A stretch of 64,000 bases of DNA. It comes from Rhynchonema sp. JSB1_4 (lineage: Eukaryota > Nematoda > Chromadorea > Monhysterida > Xyalidae). The DNA lies in contig JASAMV010000274.1 of assembly GCA_030248065.1 (NCBI GenBank), positions 26,829-90,828 of the forward strand, given 5' to 3'. The translations under genes were made by a program, and so were the position numbers. Below, piece by piece: positions 1 to 64,000 of the stretch. Each line of letters starts with the position of its first letter. The stretch's first letter is position 1. Under the pieces are notes generated by a model, which worked only from the letters and a program-made list of their open reading frames with translations, was not told the origin of the DNA and did not search any database.

Positions 1-2898
1 TCATATTGATCGGTCACCGTACTTGACCACGTAATGTTTCACACAATGACACCGCGAATCAAATTTGCAGTGTATAAAATGCGTCAATGTATGGGTGCGC
101 GCGTGAGCAGCAGTCAATTGGTGCGTTTTAGCCTGTTAGCTGATGTTTCAGGGTCTTCGTTTATTTCGCTGTCGTGAGCACATGTTGACTTGCTCGTGTC
201 CAGTTGAGCTGGTTGATTACTTTACAATCGTTTGAATCCGTTCTATTTTCGAGTTTGCTGAAATGAAAATAATCCTTGTGCGTGTGTAATGTGCTTATGC
301 AAAAATCTGCGCTTGCACCATAGCAACGAGGGGTGACAACAGGAAATACATATGTAGGTATGTATGGTCTGCTCTCGGTAGGTTCGTGTATATAGCTATT
401 CGCGTAAATTAGGGACATAAAATGTACGGAAAAGCAATTCAGTGGGTGGAGACATACACTGAGCAACATCGATAAATAATACAGGAACGTTGCCTGACCA
501 TGAGGTTTTGCAGGCCTCAAAGCACTCGCAAGGTCTGTTGATGCATTGTACATCACAGCGGCTCGAAGGCATGATTCATGCATTAATATTGAACTGAAGT
601 AAAGACATACTTGACAAGCGCAGTGAAAGCTGGCTCAATGATCTTATGTTTGCATTTTCAATCCACAACAAATAATGTTTCGGCTGTCGAAAACGGCTAA
701 CCTAGTGAATCGGCGGCGACCAAAAGCTATGCTCAGTACGCGTTTTGTTTCACGAACACGTAGAATACTCACGCAGCGATAATTATTTGAGCTAAAATGT
801 TGTTATTTCAAAAACAAACGGCAAGGGAAAGGTAAACATACTGGTCATGCTCGTTCGGGACATTTTGAACAATTTCATATACAACGACACCTCACGGTTA
901 TGCCCATTTGTATTCAACAGGTTTCCGGCAAGAAGTTTATGGAAAAAATATATTGTATCAGGAGTCAGAAAACCGCAAGAACATTGTCATGCACCTGTGG
1001 TTGGCGCAAGTTGTGCCTTTGCGCGGTCGCGTGCGAAACGTAACCTTTTGGTTGTTGCTCAGTTTGTGGATAGATAGCGCAATTCAATTGTAAAAAACTG
1101 AAACTGAACTTTGAAAAACAACGCGCGAGTCGTGCCGTGCTTGTCCCGGGCGCAGACAGGCACCAACAAGTGCTGTTACGCTTTCGATTCAAATGCGCGC
1201 GCATAACTTGCACTTGGAAAAAGTTACAGGTCCAATACCGTCACAGTTGCTGTCAGACTTGGGACCTGAAGTGCAACTCCTGGACCCTTTGGTGTTGCAA
1301 CGAAGCACTGTTTATTTTATTCGGCGTTTAGATTGAACGTTTTGTGACAGCGTAGCACTCGATACATCAGCTGCGTAACGCAGCACGGTGTGGCACAGAC
1401 ACCAGCATTGAAGGCAGTTAGCGTTGGTTGGTACAACTTCGTTCATGGATATTTTCTCAAGAATAAATAATTTCAAATAAATCTATTTCTCAACCGCGGC
1501 GTTCAAGTAAAATATGGCTTGTCGTGATCGGAGACGGCCAAATCGCATGAACAAAATCAAAATCAAAACACGAACAACAACGACATAGTCTGAAACGGGT
1601 GAAGTAGAGGATTGGAAAGGGGCGAATCCCGATGGAGTGCAAAGCAAAGCCGTTCGATCACGCTGCAATTGTTGCTCGCCTTTGCCAACAGACGAGAGTT
1701 CGGCTGACGGCTTCCTAGCGCTATCAATCCTCGGCTTACTTGCAAGGCCGACACAGAGGTCCTGGTCGTTGTTGATTACAGAAACGATTTGAGGTTCGCG
1801 GATGTATAAGTTGTGCTGAGGACATGGAACACTTTTTCAAGCATGGAAAGCAACACTATCACTTTGCTATGGCAGTGAAATGGTGCAAATACAGTACATA
1901 CAGCATGGCATAGAGCAGTCTACGTGACTTTATCGAGCGCGCTTTCAAAGACACAATTTGTCTTTGCGCAGTCTGAGAACACAAAAACTATCTGCTACTG
2001 ACAACATGCAAGGTCGGCCGTTGACTACATACATATACTGATAGCCTGCACATAGTGTGGTTATGCATGGGTTAGCGTGCCAGACTGCAATGAACTCAAT
2101 GTGCCATATACTGTCACTGGGGGTACGGTATAGGAGTCATTTGGTTGCTAAAATTACATTTCCACTCACCGCAACCCTTGGCAAACGTGGGGCATCAGCT
2201 GGAAACAGTATGGCACCCAGGCTGGATGCGGCGCCGGACGCTTTTTTCATGTATTTGGAACGCAAGTACTCACACAAGATTGACTGGCAGGGTTTATTGG
2301 GTCTCACTGGTAAAAGGCAAGATGGTCGAACACGGACAACGACTGCATGCCAGACAGACTCTCAATCGAACTTGCGGCATGAAGGACAGTATATTCCGGT
2401 GGGAACAACACAGGCACGAGAACTATACATGTAGGTAGGCGCGGTGTTATTCAAGGCGCCACCACACGCCTGTGGCTTCACTGCATCGGAGACCTGCTGC
2501 TCTTGCGGGCGAAATTTTGGAATTGAAAAAATAAAAACAACGGGCAAAACGCAGAGACGTTTACGTTTCTAAATGGAATGAAAAGCATCACGTGAGTCGA
2601 ACCAGCGGAAAGCGGGACGTTTTGACCTGCGTAACCTTGTACAGAAGTGTAAGCGCGTGGGAAGATTGTATGGTGCTGAACGTGACCACGTATCCGCATG
2701 CATGCTCAGCTTCTAAAGCCAAGTTTTTCGCTTCAATGCACCCATGTAAATGATATGAAGCACACGTGCTCATGCACCAACTGTCATCCGGGTAGCTTAT
2801 TTCAGGTTCAGGATCAACAGGAATCGATATCATATAAAAGCGCAGTCTGTTCGGAACCAGGAATATTTTTTCAGGATGGCCCAGAAAAGGACATTATA

Positions 2899-3081
2899 CG
2901 TATACTCTGGCAATTCTTTAAGGAGAAACTTTTCAACCGCGCTGCCTGATCCGCAAAGCGCATTATGCGTGCACTGGCTACAGAAGTCACGTGACCGCTA
3001 TAGCCAGTGCACGCATCATGTGCTTTACGGATCAGGCAACGCGTTTGAAATGTTTCTCCCAAAAGAATTGTCAGAGTATAC
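2899..3081. repeat. Long inverted repeat (hairpin element)
   Basis: Two arms of about 80 bases, 2899-2981 and 2999-3081, are near-perfect reverse complements around a short spacer. The outer ends read gtatactctg and cagagtatac. The structure is that of a small non-autonomous (MITE-like) element. No convincing target duplication was found, so the class is open. Confidence 0.7.
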
Positions 3082-4690
3082 ATACAGCTGTTTAGTCGGA
3101 CCGGCAGCTAAAATGAAAGTGGGAAACAAAGAGCAATGATAGCTTGGTATACTTATGCGAAAAGACATTGGTCGAAGATTCATCAAATTCATGAGGTGCA
3201 AGATCTTTGGATTCAAGTATTTCTTGGGCCCTCGAATTGCTATCATTTACCAGTAGTGGGGACTTTCCAGGTGCACTAGCTGACTACGCCCGAAATGGCG
3301 ACAATCGATATGAATACGTACCTCAATGACAACAACTGTTTATTCGAGTGCTTCAGTTGGCATGAATCACAATCATGAACGCTTTGTGCGAAGGCAACGA
3401 TGATCCATAATAACACAACGGAGACAGATGTGCCCACACAAAGGGCACGAGTTTTTCTGCAAATTAGTGCGCAACAGAGCAGATGGGCTACTGCCAAATT
3501 AGTCGTCCACAGACACTACCGTCCACCGTGTTTGCGCGGTATACAGTAATCCGAGCTAGCTGATGTTTCACTGGGGTTGTTGTTTTCGAGCGTACAGTTC
3601 AGGTAGAAATGGAAGTTCTTGCTGGGTAACAAATATGTATGTACATATACATTTGGGCACGGTGCAGGCAAACAGGCAGTGGTTAAAAACGAGCTTTGGT
3701 TTTAGCCAGATCCCTAACATTTGCGCAGGGAAGTATGTACAATGCAGCGTGAAAAATTTGATAGCTAAATGTGCAAAAATAAAATGGCCAGAAGTTTGGC
3801 GGGTACGCGTGTGGCAAAAAAACAAAAGTTCACCGAAGCGTGAAATGACAGCCGACATCGTCGGAGTTGAAAGCAAGAAGGTTGAAAGCCACAGAGCGTG
3901 CCATTGTCGCAAACAGCAGCTGCTGCTCTGATTTGAAGATGGACTGATCTCAGACCAGTGCAAAGTTTAAAGACACTTCTCAAGAAAAATCGTGTATTGT
4001 GCTTCATGAGCCATTGCCAAAATCCGAGGGACGTTCGTTGTCAAGCTTCATTTTAATGCTTTCTGCTGCATTATGCCACCTTTCTGGCCATGAATAAAAT
4101 GTGCCATGGAGCGATACCAAAACAACATGCGCGATGGCAGCGAAAATACGAGTACAGCAGCAGCAGTCTGTGACTGCGGGAGGTGAGCAGCCCATCAACA
4201 AGACGTTAGGAGCAGAGCCAAAAGTGCACGCGGTTTTTGTGTCGGCAGCGGCACACGAGATGCACGACGGTTGTGAGCGGCCATAAAAATCTGGTGAGCG
4301 CCGCCACACGCGCTGACAGCGTAAAATGGCGGGTGTGCTTTGCTGAGATTAGCAAAAAACGACTGCTTCTCATGTGTGGGCCGCTGGCTGTTTAACGCTG
4401 TGTTTGTATGGGAACTAAGGGACCGAATCATCTGAGTGCTCATCGTCAACCAATGCAAATCACTGAAGCAATTAAAATGATACCAGATGCATTGTCTCTG
4501 GGGGAGTATAGCAGGGTGGAAAAATAAAAAAAATAACAGAAAATCTTGCGTTTGTGAACGCAAAAGGCAGTCGCAGTTGTACAGCCTGATACCGAGCGGG
4601 CGGCATAGTCGGTTGTGAGACATCGTCGCTCTTTGTCACACGGTCGCGCGTTGTGTGAATTACAACATATACAGCTGTTAGGGAAGCTGG

Positions 4691-4768
4691 AAGCCTAGCC
4701 GAAGCGTAGGCCTAAGCCTAAGCCTAGGCCCAATCATAAGCCTAAGCCTAAGCCTTAGCCTAAACCCA
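4691..4768. repeat. Degenerate TTAGGC-like hexamer tract
   Basis: Imperfect repeats of CCTAAG (TTAGGC on the opposite strand) run through this stretch, with variants such as CCTAGG and CATAAG. TTAGGC is the telomere unit of many nematodes, so this may be an interstitial telomere-like relic. It is short and decayed, so chance amplification of a hexamer is also possible. Confidence 0.5.
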
Positions 4769-7505
4769 AGCTGAAAATACGCGCGACCAAGTCAAAACGC
4801 GCGACGATGTCCCCGGACCGGCATAGTCTCGTCGGCTAATCGATCAGAGCGTTAGTTCAAGTCCATATGCACTACAAAACGGGAGCAAAACAAAATTTAG
4901 CCAGTGTGAGTGTACACATAGGTACACGCGCGTGCTCGATAAACTTTGAAAGTGTTTGTTATTGTTTTGGTGCCACGAGCTGGCAGGCGCACACTCTACA
5001 AATACAACGTCAATGCCACACTTACCGCCAGTTGGTGCTCTGAGCTGGGAGAGAAAAATAATCGTTCACTCGCACACTATTCAATGCCAGACACGATATT
5101 GACAGGGCGAGTGAAAAGTAATAAACACTTTAGATGAATGTACACGGTCTCGGGGATAATTCCGCATACGGCGTGATGTGAGACAACACGAAATGATGGC
5201 CGGAACAAATGTTTGGCTTGCACGCTCGCCTTGGCGAAAACAACAGACGATCTGCTAAGATGCAGAAGCAAGCAAACGCTGCAGCAATGATAAATGCCGA
5301 GCCCAACTTTGATCGCACATAAACTTGCGAGGCAAAAAGTTACACGATAGTCTTTGGAATTGCCAAAAACCGAAACACAGCTGGAGGCTTCTCGGAATCC
5401 AGGCACGATCAAGTGAAAATGCATCGGTCATCTTTCGTTGTGGCAATTGCGTTTCAATGCCAAAGACTGCAGGATTTCAATTTGCGTCTGAATCTCTAGC
5501 AGCTGCTGCAGTGCAATGGCGCAAACACAATGCAAATTTGTGCGCGCGTGTGCCATAATCGTGTGATGAAGGGAAGACACACACATTCGCGTTTGATAAT
5601 GAGCTCCGCACTCTCACACTCATGCGCTTTCTTTCTTCTTTCTTCTACATTTGCACAACTCTTTTGCCATTTTTACGCACAGTGCGCGATTGTTCAGGTT
5701 CTTGAATCCTCCATTACATGAACTTGATCTGGCAAATCGCGTCCATGCACACTAGAAGTATAGTGCACACAGTCAGGCGGGCAGCGCCAAATTTGGTTGG
5801 TAATCATGGGCTGCACAATGAGAGAAGAATAGTGGCGCACGTGATGTATTTTTGGAAACTAGCGTGTTGGGAAAGTCAGATCTATGCGTATTAAGGTGTT
5901 CACTGTTTTTAATTCAAATAACCTGGGATTCATTCAGACCGACATGTACAGGGTACGAAAGCCAAACAACAAGGCTAATAATGCCCAAATCTGAGCTACA
6001 GCATCAGTGAAACGAATCTGAGCCTTCTGCTCCACCGAACTTGAAATCACAACAAATGTCGTACTCTGCATTAGTACATGTACCATGTAGGTACATCGCG
6101 CGTGCAAATTATCAATTTTATGCAGCACAAATCAGACCAAAATTTTACGCTTTGTCGTGCTAACATGGGACGACAGCAGGTTTTGGGTGTACAACTTGGT
6201 GAAACATTAGCAGGCATAGGTGCGAAGCAAACATGTATGCACACCCATTATGTCCATATTCATGAGCGTTATTTTTGGCGCACATGACAGCCCAAACCCA
6301 ACACAATATACTATTTTACACTTAGTGCATACGTAGTGATGCCAGGTCGGACTAGACTTGTAGTAGCAGCAGCAACGAAACGCATTCAGCAGCAATAGGT
6401 GATGCATTGTGCATGTCCGTGTGTGTTGGTGGGGTCGAGAGAGGTGTTGTGTGCGGCAAAACCCCAACCGCAGACAGACGGCTGAGAGAGCCGAGCAGAG
6501 TGACAAGCATTATAATATGCATTTAGGTATCGAAAATTCTCAACAACAACGTACGTATGTATGTGGTACCTACATGTATACGTATATGTGTACGTGAGTG
6601 CGTACATGTAGAAACACAATTCAATAAAATATAACGCTGCACTCTGCGAGCGCCGGCTGCTCTGCTATTGCTAGCGCACAGACACGGGCAATGCACGTCT
6701 GTGTGTTCATGTCGCTCGCTATATTGATTGGTGCGGTGCATTGCACGTGCACTGACACCAGATATAGTACGTTCGTTGGTACTGAAACCGAGTCAGCTGA
6801 CTTGCCTCGGTATTGAGTCAGACAGTGGGTTTATGGGTTGCTGCTTGCTTTTCCCCAGACACCGAACGCGGCCACAAACCCTTTATACAATGTACGTGCC
6901 GATTGCAGTAGTTGCTATTAGCTGCCTGCCAGCGGAGTGGTCTTGTTGTTGTTGAACCAGAATATTTTTGAAATGGAAAAAATAACATGTCTGTGCAGTC
7001 GTGATAAATGGGAAGGAAACTTTCGAAAACAACATTATTTTGTCGGACGCCCGGCAGGTTGCCCGAGCTGGCACACAAGCACGGACTTGGGACGCGTATA
7101 TATTGATTCTGCTGCGAGCACGGGAGCGTGCGAACTAGATGCTGGTGCAGCCTGATACGGGATGCCAGTCGTTAGGCAGCAGGCCGCGCATGCGTAGCCG
7201 TTTATATTCACGCGTTCCTGTTACGCAGCACACTGGATCCAATATATTTTGGAACAGGAACTGTCGGAGCGGGATCTATGGGATTGGCTCTAACGCACCC
7301 AGAGTCAAGCTGCCTTACCGCATGTGCACATTATAAACAGCAGGCAGCTGCGCGGCTTGTGATCTGGATATTTTGCCAAAAGAACGCACGAGGATGCTGT
7401 GCGCATGACACGAGGACTTTGCACGTCAATGCAAATCTGCACACCTATTTTTAGGTTCCAAATTGGCCGGCTAGATAAGGTGCTCCGAGCGAAACATTGT
7501 TTGTT

Positions 7506-7800
7506 TTAGGGCTCCACCAGATAGACCCGAAACCCGAAACATAAATTTTTTCTATGTCCATGTTTCGGGTTTCGGGTTTTGAAAAAAACCCGAAACCCGA
7601 AACACGAAGCATGATAATCGCAAATGTTTCGACTGACTGTACAAATTGTGCACGTCAGCTACAAGTGGCAAGGCCAAAACATTTTCGATTATCATGCTTT
7701 GTGTTTCGGGTTTCGGGTTTTTTTCAGAACCCGAAACCCGAAACATGGACATAGAAAAAATTTATGTTTCGGGTTTCGGGTCTATCTGGTGGAGCCCTTA
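7506..7800. mobile_element. Harbinger/Tourist-type MITE with TTA target duplication
   Basis: The element body is 7509-7797. Its ends read GGGCTCCACCAGATAGACCC and the reverse complement, and the arms of over 100 bases are built from runs of ACCCGAAACCCGAAAC. A TTA triplet lies directly outside both ends (7506-7508 and 7798-7800). A 3-bp TTA/TAA duplication with a GGG-starting terminal repeat is the hallmark of PIF/Harbinger elements. It has no coding capacity, so it is non-autonomous. Confidence 0.8.
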
Positions 7801-9490
7801 TACTGAATTTATCGGGTGGCGCACACGAACAGGCAAAAATAACGACCAGGGCTCCCACAGAAAAGGGGGGTTGGGATTACAAAAGAACCCAGGATACGTA
7901 GTAAACAATACTCTCTCAAACATACCATGACCGTGACAAAGTAGAGAAGGTAGACCATACAACAGATCGAAGAAAGCTGTATACGGTATGTTGAAACTTG
8001 CGTTGGCCAAAAAATTGGAGGTGCTTGTTTACAAAGTCAAACAAAATTTACACTTCCTTGCGACTGGAGTGGGTGATAAGCTAAATGGTGTTATCAACAA
8101 ATTCGGTAACAGACATGCCGTAAGCCAGGTGCAACGAAAGTGGCAGTGATGTTTGTTATATGCAGGCACGGTTCGTCATGGATATATGCAGAATGAACAT
8201 AAATTTGCTGGTTTCAGCGCATATTACACTTACTTCACCGAATTTGCTTCATAACAGAAAGAAATAATAACAGCAGCACCACGCAATGATCCCGTGACAA
8301 TCAAACGTTAAAGACACAGTCTGGTGCTAAATTTAGGCATACACTGCATTTTTATTGTGACTGGTTCAAAAAGTCGCAAGTCAAAAACTTTGTTGGTGAA
8401 AAAATATAAAAAATATGGAGGAAACCAAACCAATTGTATTTTTCACAAAAACACAAGGTGCGGCCCAAAAAAAACAAAATGTAAATTTCAACGCGGGGCT
8501 CTGGCAAATGTGGAGCCTTCCTTATCATATACAAATATACCTAAAACTGCAAAAAATATAAAACAAAGGCGGTCAGAAACAGATGTTGCCAAAAATAGGC
8601 GTAAACGCGTATAAATGGGCCAACACCATAAAATGTAAAATTTTACGTGAAACGATTGCTTTTGGCGCCAAACAACAACAGCACGAAAAAGTATCATGCG
8701 GTTACTCGGGGTGGATGACATAGTTTTTTTGGTCGTCGTTGGCACAACACAATTGCGGAAAGGTTACGTTATGCGTGCGAACAAAAACATTGGAAACATG
8801 CGCAACATATGGTAAACAGGCAATTTAAAAGAGCGCATGCGGACCACACGCGCGGGGAAGGTTCGTGACGGCAGGTCATGCCAAGTCACGTGAGTTTGAC
8901 CAACAAAGGATGGTTTTTTAGTCATTTAAACCGAGTAACAGAAGTTTGAAACGCATTTATTTTCAGTCAATGGACTAGAAAGAACAACTTTACCTATACT
9001 ATAGTTACTGCGCTGTCGGGGCTTTCCTCATGATGACTACTTTTATTCAGATTGCATAACTTTCTTGCTATATTTCCAAACTTGGTCATGCGCGCATAAA
9101 CAACAAAAACTTTCCTGGCATCGGGCCATCATCTCCACATGTGGCAAAAGTTTGTTTTGGGAAATGTGTGTAGTCATGTACGTACATATAAAGATGTCTC
9201 GGATTTGTGTTGTAAAAATGTGTTTTTTGTTCGCACGGTTTTTTTCCCGTGGGGATAACGGTACATCAGATGTCATAATCCGGACAACATAACGCGCAAC
9301 CGACAGAGAGACGTAAGGTGTGTGCATGACAATGTGACTGAACTGCGATTGGAACATCGAAAGTCGTAGTTGAGTGCGATTTTGTCCTTCACGTGTGCCT
9401 TTTATAGCGATGTGTACCATACCACTCACCTATATTATATGTACTACATTATAGGTACAAGGCACCACACAGACAAGCACGGTTCACGGC

Positions 9491-9658
9491 TAATATTGCA
9501 GTGGTCAACTCAAGTAGTCATATCACTTCGTCAACTCACAGCAGCTCAGCATGAGCGCACGAGAAATAACACATGACATTCTGGGTGAGTTGACTCACGA
9601 CTACACAAAGTGAGTTGAGGAAGTGATTTGACCACTTGAGTTGACTATTGTAATACAA
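9491..9658. mobile_element. Small inverted-repeat element, possibly hAT-like
   Basis: The left arm (from 9499, CAGTGGTCAACTCAAGT...) and the right arm (ending 9650) are reverse complements over about 40 bases. Flanking octamers taatattg and taatacaa match at 5 of 8 positions, compatible with a decayed 8-bp duplication. The CAGTGG start also fits hAT ends. There is no coding content. Confidence 0.5.
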
Positions 9659-10183
9659 GCTACAGTGCACTACCATTCCTTCATGCGTTATGTCAATTCA
9701 AGTTTCAAGATATTAAATCGAATTTGGAACTGCGGTTCCCTTAGGTTCTTGGATATTAGGTGGCAGTACCAATACCTAAGCTTGCGCTTATTGTGCCGAA
9801 GTGCTACAACTGGTGCCAAAGCGATCACTAATGACGGTATACTGCATATTGTACCCACATACTATAAGTTGCGTTTGACAGAGAAAATTACAAATAATGA
9901 TACAAAGGTGGGTTGTTCAAGCATGCACATGGGATGGAGCCAATTTACCTCAGGGAATGGAGCTTATGTATGTAGGTATAGGTGTGCATGAACACTAACA
10001 AGGAAGTAAAGTAAAGTAAAGTGAACATGTGGGAAAATAGTTCAGTTTGCAACTCAAACCACAAATTGGTTACTCGCAGAGGGCAGGGCAACGAATATTC
10101 AACGCTGCTGCCCAGAGCGTTACTTGAGAACTTTTAGAACCACTGTAGTTGGCTTGATCAAGTTTTTATCACAGGAGTACTGG

Positions 10184-10483
10184 ACAGGGTAACCCAACAA
10201 TAATTAAGGAAACCTTCTGTGATTAGGCTGGATCTCGGCTTCGGTCTCAAGCAGAGGCCGTTATGCACGTCGTTCGAAATCTTTGTTTATCTAGTTTTAA
10301 GAATAAAAATTTGGCTGCCCAAAGTGCTTTGACGGATGAGCTGCACCTCGAAGTGCGTTAAACTGTTGGTTGCATGCGTATGATTTTAATCTTGCGTATG
10401 TCATCCGTCAAAGTGACTTATGAACAGAACTCGAACGCAAAATGCAAGGCAGAAAAGGCTTCCTTAACTGTTGGGTAACCCTG
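10184..10483. repeat. Inverted-repeat element
   Basis: The outer arms (about 10184-10220 and 10449-10483) pair with a few mismatches, both carrying GGGTAACCCAAC-like sequence. Inner arms around 10325 (ctttgacggatga) and 10400 (catccgtcaaag) pair as well. This is a decayed MITE-like hairpin with no target duplication resolved. Confidence 0.55.
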
Positions 10484-12782
10484 GATAACTGTATTATGTA
10501 ACCGGTGTATATACATTGTATACCGTATACGCATGTAGAGGTGGTACAAAGCACAAATGTCACCGTAGCGGAGTTTTCTCATCGGCATGGAGAAAATTCG
10601 AAAGTAAAAGAATTTCTCACTACAAGAACATGATGTACCGAAATACGAATCGCCAGTACTATTTGCATTTGTGGTACTTGAATGCGACAACAAATGCACA
10701 AAGAATCGCAATGTCATATTCTATGGAACTATTACTGAATAAATCAGGCTTTTTAGCGTTCACTCGCTAATGGTTGCCAGCAACGCGGCTGTGAATAAAT
10801 TTTTTTTCAAATGACACTGAATACAAAGGCATAAAGTGAAAAGAAAGTACCGAAATATATACATACAGTAGGTGGTATGTATGTTTACCTGTAATATGTA
10901 AATGTGTTCTGTGCATCTGCACCACCAAAATGTGAGCAGTTCGCAATTTGACAGCAATAAGGAGGTTTTTTCTGAAGAAAAGCACAAAAAATACATCAGA
11001 ACCAGGACAACTGATGTACTGTAAATGTATGGATACGGGCAATGCGAATATACGTGCTGTGGTGTGGTATCTACGTACATTGCTGATGTTTCACTGGTGT
11101 CGAAGAATTCATGTCCTTCGTTTGTCATAATGAGGCTACAACTATATACTGTACGTTTGTGATCTGTGCAGAACAAACCAACTCGGTCGTCGGCCGCATA
11201 CGTATAGTTCACCAGTTTAAATTCACCAAAAATATGCTTGCGCGCACGCTTCACTGTGCGATCTATTCGAAATTTCAAACCACCCGCCAAAACATCCAAA
11301 TTTCTTGAAAAGCATAGACGGGCAGATGTTGCACAGCGGGCGGGCGAAACATCAACAGGCACAAAGGAGCGGCTTTGATCTTGCATTCCGGCTCAGGTTA
11401 CTGGAAACAAAGGGGACCCGTCATGCAACGAAATGCGACATGCGAATATTTGAGATTGACAGCGTGTGAGGATGGTGGTGGGCGTGAATTCTCATGAGGC
11501 TCAGGTATGAATCCGGTCGCACATGAGCTTTACAGATCTATACATAATCAGAAAACGCAATAAAAGTACAATATCACGCGGAGAAATTTGGTTTTCATGT
11601 GGCATCGTCAACGTCCCCACACGCGTGTAGTGCAGCTGAGCCCAGATTTTGATATTTTTATGAATGAAATGCGCGCTCAGGTTCACACAAACAAGCAATT
11701 CATGCAATGAATTTAGATATTATATTTTCTTGTTATACATGACTACCCTGATAGTGAAATAAACATTGAACTACAGGAAAGAAGTATCAAGCATACTTAA
11801 TCAATTCGTCACTCCATATTTGACAATGATGGCATGGTGCACATTGAGTTTCTTCCGATGGCACAACAGATTAGCAAATGTCGACCTCACTCGCTGAATC
11901 CTGATCACAAAATCGAACAACTGCAAATTTGGCAAGCATTGTTGGCTGACAGTGTCCTGTTGTCAGTGTTATCCATGCTCGCACGAAGCTTAAAATTGTG
12001 GCTTGCTGCAGGAGTGGCGTGCTGCTGATGGGCTACGATAGATTTTTCGTGCCCTTTGACGCATGAGGACAGGTGCACCGAACACACAATGTGCACACGC
12101 ACATGTGCCAACAAGTGACAGGGCGTTCAGGGTCATATGCAGCTGGTTACACACCACCTTGTTGTGTCTTATATGGTTAAAAATTAAATATTATGAAAAC
12201 GAAACGTCTGCATGTGAGAGAGAGCGAGTGATTGTTTTGTTGCGTCTGAATCAGGGGACGACTGCTTTTGTTTCGCGTGGATTGCACAGTGCAACCTTTC
12301 AAATCAGGCAGCATGAAGAGTGGAAACTGTGGTTGGAAACAGCAGCGCTGCCTGTGCGCATGTGAAGAGAACCAACAATAAGGTATACACGTAACGTGGT
12401 ACATACCTAACCAATACAAAATACCCTGCCTATCGACGGTATGCTACTGATAAAACGTGAAACTAAAACACAAACCAGAGTGATGCAATAAAACTAGCGC
12501 GAAAACAGGCACATTGTGACTGTTTACCAGTCAGCATACAACGACAAATTGTAATAAACAATCGTGAGGTTACCAGTTTTACTTTTTGGTGTATTTACAT
12601 GCCTATGTGTATGTGCGCGGTGCACCACATCACATACGGAGTAAGCAGGTCAAGTCAAACACGTCACTTGCATGGCACACTGGTAACGAAATGGCGGACA
12701 CGGCAGTATGTTCAACAACTACAACGATTGCGACTAACAAGGTGAGATTGATGTTTCATAAATCCATTATTTCACACCCTCG

Positions 12783-14576
12783 ATGTTCACAATATCTTCC
12801 TCCATCCACCACTCGCAGTGTGCGCACGGTCAAACGCGCTCACAGTTGGAATGCGAGTACAGCTCCAGTCATCATACGAAACGGGCGTTGACGCCAGATC
12901 AGGTGAGAGACACGCCAATCGGTCATCTTCATAATTGGCTGGTCACCAAGTTGGCTGGTGGTCCTGTCCTGTCTTTGTCACGTGACTTTTTGACGCAACA
13001 GATTTTGCTGACGGTTCTAACCTCAGTTCAATCAACGCTTGTTTCCGGTGATTGAGTCGTATATCAGCGCGATGCAAGCCACGTACAAGCACAATCAATC
13101 GGAGGTGGCTGATGTTTCAACCATCGCCTACGGTAGCGGGCCAAGTCAGAAAATTGACTTTTATAGCCCAATCGAAAGTGTGAAGGGCGGTCGCACGGTT
13201 GTGGCAATGGTGCATGGCGGATACTGGCAGGTGAGAAAGTGTACGTGCCTTTACTGGATGTAAAGCGGGGTTCAGGTCACATAAAGTGGCTGCACGCGAG
13301 AATCACTTAACAAAATATAATATCTCATGGAGCTGATGGAGCGTACACACAGTACATCTATAGTTCTGCTGAAACATCAAGAAATCCAATTTTGTTGAAA
13401 CCTCAAGTGAAACGCATTCAGTGCCTGCATTTCGCCACAGGAAGGGTCCCGTTGTCTGTTCACGAGCGGTGTTGGTCCATTGTGCACAATCGGCGGATGT
13501 GTGGTCGCTTGCATTGGATACGATCTGGCACCACACGCACACATCGGCACACAAGTGCAGCAGATATGTGACGCTATAAAGGTATTGTACGCCACTCTGT
13601 TTGAGAATAATTTTTAAGTTACTCATTCGAGAACTTTTATCGATTTGCTGATCTGGTTTCAGTACATCCTTAGAAACATCGACCGAGACGACGGTGGATT
13701 GGTGCTAATGGGGCACAGTGCCGGGGCTCATCTAGTGGCACAAGCGTGTGTCACCCTGACTCAGCAAGGCGGCATAGATTGGAAGCACGTGAAACATCTG
13801 CTGCTCGTGTCGGGTGTGTACGATTTGAGGCCACTCGTTGGCACGTACATCGGCGAACCTGTTGGGTTGGTTTAATGTTTTGTAGTTGTGTACAGTTGTT
13901 TGGCTGATGTTTCAATCAAACTTGAAAAGGCAGGTACTGCAACGAGTTATGCTTTGAAACTTACAACGTGGCCAACTGTATAGTCTCGTTAACATACTGT
14001 TACTCATCAAAAAATCTGACCACACTTGCCACATGAGCCCCAAATGAGTGCAAGAAATGAACAAAGTAGAGTACAAGTAATATACTCTGCAGCAACACAA
14101 AGTGGAAGGTAATGGTAGCATGTACGTCGACAACGATTCGATCAATACAGTATGTACATCGAGTTAGATGGTTTTTGCGAGTCACAACGACATAACAACA
14201 AGCCCTAATCACTGCTACACCTTACTATTTCATCATTACAGGCTAACCAGCGAGCAAGCTCGAAGCCTGTCGCCGCTGGACCACACCGCCGAACTAGCCA
14301 AGCTGCCGATCGGCATTTCCATCGTTGTGGGTGAACAAGAATCTGAAACATTTGTGAACAATTCAAAGACGTTCGCTCAGTCTCTGCTCACACATGGCGC
14401 ACACAGCACTGACATGCAGGTGGAACTGTGACGTTGCAGTTACATTGTTTTCAATTGTCTTTTTTCGTAAATCGTTGCATTTTCAGATTGTTCCCAACGT
14501 GGATCATTTCACAATCGTTGAAAATCTACAGAATCCCGAGTATTCGCTGACAAAGTTTTTGATCGAAATGACTTGA
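12783..14576 (+). CDS. AFMID: Kynurenine formamidase (arylformamidase), six exons
   Basis: Hydrolyses N-formylkynurenine to kynurenine and formate in tryptophan breakdown; cytosolic alpha/beta-hydrolase. Exons: 12783-12902, 13027-13230, 13441-13581, 13663-13844, 14242-14419, 14487-14576. They join in phase to 304 residues, close to the 303 of the human enzyme. The N-terminus carries the family's LE-x-EYS motif. The oxyanion motif HGGYW is at about 103-107, the nucleophile motif GHSAG at about 172-176 (Ser174) and the catalytic His in VDHF at about 282. The position normally held by catalytic Asp (GxxDSPE in mammals) reads GEQES, so Glu249 replaces Asp. The exon 4 donor (GTACAT) is the least certain junction, because a longer reading to about 13869 is open but breaks phase. 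One TGATGTTTCA copy is coding (ADVS, 13110); others lie just upstream and in introns 2 and 4. AATAAA follows at 14622. Confidence 0.92.
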
Positions 14577-16646
14577 CATGATGAGCAGAAAAGCATCGGG
14601 GCTACCAAGGCTACCCCCTAAAATAAAATCTACCGAATATCTCATTAGATGTTGTCCAGTGAATCTAAACTTGTTCCGTCTTTGTGGAAAAACTGACCAA
14701 TGACACGTAAACGAGCCATTAATATTAAGTGCTCGGTTTGATCACTGCATATCTGAAAGCAGCATTTTGGCCCATGTGTGGTACGGTATTGCATGAATCA
14801 TGAGATGTAAACACAAGCCTGGCATGAGGATAGTGACCCTGTGTACATTATATTTATGCCCTATCGTTCTATTCAATGAAGCAGTCAGCCAAGCCCGCTC
14901 GCTCGGTCATACGGCGGTTGTGCGTCAGAGCACCAAGCACACGCACAAGCAGCATCGATTCAGCCGTCCTAGCATGTACATGTGCACGCATGCTGGATCT
15001 TAACCATGTGCGTACCCGGGGCTCTGGGGTGTTTATGCTTTTTAGTGCTTCCCTTCCTATACAATTCCAAGCACGAAGCGCGGCGCGCCCAATCTACATC
15101 TATACATACATACATGCAGACGCCTAAAAGAAGACATCTTACTCATACACACTCTTTCGCATCATATTTTGAGTCCGGGCAGCTTCTGGACGTGTCATCC
15201 GATAGCTTTACCCGCCAGGAGCTGCTCATTAGCGGGCTGAAGCTAACGAAAACCGCAGTTCCTTGTCCATCAATCGCACTTTCGGAGAAGAAATGGTGTT
15301 GGGTGGTGTTTACTTTCGAAAACCCGCTCAACCGCTGCTTCTTTTGGTCGACACCAACGGGCGTTCAAATGATAGATACTGAAGGTGCACGTACCTTTAG
15401 AATGGGTTTCATGTTGAATTCTTTACCAGCTCGTTTTTTCCTATTCACTTGAAAAATAGCACTCAGCTTACGCTTTTCTTTCAGTGAACCATTTTTCAAA
15501 ACGGGCTTGTGTTGCAACACCTATGGTTTTACTGTCAGCGAAAGTTTGGGGAATGGGCCATTATTCTTCACTTGTCAGCCAAGCCATTCCATAGTACGAG
15601 CTGTCTTCAATCTCGAGCGTACGAGCACGAAACGAGAGAAGAATTTAGCACCTCAAACAACAGAGGGCATTGTTTTGCTGAAGGCAGGATAGCGTCTCTG
15701 GTTGGTTGTGGCTGACGAGGCTCCATTGTTAAAAATTGTCTTGTTGATGTGCTGTGGCAGATACAGAATGTAACATCGCGCACAAATAAACATACAGTAG
15801 ATGTTGTACGCTATGTACATGTGGTGTAGGTTTTGTTGGGTGTCGGCCAAGCCACAGCAAAACAGATGTGTGGAGTGCGCGATTCTGCGTATACTATATG
15901 TTGGTATATATGTTTATGTAGAAGTACAACTCTCCCAGATACGCGCACGTTTTTGGCGAAACCTAGTTTTCTCTGAATTTCAAAATGTGCGTACAAGGCA
16001 GCGCCGCCCTAGATGGTGTGTTTGCGCGCTCTCGGCTTGACTTTGCTGCAGCGCAAAACATGGCGAAGAAGTGATACAGACGCTTTATTTGGTTTTTCAG
16101 CAGACAAAAAGTTCCCTATTCTTACATTTGCCGTCAGATGCGATATCCTGGCTCAGAAAACTGAGTCCATCATTCTCCTGGGCAGTTTTTCTGTCAGAAC
16201 TTGTTCCCTTTTCAATCTTGAGACCGGAAAGCCCTTCAATCTTTTTCCGCTCCATATTGCCACTAGGCTGCATTTTTTGCTTACAATTTGTGGTTTCAGA
16301 AGCAATAAAAAGCGTGTTGGTGTTGGTGGCGCAGGCGCATGAACTTTCAGCAAAAGAATTCGTAAGCCGAGATGTCTTTAACCATCGTGGTTCAATAGCG
16401 GAAAGGGCAGGTAATGTCAATAGGTAGAACAGCACTATTTTATTCTTTTTCTCGAGACTGCGAGTCAAAAACCAAAGGTACGGCTCCTGTTATTCTGTTC
16501 ATCGCGTACGCATACTCCGAAGATGTTAATGTTAACGTACCATAAAATGAACAGAATAAATGAACCGAGTTAAAGCGAAACTATGTACATACAACAACAT
16601 CAAAACGTTCATTTTTGTCGCTCAGATGCAATAACAACACCAAACC
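14577..16646. other. Intergenic; formamidase 3' UTR and kinase promoter region
   Basis: This lies between two plus-strand genes. The first 60 bases are formamidase 3' UTR. Several open frames of 60-156 codons (for example 14982-15452) overlap in different frames and resemble nothing known to me. The last few hundred bases precede the kinase start codon and probably hold its promoter; no clear core element is visible. Confidence 0.55.
14622..14627 (+). promoter_or_regulatory. Poly(A) signal AATAAA of the formamidase gene
   Basis: A canonical AATAAA lies 45 bases after the formamidase stop codon, in an A-rich context, at the expected distance for 3' end processing. Confidence 0.65.
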
Positions 16647-19600
16647 ATGGGCAATGGCGAGTCGAACGAGAGCCAGCCAAGCAGACGGGCTGACGAGGCC
16701 CAGGGCACCAATGGTTACCAGACGTTACCACACAACTATGGCTCGTCGTTTCGTCGTTACTATCCGCAAGAATACAGACAGCGCAGGGCGGCCGCTACGT
16801 TCTTCAGGTTTGGCATTATTTTCAGTAGCCCGTGGTGTGCAAAAATCGGGCATTGCTGGTTCTATAAGGTTTCGGGCCGAATTTTGTCCATTTACCATGC
16901 TTAGGATTGGTCAACACTGTCCCGAACCGTTGTTTCTTAAATACTATTTCTACGTCCCTCGCTGTTTTGTTCGTGTCACCGACTCCATTTGTCCTGTTCC
17001 CAGAAGTCACTCTCTGCAACTGTACTTTGTCGACCCACACACGAGCGAGCCCGGGTCACCGATCGCGAAAAAGCACCGATCGAGTCCACAATCGTCGATT
17101 CGACCGAACAGTCTGTCGAGCTTCAATTCGCTGCCGAGTTGTCCCGAGTTCCAGCACATCGACACGCACTATCCCGGTGCTGGCGGCACGCCGTTGGCCG
17201 ACTTTACACGACATCGATTGACGGTAGGTGTCCAGGAGAGAATACATAGTTTTATTTGCCAGCCTCCGCGGGAAACACTCAACTCCTCCAAGCGTGGGGC
17301 CGTATCGATTCTGTGCCGAACCGAAAGCAAGTGTGACGTTGCCAGCAGCCGCGTCCATCCATATGGCAATGCACAAAGTTGATAACGGCCCGCACGGTGA
17401 ATTGATGTCAATCGAAAGTTGTTGTTGATGCCGGTAGATAATGCAGCCAGCGACACTAACTGAACATGATCAACACCAAAAATAATATCAGTCAGTACTT
17501 TTTCCATTCAGTCCGACATTCTGGAGGAAGTGAGCCCGCGCGCGGAGGAGGCCGACATCGAGCACAATCCACAATCGAATGGGCATGATAACAGCTGCAA
17601 TGGACATGATAACAATGGGACACCGTTTGCGGTCGACGAAATGCAGGTCGACAGCGACAATTATGTGACACACATGCAGCACAGTGTGTCATGCAACTTC
17701 CATGGACGAAGTGAGGTTGGCTGGTTACTCTATGCTTCTTGTCATGATGAGGTCTGAATACGTATAATTTTGCTTATGAACGAAAATTCTAAGAACAGCT
17801 ATATGAAACATCAGCAGGTTTCGAGTCCATCAAATCGCCAGTTCGACAGCTGCGACGGATCGCCCTACAGCCGACGCAGACAAACGCCATCGCCGATATT
17901 CACATTGAAACACAAGTATGTAAGATTTGTCGTTTGGTTATCCCAGCATTGTACAATTGTGTTAGCCCGAATTCTCGAAAGCGGACGCGCCAATTGGGGG
18001 CAGTTGCGGCACCGGGGGTAGTGGTGGTGCTTTCCAGAAATCGGGCCACTGTGAAGCGGCAGCTATGTAGCCGGGCTGCGACAATGACACGTATCTGGTG
18101 TTTCATAATTTTTGTGCATTGGGTAAAAAACCAATTTGATGACAGCAAAGTTCATTCATACTAGACTCTTCAGCATAACGTCATTTGCAGGCCTGCCAGT
18201 GCGATACACAACAATCGATTTATCAGTCATTCATCCACCAACTCACCGTACGCCCGGCCGCTTGATGTTTCACGCGGGGCACATAACCGCCCACCGATTC
18301 CCCCAAATTCCAACCGAACGGCCGTGCGCAATATATTGCTGAGTCGACCGCAGTCGGCCACAGCAGCCTGGGGTACGCCCAGTCCACAGCATTTGCAGCA
18401 GGGCAGAAATATTGGTGGGTGGATGGGGGATATTTTGAAACAATTGCCGTGCAGCAACGGCGGGTCATATCAGGTATACAGTAGGTATGTATGTAGTAAG
18501 GGACACCCAAGTGCTCAACCAGGCCTATCATGAACTCGTGTGCTTCACGTTGTTTGAATGCCAGTGAAAGCCTACCATCGGAGTGCGTGCGCGTCTCTAA
18601 TCCTCCTCTGCGAACTGTGTGTGTTGGTGCCCGTTAGTCGCACGGTATGACCATGTGTTAAGCAAAACAACGTGATCGATATGCGATCGCTCAACAATAC
18701 GTGTATAACCAGGCGATCGTCATATACTAAGAATCCGTCATGTTCGTCCAAAAATTCTAACAAACTATGTACATATTGTATGTATGTACATATGTTGGAT
18801 GCGGGGGTATATGTACGTCATTGTGTGAACAAAACAGACAATAATTGAGTGCCAGGCGGGTGTCACCAGCTCAAGTCAGTGTGTGCTTCAGGCCAACTGT
18901 GCCCAACTCCAGACATCAAGCACCATTGTTGTTTTACAGCCACACACGGTGCCGCGTGGCTGCAACAGGCCATCAGCCAGGCCGGCAGTCAACTGAGCGC
19001 AACGTTACGTGGCAGCACACACAGTCTCACAACCACCAGCAGCAGTTTCATCGAACGTATTCGGTGGCGAAAAGACGACTCTCAGGCGAAAAGGTGAGAA
19101 AGTTTTCTTATCTGACGGTGAATATTCAATGTCACATAAGAAAATTATGCATTTGCCCCCTCCTGCCCCTGCACTGATGTTTCACACACGCTCAGACGTC
19201 GCCACGCGTTCGCGAGCGGGTCAGCACTATCCGAAACGAGCACACTCGGCCGCGACAGCATGGCCAGTCTCAACTCACTGCAAGATGGCCGCACGCCGTG
19301 GCCGATACCCTGGCTCGAGGCCATATTCCTGCCGGAATATCCCAACAAGGGACCGATCAATGAAACGCATTTTCAGGTATAATTCTTCGACAATTGAATT
19401 TTGACTGAACTTCAACTGAATCATACGTCAAGCTTTAGAGGGCTCACTGACGGGATTCCTACAATACGCAGGAAAGCTGAAAGGTCTTGCACTTACGATG
19501 CGCATAAGTGAAGCAAAGAGAATGGGCACGTTCAGTGAACATGCCATATGATGAAACATCATCGATTTAGGTGATTGGCACGATTGCCTCCGGTTCGTTC

Positions 19601-22600
19601 GGCAAAGTGCATCGTGTGTGTATGAAGTCACAGCCGGAGAACGTATTCGCAATGAAGGTGCAGTCGAAATCAGAGGTAGGGGCATGACCCAAGGAATTAT
19701 TATGCTCTGGCTCAACTCACTGTATTTGACTCCAAATATAAATTATGGGAATACCGACGCGAGAGAGAAATGCATGGTTCGATAATCCACCCACACGTAC
19801 TTGATGTTTCAGGTGATTGGACGCGATGCCGTGCAACAGATCAAGGATGAAGTGTCCATACACGTAAGCGATATTGCTGACCTCAATCACAAATTGCTGT
19901 AATTTCAAGCTACAAAATTTCATAAAGAACCGAACACGCAAATACTATGACGGTTCCCACACGCAGGAGAGCGTAACACAATCGCAGTTCGTCGCATCCC
20001 TGTACGCGTCCTGGCAGAATCGCTGCAACCTGTACATTGTGCTTCAGTACGTGCTCGGCTACGGTGATCTGTACCAACTTTGGAGGGACATCGGTCCGCT
20101 TAGTGAACCGGTGCTGCGAATATATGCGGCTGAGGTCACGCTAGCGCTCGGTTAGTGTGAGCCACGAAACGAATCAAGGAATTGAACTTCTTCAGATGAC
20201 TTTAGTTCGGATGATCGGCGCATGCGCTTTGCTGGCATCCCGGATAGGATGTGGTTTCGGGATCGGGTTTGGCTTCGATTTGGCACATAATGATTTTGCT
20301 GATTACGCACGATTGTGAAACAGCTAATGATTTTGCTGATTACGCACGATTGTGAAACAGCAGCCAGCCACTTGCGCACTGGCTGTAGCATACATTTGCG
20401 TTATGCACGGACATACATGGTCAGCTGACTAACATTTCACGGGCGGGTGTATCATATAAAAGTCAAAGTCAAATCCGACCGCGATCACACACGACCCGGA
20501 TGACAACAAAGTGCATGCGTGCCGCCCGATGTTTTCCATGAATTATGTCGTCTCCACTCGGGTAATTACCAAACTATATTTTCGCAGACTTCATCCACTC
20601 ACACGGTGTCATCTATCGCGACCTGAAAATGGAGAATATTGTGCTCGACGATCATGGTACGATTACGGTAGATTACGGCGGTCGATGAGTATTACAGCAC
20701 ATTTTACGATGATCCCTGCAGGTCACATCCAAGTGGTTGACTTTGGTCTGGCCAAATGGCTGCACCACGGCGACCGCACGCACACCATTTGCGGCACCCT
20801 GCATTACATGGCACCCGAGATTGCCTCAGGTCTACCATACGGTCATGCTGTCGACTACTGGTCAACTGGAGTGCTATTGCATGTGCTGTTTGAGGTTGGC
20901 CATCGGTGTTCTGGTGCTATTTTTGTTAAAGAAATTTGAATAGAAGCGAACAACAGATTATGATCATATTCTATTCGTGTTCGCAGGGTCGATACCCGTT
21001 CGCAGCAGCGCGCGATCATCACAGTCTCAATTTCGATGTATATACGGTACCGGCGAATGCCAGCGAACCACTGCGAATCTTGATGAACAGGGTGGGAAGT
21101 TTTTCTTTGAAGACAGAAGAATGTTCGTGTTTGCATATCGTTTTCTTTCATTCTGCCAGTTGTTGACACGCGACAGTGACGAACGACTGCAGAGTGTGCA
21201 CGAAATGCGACAACAACTGTTCTTCATTGACTTCAATTTCGACACTGTCGCCGATCGTAAGGTACGTGTACTTACTTATGTCCGTCAGTGGGTTCCGTAT
21301 CTTTATGGGCCAGTGAACCTTTTGGGCCACAGTACTTTTTGGGCCATGTGACCTTTTGGGCCAGGTACTTTTTGGGCCACATAAGGTTACGGACCAGGAA
21401 CCTTTTGGGCCACGCACCTTTTGAGCCAGGTACGTTTCGGACGAGGTACCTTTTGGGCCTATGCTTTTTGGGCCACGTGTGCATGTTGTGCCTTTTGGGC
21501 CACATGTTTACTCTTACTCACATGATCGCTTGCGCATATACAGTACATAAAATCGGACGACCCTTGTGCTCAAACGTGTAATAAAACAGTTATTCCCACG
21601 GCAGTCACGTTCGTCAATCAGACACGCGCATACTGCAACGCGCGGGTATGTCCCTCTTTCACGTGGGTTCCATGTGATCACGTTGGGGTAAAAGCGTGAG
21701 GTTACGTCAGTGAGAGGTTATGGCAAAGGTGTTTTTATTTGGGCGGAGCGGAGTTACAGATGGGCGCACTACCCCAGTAGGAGACCAGATTGTTAATTCC
21801 AGAATGCTCGGAGTCCGGACCAAGAATTAAGTCCTTGTTCAAATTCGTCGTGTCTGAAAACCGTCAGTCAGTACCAATTTACTCCCTAGTCGAAGACCAT
21901 TCACATCGCCTTTCCAACATGTAGTATCCTTAACCTGGCAAAGGTACTTTTTGACCACGCTATATATGGATATCAGAACAACACAATACATTCTGTACCC
22001 TCTTTACACATAGAGCGATATCAAGCTTGGTGAGCGGATCGGATGTGACTTGCCTTGGTCACACGTGTTTCTTGCATTAAGGATGTTAAGAACATTACTG
22101 GAGTACTAAATTCCTCCAGCTTAAAAGTTATTCATCTTAAGTCGGAGAACATATTTTACGCTGGTCGAAATGAGTGGCATCACCACAGTTTTTTTAATAT
22201 CCTTAGTTCAAAGAAGTCACATCACCAAGACATAACCGGTCCCATCCGATCACTAAGTTTGATATCGCTTACAGTGAATCTTTTTGGATAGTCAATTTTT
22301 TTAACAGGCAATCTATCTACTTTGGATCACAATCCGCAGTTAACCCTCGAACAACTTCATACACAGGGACAGTAAAAACCTAAATAGAAGGGGGGCTCTA
22401 TTAATTCACTGGCCCCATTTTGGGGGCTCTATTACGGAGGGGGCTCTATTCCGGGGGGCCTCTATTAATTTAATGACCCAAACCTGAAAAAATTGTTCCC
22501 AGAAATACCCCCAAAAACCCCTAAAAAGGGGTTTGAAAGGATGTTTTTTGCTTGTAATCGCATTTATTCTTGTCTATTCGTCAATGGGTGATATTTTCGA

Positions 22601-24791
22601 AACGGTGTAAAGGTCAGTTGGGTGTAAAGGTCGGTGGAAAGCTCGGTCCACAGCTCAGTGTGATAGACCTCAGTGTAAACTTGAAACATTCCACGTTAAT
22701 AACAGGCAATGTTTCACGTTTACACCGAGCTACGCCGACCGAGCTTTCGACCGAACTTTACACCGACCTTTAGGGCGGCCTTAGGTTAAATCCGGAAACC
22801 GGAATCCGGAAATATTTCCGGAAAACGCATTATTTTTGCATGTCAGTTTTTGCGTTTTCCGGAAATATTTCCGGAGTCTGGAAATGTTTTGCATTTTTGC
22901 ATGCAAATTATTTCCGGCTTCCGGATTCCGGATTTAACCTGAATTCGCCCTTACGCCCAACTGACCTGTACACCGTTTCGAAAATTCCACCCAATAAGAG
23001 GCGTATTATGTGCTCTGAACGAACAACAAACGCGTGCATAAATTACCTTGTGCACCACTATCAAGCCTTAATACACTACTGTATAGGGGATGTTACTTTA
23101 GGGGGGGCTCTATTCCGGGGGGAGGGGCTTTATTAGTTCACTGACCCCTTTTTTGGGGGGCTGTATTTAGGTTTTTACGGTAACCAGATTTTGTGACCAA
23201 AAATAATCTGGCTTCGTTCCAGATCCTATAGTCTGTTGATTATATTTCGACATAGTGTATAAGCCCCATTCAGCGATGTTTGGAGCGGGCTGGGTCGACG
23301 CCATTCTAAATGAATGTTTCAGGCATTGCCAACTCATTCGCAGAGCCATTGAACATTGTTGGTGCTGTGCGATGACAGGCCACGTGTTTTTGCGCCACAC
23401 GGAAAGCAATGTTCAATCGGTCTTTTGCCTGAGTTAGCAATGCTTGAAACATTCATTTAGAATGGCGTCGACCCAGCCCGCTCCAAACATCGCTGAATGG
23501 GGCTTATACACTATGTCGAAATATAATCAAGAGACTATAAAGTCAGCTTACAAAACCCCAAAAAATCACACCATGATCAAGAGTGGGCGCCCATAAAAAC
23601 CGTTGAAATGTGACACGCGCTGTCAAGTGGTTTTTACCCACGTGCCTTATATAATTATGCATGGAACATCACCCAGCCTGCCGTCTACGTCTATGCTTGT
23701 ATGTTGATGGCAATCGATAAATAATGCGCGCTTTCGATTTCCAACGTTCAGAGAGTCATTAATGTTTCAACAAGACTACAAATAGGGTCTAAAGAGTTGA
23801 CAGAAATACTTGTATCAAAAATTTTCACTTTCATATAAAAAAATCAACCAATAAGAATGTTTGTGGTCCAACGGACAGGCTGTGAGTGGTTTGTTACCGG
23901 TAGTTGTAGACATGTCTGTCGCAAATGATACCCACATATCAGACATTTTTGGTAGATATTCGGTGATCTACCGAGAATTGTAAAGGTGTCTCGTCTCTAA
24001 GCTTGTTCACTGGCTCACTCTCCAACGAAAGACATTACCAGCGCGCAAGAAATGACGAATATGTATGGTCAGTCAAACATCACGTGGACCGTTCACTGAC
24101 CGAACCGGATCCTGGTGTCAGCAAAATGCAAACCCGCCACAGTTCCAATTAGGAGAGCACAGAGCGCTGGAGTACAACTGGGACAATGCGTGGAATCAGT
24201 AAAACCGTAATCCGTGTCGCACAGGTGCACCCCTTCGACTACATCCCCCGTATGCATCGCTGTCTGTCGTGCAACACGCTGAGTCCGAGGGACCGATTCG
24301 AAAACGATGATTCGTACTTGGCCAATCACTTCGATGAACAATACGATCCGGTTGGTTGCCTGTGGCTAAATGCAATGAAATTACATGAACATGTGGTGAA
24401 TCATGGAGTCAAGCATAAAGTTGGAATAAGGTCAATGGCAAACATGGTTGTCGGATCGGAGGTGCCTCGGCTTGTGTTTCAAGGAGATTATGGTAATCGA
24501 GAATCCCTGGTGCCAATGACACCAAATTCAACCTGCGAGCCTGTTTATTTTGCTTTCGGTGAACAAGTTTTCTGATCACACGCTGATCGAACGTAGTGGC
24601 ATTACAATTTTTCAAATTTTATTAAGGGCCGAGAGGCGTCTCATCGCCAATTCTGAGGACGGCAAATGTATTTTATTTTATTTGTGACAAATATTTGTGT
24701 GCCTGTTGCATTTCAGTTCTCGAGCTTCGACTACTTCAGCGAGAAGGTGCCAACTTGTGACCTCAGCGACGCTTGCAGGGAACCAAAGTGA
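16647..24791 (+). CDS. RPS6KL1: S6KL / RPS6KL1-like AGC Ser/Thr protein kinase, 17 exons
   Basis: Exons: 16647-16807, 17004-17223, 17512-17710, 17794-17915, 17966-18066, 18191-18414, 18892-19093, 19196-19376, 19571-19675, 19813-19863, 19967-20150, 20588-20656, 20722-20894, 20987-21091, 21160-21261, 24225-24350, 24717-24791. All phases match and give about 799 residues (783 if exon 7 starts at 18940). The protein starts MGNGES, a likely N-myristoylation site, followed by some 450 Ser/Pro/Asn-rich residues. The kinase domain has the glycine loop [11 protein letters not shown] (about 473), Lys499 in [12 protein letters not shown] with Asp595, DFGLAKWL (about 613) and MAPE. The tail ends in FSSFDYF, an AGC hydrophobic motif. 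The family call rests on the DFGLAKWL...[11 protein letters not shown] stretch and the myristoyl start, read from memory. Intron 15 (21262-24224) is packed with repeats. Exons 4 and 6 contain the TGATGTTTCA motif in coding sequence. Confidence 0.85.
20288..20361. repeat. Perfect 37-bp tandem duplication
   Basis: Two identical 37-base copies (20288-20324 and 20325-20361), each ending GTGAAACAGC, lie in intron 11 of the kinase gene. Perfect identity implies a recent duplication. Confidence 0.9.
21300..21505. repeat. Minisatellite with TTTTGGGCCA core
   Basis: About ten imperfect units of roughly 18-22 bases share CTTTTGGGCCA, separated by variable CAGGTAC / CACGTG spacers. The tract starts 38 bases after exon 15 of the kinase gene, at the beginning of its 3-kb intron. 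Confidence 0.85.
22372..23178. mobile_element. Nested palindromic transposon-like element
   Basis: The ends are GTAAAAACCTAAATA and its reverse complement. Inside, three further inverted pairs nest. GGGGGGCTCTATT tracts lie at both flanks. GGTGTAAAGGTC-type arms run about 22600-22700 against about 22710-22775, and again to 22955-23000. A core of ccggaaatatttccgg palindromes spans about 22780-22940. There is no open frame of note. This is a non-autonomous DNA element or a composite of several, sitting in kinase intron 15. Confidence 0.75.
23227..23540. mobile_element. MITE-like element with ~110-bp inverted arms
   Basis: The arms at about 23227-23340 and 23420-23540 are almost perfect reverse complements, including a long identical stretch containing GGGCTGGGTCGACGCC. 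The near-perfect match implies a young insertion. The loop (about 80 bases) also has short paired pieces around ATTGAACATTG. It lies in kinase intron 15. Confidence 0.8.
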
Positions 24792-25700
24792 CGTGCCCCG
24801 TTTTTTTGTTCGAGGAATTATGTTATTGTTGCCTCAAAGCGATTCCAATCTCAATATATACCGTTGCACGGGTGTTTGCTGGTGTGATAAACAATCCTGC
24901 TACTCATTTACATAATACTGTCATTGAATGGATACTAGATGAGCTCGCACCTAGCATTGCTTCGACTAAGACTGGGACTCACGCCTGCCTTGGGCTCTCA
25001 GGCTTGTGCCCAGACTGAGGCTGACCTGACCGGTAGTAACTCTTGCTTTCGATCACATGACTGTACACTGTATCAATACCCGATTGATTATTTCCTGCAT
25101 AAACGACTCTTGATGAGCCAAATCAGAAGCCCAAATCCTTTGTACCGCTGGGGTACGAGCTCATTTGGTCCAGTGCGTTTGCGCTATGTTGTACAAGACT
25201 TTCCGCAATTTTTGTGCCATTTCTCAGCCATAATGATGAGTTGCTTTATAATAATAATAATAATACCACTTTCAGTTTTCTTTGCATTTTTTACCTCTTT
25301 TGTCTTCGCTCCAATCTGAAGCTTCCGCGTGTCATTCATTGACGGAACTGATTATTGCATATTGCAAAACGAATGATGCATAAAATATTGTGGTTCCTGA
25401 CAAACGTTGAGAACAAAGGACATTGAATGAAAGCATGGCAGGCAGACGATAACAAGAATCAAGGACAGAATGAGTGAGTAATGCAACGCACAAGTCTCAT
25501 TTCACGAGCGAGATTCCGCCATAAAACGGCGTCAGCGCCGAAAGAGAGTTCTCTGGAACAAAATATAATTTCTGACAGGTTCCAATATTTTAGTTCTGAA
25601 CAAATTCAATACCAGTCATCCGCACAACATACCCTCAATCAATCGCATTGTGCTATAAGGCACTTGTTCCACTCGATCAATGGTGCTCGCAGGCATACAC
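24792..25700. other. Convergent intergenic region
   Basis: The kinase gene (+) and the DCAF15-like gene (-) end toward each other here, so this is shared 3' flank. It contains an (ATA)n run near 25250-25263 and overlapping chance frames. No clear poly(A) signal pair could be assigned. Confidence 0.6.
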
Positions 25701-28700
25701 TCACGTCGTTCTGTCCACCAGGTTTTCAAGTGACCGCCGGAATCCCTGTGAATCGAGGTTTTCCAAAATTTTCATCATCACATCAGAAGTTTTGTGTAAA
25801 CTGCGCAGTTCTCGGCCATTTTCGGCTACATTGACATAAAATCCGGCAATTATGCAATTTGGTTCACTCAGTTTTTATGCGCCCATAAATTTTTTAGTCC
25901 ACCGTGGACAGATAGACAGCACAACCGCCGATCAAATGCTGTATAGTCCAGCCACGAACTCATGAGACGACTTTTTTTTAAGTTGACTTGTGCTGTTCGC
26001 GTAAGCACGCAACAAATTGAGGTCAGCCAGCTGGAAGTTGTCATCATGTCTCTCGGCCCAATCTCTTTCTTTTGTTTGCGAAAACCCGTGTAACCGGCGC
26101 ATTTTTGAATCTGGCCAAGCAAGCTTTAAAAAAGTCGTCTCATGAACTAGTGGTTGAACTATACTCATAAACACATTTTGACACCAAACCCAGATTAAAC
26201 CATGAATTCCCACCGTGAATTCATCCGTTTGTCCCACTTGGTCGTGACATATGGCGGCGTGCACACAAATTGTCGTCGTATGCGGCCGTGCACAAAGTCC
26301 CATTCTACGGCGATCACCAGACAACAGTCCAGTTGTTCCATGCACGTCTGCTGATGTTTCACAAAACGCTCAGCCTCCAGATGCGCGACCAGCAGGCATG
26401 TGATCAGTGGCACACCACTGTCGGTTGGACAATCTACAGTATAAAGGGCCAAGTGTAAAAAATTTCTCGCAGCAGAGAGCACATTTACTCCATCAGGCAC
26501 AACCGTCTGGAAAACCTCATAACTCACCCAACACTTCCACAGTTTCAATCCTGTAGTCAACCAGTGCACTGTAGTGTATGCCATACGTGTATCGCAGTTG
26601 ACGGGCGTGTGAATCTGAAAATGAGGCCAGCCAAATGTCATGATGAAAATGTGAAATAAAGTACAACGCAATTGCTCCAAATAAAATAATTGTAACCGAT
26701 TATATGTTCGACATGCAGCTCACAATGCTGTAGCGCCCATCTGAACCTTGAAACATCAGTGGGTGATGACAGGAGTTCGGTCAAATTGCTTGATGAGATC
26801 TTGGTTCCTGGGAGAACAATGCAAACATTTTTGCAGCAAAACTTTTAAAAACTCAAACACATGTCACTAAATTTATCATCAATGAATAATACCATTGGGT
26901 TTGGTCCAAAACACCGTGTACTGATCACTCATACGCGCATAGTCATTCACCTTGTCATTGCGTTCAATCAGACCCCTGTTGTCATGGCTGTAGCTGAAAT
27001 ATTAATTTTAATCAGTTCAAACGAAACACAATTGAATTATAGCGCAAGGCAATCGATCACCTACAAGGCTGTAGCACAATGATGTTGAGCAACGTTATCA
27101 TCATCAGCTATATTGGCCGTATCGTACGGATCGGTGTTGTGTTCGCTGGGTGAGACCTGCAACTACACACGTTCGGAACGTAAATATCACGCATTTATCA
27201 TCTTTGTGTCATGCAGGCAAGCCAACAAAAACATGTCAATTTCGATAACTTCAATAAGGAAGAAAATGGGTGGGAGTGGAGACAGGAGACGTGAGACACA
27301 CTCTTTAATCGAAACCTGCAGTTCACCATTTGTTCGTGTTGTCCGACGAACAACAGCAGCACAACCAGCGCCGTGCCCGTTTGGACGATGAAACCAGCAC
27401 GAATTGGACTGCGCTCGGTGGTGGGCAGCAGTTGCAAGCTGCCACTCACCGCCTGTGTGATCGCTGCGTTTTGGCACTAAGAAAGTGGCGTGTCAAACTG
27501 GGATGATCACGTGACTTTTTTTGAAGTATAAGATTATTTTGAGACTTTCTGATAGTCCGATTAATTTCGATCAGCATGACTTGTTATTTATGGCCATCAG
27601 TAAAGCTCGAAATACAATACCTTGCCGGAGAAGCGACATGACCCCGGTGTGGTACACATCTTATCACACAATTTGATACTGGACACAATTTTCTGCCTTT
27701 GAGTGCAAAACCTACGTAGAATTGTAAAACTGATTTCGAGAGACCAACTTTGTACAACATACGACCATCGTGTTTGTCCGCGTCATCGACGGTCAATTGA
27801 AACGAGCACTGGACATGCAAAATCAGAACAGATTTTGGCGCCAATTTGAACACGACCGCATGTTGGACAGCGCAGGCGATTGGCAGATCACGGTCAAGTG
27901 AATTATTGCACGCACTGGGTTGGAAATTACGTATTCAGAAAATCTTTTAGAACATCTTTTAGAATTTCACAAAATCAATAAACATACGCAAACGTGACAA
28001 TCAGAAACTGATGGTTGTCACTGGACGTGTAGACGGCGGTCACGGTGCCAAATCGCTCGTAATTGTTGTCTTCCAGGTCTGAGCCTGACAGCTCCTTGTT
28101 GAGAACGGGTAGACGGATAAACTGAAGGGAAAACATTTTATGTTGTATTCAAATTTGCTGCCTTGGTTAAGCATAACCCAGGCACTTTCTTTTTGACTTA
28201 TTTTGCTAAGTGGCGTATGACGTGACTAACATCGAGCGTTCTCCAAGGCACCAGCCACTGCACATCAATGTACGCGCCAGCGGTGTCTCGGTCAACAATG
28301 TAACTGATCAAATGCTGTCCATCAGCGCTCAACGCCAGGAAAACACTGAAAACACAACATACTAACGCAATGGTCGTCGAATCACGTGATGGAAGCACAG
28401 TAGTTTAAAAACGCAAATCATAAGGCACGGGAGACGTTTTCTCAGAAAAACCTAATCAAAGAACGCAAATGATGTGCAAACCGCAACCGACCGATTCATA
28501 TCTGACTGTTTGAGAATCAGCCGCATGGGCACTCTCAATGCACAACACGCGACGTGGCTGTGTGCATGCACACGTGTGCATTGCGGCCCGAACAGCTGCA
28601 AATGAAACATCAGTGTGGACGTTTGTCGAATCGTGTGGCGTGTCACAGAGCGTACTGATGCCATTTCTGGCCCATACTTGGCAATGGGTTGGGGATTTTA

Positions 28701-28997
28701 CCATAAAAATAAAATCTGAGACAATCCGCGAGAAACCCCCACAGAGTGGTTCTCACGCAAACCGACCAGACGTCGTGATGTTTCACCATCTATGTAGATC
28801 ATCAAATTAAGGCAGACTAATGCAAGGACCACCATGGCCTTCCTGACAAAACCACAACACTGGGCCATGTCATGTGCCTCAGTTTCGACATCGGTATCTC
28901 AAATCGAAACCATGCTTTCAACGATGGTCCAACCAACCTCGCGTTTTCGCACAAGATCGTGGACGGCGCGGCGACGGCGCGCTTTGTGACAGGACAT
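25701..28997 (-). CDS. DCAF15: DCAF15-like protein (CRL4 substrate receptor), 12 exons
   Basis: Exons in coding order (high to low): 28997-28938, 28595-28492, 28345-28231, 28121-27988, 27914-27749, 27452-27327, 27156-27065, 26993-26935, 26807-26697, 26614-26528, 26433-26214, 25800-25701. All phases match, giving 457 residues. Resemblance to vertebrate DCAF15, recalled from memory, is spread in order. FLALSADGQHLISY in exon 3 resembles the FLGFS..GRYVLSY segment. Exons 9-11 (HVEHII...DYRIETVEVLDCP, then VEWDF) match the C-terminal half, and the last exon (SDVMMKILENLD) matches VDMVMKWL. DCAF15 links targets to the DDB1-CUL4 ubiquitin ligase with DDA1. The vertebrate protein is near 600 residues because of a disordered insert apparently missing here. 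The last intron (25801-26213) holds a MITE. The identity is good but not certain; another DDB1-associated protein is possible. Confidence 0.72.
25944..26162. mobile_element. TA-flanked MITE inside the last DCAF15-like intron
   Basis: Terminal repeats of about 40 bases (TAGTCCAGCC... on the left, TAGTTCAACC... on the right) both include TCATGAGACGACTTTTTT. A TA dinucleotide abuts each end, as left by Tc1/mariner-type transposition. It has no coding content. It accounts for about half of this 413-base intron. Confidence 0.75.
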
Positions 28998-30107
28998 AAT
29001 AGTCGCAGATGGAATGAACGAAAATAAAACGCCACCTGAAAACGCACGTTGTGTTCAAGTTTGCAAGCAATCACCATTAATCATGTTATGTTGCACAACA
29101 ATATTCGAGCTGCATGAACAGCCAAAACCAGCGAACACAAGGGGTCCACCAAGAAATCGGCCTTGATAAAGTCAAATTTATGCTCTCATTCATCCCATAG
29201 AAATCCCAACCGTTCTCAACATATTTGAATAGAACTTTGCCAGAAAGGGTTTGGACAGAAATGTGTCACATACAATGTACAATCACAGGAAAATTGGACA
29301 CAAAATTTGGACTAGAACATAAAATAGAGCAGATTGCAAGAGACCACCACTGTTTGTAAAATATGAGATGGATTTCACAAAGGAATAATTTGGAATAAAA
29401 AAACATTCTCAAAATGAAAAACATAGAACAAGAGTTAGTACCGACGGGCAAGAAATTCCATGAAAAAGCCATGTTTGAAGCCACCAATGAGAATCGACAA
29501 AACATAAACACGAACAGAAATTAATTCCCAAAATATATAATGACCCAATTTTTTTCAAAAGCACACCTCAATGGCGATATCAAAAGCAAAGTAAAACACA
29601 ACCATAAATATGAACACATCAAAACGGTACTGTATGTGAAAGTATCACAGTTAGCGAAGTGGCCTAGGAAGAAAGAAGGAAGATTTGCTAAAATGTGCGA
29701 ACAAACAAAATTTCTGGACACGTACACACACAACCGCTGATAAAATCAGCAATAAAACGAAAGAGATAATCACAATATACACGTACGTAGCAAGGAGACT
29801 TGTGCATTTAAACAGATTTGGAATTTTGAGAAAAATAAGATTTTCACATGAGTTCAGGTGCGAACGGACTCCGTGTAACGGCTCAGGACAACATTCGATA
29901 ATTATGCCGACTGGAACTACAAAAACAGGGAAATTGTCATGCAAGTATAAAGCATCTGGATAATTCTCAAAAATCAAAAACACAACCGATCCACAATGGA
30001 TGTCTTTGGAGGGGAAACAATGAATGAGAACACTATTGTCATACATGATGTCAAGATGATATGCCAGAGAATTGGTAACCAGAACCAGGATGATCAGAGA
30101 ACATAAA
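28998..30107. other. Intergenic between SGSM 3' end and DCAF15-like 5' end
   Basis: Both neighbours are on the minus strand, so this holds the SGSM 3' UTR and the DCAF15-like promoter. The middle part (about 29300-29800) is A-rich on the + strand. The 207-codon minus frame running 30274-29651 is a read-through of the last SGSM exon and not a gene. Confidence 0.6.
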
Positions 30108-33100
30108 CTAGGTTGAATCAGCTGTGCTTTGTTGCAGCGCTGCAGTTTCAGCTGTGGTTGTCGCTGGTTGTTTGGCGCTCGATTCCACGAGACCTTGCAG
30201 AATACGCACTTGGTTGCGAGCGATTCGCAACGCCAGACGGGCGTCGTGCCGCTCGGCCATCTCTGAAACATCACACAACCACGCTGCCAATGCCAGCAGG
30301 CAACACTGAGGGTACAGCTGTATCACACATGAGGGTACAGCGTTGCCCTCAAGCTAGTACGGCACCAATAAAACATTCCACATGGTGCACAGCACATCAC
30401 TTGTAACGTTCACGTGACGATGCGAAATGTCTCATCTTTTTTTGTGATAGCAGCGATCTATTCTGGTATTCTGGTACGTATAGCAAGAGGCTTCTAGTGT
30501 GTCAGACAGCCGATAGGTTCAGCATCTGCTGTGACAGATGTCGCCTGAACCACTAGACAATATATGAGATGACGGAATGTAAACAACAACGAACCATTGA
30601 AGAACTTGATGATGTCAGTGAAGTCCATTTGATTGTCCAATATGATGTCCCTATAGATTGTGATCAACGCCAGTGCGATGAACAACACAAACTCACTGGA
30701 CGCGATGTGTCGCGCCGACCAGATCACCTCCCAAACATGGAATACGTCCTTGTAGGCCAACTCTGCAATCCGATGCTGGCTCATGTTCAGTTTTTGGCGT
30801 TAATCACGGAAAACAGGACAAAAAGGGCGAAGCCCGTAAACAATGCATTTGGTTGACACATACAAACACGTCGGGGACGCTAACCGCGCTTGAAATCCAA
30901 CAGGAACCAGCGATAGGCGAAATAGAAATGTGTGTAATCGCCATTACGATGCATCAGATCGTACACTTCCGGGTCGACAACCTGCGTGTCAATAGCACAT
31001 GTATTTATTATTCTCTGCAAACCTTTTCACCAAATCGATCCCAATTCAGTTGGAAGATTGCCAATGAATATCACCACCGACCTGTATGAGTGCACGCATA
31101 TTGGCCAGTTGTAGATCCATACCGGAATTGTTGGGGAAGTAGAGATTCATACGATCCATCAGTTTGGAGAAACACCCGAACGTGGTCACCTCTGAAGACA
31201 ACATACATGTAATGGCACTAGGCCACCCCATCCGAAGCCGTTGGAACAAAAACCAGAGTCTTTTCTTTCTTCTTTGTCCAGAACGATCTTGCTCTGATCA
31301 GTAGTCAGTCACAAACCAATGCACCAACCATCGTCAAACACGACCAGCAACGGTGCTGCCAGATCACACATGCCCTGCACGTAGCCGCTGTCCAGATGCT
31401 CCCACACGTAACTGCAGTAGGAATCATCATTACTTCGGTAACAAGGTATTTTTCGAAACAAAATAAACCAGGTGCAAATAGCACCTACCACATAGATATT
31501 GATACCTGAATCTTAGGTGCTACTTGAGGGATTTACAGGCAAGTTGGAAAATTCTGATGCAAACCGAGCCTTGACCTCAATTTTCAGGTGCAAAGAGAAC
31601 TGGTAGTTGCAAGCACGTGGTCAAGACACATCGTCAACTCACGTGCACATAACGTTCTTCAGTTTGTCCAGGTTCTCCGTTTTCATAAAGTACGCATAGC
31701 TACGGTCGCATCGATGTACGTCCTTTTCGATACGATGTAGATTCAATGCGAATGTGTGTGTCAAGTCCTTCTGAAACATCACAACACAAATATAGTTGAT
31801 GCTTCACACACTTTGCACCGAGCCACCCACCGAGCACACATCGGTGCCGTATTCAGTATCGAGCGATGCCTGTTTCTCCAAGGGCACCTCCAGAGTCCCT
31901 CCGTTTGGCAGCGCAATCTCCCCGGAGTTGGCAAGGTTGTCACTGGTAGTGGCCACCATCACTTTCGACGGACTCGCTTCGATCGAGTCAGAACGGGTGT
32001 CGGTCGTCTTCAGGTCGACGTCGGCAGAATGCGTCTGGTCGCCGATCGGTGACATGACAAGGTCGTCACTGGTCTGATGTTCCAGACGCGCCTTGTCGTT
32101 GGTGCCAACATCGTCGGCAATGTTCGATCGTTCCAGCCATTCGCGCGTGTACGCTGCAAAATGTGTGTTGGTTCAGGATGACACAGACATTAATTCTCAT
32201 TGACGTCCGTTAGCAGCAATAGAAAACGACGTTACACAGCATGCCAAGTGCACACCAATCTGTTTTTGGCTTGCTGTGTAACAGCAACCATCGTTCGGGT
32301 GCTGGGGGTTAAGGTGAGCGTATCAGATGTCTGAGTACGGTAAATTCTATTCGAGTCTCCTTTACATCTTGTCTCGTGCATAAGGTGTTCATACATTGCA
32401 AACACAAACTCATGCATGACTAACCAGCATAGGACTGTTCGTGGTCGAGTTGCCGCACAATCACCTCCACCGTGCCCCATTCCGCCAATATTGTCTCGTA
32501 GCTGATCTTGGCCGTCGGATACACATCCGCTAATGTTTCATGCCAACGCACAAAACCGAGCAGATACGGCCAGACTGTCGGTCGTAATGTTTCATCGACT
32601 ACGCCAGCCGCATACACGGCTCGATGAAAGGTCAGCTCGCTGACGGGGTCCTGATGACAGACACACATTACTCCCACTGGACTTCTTGCACCAAATCATA
32701 CAACGTCTGACGAAATGTGAGTGCTGCAAAAATAGGTAACCTGTGCATTTTGACGAAGTGCGCGCCACAATTCTGCGGTGAGACCAGACTCGACGTCCGA
32801 TAATGACACGGGCGATTGTCGTACCAAACATGATAGATGCGTGCGGATTGTCTGCAATTCAACAACCCTTTTAGAATATAACGGTCATTACAATCTGAAA
32901 TTGAGACAAAATCAGCGCCAACCTTCAAATGTCGACAGTATGCGAGCCAGCCGCAGAATGCGCGAGACAGAAGTTGACGACGCATCGAGTGACACGCCGA
33001 TGCAACCAATCTATGAAACATGAATGAGTCAGACAAAACACAATGAGCGCAGTGCCGAACAAGGTGATAAGTTTTGCCTTCATCCCATACATAATTTATC

Positions 33101-36100
33101 GAACTTGTTACACAAGAAGAATTACATTAATCGAGATTTATCGGTGCCGCAAAATTTCGAGAACTGCTCCGGACAATAAATAACTTTTACCTACTTTGGC
33201 CGAAAACAGTCGCATCACTAAATCTGGTCGGAAAATTACCGTTGTCTAGTGGACGTGCAAAGAGTGACAAAAAAGTTGGACCCGATCACCCGTGGCTACA
33301 GAGCAACGCGTGTGTGTGTGTCAATGACGTCACCTACTTGGCCGGACTGCCCGTAATCATCGTTTCAGGCACATTCTCCAATCGTGCTGTGTTGCCAGCA
33401 ACGCCGGTCACACATTGCGGTGTCGGTGTGGACATGCTGCGTTCAACCGCTGTGCGCTGATCGGATGGCGTCGCACAGCCGCTCGTGGTTGATATAGGGT
33501 CTGTGAAACATCATCACTGTTGATACGCGGATGCGCCACCGTCGCTAGACAGTTCGGGCACAGAGAAAGAGCAGATTCCTATGTGTCTTCAAACGGCTTG
33601 CGATTTTCAGATTCTGCTTTCGTTTCTTTGCTCAGGGTCAATGGCCTTGTTCAAACCGGCTCTGCTCAATCGTCCGTCGTCCACCAGCATGCCCTCATCA
33701 TGCCATTCACACAGCTCAATCACTCACCATTGATCAACTGTGCGAATGTGCTGTTCGTATCGTTCAACGTCAACATCGTCGGCATCATATCGAATCCGCT
33801 GTCGTCCGTGCCCGATTCCGAGCCATAGCGCAATGCTGCTGCGTCCAGCCGCGGTTGTGCATCGGCTTCAAACAGTATGGTGAAGTATTATATATAGTCC
33901 AATAGAGTGCGATACTGCTTGGCCAAAAGGGTATGGGCTCTATCAAATTGCACACATTTACTTACCAACTTGACTACGACTGACAACGGCAAAGCAAATG
34001 CACTTTTTTCTTTTGCGGTACGTATAGCTCGAAGTTAGAGCACAAATTCGACCAGCGTAGAGCGCAGTAACAATTAATTTGGAGATGGGGAACAATCTTT
34101 GCGTTGTTCTCCAACTCAATCGCAAAATGCATGTGGTCCAAACAACAACGGGTCTTCCTTGTCATTGTCCAATCGTAGCCTTAGTACATACTTAACGTTT
34201 GCCCCCTCCAAGTCGTCAATCGACTGACTCATCAACATACACATACAAGCCCAACCTTGTCGATCAGCAGTGCATCCGGACACGGGTTTGTGCAAGGGTG
34301 TTGACGACGGACTGCTGCTCTGCGACTCACCACTGCCGCCCGACATGCGTGTGAACTGGTCACGCACCATTTTGGACAGACTCGACAGTGTCACCATACG
34401 ACGACCAGTCGTCTCATTCTCGCACGCACATTTCGCGTCAACGTGCGCTTCGGTCGACGCTACAACGATTGTGGCTGCACGAGGGAACACAATGACAGGT
34501 TCGGATATAGTGTTCTCTTGGTTATGTGACTTTTTTGTCTTGACGTTAACCACAACTGCCCCAGATTCCGACCAGCACAGCAGTATAAATATTAGGTGGG
34601 AACAACGTTTACACTAGTCTAAATTCGTATCCTGTCTAATCTTGAAAGGTTCAATATGTAACAAGACGCATGACCAAGGCAACACGGGCAGCAATCACTG
34701 ACAATAAATTATCGGGAAAATAGTTTAGGCAAGAAATCTATTCGGTTTGCAAACACAATCGTCAATTTTATAATAAACAAATCAGGTCAAAATGCTCACA
34801 TTGTTCATTATCCATACGCATGACAGGCACAATCCTGAACACGAGATCGTACAATTCCATCATGCTGGCTGATGTTTCATCCGACTCACATATAGTCTCG
34901 TTGGTGCTCTCGTACAACCGATCGGTAGACGTAAACACAGCGCTGCTTGTTCGACGTTTCAGCAGCGGCAGGATCTTGCCTGCAATTTATCAACAAACAA
35001 CATCAGTTCATTCACTCTTTGCGTCATTAACAAGAAGCCCTGTCATTCATGATTTTGAAAGCCATAGTAGCTAACACTACTTAATTGCCCATCGTCGCAT
35101 GTAAGTCGAGCCCAGGTTACTGACAGTGCCTTATCCCAGCTTAATTAGACGTTTGAATATACACGGGTCGCAGCACAATACATTGATGCTACGTAAGCTC
35201 ACCTCCAGCAGTATTTGGGCTCACGCATGAATCAGACCCACAGCCAAGGCCCGCAAACTTGCTATCCTACAAGTTCACAAGTAAATCACACGGAAACCAT
35301 CACTCATTCGAACCCGTTCGTCGTTTCAGCATGCAGTTGTGAAACATCAGCCAGCCATACCTTTCCCCTTCTGCACCCAAAGTGGCGGGTCGAGCTGACT
35401 CCAGGGCAACAGCGCGTTCTCGAGACACGACAGAAACTGTATGGGATGTTGACCGGTCGGAAACACAATTGGCGGGTATTGGATACCATCGGCACCGACC
35501 TGAGCGTAAAGTGGGTACTGCGTTGGCAAAAATGAAATGGTCGTAGATGCGCCGCAACGAACGAGCGAAGATAGATGAATGTAAAAATGAAGTTGAGCAG
35601 CGAGCAGGTTCGAATGAACAAGCACCTGTGATAAGCACAGCACTCATCAAACGAAATCCTATCCCCATTTCATCAATGATGACTCATGATCTACAAACAC
35701 GTAATGATCCAAATAAAAGCCCCGCCAAGAACATTGACGTGACGTGATCATGACGTGTGCCCGTGCACGTTACGGTTTTCCTAACGAGCAGACAGTTTAC
35801 TAATACGGGCAGGAATGCGCAAACAGAATTTGATCGTACCAGGTGAATTTGTAATTAGAGTTGCTCACAGCAAAAGATGGCGGGAAACAAAACACGAAAG
35901 GCGGCATCAAACTTGGTGATCGGATCGGATCTGCCTTGGTCACAAGACGTCTTTGAATGAACGGAATTTGGAAATGTATTAGTGCCTCAACTATCAACAA
36001 TCATAGAAGTTGTTTCTCAACACCGTTGGAAGCTAATTGGTGGCACCAGCACCTTTTATAATTTCAAAAGAACTCGAGAGCAAAACCGATCCGATCACCA

Positions 36101-39100
36101 GCTCCATATGCCAACCGACCAACACAATGCTGCCCCCGATCGCGTCGTTATTTTTCAGGCGTTGCGCATCGTCAGTGTTGTGCTGATGGTGGTAGTGCAG
36201 GTAGACAATATCGAACAGGTTGACGTTGAGCGAGTTCTGCCACAAATGGCTGCAATTGCAAGCTGCGTCGTTACGACATGAGAACTGATCGCGAACGATG
36301 CTTGATCGACAAGGTATTCATGCATTTAGTGAGCACGCAACGCAGACACTAAAATCTCAGGTGAAACACACTTTCTACGTCTGATTGACCGGGGGTGTCA
36401 ATTTTAGAACTGCCAACTATACTGGCGGATGAAAAACGTTTTTTCACGAAAAAAACTGAAAAAACCGGGTCCGTCTGAGACGTGAAAAAAACGAAAAAAC
36501 TCAGCCTCCGGGAAACATAGTTCTTTTTCAAGAAATGTTCCAAAATACCTCATTCGGGCTTCCCTTAGCCTTATACACTGCGGTTCTTTATCGTTTTTTC
36601 AATTCGTTCGGTTTTGTTGCACGGTTTATAAAAAACCGGTTTTTCGCCAGTATGCTGCTAACAAGTTTGTTTTGTGCAGCAATGTGTTTTTTCAAGTGCC
36701 CACTTGATTCTGTTTTTACAGGCGATAGGCCAGGTAGGACATCGTCAGTGCAAGTAAACACGTCAACTATCCATGTGACTCTGCACCAAAACACCAACAA
36801 CGCAGACCGAAAGTGAATGATTAACTAACGAAGATTGTTGTAATCGTCTGATTGGGCTGACAGCGGTGGCCGGCTGTGACTCGGAGTGCATCAACTCATT
36901 TGGTGTCCACTTTACCATCAGATCACCGCTCGCATTGTGGTGCAACGAAAGGTAGCCCTTCATTGGTTTTGCACTGCCAACCTGCACCGCAAACCACAGC
37001 ATGTAAGAGCTTGAAAGCAGCGTTTATTTTTTCGCAGATTCGTGCCCATTCGGCCAGCAAGTTCTTCAATCACTTGACAAGTATTTTTGTCAGTGATTTT
37101 ATACAACCCACGTTCACTGATAAAATTTAAAAAACTAATGTTACGCTTTTTTAAACTGAATGAGAAATGAAGATTGATTGTTTGGCTGGACGAACTGGCT
37201 GGAAAACCGACCGGACAAACAGTGACGTTGTTCTTGCCATACAACAACGACGATCGATTGTTCTGATGCAGCAAACGGACGTATTCGCGGCCAGCGGCTG
37301 GCGCTGACGACAACGTGCCCAGCTCGTCCAGTCCACTGCCAATTGACGGGTTACGTTGCACCTGCGTGTAGAGGGACATCCGACGCTTGAAGATACCCGT
37401 CATTCACATTCACCCGACATCTCTCTGCATCGTTCCTACACCGGTGGTGTGCAGACCGTTGTTGACTGTTGGGATCAACGCGCTCGCTATGGGAAAATTT
37501 GCTTTTTTCGGGACGATCTGTCAGGTTTCCCGAAAATTGGAGTGCCACGAATTTGAGTGGGATACTCGTAATGTGCAAAGTATGGCAACAAGCCACCATC
37601 GCACTTGCATCAAGAAAGGTCTGTGGGGACCTCTTGTTTCCCTCAACCTACAAAGTTAGACTGGAGCAGGACACCGTTGCAGTCTGGCATTATCGACCAA
37701 AATCGCACCCACAAATCTAACGCAATGCGGGCCCACCCCACAAGGCCAACCCGTAGCGTTAAATAAATCATATCGTTTTGATCCAGATCCAGGTACAGAA
37801 AAAATAGGCTGCACTCGAAGTAGACATGGACGATTGCAATCACAAACGCAACTGACTGATGTTTCACTAACAATACTCACCTGCAACGGTTTGCGATAGG
37901 GCGACTGTAGGCCACCGTCACTGTGTGTCGGACTGTGCAGCACGCCGGCCGTGTGTATCCGATGACGTTGCACGAGCTCGTTGGCCGGCGGGTCATTGAA
38001 GTACGAATCCGATGTTCTCATACGCGAGAACTCCAGTGCACATGGACCGGCTGTGTGATGGTGACAGAAAGGTGATGTAGTAAATTGTTGAAATTCTAGT
38101 TTGGTTTAGGAGATTTGTGTGATTGATTATCCATCGCACACTATTAGTTTGACGTTACACAGCACTGCAGCCAAAATTACTATAATATCAGTCATGTTCT
38201 GTGCGTCTTTTATTCTTCTAAGCTAAATATTGAGATCTCCCTGAGTTCCTGACCCCCAACTCAGCTTTGCTTCACCATATCACCAACATCAGGCTGGACA
38301 CATGCGGTTGACGCCAAATAATAGGCACAAATCAATCAGGCCGCGGCGCAAAATAAACCACTTTTCTGCTCAAGTCTTGATATAAAGTAGCTTAACGGAT
38401 TACAGCCGAAGCAGCATCGCACCATCAGAGCGCCCCTTTAATAAGCGCACATTTTAGCACATCAGTTGGTCCGACCCCGACCACAACGAGCAACTGCTAC
38501 AATGAGAACACGCACAGCATTCGTTCGTGTGTAATTATAAACTACAACATCCTTTTGCTGCTCCCTCGCACCGAACCCCGGGTCTCAATGCCCCAACAAC
38601 ACCACCCATGCATGCCGACGCGAATATTATTCTATGCGGCATGTCCATTCGTCAAAATCGCAATTACTATCCATCACTTAAGAAGAAAAGGCCACAAGCT
38701 GGCAGCAGACAGCGTTTGCGCCCCGTTTGTGTTGACAGACAGGCAGCCACGGCAAAGGATGTTTGTTTGTGCACGGACTGTCCCAAGGCGAATAAACCTG
38801 CGTTGGTTATCTATCACCGACTGTGCGATGTATGTTTGACGACGCGTAGATTAGGGATGGATGCGATGCATAAACAGCAGGTGGGGTGGGGCACGTTAAA
38901 CCCTCCCCCACCGACAGACTGCAGTCAACCACGCAAAGCTCGCAATGAATGAATAAATGAACAGCTTTGACTCGCCCATTCATCAGCGGCGCAGCGCAGT
39001 TAGCAACTGTCATACGAAAGTGAATGAAAGACTTGTAAGCCGTTCATTCATTCACTCTGGCATGCACAAGACACTCCTGCAGTTCTCATGTGGTGGCTGT

Positions 39101-42100
39101 GGCTGCTTGATTGCGCCACCGCAAATGCAGAGCAAGAGCACCCAGCAGCTTGTATCAAACGAAAACGTTTTTTCACCATCAACCCCCGTACCCTCTAATG
39201 CACCGAAACTTTTTTCATCACACTTTTTGACACGGCTTACCAGCATTCATTTTGCCGATGCGTTGGCGGCCGGCTGAGGAACGCATTCAAGCAAACGCAA
39301 CACGCAGGTGCTCGGACAGAACATGAATGTACGTACATACCTATATGGGTGGGTATGTTGGCACATAACACGTAGCAGTCATTCAGTGAAATAAATGGAC
39401 GATTTTGGAACGGCTGCAACTTTCAGCGCTCATTCCATTCGCTGCTTTGCAATTGCAAAAGCAACGTTTTCGTGGAGCATGTACCGCTGGTACTTTTCAA
39501 ACCATCCACACAAAAACACAGGCATCAAAAGGCATGGAACGAATCTACATATACACTCATGCACTTCGCAAGATCCGATTCTTTTCAAAAGAACCCCTAT
39601 CATAATCGCACACTTCAGGTGTCCCCACGCACCAAGCCACTGGCTGTTGGTTCACGCACGCATGCCCGAGCACAAGAGCGCATTCTCAAACACAAAACAA
39701 CAGTATCATGGTATCAAAATTCGAGTCATGCTCGGCGGCACACAACCGTGCCGTTACACGCAGTGACCTAGTACATATATGCAGACGGCCTGTTTGTTGA
39801 GACTGCAAAACGAGCTTTCGCTGCTGTGCTGCCTCGATGCACACGACATATGCCATGATGCTAAACATATTACGGCGTCAAGCGCAAGCTATGAGACGGA
39901 TACATATGATCCAGCGTCGTCGCAAGCGCGCTTGTTTGCCTGCCGCGCTGCGCACGAGCAGCTGCTTTGTCCATTCTTTCGTTCGCAATCGTCTTTACGT
40001 GCCAATCATAACAACAACACCATGTTTGACGTATGCCATGTATGTATGCCCAGTTCGAACTTCAAGAACAGCCAACATGAAAAAACCAACAGCGACAGCG
40101 TTGTCTTGGTCATACGCACACGCAATCGAGTGCACGTGAGAATGAATTTACATTCACATTTGTTTGTCTTGGAGTGGGTACTCACTCCACTGACACAGAA
40201 CATAATTTGACTACCGGCTGACATATACATGTGTATTTAGCGGCCCCTTTGGGATGCAATTACCACAGCTCCAGCCAGACAAGCCAGCCATGTGTTGATG
40301 ATAGTGCAACCAACGGAAGTAATTTATGCACGACGATAACTAAGTGTGGAGCAGCACAAGTGAACAATTTTTGGTCTGCTACTGCTGCTGGTGATTAAAG
40401 GGTGTGTCTAACGTCTCTTAACCCCAGGTTTTATGAGGTGCAATCGAAAGATGACCTCGACACGCCGGCGTGTGCAAAAAACCGCGTCTTGTAACTCGCT
40501 AAATCGCGAAATCTTGAGGGTTACTTTTCGAATTAAATCAATTTCCGGACACAAAACTCCAGGCGCTTTTGAGTGGGCGCTACTCACGTTTGGCATTATT
40601 CTGCTGAAACATTGCATGTTTAAGCGCGGCTCAGCCGCCTATACAATGCACGTAGACGCTCAACACACACCGCTCTGGCTGCTGGCTTGACTGTGGACAC
40701 AATGAATGTTTCATTTAACATATAGAAGCTGGTTTGTGTGTGTTTCGCTTCGCAGCTTTTTTCCGTCAGCTCAGTCTGAATTTTGTGTCCGGAAATTGAT
40801 TTAATTCGAAAAGTAACCCTCAAGATTTCGCGATTTGGCAAGTTAGAAGACGCGGTTTCTTGCACACGGCGGCCTTTCGAGGTCATCTTTCAATTCCACC
40901 CAACAAAACATGGGGTTAGGAGACGTTAGACACACCCTTTAAGCTGCGGTTCAGCTGCAGTTACCACTTCATTCAATATATTTAGACGACGATTCATATT
41001 ACCATACATATGCCGGTCAATAACACCAGAACACATCATTAGCACGTCTAGCTTGCATTTAATCTGACAAACGTGGCACACGCGCACAGATGCATTTGAA
41101 ATGCAAATTTTGCGTCGCAACAGCCTAGAAAAATTTTTTGCGAAACACACTCGATCCAACCCCAGGCGATAATTTTACGAGGATACTTAAAGGAGTTATC
41201 CAGTTGTTTTCAAAATCGTCGGCCGGTATCGAGCTTTACGCTAAAAAATGAGGCTCGCCCCATAACATTTGGGCCCGTTCGAAATCTCTATTCCTCCACA
41301 GAACCGAAGACATCAGCTTGGAAACAGAAAGTCAACTTTTTAATTTCTTGATTGAAGCGCTGTGTCGGCGTGCAACTGTATGGTCGTACCAGTTGCCAAT
41401 TTGGTTGTAGCACTGAGTCCCCGCTTTCGAATGACACCAAACGTGACTTGTTTCATGAACTGGAGCACACCCACTGCGGGCAAAAACGTACCAAAAGGAA
41501 AACCCCTCGACTTTTTAGTGGTCTTCGCTTCCCCTGCAGTTTTCTTAAAATGGGGACATCATGCACAATCCTAACTTATGGGGCCAAATCGCACAATCAT
41601 AACTGTAACGAAATGAGATAATATTGGAATGTGCAGTGTAGTACAGCACGCCAGTGGTTGCAAGGCACGCTTGGTGGAAGGAGCACGACGGTTGCAAAGC
41701 ACCCTTGGGGTTGGGGATGGTTACAATGCACCCCAAAAAGACGATGGTTGGTTTCGGGCGTCTTGAGGTCACTCCTGGCATACAGAACATACCTTAAAGC
41801 ACAAACTGACAGTATCATTCTTTAGTGTCAATTAGTCCAAGCGATTTCCTTCCAAATGATATATAACATCACCAGGACATCTTAATCCGAAACTGAGTTT
41901 TGGCCAAAATACAATGTCAGTAAATAACCTCCACACAACAGTTCAAGTGAGCCGTTGGATCAGCTAGGTGTGGAGGCGCAGCGGACAAAATATGGTAGTT
42001 TTTGGATATTTGGCTTTGTGCAGGAAGGCAATGAAAGTGCTGGGAACGAAACCCAAATTTTTGCGAGGTTAGAGCTATTGTGCGTTCAGTCTCATAGATC

Positions 42101-45020
42101 AGAACCTTGTGCGATAATTGTTAAGAAAAATGGAGGTGAAGACTACAAAAAATCGAGGGTTTCGTGTCGTCCGAAAGTGGCGAGCCAGCAGCGTACAGAA
42201 AATGGCAATAGATACCATTTTACTGTTTCCAACTGACACAGAGCTATACATAAAGGATAAAAATCCTGCTTATAAAATCACGTTTTTTGGTTAAGTGGAG
42301 GAACGGCGCCCAAAAAAATATGGCGTCGAAGTCGCAAAAAACAGCTGAATTTTACGGTGTAAAACTTGATTCTTGTCAACTAATATAACTATAAAAAGTC
42401 AACCGGATAACACCTTTAAGCTGAATCTCCTTTCCCACCCATGCATATCTCAATGAATGACAGGCCATATGGCACGCACCATGGCAATTGCTCAATCAAA
42501 ATGTTCACCCAGCCATCTTCAGTGGGTCACTCACCAAGCAGGGATGACGTCATCGCTCCACAGACCGGGTGCAACATGAACGCATCTTGATCGTAGTATC
42601 GACTGTAAATTAATGAATACGTTGACGTTTTCGTAGAAAATAGTTATTACAAATTTGGAGTGATACAGTCAGGAGTGATACAGTCACAAAATAGAGAAAA
42701 ATTGGCACGGTTTTCTCCAAGGAAATAGTAAAAAATGTGTGAAAAACACTTCATAAGTGCTAAATCGGCTCAGCCACCTCGCAACACACAATTGACGAAT
42801 ATCGCTACATGGGCCAAGATGCAAAGGAAGCTTCCCCATTAGATGGCGAAAAAACCTTGAAGCCGGGCATAAAACGCAAGCATCAACTTAGTCCCAATCC
42901 CAAAACAAACTGTGCGTGTCGGCAGACGAAATCAACAATGATGGCCAATTCACGTTCGATCAGCGCGATCTTGATCCACAAATATCGATTGTTGCTCAGT
43001 GCACTGTTGCCACCACGATACGACGAAGGCTTCTTATCCGGCGACCTGTTGCAATAAAAAATAAGAATTGAGGGAAAAAAATGAAAAGCAACTCATGATC
43101 TTCCCAACGTGATTCGCTGAATAAAACTGAAGTTTCGTGAGGTGAGACACAATGTTTACCAACTTGCACCAGATGTTTCGACGTCACAGTCACGCCAAGG
43201 TCAAAATTAAGCGTTGGTCACAATTGCAAAAATCCCGGACTTTTGCACGTCCGAGATTTTTGTAAGCAGCAAACATTCCCAACGCGCGTGGTCACAATTA
43301 CGTCCGGGACTTTTCGGGCTGTTGCAAAAGTCCGGGACGCGCAAAACAGCGTTCTGACATTCTTGATTCGCGTCCCGCATTTTTGCACGTCCGGGACTTT
43401 TGCAGGCACCTTATGTACTGGCGCGTCCCCAAAATTACCTATATCTGACGGTTTATGAACATTTGAGGCCTGAAAGTTGGACCATAAAGTGAACTCAAGG
43501 CGCCCTGTTAAACCACATGAAAAACAAGAAGTTTCAAGCAGTATGGGAGCAAGATGCTCCTTCTATCTTAGCGTTTCTCTGATCAATAATAGTGTGAACA
43601 CTGACAAAAGCAGATCAAACTCTGAGAATTAGGCACAGCACAAAAAATCTGGAAAGAAACTTTTTTCGTACACTTTAGCGCTTACGAGCACGCGCGTTTG
43701 CGTCGTCAGCTTGACGATAGAAAAAGTCCCGGACTTTTGCAGTGTGCAAAAAGATCCTGGACTTTTGCATTGGTTGTGACCAGCAAAATGCGAACGTCCG
43801 TGTCGTGCAAAAGTCCGGGACGTGCAGAAATCCCGGACGTCAATTGTGACCCTTACTTTACACAATTATGCAGATCAGCTGGGGTCAAGCAGATCAGGAG
43901 TTTTTATTGCAAGTAAATACTCACGCCCTTTCGTTTGCAAGTCAAATCTTGGAATATGTACTTGCAAATTGCCTTCTTCAGAACGTAATAAAGTCCCAAA
44001 CAGCATATTTGCTTCCATACAAAGTATAAAACTTCAAATTTGTGCAATCACCACAAAACAACATGCATGAGCATCACAAGAAATTACACCAGATCAGGCA
44101 CGATTACAATCGCACTGAACTGTTGCTGGCCCAAGTTGGACCTGATTTTGTAAACTGGAACCATTACGCCAGCAACTGTGTGCAAGTGAAAGCTGTCTGC
44201 GTTATTGCAAAGCAGCAAATGGCAAAAACTGTAAGAGAACCACCCTTGCCGACGTAAATGAGCACAACCAGCATTTGTTCATTCATGGTGTGCGGTCAAA
44301 AATTGAAAATGGACTTCCCAGAATGCCCCCATGTCTGGCAATAAACAACTAACTCGGCGGATTGTTTGACAGCCTGTTGTTGTATTTGTACCACGATTTT
44401 AAGTATGGCGGCCGCTGGAGGACACAATTTGGATATTTTGTGCAACAACGCATACGTGGTCGTGCCGAACAGACCGAGCACCCGACGTTTCAGGCCATCA
44501 GCCAGACACGACTCGACCGCGGCTGCAATTTGATAGGCGAGGTGGTGGCTACCCATGTATCTGTGCGTGACATGGAGCAAGGTGATGCTTGGTTGTCCGG
44601 ATTTACGATTACGCGTGGGCCCAAGGCTTGTCAAGTGTATGCTTCAGCCAAGAAGACATCTGAACATTGTCCAAGCCCAAACACAAGCGGAAGTGGGACG
44701 AGCCGGGCCTGCGCACAACCCAATCCCGAAACTTGGGATCGGCCGTGCCCGAAATTTGCCAAAACCGGGGCGGTACCTCCACACGGCCGTCTTATTGAAA
44801 TGCGAAAAAAAGAACGTCCGTCCGACCAACCACATAATGCGGCCACATAGTTGGACTCGATATACACACAACGGCGAATCGCTGATTCCTCCATGATACA
44901 TTTGACCTCGCGTTTCAGATTTAACAGCAGAACTTCGTGATGACTCTTTTCAGATGGCATCGTGTCTGTGCCAGCCGCAGTTTCGGCCCCATTCTGCACT
45001 CGTTCTGCCAACACCTCCAT
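30108..45020 (-). CDS. SGSM1/2: SGSM1/2-type RUN-TBC Rab GTPase-activating protein, 23 exons
   Basis: Exons in coding order: 45020-44834, 44522-44315, 43045-42911, 42602-42535, 38050-37881, 37385-37212, 36981-36881, 36249-36120, 35499-35361, 34979-34800, 34474-34331, 33865-33728, 33500-33338, 33010-32923, 32851-32741, 32650-32425, 32153-31831, 31770-31643, 31411-31329, 31191-31082, 30981-30885, 30762-30595, 30262-30108. Phases match throughout, giving about 1141 residues (human SGSM1 about 1148). The RUN domain is in exons 1-5 ([27 protein letters not shown]). The central PH-like block includes [11 protein letters not shown]. The TBC domain has the arginine finger IEKDVHR (about 909-915) and the glutamine finger GYVQGMCD (about 950), so GAP activity should be intact. 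The family modulates Rap/Rab-linked membrane traffic. The exon 2 donor (GTCCAT) is weak and may lie up to 80 bases earlier. The 4.5-kb and 1.3-kb introns carry transposons. Four exons directly follow the TGATGTTTCA motif or a near copy. Confidence 0.93.
40395..40942. mobile_element. TTAA-flanked MITE in a large SGSM intron
   Basis: The body 40399-40938 begins AGGGTGTGTCTAACGTCTC and ends with its reverse complement. TTAA stands directly outside both ends (40395-40398 and 40939-40942). The arms extend for about 170 bases and include CGGACACAAAA..., with few differences. The TTAA duplication points to the piggyBac group, although the terminal bases differ from the classic CCC start. There is no coding capacity. 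Confidence 0.78.
43216..43851. mobile_element. Inverted-repeat element with GTCCGGGACTTTTGCA units
   Basis: The ends GGTCACAATTG and CAATTGTGACC bracket several alternating copies of tcccggacttttgca and its reverse complement (43226-43430 and 43720-43840). The element fills much of SGSM intron 2 (43046-44314). Subterminal repeated units of this kind are typical of non-autonomous DNA transposons. The target duplication is unclear. Confidence 0.7.
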
Positions 45021-45643
45021 GATGCCTTCACCTGTCGGCGGTGCTGGCTGTCTTAAAACACATACACAGAGTGACAAAATTATTTCAACAAAGAGAAATT
45101 ATGAATACAGTAAATCACAAACTGTGATTGTGGTCGACAAAGAATGACCACTTCATCTTCGAAAAACGGAAGCGAACTGAGCTTCTGTTCGCAGCCGAGT
45201 GCGCCCTCAGGCGAACAACCCTGAACGCACAAGGAGCTTGAACAAATAATTTCATTCTCACACACAAGAAGCCGATGAAAATCCAAGATCAAACATGAAA
45301 AGACTTGGGGGCGTAATCGCAGAATGTGAAATGAAACACGACATAAATAAAAATAAAATGAACAAATAAATAAGTGAAAGCAATCTGCTTTAAATTATTA
45401 CCTGATGGGAATCGAACAAAAAGACGATGCAAACATGCGAAAGACTTACACACAGCGCATCTGAACTTTATTTTTGCGAGGACTGACTAATCTGGTAAGT
45501 ATTTCTCAAGCTCACAATAAACCGTCACAGAGAAAAATAGCAACGCAACTTGTGAAAACAACAAGTTTATCATACAGTTCAAGCCACAACTGAAAATAGA
45601 ATCGCAAACCAGTCACCGATCAATCTCTTGTCCTCCAATCGAG
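45021..45643. other. Intergenic; SGSM promoter side and peritrophin gene 2 3' end
   Basis: The 623 bases separate the SGSM start codon from the stop codon of peritrophin gene 2, both on the minus strand. An A/T-rich stretch (about 45330-45390, ATAAATAAAAATAAAATG-like on +) stands out. No core promoter could be named. No coding sequence is seen. Confidence 0.6.
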
Positions 45644-48600
45644 TTAATGGCCAATGTATCGACAAGAGTCATCGGCGTTTGTACATCGTTGCGTGGCAGC
45701 ATCGAATCTGGGCGTGTCTTTGGCACATGTCAATATCGATTGCAATCCGTTCAAACAAGCCACAAATTGTGTGCAGTGCGCTGGATGTGCGTACAAACCC
45801 GGCGAGCGGCCACGACAGAATTTGGACACGTCTGCAATCCAACTGAACAAGCTTGAGAAGAAAGTGGTGTAGTGAGAATGAAAGAATCTCATGTGGTAAA
45901 TTTTACGAAATTTTCCCATGCCATGCGGCGCTAAATTTTTAATACCTGCCCCAAAATTCAAAAACGTCCCACAGCGGTGTTGCGAGATCTGAATGTTGAC
46001 GACAGATCCATTTATACATAGTTTGTAACCCAGAACAACCCCACCTGATTCGATACTAAAATCTCACGTTACAACACAAAATGCGCACTCTCTTTTGTGC
46101 AAACGTTCAGATATTTGCTTGTATCAGAATTGTGACACTTAATGTGAAACATCAGCTAACCAGGGACATGTACATCGATGACACGCAGTGTGGGCGTGCT
46201 GCAAGCGTGCACCAGCAACGAGGTTGTGCATTTGCCTGTGTCAACGTCGAACGCCCGACCCTGTGCACAATTGAACGCCCACGCTCGACCACTGTTATCG
46301 TCATTATCGGTTAATGTTTCACAGTAATAATATCGGGCACAGTCACTCGGGTCGCGGTGGTAGCGCGAGCCTTTGCGACCCACGCAGCTGAACTCCGGCT
46401 TGAAATCTGCAATATGCGGCAAATTCACACTTTCCAGAAAACAGCACAAACTAAAGACCGATCAATTTAGCTGTCTGGCAACGTGTTTGACGTTGCTCGA
46501 AATCAGTGGCATTAGTAAATTGAAAATACCGTTCATACAAACTACAAAGCACGACCAAGGCAGCTCATCCTATCGATCGCGTATACCTTTGTGCTGTTTG
46601 GTGCCACAAGGTGCAGCGACGTCGGTTGGACTCAAGCATTTGCGTCTGCCACCATCGAACACTTGACCAACGGGACATTCTTGCCGGACCACCAGTTCGT
46701 GTGCGTGACAGAGAACGTATGAACGACAGTCAGCTGCGAAGGATTCGATTGGTTATTGGAATAAAACATTTCCATATCATCCTGTCACCGACGGAGCAAT
46801 AAACCAGCAAAGGTCTGCTCCGATAACGATCATTTGGCAGTAACAGCGCGCGCTCTTCTGTCCACACCCGTCCAATCAGCACCAACCTGGCACCGCATAG
46901 AATCCATCATCGAGCACGGCGCACAGCACGACCAGTTGTGCTTCGGCACAAGCACTCAACAACGACCGTGGGGCACACACGTTTCGTCGACTGCAATAAT
47001 TAGTGTCATGTACATGACAGCGAGCTAAACATGCTCCGCACCACAACAACAAATTTCAAAAGCGTCAAGCCTACGCCTGACCTGTAAAGGGCATCAAACA
47101 CGGGCTAGTGCACTGCTCGAGTGAACTCATAATGCACTGGCTGGGTGCGCCTTCTGGGTCAGGAAAAGTAAGGCGTCCGAAAAGTATTCTTTCTCCCAAA
47201 TGTATTATCCAACCATGCACGAATTTGCGCTATTCCTGGTCCATTATAACCGCCAACAAAAAGTTGAACTGGAACGTCAGTCACCTGTCGAAAGCGGTGC
47301 CAGGAGGACACACGGTTTGACGGTCATGTCCATGTGAACACGTGTAGAATACGGACGCACAATCCTCCGGCGCGTAATTGCCATCTGGTTTGCTCGTGCA
47401 GTCGTATGGGGGCAGAACTAAGATGTTCAAATGTGGACTACAAGCAATGACCAGAGCTATTTTTCCCACAAAATCTTGATTCATTGATGAAGATCAAACC
47501 CACTTGATGCCTTCGCTGGTTCGATGCTGGCGGTCGTTGTGCGCGCCAAGCCCGAACAAATCGGAATCGAAGCGAAATAATCGCAACGGGCTGCAGCCAA
47601 CCATGATAATGTTCACAGCAGCTCATAGATTGAAAAATATGCTTTCGAAATAATAAACAAACGCACAAAGTTCAGCGTCAAAGTAGAGCAGCTCGTCACA
47701 TTTGCGTACGATCGGCCGATCATCGACGCCACAAACGATGTAGAATTGGGAACACGGCTCGTCGGGCCACGCAAACACCGACAGATCGTGATCGACGCAA
47801 ACATCTGCAATGTACGGGTCGACCGAACATCTTTCTCAGGTGTTTAAGCCACACTCCGGAGGAACAGTTAGTTAGTTAGTTTATAGCGTCGACACCCACT
47901 CAATAATACATAAATAAGAAGATTAAGTGAAAGAAGCATAATTACAAGACCGGGTGTGGAGTTTACGGGCATGAAAATAAATACAAAACAGGGTGTGCGA
48001 GTTACGGGAATGAAAAATAAATACAAAACCAATACAGGAAAGGGTGAGAAGGTGGACGAAATCACGGACAGACAGACACAGACAACATGCAAGCCACACT
48101 CCGGAGGAACAGTCGGAAACTGGCACACAAGCGGTGAAAAACACGGTTGATTGGAATCTCGTTGTCATGCGCGGGAAAAACCCTAAACTACGTTTCAAGA
48201 AGGAATCACGTACCGCACAAAAATTATGCCTCACTCAGGCAGCCCTCCAAATTTCAGCCCTAAGCTACGCACCTTGATGTTCGTGAAACATCACCTCGGT
48301 CAATCACTAACCGTCAGGTGGTGTTCTCAACGGTCGTGTGGTGCTTTGTACATGGATGGTGGATGGCGTGGCCGGACTGCCACCACAGGTCTTCACAAAT
48401 ATTCCATTCGCACATCGTCGGCTCACAACATCGAATTTCAAGTCACCCCCACAGCTGAAATAATACATATTTCGGCATACGATTTGGTCAAGGCATAAAT
48501 TTGCAAGAAAATCGCACGGCCGTTGTATGAAAGAAATTGGCTGACAAGCGAAAACAAATCACCGAATGTTCTACTACACCCCAAAACACGGACCAACCGT

Positions 48601-51418
48601 CGTCTGAGCGCCATTCCATTGGCACAAGTGAAATAAATGGACGAACACGGTCGATTGGGATGTGGGTAGTCGGCCGATCGTCGATGACCACAGTCGAAAT
48701 TGATGTCTGAAACATCATCACGAAACAATGCCATGTTGTGAATTGATCTCGTGGCGTATTTCGGGATACTAGCGCCAAAAGACGCCTGTCATACCACGCA
48801 CAAACGCCGCTAGGAAGCAAGTACCATGCCAAAAAAGCGTATTTTCCGCGGGCTTGGCCGCCGAAAGTCGAAAAATTCCAAATATTTGTGAAGCTAGCAC
48901 GTGTTGAAAGATCCCAGCTGCCCAGCGAGAGCTGCCCGTCAAACAAAGTCAGAAGCGCATCAACAGCCATCAAGTGCATACCATCATATTGTCGCCTGCT
49001 GGTTCGGGTGGGGGCGGACATGGTGGTGCTGGTGGTCGGCTGTCCGCCGCAAATGAACAGAAACTCGGGGAACAGGCACGAATCGCTCATCACGTCATAG
49101 ACCAGTCCCTTGGTGCAATTGCGCTCGAAGCCCGACGGATTTCCTGTTGCACATTGGACCACTGTGTCAAACACCACAACAACAACCACTGTCAGTTAGC
49201 AAACATCAACCTCAGCCTGGGGCCGATCTCGGACTCCGGAAATGGCCAGATTTTCTTTAATACTTCTTTAGTATCACACATTCCAGGTTTTACGCAAATA
49301 ATAAGCAACTTTCATGCTATTTAAACATTGGAACCACTTTCGAATAATATGCTTCATGAAGTATCTGGCCAAGCGCCATGTGCGTTACCGGCCCCAGACC
49401 ATTTACAACGTGCCAGAGTGTGCACTGTATGTACCTTCACTGCATGAGAAGAACACTTGCGAACAGGCATTGCGTGGATCGGGATGATTGCCGACTGGTT
49501 GGAAGGTACAGTCGAAATGGCCAGATTGCGTGAAACGACCCGGCAGACGCGGCTTGACGATCGCAAACTGTGGTGATAGTGACCATTGATTGCTGGCTCA
49601 CAAACATGGGATGATATGCACCTTGCTGGTGTCAGTTAGGGCTTGGTTTGATTTTGTGTCTAAATGATTTCGTACATTACACCAAACGCCACTGTGAAAC
49701 AGCAGTCAGCCGGCTCCAGTTGTGCACTGGCTGCATAACACTAGCGTGTTGCGCAAAGACACACAAGGGCAGCTGGCTGAGGTTCCTTTGATTGGCGTAT
49801 TCAAGAACACTTCGATACCAAATAAACCAGACACCGACGGGGCAAAGTGCATACCGGACATGAACCGACGCAATGCGCTGTTACCTGCTCTCCACCAGCA
49901 CTGTCCATGGACATGACCACACAGACGGACACTTGATCACGTGGTGCACATGTGTCACGCTCGGCATCGTAGTACAACACACCCGTCGGTGAACAGTGAC
50001 GACGCACGGCACGTTTCGAGCCTGCTGATGTTTCACTACGTTGTTATTACCAATTATACGACATATGAACATTGCAGAACGACGAATCAACCCTTGCCGG
50101 AGACTGTCATTATTTTTACTTGGGCCGTATTTCGGAGCAGAGTTCGAGTTTGAATTTCGACCAGCGAAAAGGCGTTCACAACATGCAAGCACGGAACCGC
50201 TTTGACGATGGTCTCAATCACCGGCACAACTCCATCGAAAAAATACGAACTACACAAATAATAACAAGCATAGTCTCCGTCCGCGGATGTACTGCCTACG
50301 TCCGTCAAAAATTGACACCTTGGCCCAGGAGACGCACACCTGGTGAACACGTGAAATAGATGATCGAACAAGGACGGTAGGGATCGACAAAGTTGCCGGA
50401 CTCGCGTTGCGAACAGTCGAATTGGTCTGGGTGCACTGGTCGCGCCTCGCCTGGACCTGGCTGCTGTTGGTTCACTACCGGACCAGGTGGGATGACGGCT
50501 GCATTTGTCGATGACTAAAATATTGTTGTAATGATACAACCAATTTCAACACATGAAAAGGATGTGGCTTCAACGCAACTCACGTGTTGATTGAAACCAG
50601 ACTGCCGTCTACCGGCCTCGGGACCGCTGTGAGGAGGACCGGGTGCACCTGTGCGCGCGACAAACTCATCGGTGGTGATCGAAATTTGTTGACCCAGTTG
50701 CCTTGATGTGGAAAAAATTGGTGTTGTATTTGACTGTGGACTTGTTTCGATCGGTGCACTGCTTGAAGCAAACTGTCCACTGGTCATTGTTGCAGACGTG
50801 GTTTCGACGCTTGATGTTGCTGATGTCTGAAATAATAGCACATCAAGCAATACTGGCAACAGAGCACTGGCAAACTGACAGTTGTTGACGCAAACGTCCA
50901 TAACGGTTATCCAGTTTGACAAAGAACCCAAGCAACATTCTAGAGCTTGACATTCAGCAAGTCCAACCGTTATGATGATCTCCGAAAACGTTTGGACAAC
51001 GGAATCACTGCTGCTGCTAGGCGCAACCGTTGTGCTTTCCGCTTGTTTGGATGTTGACGCAGAGTTCGCCGTTGGCTGCCAACAAATTCGGGCATAATTC
51101 GTGAAATTGACGGGTACAGGACATTTCGTTTTACATATCATGCAAAGCGTTTCATATAATGAGGCAACCAACAGTATCGTAGCAGCAGCACACCTCAGGC
51201 ACAGCATCCAGTTGCTCCTCATCCAACATGATGTCCGTGCCCTTCACGGTGCGATTGTCCGAGCACGCAGCCACTCTGTGCACTGGCAGACACATCTCGG
51301 TGCGCTCATCGTAGAACAAACCCATCAGATGGCACTCCGCAACACGACCGAATAACTCGCCTGTATGTACAATGTTGGTTGGACAACCAAGTGACGTCAC
51401 AGAAAGTTTGTGACGCAC
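45644..51418 (-). CDS. Peritrophin gene 2: multi-domain chitin-binding protein, 5' end not found
   Basis: Secreted-type protein with about nine peritrophin-A (CBM14) domains that bind chitin. Exons in coding order: 51418?-51194, 51075-50968, 50826-50584, 50514-50340, 50021-49885, 49567-49435, 49143-48982, 48706-48598, 48454-48312, 47804-47667, 47590-47504, 47417-47285, 46990-46887, 46733-46587, 46406-46161, 45831-45644. Phases match from the first listed donor to the TAA stop. Exons 2-3 encode a Ser/Thr-rich linker. Domains show the six-Cys pattern, for example QFDCSQRESGNF, NFDCGHRRSADYPHP and KFCRGRSPGLYAHP. From exon 4 on the order matches the C-terminal half of the upstream paralogue (53652-61433), so they arose by tandem duplication. 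No signal peptide or start codon was found above 51418, where an open frame fades next to a repeat. The N-terminus may be lost, lie in an unrecognised exon upstream, or the gene may be a decaying copy. Confidence 0.83.
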
Positions 51419-51489
51419 AGGTATTAGAACAGCTCACCCACAGTGCTTTGGACTTCGGCTAGTAGCAGTACCGTAATTGGGGTCGTGTT

Positions 51490-51775
51490 TGGGGAACGGG
51501 GCGGAAAACTGGTACAATAGGTATCCCCCGATGTTTGTCATGGTATGGTAGGTATCCCCCGATTTTTACCCCGGTACAGTAGGTATCCCCCTGATTTTGC
51601 CCAAAGTGTGCCTATTTTTAAACAAAATGGTCAAAATTAGTGTAAAATCGGTGGTTTTTGCCTCAAAATACCCAAAACTCGCGCGCGCACGATTCCACGC
51701 ATAATAAAAACGGTACAGTAGGGATCCCCCTCTCTGAGCCCGGTACAGTAGGTATCCCCCTCCAGAGTACCTCCA
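51490..51775. mobile_element. Element with GGTACAGTAGGTATCCCCC units
   Basis: Five copies of a GGTACAGTAGGTATCCCCC-like unit sit at the two ends, around a core that includes TTAGTGTAAAATCGGTGG. The same end sequence (CCCTCCAGAGTACCTCCAAC) appears in reverse orientation at 62733, and the core reappears near 63780-63870. It is therefore a second member of the family seen at the right edge of the window. Confidence 0.65.
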
Positions 51776-53166
51776 ACACGAGTTCATGGACATGACGTGC
51801 TGATAAAAGTTACGCTAAAATAAGCCAAGCATGACCCACGACCAACCGGGAAAACATTTGAAGTACGTGGTCATGCACGGAAACCTCGGATCAGCAAAAT
51901 TACCCATTCGACCCGGACATGGAAACCTGCAAACAATTGAAATCGTACTGCAAGTGCGATTGACTGAAGAGAAAATTCGGAAATCGTTACGCACAACAAA
52001 CTTTTTTCAAGAAATGATAAGATCCAACGAAATATCATCAAGGATGTGTGAAGTACATAACCTGTAATACATGCTCAGTTTTGTATCGGTGCCACACAAT
52101 GGAATCAAGCGACGGTTTCGACACCGGTTATCGCGCAAGTCAAAAGCCTGTAAATGGCAACGTTCGATGAACGAACATTCGAGTTTTCTAACATGACCGG
52201 TTTTTTCACACTAAAAGGTCACGTGACCAATCCCGATGTTAAACTAACAACCCCAGCTTCTCTGGCTCGGCCAGATACGCACGATTGGCCCGAACTCTTA
52301 TGCCCGCGTTTTTTGAAAAAAAAGCACCAGAACCCGGGAAACGCAAAGCATGACCTTTGAAAATGTTTGACGGACTTCGCTTCTATCAATATCTGGCTGA
52401 ACATAAACTGACTTCAGTATCATACGAGCACCATTTCAGTTGTGCGTTTAGTTGTTCATCGCATCGCCAATAGAATTCGGAGCACACATGGCCAGTTGGT
52501 AAATAAAAGCTGGAAAATGCAAAGGATAATCGAGGGTGCTGAGTGGACTAGTTTGATAGAAGCCGTCAAAACCAGCGGTACCGCTGCGGCAGTGTGAATA
52601 TGACAATGGATATTAAAAACGGAATCAAAGCGCAAATTTCAAAAGCCGCTGATTAGATTGTATCAGTGCTCATTTCCCAAACCAACCCTTTTCCAACACA
52701 ATCAAACGCAAGGGATGTCGACCGGGCCAACACGATATCAGCGCACAACAATGACACAACGAGCACGGGCACCAAGCAGTTGTTGGCAAAGTTGCAACAC
52801 ATATCAGGCCAATGCGATGCTCGAAACCTGCAACAACGCGGTGTTCACGCAAACCACTTATCCACTCAAAGCTTCCACCCACAACGCTGCTGAGCTGCGC
52901 TCCCAACAGAGCAAAAGCGCGGGTTGTCTCATACCTCGACTACGAAGACATGAAACCAGCAAAAATATGCGCATGACCACGCGTTCTGTTCGCCAATAGA
53001 ACAGATTTCATTCGTCAATCAACGACCACATCGAAACAGGAAAGAACAGCTTTTATCCTTTGAAGAAAGCGCAACACGTTCACACTTGAAGTGCGGGTCA
53101 GGGATCAACCACAAAAAGCTAGCATTGTGTGAAATGGTCCAATCGTGAATAAAAAACAGGAGTAAA

Positions 53167-53306
53167 AAATTGAGCAATATGCGAAAGTAATAAAGAATTA
53201 CTGAGGTAAGAATGGCGAAAATATAAGCACAAATGGAAAATTGAGCAAAATGCGAAGTAATAAATAATTACTGAGGTAAAAATGGTGAGAATACAAGCAC
53301 AAATGG
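53167..53306. repeat. 70-bp tandem duplication downstream of peritrophin gene 1
   Basis: Two 70-base copies (53167-53236 and 53237-53306), differing at about eight positions plus small indels, share AATTACTGAGGTAA and ATAAGCACAAATGG-like ends. The start of a third copy follows. Confidence 0.85.
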
Positions 53307-53651
53307 AAAATTAGCAACAATAACAACACCTTAACAGCTAATATCGAAAGCATCTGCCACATGCATGCTAAACAGCACCGTATCCAGTCAAATATCGCAA
53401 ATGCAAAGCTCTCATATCATCCTTTCCCGTGAAGATACCCTGTAGATAGTCTAGCAAAACACGAAAATCACAAGCTGCCTGAGAAAATTAAATACCACAC
53501 AAACAAACAGAGAAGCAAAATAACAAACAAGAATATGAAAACCAAGTGTCACGATGGCATAGTAAATGATATGGACACGGAAAACAGAGACATTGATAAA
53601 CAATAAGAAGTATTATTCAAAACCAAAACAACGAGACTGGCGGGAATTCTT

Positions 53652-56600
53652 TCAGTTGCATTGATCATCGGCGGATGCACAGTCCTGCATTGTGCAAAAA
53701 CAGATACAGTGCAGATAGTGGACATGGACACCACAACAATGCACCCCCCATACCTGCAGCTCAATATCGAAGCGCGGACTGTCATCTGGACACACGAGAA
53801 TGTATCGAATCGAGCTGAGACACACCACAGTGCGATGGCAGTTAGTCGGATGTGCGTACAGACCAGAACGACCACGACAGAAGCTCGTCAGATCTGGGGT
53901 AAGGAGACACATTTGTCATTGATCCGACTACAGTCATGTCCCGTTACATGCACTTCAATGGGACCCGATGAAAAAGATGAAAAGTGCGAGTTGGTGATTG
54001 GCCACAACGAAGGTGCCTGTGATGGTACAAAGTCGATACGAACCACCCACCTGGCACAACGTCATCCTTGGGTGGTGCTGGTTGACCGCAGTCGGGCACG
54101 TGCAACGCCAGACGACATTCGTTGATGGACAGGTCGAACGAGAAACCCTGAATAACAACGACCGGTACGACCAGAGCTCGTCATAGCACACGCGCACAAC
54201 GGCGCCCAACCTCAGTGCATTCAAACTGCCACGCACTGCCGTCCTCCTCACAGTAGTAGTACCGGCCGCAGTCGTCCGGGTCGCGATAGTAGCCGATGTC
54301 ACGCGCGTCACACGTGAATTCGTTGGCTGCAATTGCACGAGCTAAGGCTGTGCAAATTTAGAGCCCGCCCCAACTGTTGGATCGCACTGTTTGACCGCCT
54401 AAATCTCTTATAGAAGCAATACAATCGAAAAAGCGCGAAACGGGTGCGGTCGGAGAACGTGCGCGACGGTACCTCAACCCAACCAGCAGTCGTACCCTGT
54501 GGTTTCGTGCCACACGGTGCCGTGACGTCATCCGGCGACATGCACAATCGTCGAGTAGGGTGGAATACCAGTCCAGCTGGACATCGTTGCACCATCAGCA
54601 CCTCGTGACTGTGACACACCACGTACGCGCTGCAATCACCTGCAAACAAAAACGTAGCTGCAATTTGGAAATTCTTTGTGAGTTTTTACTCAGCTAAGTA
54701 GCTCCCAGGCGTTTTGCGGCTTGCAATGACAGCCAGGCAATACCACATCACTGAGTGGACTGTGAACTAACCGTCGACGGCATAGAATCCATCAGCGCGA
54801 GCGCACGACGGCGCCAGCTGCGCCTCTTCACAGTCAGCCAACTGTGACCGACGCACGCACGTGTCCGTTTCGCTGTAACAGCACCGCGTACATAAAAGTA
54901 TATTGCAATTTTATGAATCAGAGTGATCATACCTTTCAAACACGGTCTTTGCGGGACATCGTGTCTCGAACGCAGTGCCGTGCACACACGTGTAGAACAC
55001 GGGCGCACACACGCCGGATGCGTAGTTGCCGTTGGCACGGGTTGAACAGTCGAAATCAATCACTGTAGCACATGCAAAACCGATATTTTTGTCCTAGCTG
55101 TTTTTTTCACCACTGTTTTGTCCGCCACACACAGTGCTCCCACCCCCACTTTATAGTGAATATTCTTGAACCATATTTCAACAGTGACGGAAAATCGAAT
55201 CGAATCACACACTCACGTCGAATCACTCCCGGTTCATGCACCACGGCTGCCGTCGTCGTCTGCACACCACCACACGCCTCGACGTACTCGATCTCAAGGC
55301 ACGAATCGGTCACAACGTCGAACACCTGTGCGACAAACAACTGCGCTCAATTGTGCCGACACAAACATCGCTGGCGAGAAGGAGAAGTTACGGCGCTCTT
55401 AGAATTGTCGTACTACATATTCTCCAGGCATAGGACAGTGGCGACAAATACCCATGCGTACCAGATCCAGCGGGCAACGCATCAAGAACGGAGTACCGAA
55501 CGCGCACGATATGTAGCTGGTGGCACACGGTTCATTCGGATGCGGAATGTTGTAGTACCCACGGTCACGCACCGCATCGCACAGCACACCTGTGCGAACC
55601 GAACATGTCCAGTCAGCGCACTGTACGTATGTACATGTTTTCAGAACAACAGACCTTCAACAATCTCCGGGTCGGGGTACTCGATCGGTTGCGGGGGCAC
55701 GGTTGATGTACCACCACACGTCTTGACGTACCTGCGTGCATTTGTGATTGATTGTTGGTGTCGTCAACCTGTTGATCAACGTCAACAACTCACTGTTCAT
55801 TCAAACAATGTCGAGATGGGGGATCGAATTTGAGATCACCATGACATCGACGTTGATAGGCCACCTGCGACACGCACGAGAAGTAGACCGACGAACACGG
55901 CTTGTTCGGATGCGGGTAGTCGCCACTGCGTCGAGACGTGCAATCGTAGCGCACATCTGCACAGTAGTTGGTCAGGCTGAGGCTACTGGCCTAGCAACGC
56001 TACAAACCTTGAAATTTTGGAGATCTAACAAAAAATTTTGCTCACCCTGCCCAGGAAAACAACGTCTTTACCCAACCCATTTGGGGGTACAGATTTTTTC
56101 AGCGAGCGAGAGCTGGCAGAGCAGTGTTGCGTGCAAATCAATGACCAACAACATCAACATGGCGCTAACCATCCAACAACGGCAACGGTCGTGGCACGGG
56201 TGTGATCGGCGCGGGCGTATGTCGTCCGCCGCACGCAGACACGAACGAATCGAACAGACATTGATCGCTGTGTTCGTCGTACACCAGACTCGAATGCGCA
56301 CATTGGCGTTCGATCGCACACGCATGACCTGCAGCAACGGGTGGATTGGGGCACGGACAAGCTGGACAGCGACAAGGACGACTGTATACCTTCGGGACAC
56401 GTGTAGAACGTTGACGAACAGCCATCCTCGGGATCCGGAAAGTTGCCCACTCGGTTGCCACACGGGACCAGGCATGCACCGGTCTGCAACAAGGAAGCTG
56501 TTGTGATCTGATCGATACATTCCCGATTTAGGGCACAAATCAGATCAACCGTTGTTGTCGTGGTGGGTGGTCGTGTGGCTGATCGTGTGGTCCGGCGTGT

Positions 56601-59600
56601 GACCGCGGTCGGTCGTGTGCTGGTCGTCGGCGGTCGGCCACCGCAAACCGCAATCACTGATCGTGCTTTACATGACAGGTCACTCGGGTCGAATGCCTGT
56701 CAGGTGCATGTGTGAACATTGTTGCGTAACAGAACAACCATACAGTTGGCTGGTCACAAATAAAGATGGCGGACGCGACCGACCGACGATGGCCCCCGAA
56801 CGCACCAACAATCGATTACCACACTCCCTTTGCGAGGCCCGACCTCGATCGTCACATTGCCAGAAGAAATGCGAACACGGCTGGTCGGAATCGGCGTAGA
56901 AACCGGCTGATCGACGCGAACAGTCAAAGCTCGGGGATGCGACACTTGAACGTGGAGGAGGGGATGTCTGCAATCAAGTGCGTCGCTGTGTTTTGCTGCC
57001 AATTGTGCTAGTGCCTCACGTGCAACGCAACTTTGGCGGCAGCTCAAGTCAAACCAACTCCCAAGCCATCATGCAATTGAGTCCTGATCTGCCACACACT
57101 GCTTAACAAGCGGAAGCATAATTGGGTTTGGGTAGTGGCCCTGCCGGAAAACAATGGAGGTGCAAACAGCGGAGTACCAACCGCAGCTAACAGGTCTACA
57201 CTCCAGGACCCCAAGCATGAAACAGCTGGGTTAAAGTTGACACATAATGTTTCCAACAACAAGCGTCGTAACCGACGCAAACAAACCGTAATTGTGGTCG
57301 TGGTTGGTTCACTGCCACCGCATTCAAGAATGAAGCCCTTGGACCGACACACACCACGACGAATGTCGAACGCCTGAATTAATTCAAAGTGTGCGCAAGA
57401 AAACAACAAGCCGCTCGCCAACCTGAGTGGGATCGGGGCATCGTTTCACAATAGCCCTACCACTCGAGGTGCAACGCCAGAAGTATTCATTGCAGGGTTG
57501 GTCGATATCGAGATAGAAGCCTGCCGGTAGCCCACGACAGTCAAATGCCCGTGTTGTTGTTGTGCTTGGCGTGGTCGTCGTAGGTTGGCATACAGACACC
57601 AGACCACGCTCACGACATGCAACACGCTCAATGTCGAATGCCTGAATGCAGTAATATATTGCGGCAACAAAAAAACGCACAAAGAATGGCACACATCTGA
57701 TCAACCAGAGTGGGGTTTGAACAGCGCTTCATAATGGCCCGGCCCCTCGAGTCACATCGCCAGAAATACTCGTTGCACGGCTGTTCGGGCACCAGATGAT
57801 ATCCCCTTTCGCGATCAGTGCAATCGAAGAATTGGCCTAAACATACAGATCATATTAACGCGTTCGTGTCAGGCAACATTGATTATGTACGTGATCATCT
57901 ACCGCATGCTGCCAACATACCGGCGACAGTCGCTGCATTCTCGAAGCCATCGGTGCTGGTCGGTGGTTGAATCGTGGTGGTCAGCACAGGTGTGCTTGGA
58001 CGACACTCACGCACTGTGGTGCGGGCACGACATGCCACACGATCAATGTCGAACGCCTATAAACACTGATGTGCGCGTACCCATAAAAACAGCGACGATA
58101 AAAAAAACCGATTCTGACCACTGACTGACCAGTGTTGGATTTGAACAGCGCTTCATAATGGCCCTGCCCCTCGAGTCACACCGCCAGAAATACTCGTTGC
58201 ACGGCTGTTCGGGCACCAGATGATATCCAGTTGCGCGACCAGTGCAATCGAAGAATTGACCTGGACGTGCGCGCATAGGAACCAAGAAGTAGATAAAATC
58301 GGGCAAAAGCGAGACAAAATACAGCTTCCAACCGGCACCAGTGGCTGCGTTCTCGAATTCGGCCGTAGTCGGTGCCGGGCTGGTTGGCTGACATTCACGC
58401 ACGTCACTGCGAGCACGACAGGCGATGCGGTCGATGTCGAATGCCTGCATTTAGGTGTGCCGTCCTTGACATGTCCACATAGAGAAATAAAGTAAAAATT
58501 AACCGACGTTGTCAATCATGACGTTGTCACTCGCTTCACTACACAGCTAAATTAACAATAACAAACCAATGTTGGATTCGAACATCGTTTCATAATAGCG
58601 CTGCCCCTCGAGTCACACCGCCAGAAATATTCGTTGCACGGCTGTTCGGGCACCAGATAGTATCCGGCCGTCTTGCCAGCGCAATCGAAGAGTTGGCCTG
58701 AAGCTCCGTGAGAGTTGCAAATGACCGTCCTCAACCACACATCACAGTACCAACAATAGCAATGACAACTAACCTGACCCGGTGGCTGCATTTTCGAAAT
58801 CGGTTGTCGCTGCCGTGGTAGTGGTTGGCTGCTCAGTGGCGCTGGTGATAGTCGTTGTGGGTGGCGGTGGTGCCTGTCGACATTCTAACACCTCACTTTC
58901 CGATCGACAAGCTATGCGACGCCGGTCGAATCGCTGTAACGTACAACGCGACATACACAGGAATCCGGATATATGATGCTAAATTTTCGGAATTTGCAAG
59001 ATAGATTTGCTAGATAGTTGGTGTGCGCCACTGAACTTTACTGCACTGCACCACTGAAACAACACAAGATAGTATCAGTTAAATCGCACCGACCAATGTT
59101 GGGTTCGAGCAACGTTTCATGACGGCCCTGCCAAATACGTCGCAACGCCAGAAGTACTCGTTGCACGGCTGTTCGGGCACAAGGTAGAATCCCTGCTGCT
59201 TACCAATGCAGCTGAACGATGCACCGGCAGCTGCAAACGGTTCTTGAATGTTGAATTTGACGCAACAAACACGCTAAATTGAACAGTTCAGCCCACCAGT
59301 GGCTGCATTTTCGAAGGCACCAAACGTTGACGTTGGAGAGGTTGGAGGTCCGTTGGTGGTGACGGTGATAGTGGGAGGTGGAGTGGCAGCCGGTGTGGGT
59401 GGTTGACAATCACGCACCGAGTCACGTGACCGACATGCAATGCGACGCGCGTCGAATGCCTGAGACACAAATGAGAAGATTGTCAAAGTCAATCATGACG
59501 TTGTCACTCACTTCACTACACAGCTAAATTAACAATAACAAACCAATGTTGGATTCGAGCATCGTTTCATAATAGCCCTGCCCCTCGAGTCACACCGCCA

Positions 59601-61433
59601 GAAATATTCGTTGCACGGCTGTTCGGGCACCAGATAGTATCCGGCCGTCTTGCCAGTGCAATCAAAAAACTGTCCAGCACCGGTGGCTGCATTCTCGAAG
59701 TCTGACGCGGTCGTTGTCGGTGCTGCGGTCGTGGTTGGAGCAGCGGTTGTGCTCTAAACTTTGATGCAGCGGTCAAAAACACAAATGTGCGTCTGTAAAA
59801 GGACCAGGTCGAACATAGGAAGCACTCTCACCCTGGTGACCGGGATCGGCGTGGTTGGCCAACATTCGTGAACATCTGTGCGCGGCTGACACGCCACGCG
59901 ACGAATATCAAACGCCTGACAAACACAACGATTAGCTGAAGTTCTCAATTTTGTCATCCGCAACCTGACCAAAACCAACCAATGTTGGATTCGAGCATCG
60001 TTTCATAATAGCGCTGCCCCTCGAGTCACACCGCCAGAAGTACTCGTTGCACGGCTGTTCGGGCACCAGATAGTATCCGGCCGTCTTGCCAGTGCAATCG
60101 AAGAGCTGTCCAGCACCGGTGGCTGCATTCTCGAAATCTGCCGCTGCTGTTGTGGACGCCGGCGGTGGCGTTGTTAGACGAGCGGTGGTGCGCTGCAAAA
60201 ACATGTGCTCTTTTCGCACATTTATTTTCTTGCCAAACGACGCAAAAACCAACAAAAACGCAATTAGCACACCAACCACAGTCGTTGGTCGTGTGGCGGT
60301 CGGGGCATCAGTGGTCGCTTGACATTCGCGCACAGTATGGCGAGCGCGGCAAGCAACGCGACGAATATCGAATGCCTGGTGAGATCGAGGACACTGATCG
60401 TATGCGGAAAACGTAAAAGAGACAACCAAAAAAACCACCCAACACCCACACCACAAACACACAAACAAACCCCCACAAAAAAACACCAACCCACATTGCG
60501 TCCGTGAGTGAACAATTGTTGACTCATCTCCCCTTCATGTAAATTTTTTTGCCCTAGCTTTGTTCAGCATAAACGTTTTTTAACGAAATGAGCACCAAAC
60601 GCTCTCTGTACTTTACACATGGGCAGATGAGACACCCTCTACCTGTGCCGGATTGGAGCACCGTTTCATGATGGCCTGTCCCCGTTCGTCACACCGCCAG
60701 AAGTACTCGTTGCACGGCTGTTCGGGCACCAGATGATATCCAGCTGCGCGACCAGTGCAATCGAAGATCGCCGTGCTCGGGGCCGCGTCCGGGAACGTTG
60801 GTGTGCTCGGCTGAAATAGTGCTGCCACTCAATGTGATATTGCGATTGATTTATAAAAATGAGTTCAACGATATGATAGCTAGACATGGCACGCACACTT
60901 GTTACTGTAGTCGGTGACGGTGTCTGCAACAAATAAGTGAAGTTTTTATGCTTTACAGTCTTTCCAGTGATGGCTCTTGAAAGCACCAACCTCCGGTGCC
61001 AATGTACGGTAATATTCGTCAAAGTAACGTCTATAAAGGTCGAGCAATGACTGTGTGGTCGGGGGCTCGGTCGTGGACAAAGGCGCAGTGCACTCGCGTA
61101 CATCCGATCGACCAACACACCGAATACGACGGACGTCAAATGCCTGCAAAGACAACATTTGTCACACACAAGTCTATCTAACTGTCAATGTTGCAGGTTG
61201 CACCCTCAAAAACATGGACCGACATGCGACGGATTTGAACATCGTTTCAGGACGGAACGGCCACGAGAGTCACATCTCCAAAAATACTCGTTGCATGGTT
61301 GTTCCGGCACGAGGTAGTAGCCGGCCTCGTTTCCGGCACAGTTGAACGGTTGTGGCACGGCATCGATTGTTTGTAAACTCGCGAAAATTGTCACGATTGA
61401 CACGACACTGGGCGCGAACGCGGACCAACTCAT
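53652..61433 (-). CDS. Peritrophin gene 1: secreted protein with 17 chitin-binding domains, 31 exons
   Basis: Exons in coding order: 61433-61224, 61143-60991, 60810-60643, 60375-60277, 60192-59980, 59915-59832, 59753-59544, 59459-59297, 59230-59094, 58933-58774, 58697-58567, 58444-58333, 58260-58130, 58056-57921, 57836-57706, 57641-57423, 57373-57287, 56967-56806, 56696-56390, 56328-56170, 55956-55794, 55731-55655, 55589-55462, 55325-55217, 55062-54933, 54872-54772, 54639-54496, 54326-54211, 54147-54051, 53893-53754, 53684-53652. These sum to 4410 bases (1469 residues) with every phase matching. A signal peptide ends near TIDA (residue 25). Seventeen CBM14 domains follow. The first nine carry GYxLVPEQPCNEYFWRC almost unchanged and are joined by Thr/Pro-rich linkers, several ending FENAATGAG; the last eight are diverged. 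In the repeats an intron always splits the domain before AFDxRRxAC. There is no membrane anchor. The likely role is structural: cross-linking chitin in cuticle, gut lining or eggshell. The start codon follows a Harbinger-free but hAT-loaded flank. Confidence 0.93.
57423..61380 (-). repeat. Nine near-identical chitin-binding units in peritrophin gene 1
   Basis: The units start with FNC/FDC-type motifs in the exons beginning 61433, 60810, 60192, 59753, 59230, 58697, 58260, 57836 and 57641 (the last within one exon). The DNA is also similar, with repeated blocks such as AACGAGTATTTCTGGCG on the minus strand, so sequence was duplicated or homogenised recently. The units nearest the C-terminal side (57641 and beyond) are more diverged. 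Confidence 0.9.
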
Positions 61434-61473
61434 GTTGACGCGTGCGAGCCGCTGCGAAACTCGCACAATTTGA

Positions 61474-61786
61474 CCGAGAACCAGTGTAGTTCCTGGGGGG
61501 AGGGGGGACCCCCCTAAAGTACACTAATTTCCCCGACCAAGGTACACTAGTACACTAATTCCCCCTCCGGGTGAATGTGTGATTTTTTGGTCAATGTTCT
61601 CAAAATATCAAAATACCCTTTTCATGAAGAAAGGGGTAAAAATAGGTCAAATTTTCTACCTCAAAAAGTGACTTTTTCCTGATTTTGGGTCTTCCCCCTT
61701 CCCCCTGAGGGAGGTACACTAATTTCCGAAAAAGTAGGGAGGTACACTAATTTCCCCGCCGGATCAGGAACTACACTGCCGAGAGC
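61474..61786. mobile_element. hAT-type MITE, copy 1
   Basis: The body 61482-61778 (297 bases) has CAGTGTAGTTCCTGG-type terminal inverted repeats. Flanking octamers ccgagaac and ccgagagc differ at one position, an 8-bp target duplication as made by hAT transposases. The inside carries GGTACACTA...CCCC units. It ends 49 bases from the start codon of peritrophin gene 1. Confidence 0.82.
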
Positions 61787-62233
61787 GACAGGACTATACT
61801 GTCATAAAGAACGGTTTTTTGTTTTTCGTGAAAAAAAGGGATTTTTTCGAAAAAACTGTTTTTTTTCAAATATTTTTCCAGTACTTAAGAAAGTAATTTC
61901 GAAAAATATAACAATTTCAGTGCAAAATTTTTTCGAAGTAACCAGAGTGTTCTTGAAGAGTGTTGAAGTCAGTCCAAAACACTTGGTTTACACGCTTTTT
62001 GGCCCATTTTGGGTTAATTTTCGTGCTTGAGCCAATTTTTCACCAACATCGAAAAACTCATCAGTTTTGCATTGCAATTTTTTGGCGAAATTGGAATAAA
62101 GTATGGATACTTTTCCGATCAAAACCCGAAAAGGTACCCACGGAAAAATAAATTGAAAAGTATCGGGAAAAAACGGCTTTTTTCGGTTTTTTTCGGAAAA
62201 CCGGTTTTTTCAGCCTGCCAGTATAGACAGGAC
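61787..62233. mobile_element. hAT-type element, second family, flanked by GACAGGAC
   Basis: The body 61795-62225 has ends TATACTGTCA and TATACTGGCA (inverted) and an interior rich in GAAAAAA/TTTTTTC. GACAGGAC octamers stand at both ends (61787-61794 and 62226-62233). The 8-bp duplication suggests hAT. There is no coding capacity. Confidence 0.75.
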
Positions 62234-62626
62234 CAGTGTAGTTCCTGGTCCGGGGGGGAACATGCGGTACCCCCCTTTTTTCGGAGGGGGAACAGACGTA
62301 CCCACCTGGGGGGAAGGGGGGAGGGACCCGGAAGGGGGGGAGGACCCAAATTTGGAGAAAAGTCATTTTTTGAGGTCGAAAACTTGGCTCATTTTTGCCC
62401 CTCTCAATAAAAAGGGTATTGTGGCGATTTTTGACGACATTGACCTAAAAATCACTCATTTTATGCCTAAAATGCCTATTTCAGGCCAAAATTTGCCTAT
62501 TTTAGGTAAAAATTGGGGAAGCGGACGTACTCGGAGGGGGAACAGTGGGGCAGGCGTACCATGGAGGGGGAACAGACGTACCCGAGGGGGGACCCCCTCC
62601 CCCCCAGGAACTACACTGGACAGGAC
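62226..62626. mobile_element. hAT-type MITE, copy 2
   Basis: The body 62234-62618 (385 bases) has the same CAGTGTAGTTCCTGG ends as copies 1 and 3. It is flanked by perfect GACAGGAC octamers (62226-62233 and 62619-62626). The left octamer is shared with the neighbouring element, so this copy inserted into that element's own target duplication. Confidence 0.85.
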
Positions 62627-62732
62627 AGATAGTGGGAACTAGGGGCTTTTTGCCATTTTTACACGCCACCGACGGACTTGTCGTGCTTATGTGAGATAAA
62701 ATCAAGGGCGGATCCAGGGCCACAGGAGCCAT

Positions 62733-63880
62733 CAGTGTTGGAGGTACTCTGGAGGGGGATACCTACTGTACCGGGCTCGGAGAGGGGGGATATAGGCAAT
62801 CCAGCAGCTGATGTCACCGCCGCGAAATCTACAGTATACCAGAGTCTGAGCCATTACACCGCTTTTCGACTTATACATGAAGCGATTTTTCTTTAGTTCA
62901 ATGTTTCATGCCACGCAGCTGAGTACTGTGCAAGCCGAATGGCTCTAAAGAGGTACAATTTTATAACACAGGAAATTTTTCTTTGGGCCACAGTTTGAGA
63001 TAGAGTTGCCAACTAATTTTGACCAGCGTAAAAGTTATTCCTCTACAGCTGATGAATATCTTTTACGCTGGTCGAAATTAGTAGAGCAACTCTATCTCAA
63101 ACTGTGGCCCAAAGAAAAATTCCCTGTGTTGTAAAATTGTATTGATACCTCTTTCGAGCTGAGTATAGAGCAATTGCTTCATGTCTAAGTCGAGAAGCGG
63201 TGGAAGATCTCAGCCTCTGGTATACTGTAGATTTCGCAGCGGTGACATCAACGGCTAGATTGCCTTTACCTACTGTACAGTGTAGTTCCTGGGGGGAGGG
63301 GGTCCCCCCTAAGGTACACTAACCGCCGCGACCAAGGTACACTAGTACACTAGCACACTAACCGCCGCGCCAGGTACACTAACCGCCTCAATTTTTGCCT
63401 AAAATCGGCATTTTTAGGCCTAAAATGGCCATTTTCAGGTCAATGATGTCAAAAGTCGCCAAAATACCCTTTTTATGGAGAATTTTTTTCAAAAAGGGGT
63501 AAAAATCGGTCAAATTTTCAACCTCAAAAGTGACTTTTTCCTGGATTTGGGTCTTCCCCCCTTCCCCCCAGGGAGGCACACTAACCGCCGCACGGAAAAA
63601 AGGGGTAGGTACACTAACCGCGCGCCGGACCATGAACTACACTGCTACTGTACCAGAGCCGGTGGCCTGGGGGTATGTACCTTGGGGTAGGGGGGGTTTG
63701 GGGGGTTAGGTTTTTGGGTGAAAATTTTTAATGTGTTTATTATGTGTGGAATCGTGTGAAAACGTAGTATTTGCGAGCGTAGCGCGCGAGTTTTGGGTGA
63801 TTTGAGGTAAAAACCACTGATTTTACACTAATTTTGGCCAAAAATTGGCACTTTTGGGGCAAAATCGGGGGATACCTACT
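62733..63880. mobile_element. Composite element with large palindrome, interrupted by hAT copy 3
   Basis: The left end (GTTGGAGGTACTCTGGAGGG) and right part (about 63780-63880) match, in reverse, the element at 51490-51775. Between them is a long palindrome. Arms from about 62811 (GATGTCACCGCCGCGAAATC) and 63255 pair at the outside, and 62951-63035 pairs with 63050-63150 at the centre. The hAT copy 63278-63644 then landed inside. A piece of the palindrome centre (TTTTACGCTGGTCGAAAT) also occurs at 22153-22170. Confidence 0.65.
63270..63652. mobile_element. hAT-type MITE, copy 3
   Basis: The body 63278-63644 (367 bases) has the shared CAGTGTAGTTCC ends and perfect CTACTGTA octamers on both sides (63270-63277 and 63645-63652). 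The target is a repeat unit of the surrounding element. It contains GGTACACTAACCGC units instead of the GGTACACTAATTTCCC units of copy 1. Confidence 0.85.
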
Positions 63881-64000
63881 GTACAGTGGTGTCGTTGGGG
63901 GGGGGGGTTACCCCCCCCGGGTATGGGGTATGGGAAATCGGCCGGGGGTATGGGGTATGGAAAATTTTTCACTTTTGGAACAAGCACCCGAGAAATGACT
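63653..64000. other. Low-complexity window edge
   Basis: G-rich runs (GGGGGGGTTTGGGG near 63690, poly-G at about 63896-63908) and GGGGTATGG repeats at 63920-63960. Apart from the element part listed separately, nothing codes here. The sequence is cut by the window end. Confidence 0.6.

Follow-up and report, generated by a model that had tools for sequence, protein, structure and literature searches.

What is a ten-base word doing when it recurs along 64 kb of DNA on both strands? In the window, by which we mean the whole 64-kb stretch analyzed, TGATGTTTCA has 26 exact matches between positions 141 and 50035, 14 on the plus strand and 12 on the minus strand (Table 1), and a recount agrees with the preliminary description. 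Dinucleotide shuffles of the window (n = 100) contained a mean of 0.36 copies and a maximum of 2; the earlier expectation of about 0.1 was thus slightly too low, and the conclusion of an excess is unaffected. The copy-free stretches, 3571–11083 and 50036–64000, are genuine, and the copies are spaced somewhat unevenly (5000 random placements gave P = 0.044 for the largest gap and P = 0.024 for gap variation). The related AATGTTTCA forms, put at about ten, do exist and number 14 in the window, but they are a mixed group, because at least two of them (22682 and 22707) belong to another repeat, one that has AATGTTTCA in inverted pairs.

Table 1. Exact copies of TGATGTTTCA and one near copy in the 64-kb window.
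Feature	Position	Strand	Context	Evidence
TGATGTTTCA, PSE-type core	141..150	+		exact match
TGATGTTTCA, PSE-type core	3561..3570	+		exact match
TGATGTTTCA, PSE-type core	11084..11093	+		exact match
TGATGTTTCA, PSE-type core	12749..12758	+		exact match
TGATGTTTCA, PSE-type core	13110..13119	+		exact match
TGATGTTTCA, PSE-type core	13370..13379	-	TATA starts at offset 17 from the word's first base	exact match, flank
TGATGTTTCA, PSE-type core	13905..13914	+		exact match
TGATGTTTCA, PSE-type core	17804..17813	-		exact match
TGATGTTTCA, PSE-type core	18263..18272	+		exact match
TGATGTTTCA, PSE-type core	19175..19184	+		exact match
TGATGTTTCA, PSE-type core	19552..19561	-		exact match
TGATGTTTCA, PSE-type core	19802..19811	+		exact match
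TGATGTTTCA, PSE-type core	26352..26361	+		exact match
TGATGTTTCA, PSE-type core	26749..26758	-		exact match
TGATGTTTCA, PSE-type core	28603..28612	-		exact match
TGATGTTTCA, PSE-type core	28776..28785	+		exact match
TGATGTTTCA, PSE-type core	30264..30273	-		exact match
TGATGTTTCA, PSE-type core	31772..31781	-		exact match
TGATGTTTCA, PSE-type core	33504..33513	-	TATA starts at offset 17 from the word's first base	exact match, flank
TGATGTTTCA, PSE-type core	34870..34879	+	TATA starts at offset 21 from the word's first base	exact match, flank
TGATGTTTCA, PSE-type core	35340..35349	-	inside full consensus TGGCTGGCTGATGTTTCAC at 35339..35357 (contig 62167-62185, window offset 26828)	
TGATGTTTCA, PSE-type core	37857..37866	+		exact match
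TGATGTTTCA, PSE-type core	46145..46154	-	TGGTTAGC immediately precedes	exact match
TGATGTTTCA, PSE-type core	48284..48293	-		exact match
TGATGTTTCA, PSE-type core	48708..48717	-		exact match
TGATGTTTCA, PSE-type core	50026..50035	+		exact match
one-mismatch TGATGTTCCA	23662..23671	-	then TATATAAGG at PSE-TATA spacing	flank

The abundance is a property of the whole genome. In 204 Mb the word occurs 37,556 times and its reversed control 345 times, a mean density of 0.18 per kb, about half that of the window (0.41 per kb). The extended 19-mer TGGCTGGCTGATGTTTCAC, allowing at most one mismatch, occurs 871 times and its control 0 times. The footprint common to the sampled copies is about 21 bp long, roughly TGGCTnGC[TGATGTTTCA]C, and conservation is limited to positions -10 to about +10 relative to TGATGTTTCA in 142 sites with a weight-matrix score of at least 14. 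The matrix was derived from 102 exact sites across all sampled loci; snRNA loci (L029-L047) were excluded from the 142-site set, two loci that overlap others (L006 with L005, L008 with L007) were left out of site counts, and identical 55-bp surroundings were counted once in the footprint set. The sampled contigs, the window's own excepted, were chosen for the copies they carry, and density in them is not representative. Flanks do not align beyond the footprint, and the preliminary description was right to dismiss a decayed long repeat. A transposon or MITE footprint was likewise rejected, as the flanks are unique and have neither alignable sequence nor terminal repeats. Once identical copies had been dropped, near-duplicates made up only 5 of the 142 sites.

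The proximal sequence element (PSE) is the promoter element of snRNA genes and is bound in other animals by SNAPc, the snRNA-activating complex, which initiates their transcription there. Judged by sequence agreement, the PSE of this genome has TGATGTTTCA as its core, shared by the U1, U2, U4, U5 and, in diverged form, U6 genes. A matrix rebuilt without snRNA loci, from 121 exact dispersed copies, was scanned over the 100 bp that precede each of 23 snRNA genes (8 U2, 10 U1 and 5 U6; the scan omits L037, a ninth U2 match below the cut-off, and four of the nine U6 matches). Its best site lies at -48/-47 in all eight U2 genes, at -45/-44 in eight of the ten U1 genes and at -56 in four of the five U6 genes. 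A PSE-like best site thus occupies a fixed upstream position in 20 of the 23 genes, and the opposite strand scores lower at those 20; no matching site was found upstream of two U1 copies, whose upstream sequences are identical, or of one U6 fragment. The exact 10-mer is present at -47 in the one U4 upstream region read (three genes found), and TTATGTTTCAC at -46 in the one U5 region read (eight genes found). One U2 gene (L032) has the dispersed-type 5' half exactly (TGGCTGGC/TGATG). Among the options listed in the preliminary description, which knew of no described element with this consensus, a protein-binding site fits best, and the word does have a described counterpart in the snRNA genes of the same genome. 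No observation pointed toward a replication, recombination or DNA-elimination signal.

The dispersed copies share only part of the snRNA promoter layout. TATA starts at offset 15-21, a PSE-like spacing, in 14 of the 142 dispersed sites, about a tenth of those sampled, compared with 0-4 in each of 13 control windows of the same width; the U6 regions carry the TATA box GATAAAAGG in four of the five read. Six of the ten U1 genes have a second element, GAnnGACTACC, as do the U4 and U5 genes whose upstream regions were read; GACTACC is found at offset 14-26 in 0 of the 142 dispersed sites. The U1/U5 form TTATGTTTCA was seen twice among dispersed copies with 2.3 expected; because it is not in excess there, the dispersed copies cover a narrower range of sequences than the PSEs. 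The YRNT initiator, whose T in a 21U promoter lies about 35-42 nt after the core, is not enriched (137 sites after removal of the five near-duplicates gave five-wide sums of 41-56 at offsets 40-50, where the background is 51 with s.d. 6), and the sole single-offset excess, at offset 18 (19 versus 10), is within the promoter. No AT-rich spacer was found, downstream composition being nearly flat, and T-runs show no peak within 100 nt downstream. The dispersed copies have no preferred orientation or pair spacing: 7 of 69 neighbor distances are below 300 bp, with 8.9 expected. Nor do they avoid reading frames, as 28 of 90 sites lie within ORFs of at least 130 codons, which cover 0.281 of bases.

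Because this same word precedes its spliceosomal RNA genes, the genome may hold minute switches by the tens of thousands, similar to those from which nematodes make small regulatory RNAs. The reading we favor, by a little over an even chance, is that the copies would act singly as promoters of short RNAs, much as nematode piRNA promoters do. About 37,500 exact PSE cores plus tolerated variants, on both strands, would most likely each be a minimal autonomous promoter. Each copy would be bound by SNAPc or by a complex derived from it, for example the nematode USTC, and would recruit RNA polymerase II, with polymerase III in its place where TATA follows; a start some 45 nt downstream would yield a short, locus-specific RNA, a unit laid out like a nematode piRNA gene. 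For the dispersed copies we infer SNAPc binding, transcription, the size of the RNA and any Piwi link. The window matches no Rfam family at cut-off, and this, with the unique flanks, is expected if every unit makes its own RNA. The absent initiator, the flat downstream composition, the lack of the second snRNA element at dispersed sites, the three snRNA genes with no matching site and the narrower sequence range of the dispersed copies are points against the promoter view. A more specific version is rather doubtful: some 37,000 autonomous snRNA-type promoters, each making one distinct short RNA with no 21U initiator, mostly by polymerase II and by polymerase III at TATA sites, as an independent or ancestral form of genome surveillance with one promoter for each small RNA. 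The animal lineage concerned might then be a nematode from outside the groups known to have piRNAs.

As a special case of the promoter view, the copies could be true 21U-RNA (piRNA) promoters with one Piwi-bound 21U-RNA per copy, as in C. elegans, Pristionchus and Plectus. We consider this somewhat unlikely. The core motifs of C. elegans 21U-RNAs are CTGTTTCA and ATGTTTCA (PMC3597512), and the last eight bases of our word are identical to the latter, a second described counterpart. The number of copies is comparable in order of magnitude (cf. 25,883 piRNAs in C. briggsae, PMC9683057), and unique flanks, both strands and dispersal recall Pristionchus and Plectus as portrayed in PMC6436959. Set against this are the unenriched YRNT and the spacer that is not AT-rich, and, among the nematodes covered in PMC4323106, Piwi is missing from clades I and II. 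Another reading, which we regard as unlikely, is that SNAPc or a related Myb-domain protein occupies the copies without transcribing and that the sites organize chromatin. Extra TFIIIC sites organize chromatin in other eukaryotes. A footprint that lacks start, spacer or terminator signals, in copies indifferent to orientation and pair spacing, would suit such a role, but a passive site would not predict TATA at promoter spacing.

It is improbable that the word is a core promoter element of ordinary protein-coding genes. The copy number is about that of a gene count, and a near copy, CGATGTTTCA (L026:1818), with TATATAAGG, lies upstream of an ATG at the head of a zinc-finger-like frame of 182 codons. 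Frames of at least 120 codons follow 7 of 107 sites (0.065), a small excess over random positions (0.032) and the opposite strand (0.020). ATG frames of at least 60 codons, however, are not in excess downstream (22/107, 0.206, versus 0.190 random and 0.225 opposite strand, a weak test in an intron-rich genome), and the candidate was set aside. A protein search with one window ORF gave no match, five window ORFs matched no Pfam family, and SL1 was not found by word or by an Rfam model that also matched none of the control genomes. Equally hard to credit is a separate sequence-specific protein whose site resembles the PSE by chance. Sequence variation is smaller among the dispersed copies than among the U1, U2 and U6 PSEs, and the copies lack the second snRNA element, as such a protein would allow; against it, the matrix built from the copies finds the same fixed place upstream of most of the snRNA genes scanned.

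The copies resemble the nematode 21U (Ruby) promoter, especially its SNAPc-like Plectus form, in the ATGTTTCA core, the many dispersed copies, the unique downstream sequence and the near identity to the genome's own PSE. The piRNA promoters of Plectus are almost identical to SNAPc motifs and GTTTC is kept in the Romanomermis SNAPc motif (PMC6436959); USTC includes SNPC-4 and binds the Ruby motif (PMC6317315). Unlike the Ruby promoter, the copies have no YRNT initiator, no AT-rich spacer and TATA at a minority of sites, and their number far exceeds that in P. murrayi, which is reported to have 3,082 motif sites. They are like the SNAPc-bound PSE in sequence, orientation and, in snRNA genes, position, and in a minority TATA follows the PSE as it does in type 3 promoters of polymerase III. 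They differ from the snRNA PSE in that dispersed copies have no known snRNA downstream and no U1/U4/U5 second element, and from the human case, with some seventy SNAPc loci (PMC3499247), in being tens of thousands of scattered cores. COX1 gives a faint hint that the host is a nematode: in a tree, Heterakis falls between the arthropods and the group that includes the query, and Heterakis shares 16 of 32 co-divergent residues, but a bathynellacean crustacean shares 3 of 7. In the 120 COX1 matches listed of 7,999, identity reaches 76% at best and named organisms stand at 62-65%; Plectus is absent from these 120, so the genome is perhaps not that of a Plectus.

The co-option of nematode piRNA promoters from snRNA promoters is a published view (PMC6436959), and according to PMC4323106 the nematodes of clades I and II that it covers lack piRNAs. 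If this genome belongs to such a lineage, a PSE core scattered 37,000 times would show that co-option near its origin, or else a second small-RNA system built in the same way. It also suggests that counting motifs across a whole genome can be enough to draw attention to systems of this kind before any RNA is sequenced.

HIP1-like words of bacteria are short exact words over-represented genome-wide, far above expectation. TGATGTTTCA is like HIP1 in that excess and unlike it in being non-palindromic and tied to an identified promoter element. Strict conservation of the word is less well supported: forms with at most one mismatch number 92,371 genome-wide, compared with 15,893 for the reversed word. 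In 263.6 kb of sampled sequence the 30 one-mismatch forms sum to 72, versus 47 by an order-4 Markov model that is inflated by the word itself. The excess in the sample is mostly TAATGTTTCA, AGATGTTTCA, TGATGTTCCA and TGATGTTTCG, and these forms may have arisen through decay of TGATGTTTCA.

The dispersed 10-mer occurs as 26 exact copies in the window, 14 on the plus and 12 on the minus strand, as the preliminary description had claimed; dinucleotide shuffles predict 0.36. The genome-wide count that the description had proposed covers the 204-Mb assembly (5,747 contigs) and yields 37,556 copies (18,829 plus, 18,727 minus) against 345 of the reversed word, which is about 109 times rarer. With at most one mismatch, the 19-base extension TGGCTGGCTGATGTTTCAC is found 871 times in the assembly and its reversal not at all. 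The excess of the 10-mer is real and strong.

Genes for U2, U1, U6, U5 and U4 were located with Rfam models, and the 100 bp upstream of 23 snRNA genes were scanned with a matrix built exclusively from 121 exact dispersed copies. The best match lies at -48/-47 in all eight U2 genes, at -45/-44 in eight of ten U1 genes and at -56 in four of five U6 genes. The weakest of these matches (loci L029, L036 and L047) have E near 0.05 per gene, yet their position is unchanged. No matching upstream site is present in the U1 copies L041 and L045, whose upstream sequences are identical, or in the U6 fragment L072. The exact 10-mer precedes the U1 genes L043 and L046 as well as the single U4 gene whose upstream region was read, the one U5 upstream region read contains TTATGTTTCAC, and the dispersed-type 5' half, TGGCTGGC followed by TGATG, is present base for base at one U2 gene. 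A second element, GAnnGACTACC, lies just downstream in six of the ten U1 genes and in the U4 and U5 genes (one of each read). From these upstream matches the scattered word can be identified, with good confidence on sequence grounds, as the core of this genome's proximal sequence element (PSE). In other animals the PSE is bound by the snRNA-activating complex, SNAPc (PMC3499247, in part), which is the putative binder here.

The footprint of the dispersed copies was taken from 142 sites with a weight matrix score of at least 14 in 292 kb including the window, snRNA loci excluded. Within the ten-base core, conservation is 96-100% at every position, as follows from how the scan was built. On the 5' side there are preferences at -10 (C 0.37), -8 (T 0.44), -7 (G 0.35), -6 (G 0.41), -5 (C 0.43), -4 (T 0.45), -2 (G 0.50) and -1 (C 0.42), and on the 3' side at +10 (C 0.45). 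Beyond the footprint just two of the positions shown pass the chi-square line, offset 21 (T 0.41) and offset 58 (G 0.35) from the first base of the word; the latter may be chance. The conserved unit is about 21 bp, a size that suits a multi-part DNA-binding complex. It is too short for a decayed transposon, which is ruled out for the dispersed copies, and the initial view that they are not a decayed long repeat holds. Adjacent copies have no favoured spacing or orientation.

No Rfam family reaches its cut-off in the window, so the copies there do not stand in front of recognisable snRNA genes. The second snRNA element is absent from the dispersed copies. TATA begins at offset 15-21 in 14 of 142 dispersed sites, against 0-4 in 13 windows of equal width elsewhere; summed over the five offsets beginning at 17, TATA starts number 15 in 137 non-redundant sites, where the background gives 1.4. 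At these sites PSE and TATA are laid out as in polymerase III type 3 promoters. The U6 genes of this genome also have this layout, but with the TATA somewhat further downstream. The majority of dispersed copies consist of nothing but the PSE core. Human genes whose PSE lacks a TATA are transcribed by polymerase II, according to part of PMC3499247. TGA is enriched at offsets 32-36 (5-wide sum 25 against 13, s.d. 3.7; 137 sites).

The nearest precedent for the dispersed copies is found in nematode piRNA genes. For Plectus, near-identity of the piRNA motif and the SNAPc motif is described (PMC6436959, in part). In C. elegans the core motifs of the 21U-RNAs, the nematode piRNA class, are given as CTGTTTCA and ATGTTTCA, with an A/T-rich spacer of 35-42 nt (PMC3597512, in part). 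Whereas 21U-RNA genes have this spacer and a YRNT initiator, the sampled dispersed copies show neither. Among 137 sites YRNT is unenriched at offsets 40-50, where it would be due (5-wide sums 41-56 against 51, standard deviation 6), its sole single-offset excess being at 18, within the promoter, and the 100 nt downstream contain no A/T-rich spacer and no T-run peak. A sample of about 140 sites might not reveal an initiator that is weak or variable, but would hardly miss one of 21U strength. The system, if transcribed, is therefore no plain copy of 21U-RNA genes. From the PSE-TATA layout at some sites and the piRNA precedent we infer that the dispersed copies are probably stand-alone promoters, each PSE core making a short RNA, and that such RNAs would be the product of tens of thousands of copies. 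Against this stand the same lack of YRNT, A/T-rich spacer and T-run peak, and that of the second snRNA element. Judged by titles, none of the papers searched prints TGATGTTTCA as a regulatory motif, the word matching only papers on unrelated subjects, and none of the titles listed on SNAPc with piRNA or Enoplea, or on dispersed PSE or SNAPc motifs, concerns a PSE scattered at such scale.

Positions of other repeats and frames in the window and in locus L026 (contig C15)
Sequence	Position	Strand	Feature	Particulars
Window	7503-7803, 23227-23539, 40395-40942		Long near-perfect inverted repeats	Arms 110-165 nt, 91-97% complementary
Window	20460-20936	+	Frame with kinase-like motifs	
Window	22585-22993		Repeat carrying AATGTTTCA in inverted pairs at a distance of about 25 nt	Relatives in loci L010, L012, L033, L034
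Window	57417-61340		Nine direct repeats	123 nt each, spaced 283-663 nt
L026	1818		Near match to the word, accompanied by TATATAAGG	Upstream of a zinc-finger-like frame
L026	5452-6345		Frame matching organellar/viral family-B DNA polymerase	3.9e-18

Some of the AATGTTTCA forms first described as related to the word belong instead to a separate paired-inverted repeat, distinct from the dispersed 10-mer; its window copy has inverted arms. The long inverted repeats are likely foldback or MITE-like elements. The direct repeats sit among cysteine-rich ORFs on the minus strand and presumably represent an array of chitin-binding-type exons; one ORF within this stretch and one beside it have no Pfam match. 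Among 90 frames scanned, one matches Pkinase (1.3e-15) and a second family-B DNA polymerase match is present. The frame with kinase-like motifs probably encodes the last part of a protein kinase domain, and L026 is possibly a self-replicating DNA element with a PSE-TATA promoter.

Nematode placement matters because a published survey did not find Piwi in the clade I and II nematodes that it covered (PMC4323106, in part); the reading as autonomous snRNA-type promoters is independent of it. Among the best 120 of 7,999 matches to the COX1 on contig C2636, the closest has 76% identity. Named organisms, for the most part insects or other arthropods, are at 62-65% and include the nematode Heterakis at 64%. 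Among 32 rows selected by hand for a tree, one starred group unites arthropods, an onychophoran and the divergent match row P0017, another contains the query and 14 further rows, and Heterakis falls between them. At 32 positions Heterakis and the query both depart from the arthropod consensus, and they have the same residue at 16 of these; the controls give 2/7 (onychophoran), 1/8 (tick), 3/7 (bathynellacean) and 5/21 (P0017), and the relatives 10-17 of 31-36. With controls so small, this sharing is suggestive only; it would be compatible with a nematode host from outside Heterakis's own group. In locus L073 of the same contig the mitochondrial frames are ordered COX3-like, COX1, ND3-like, COX1 having been tested and the other two read by eye.
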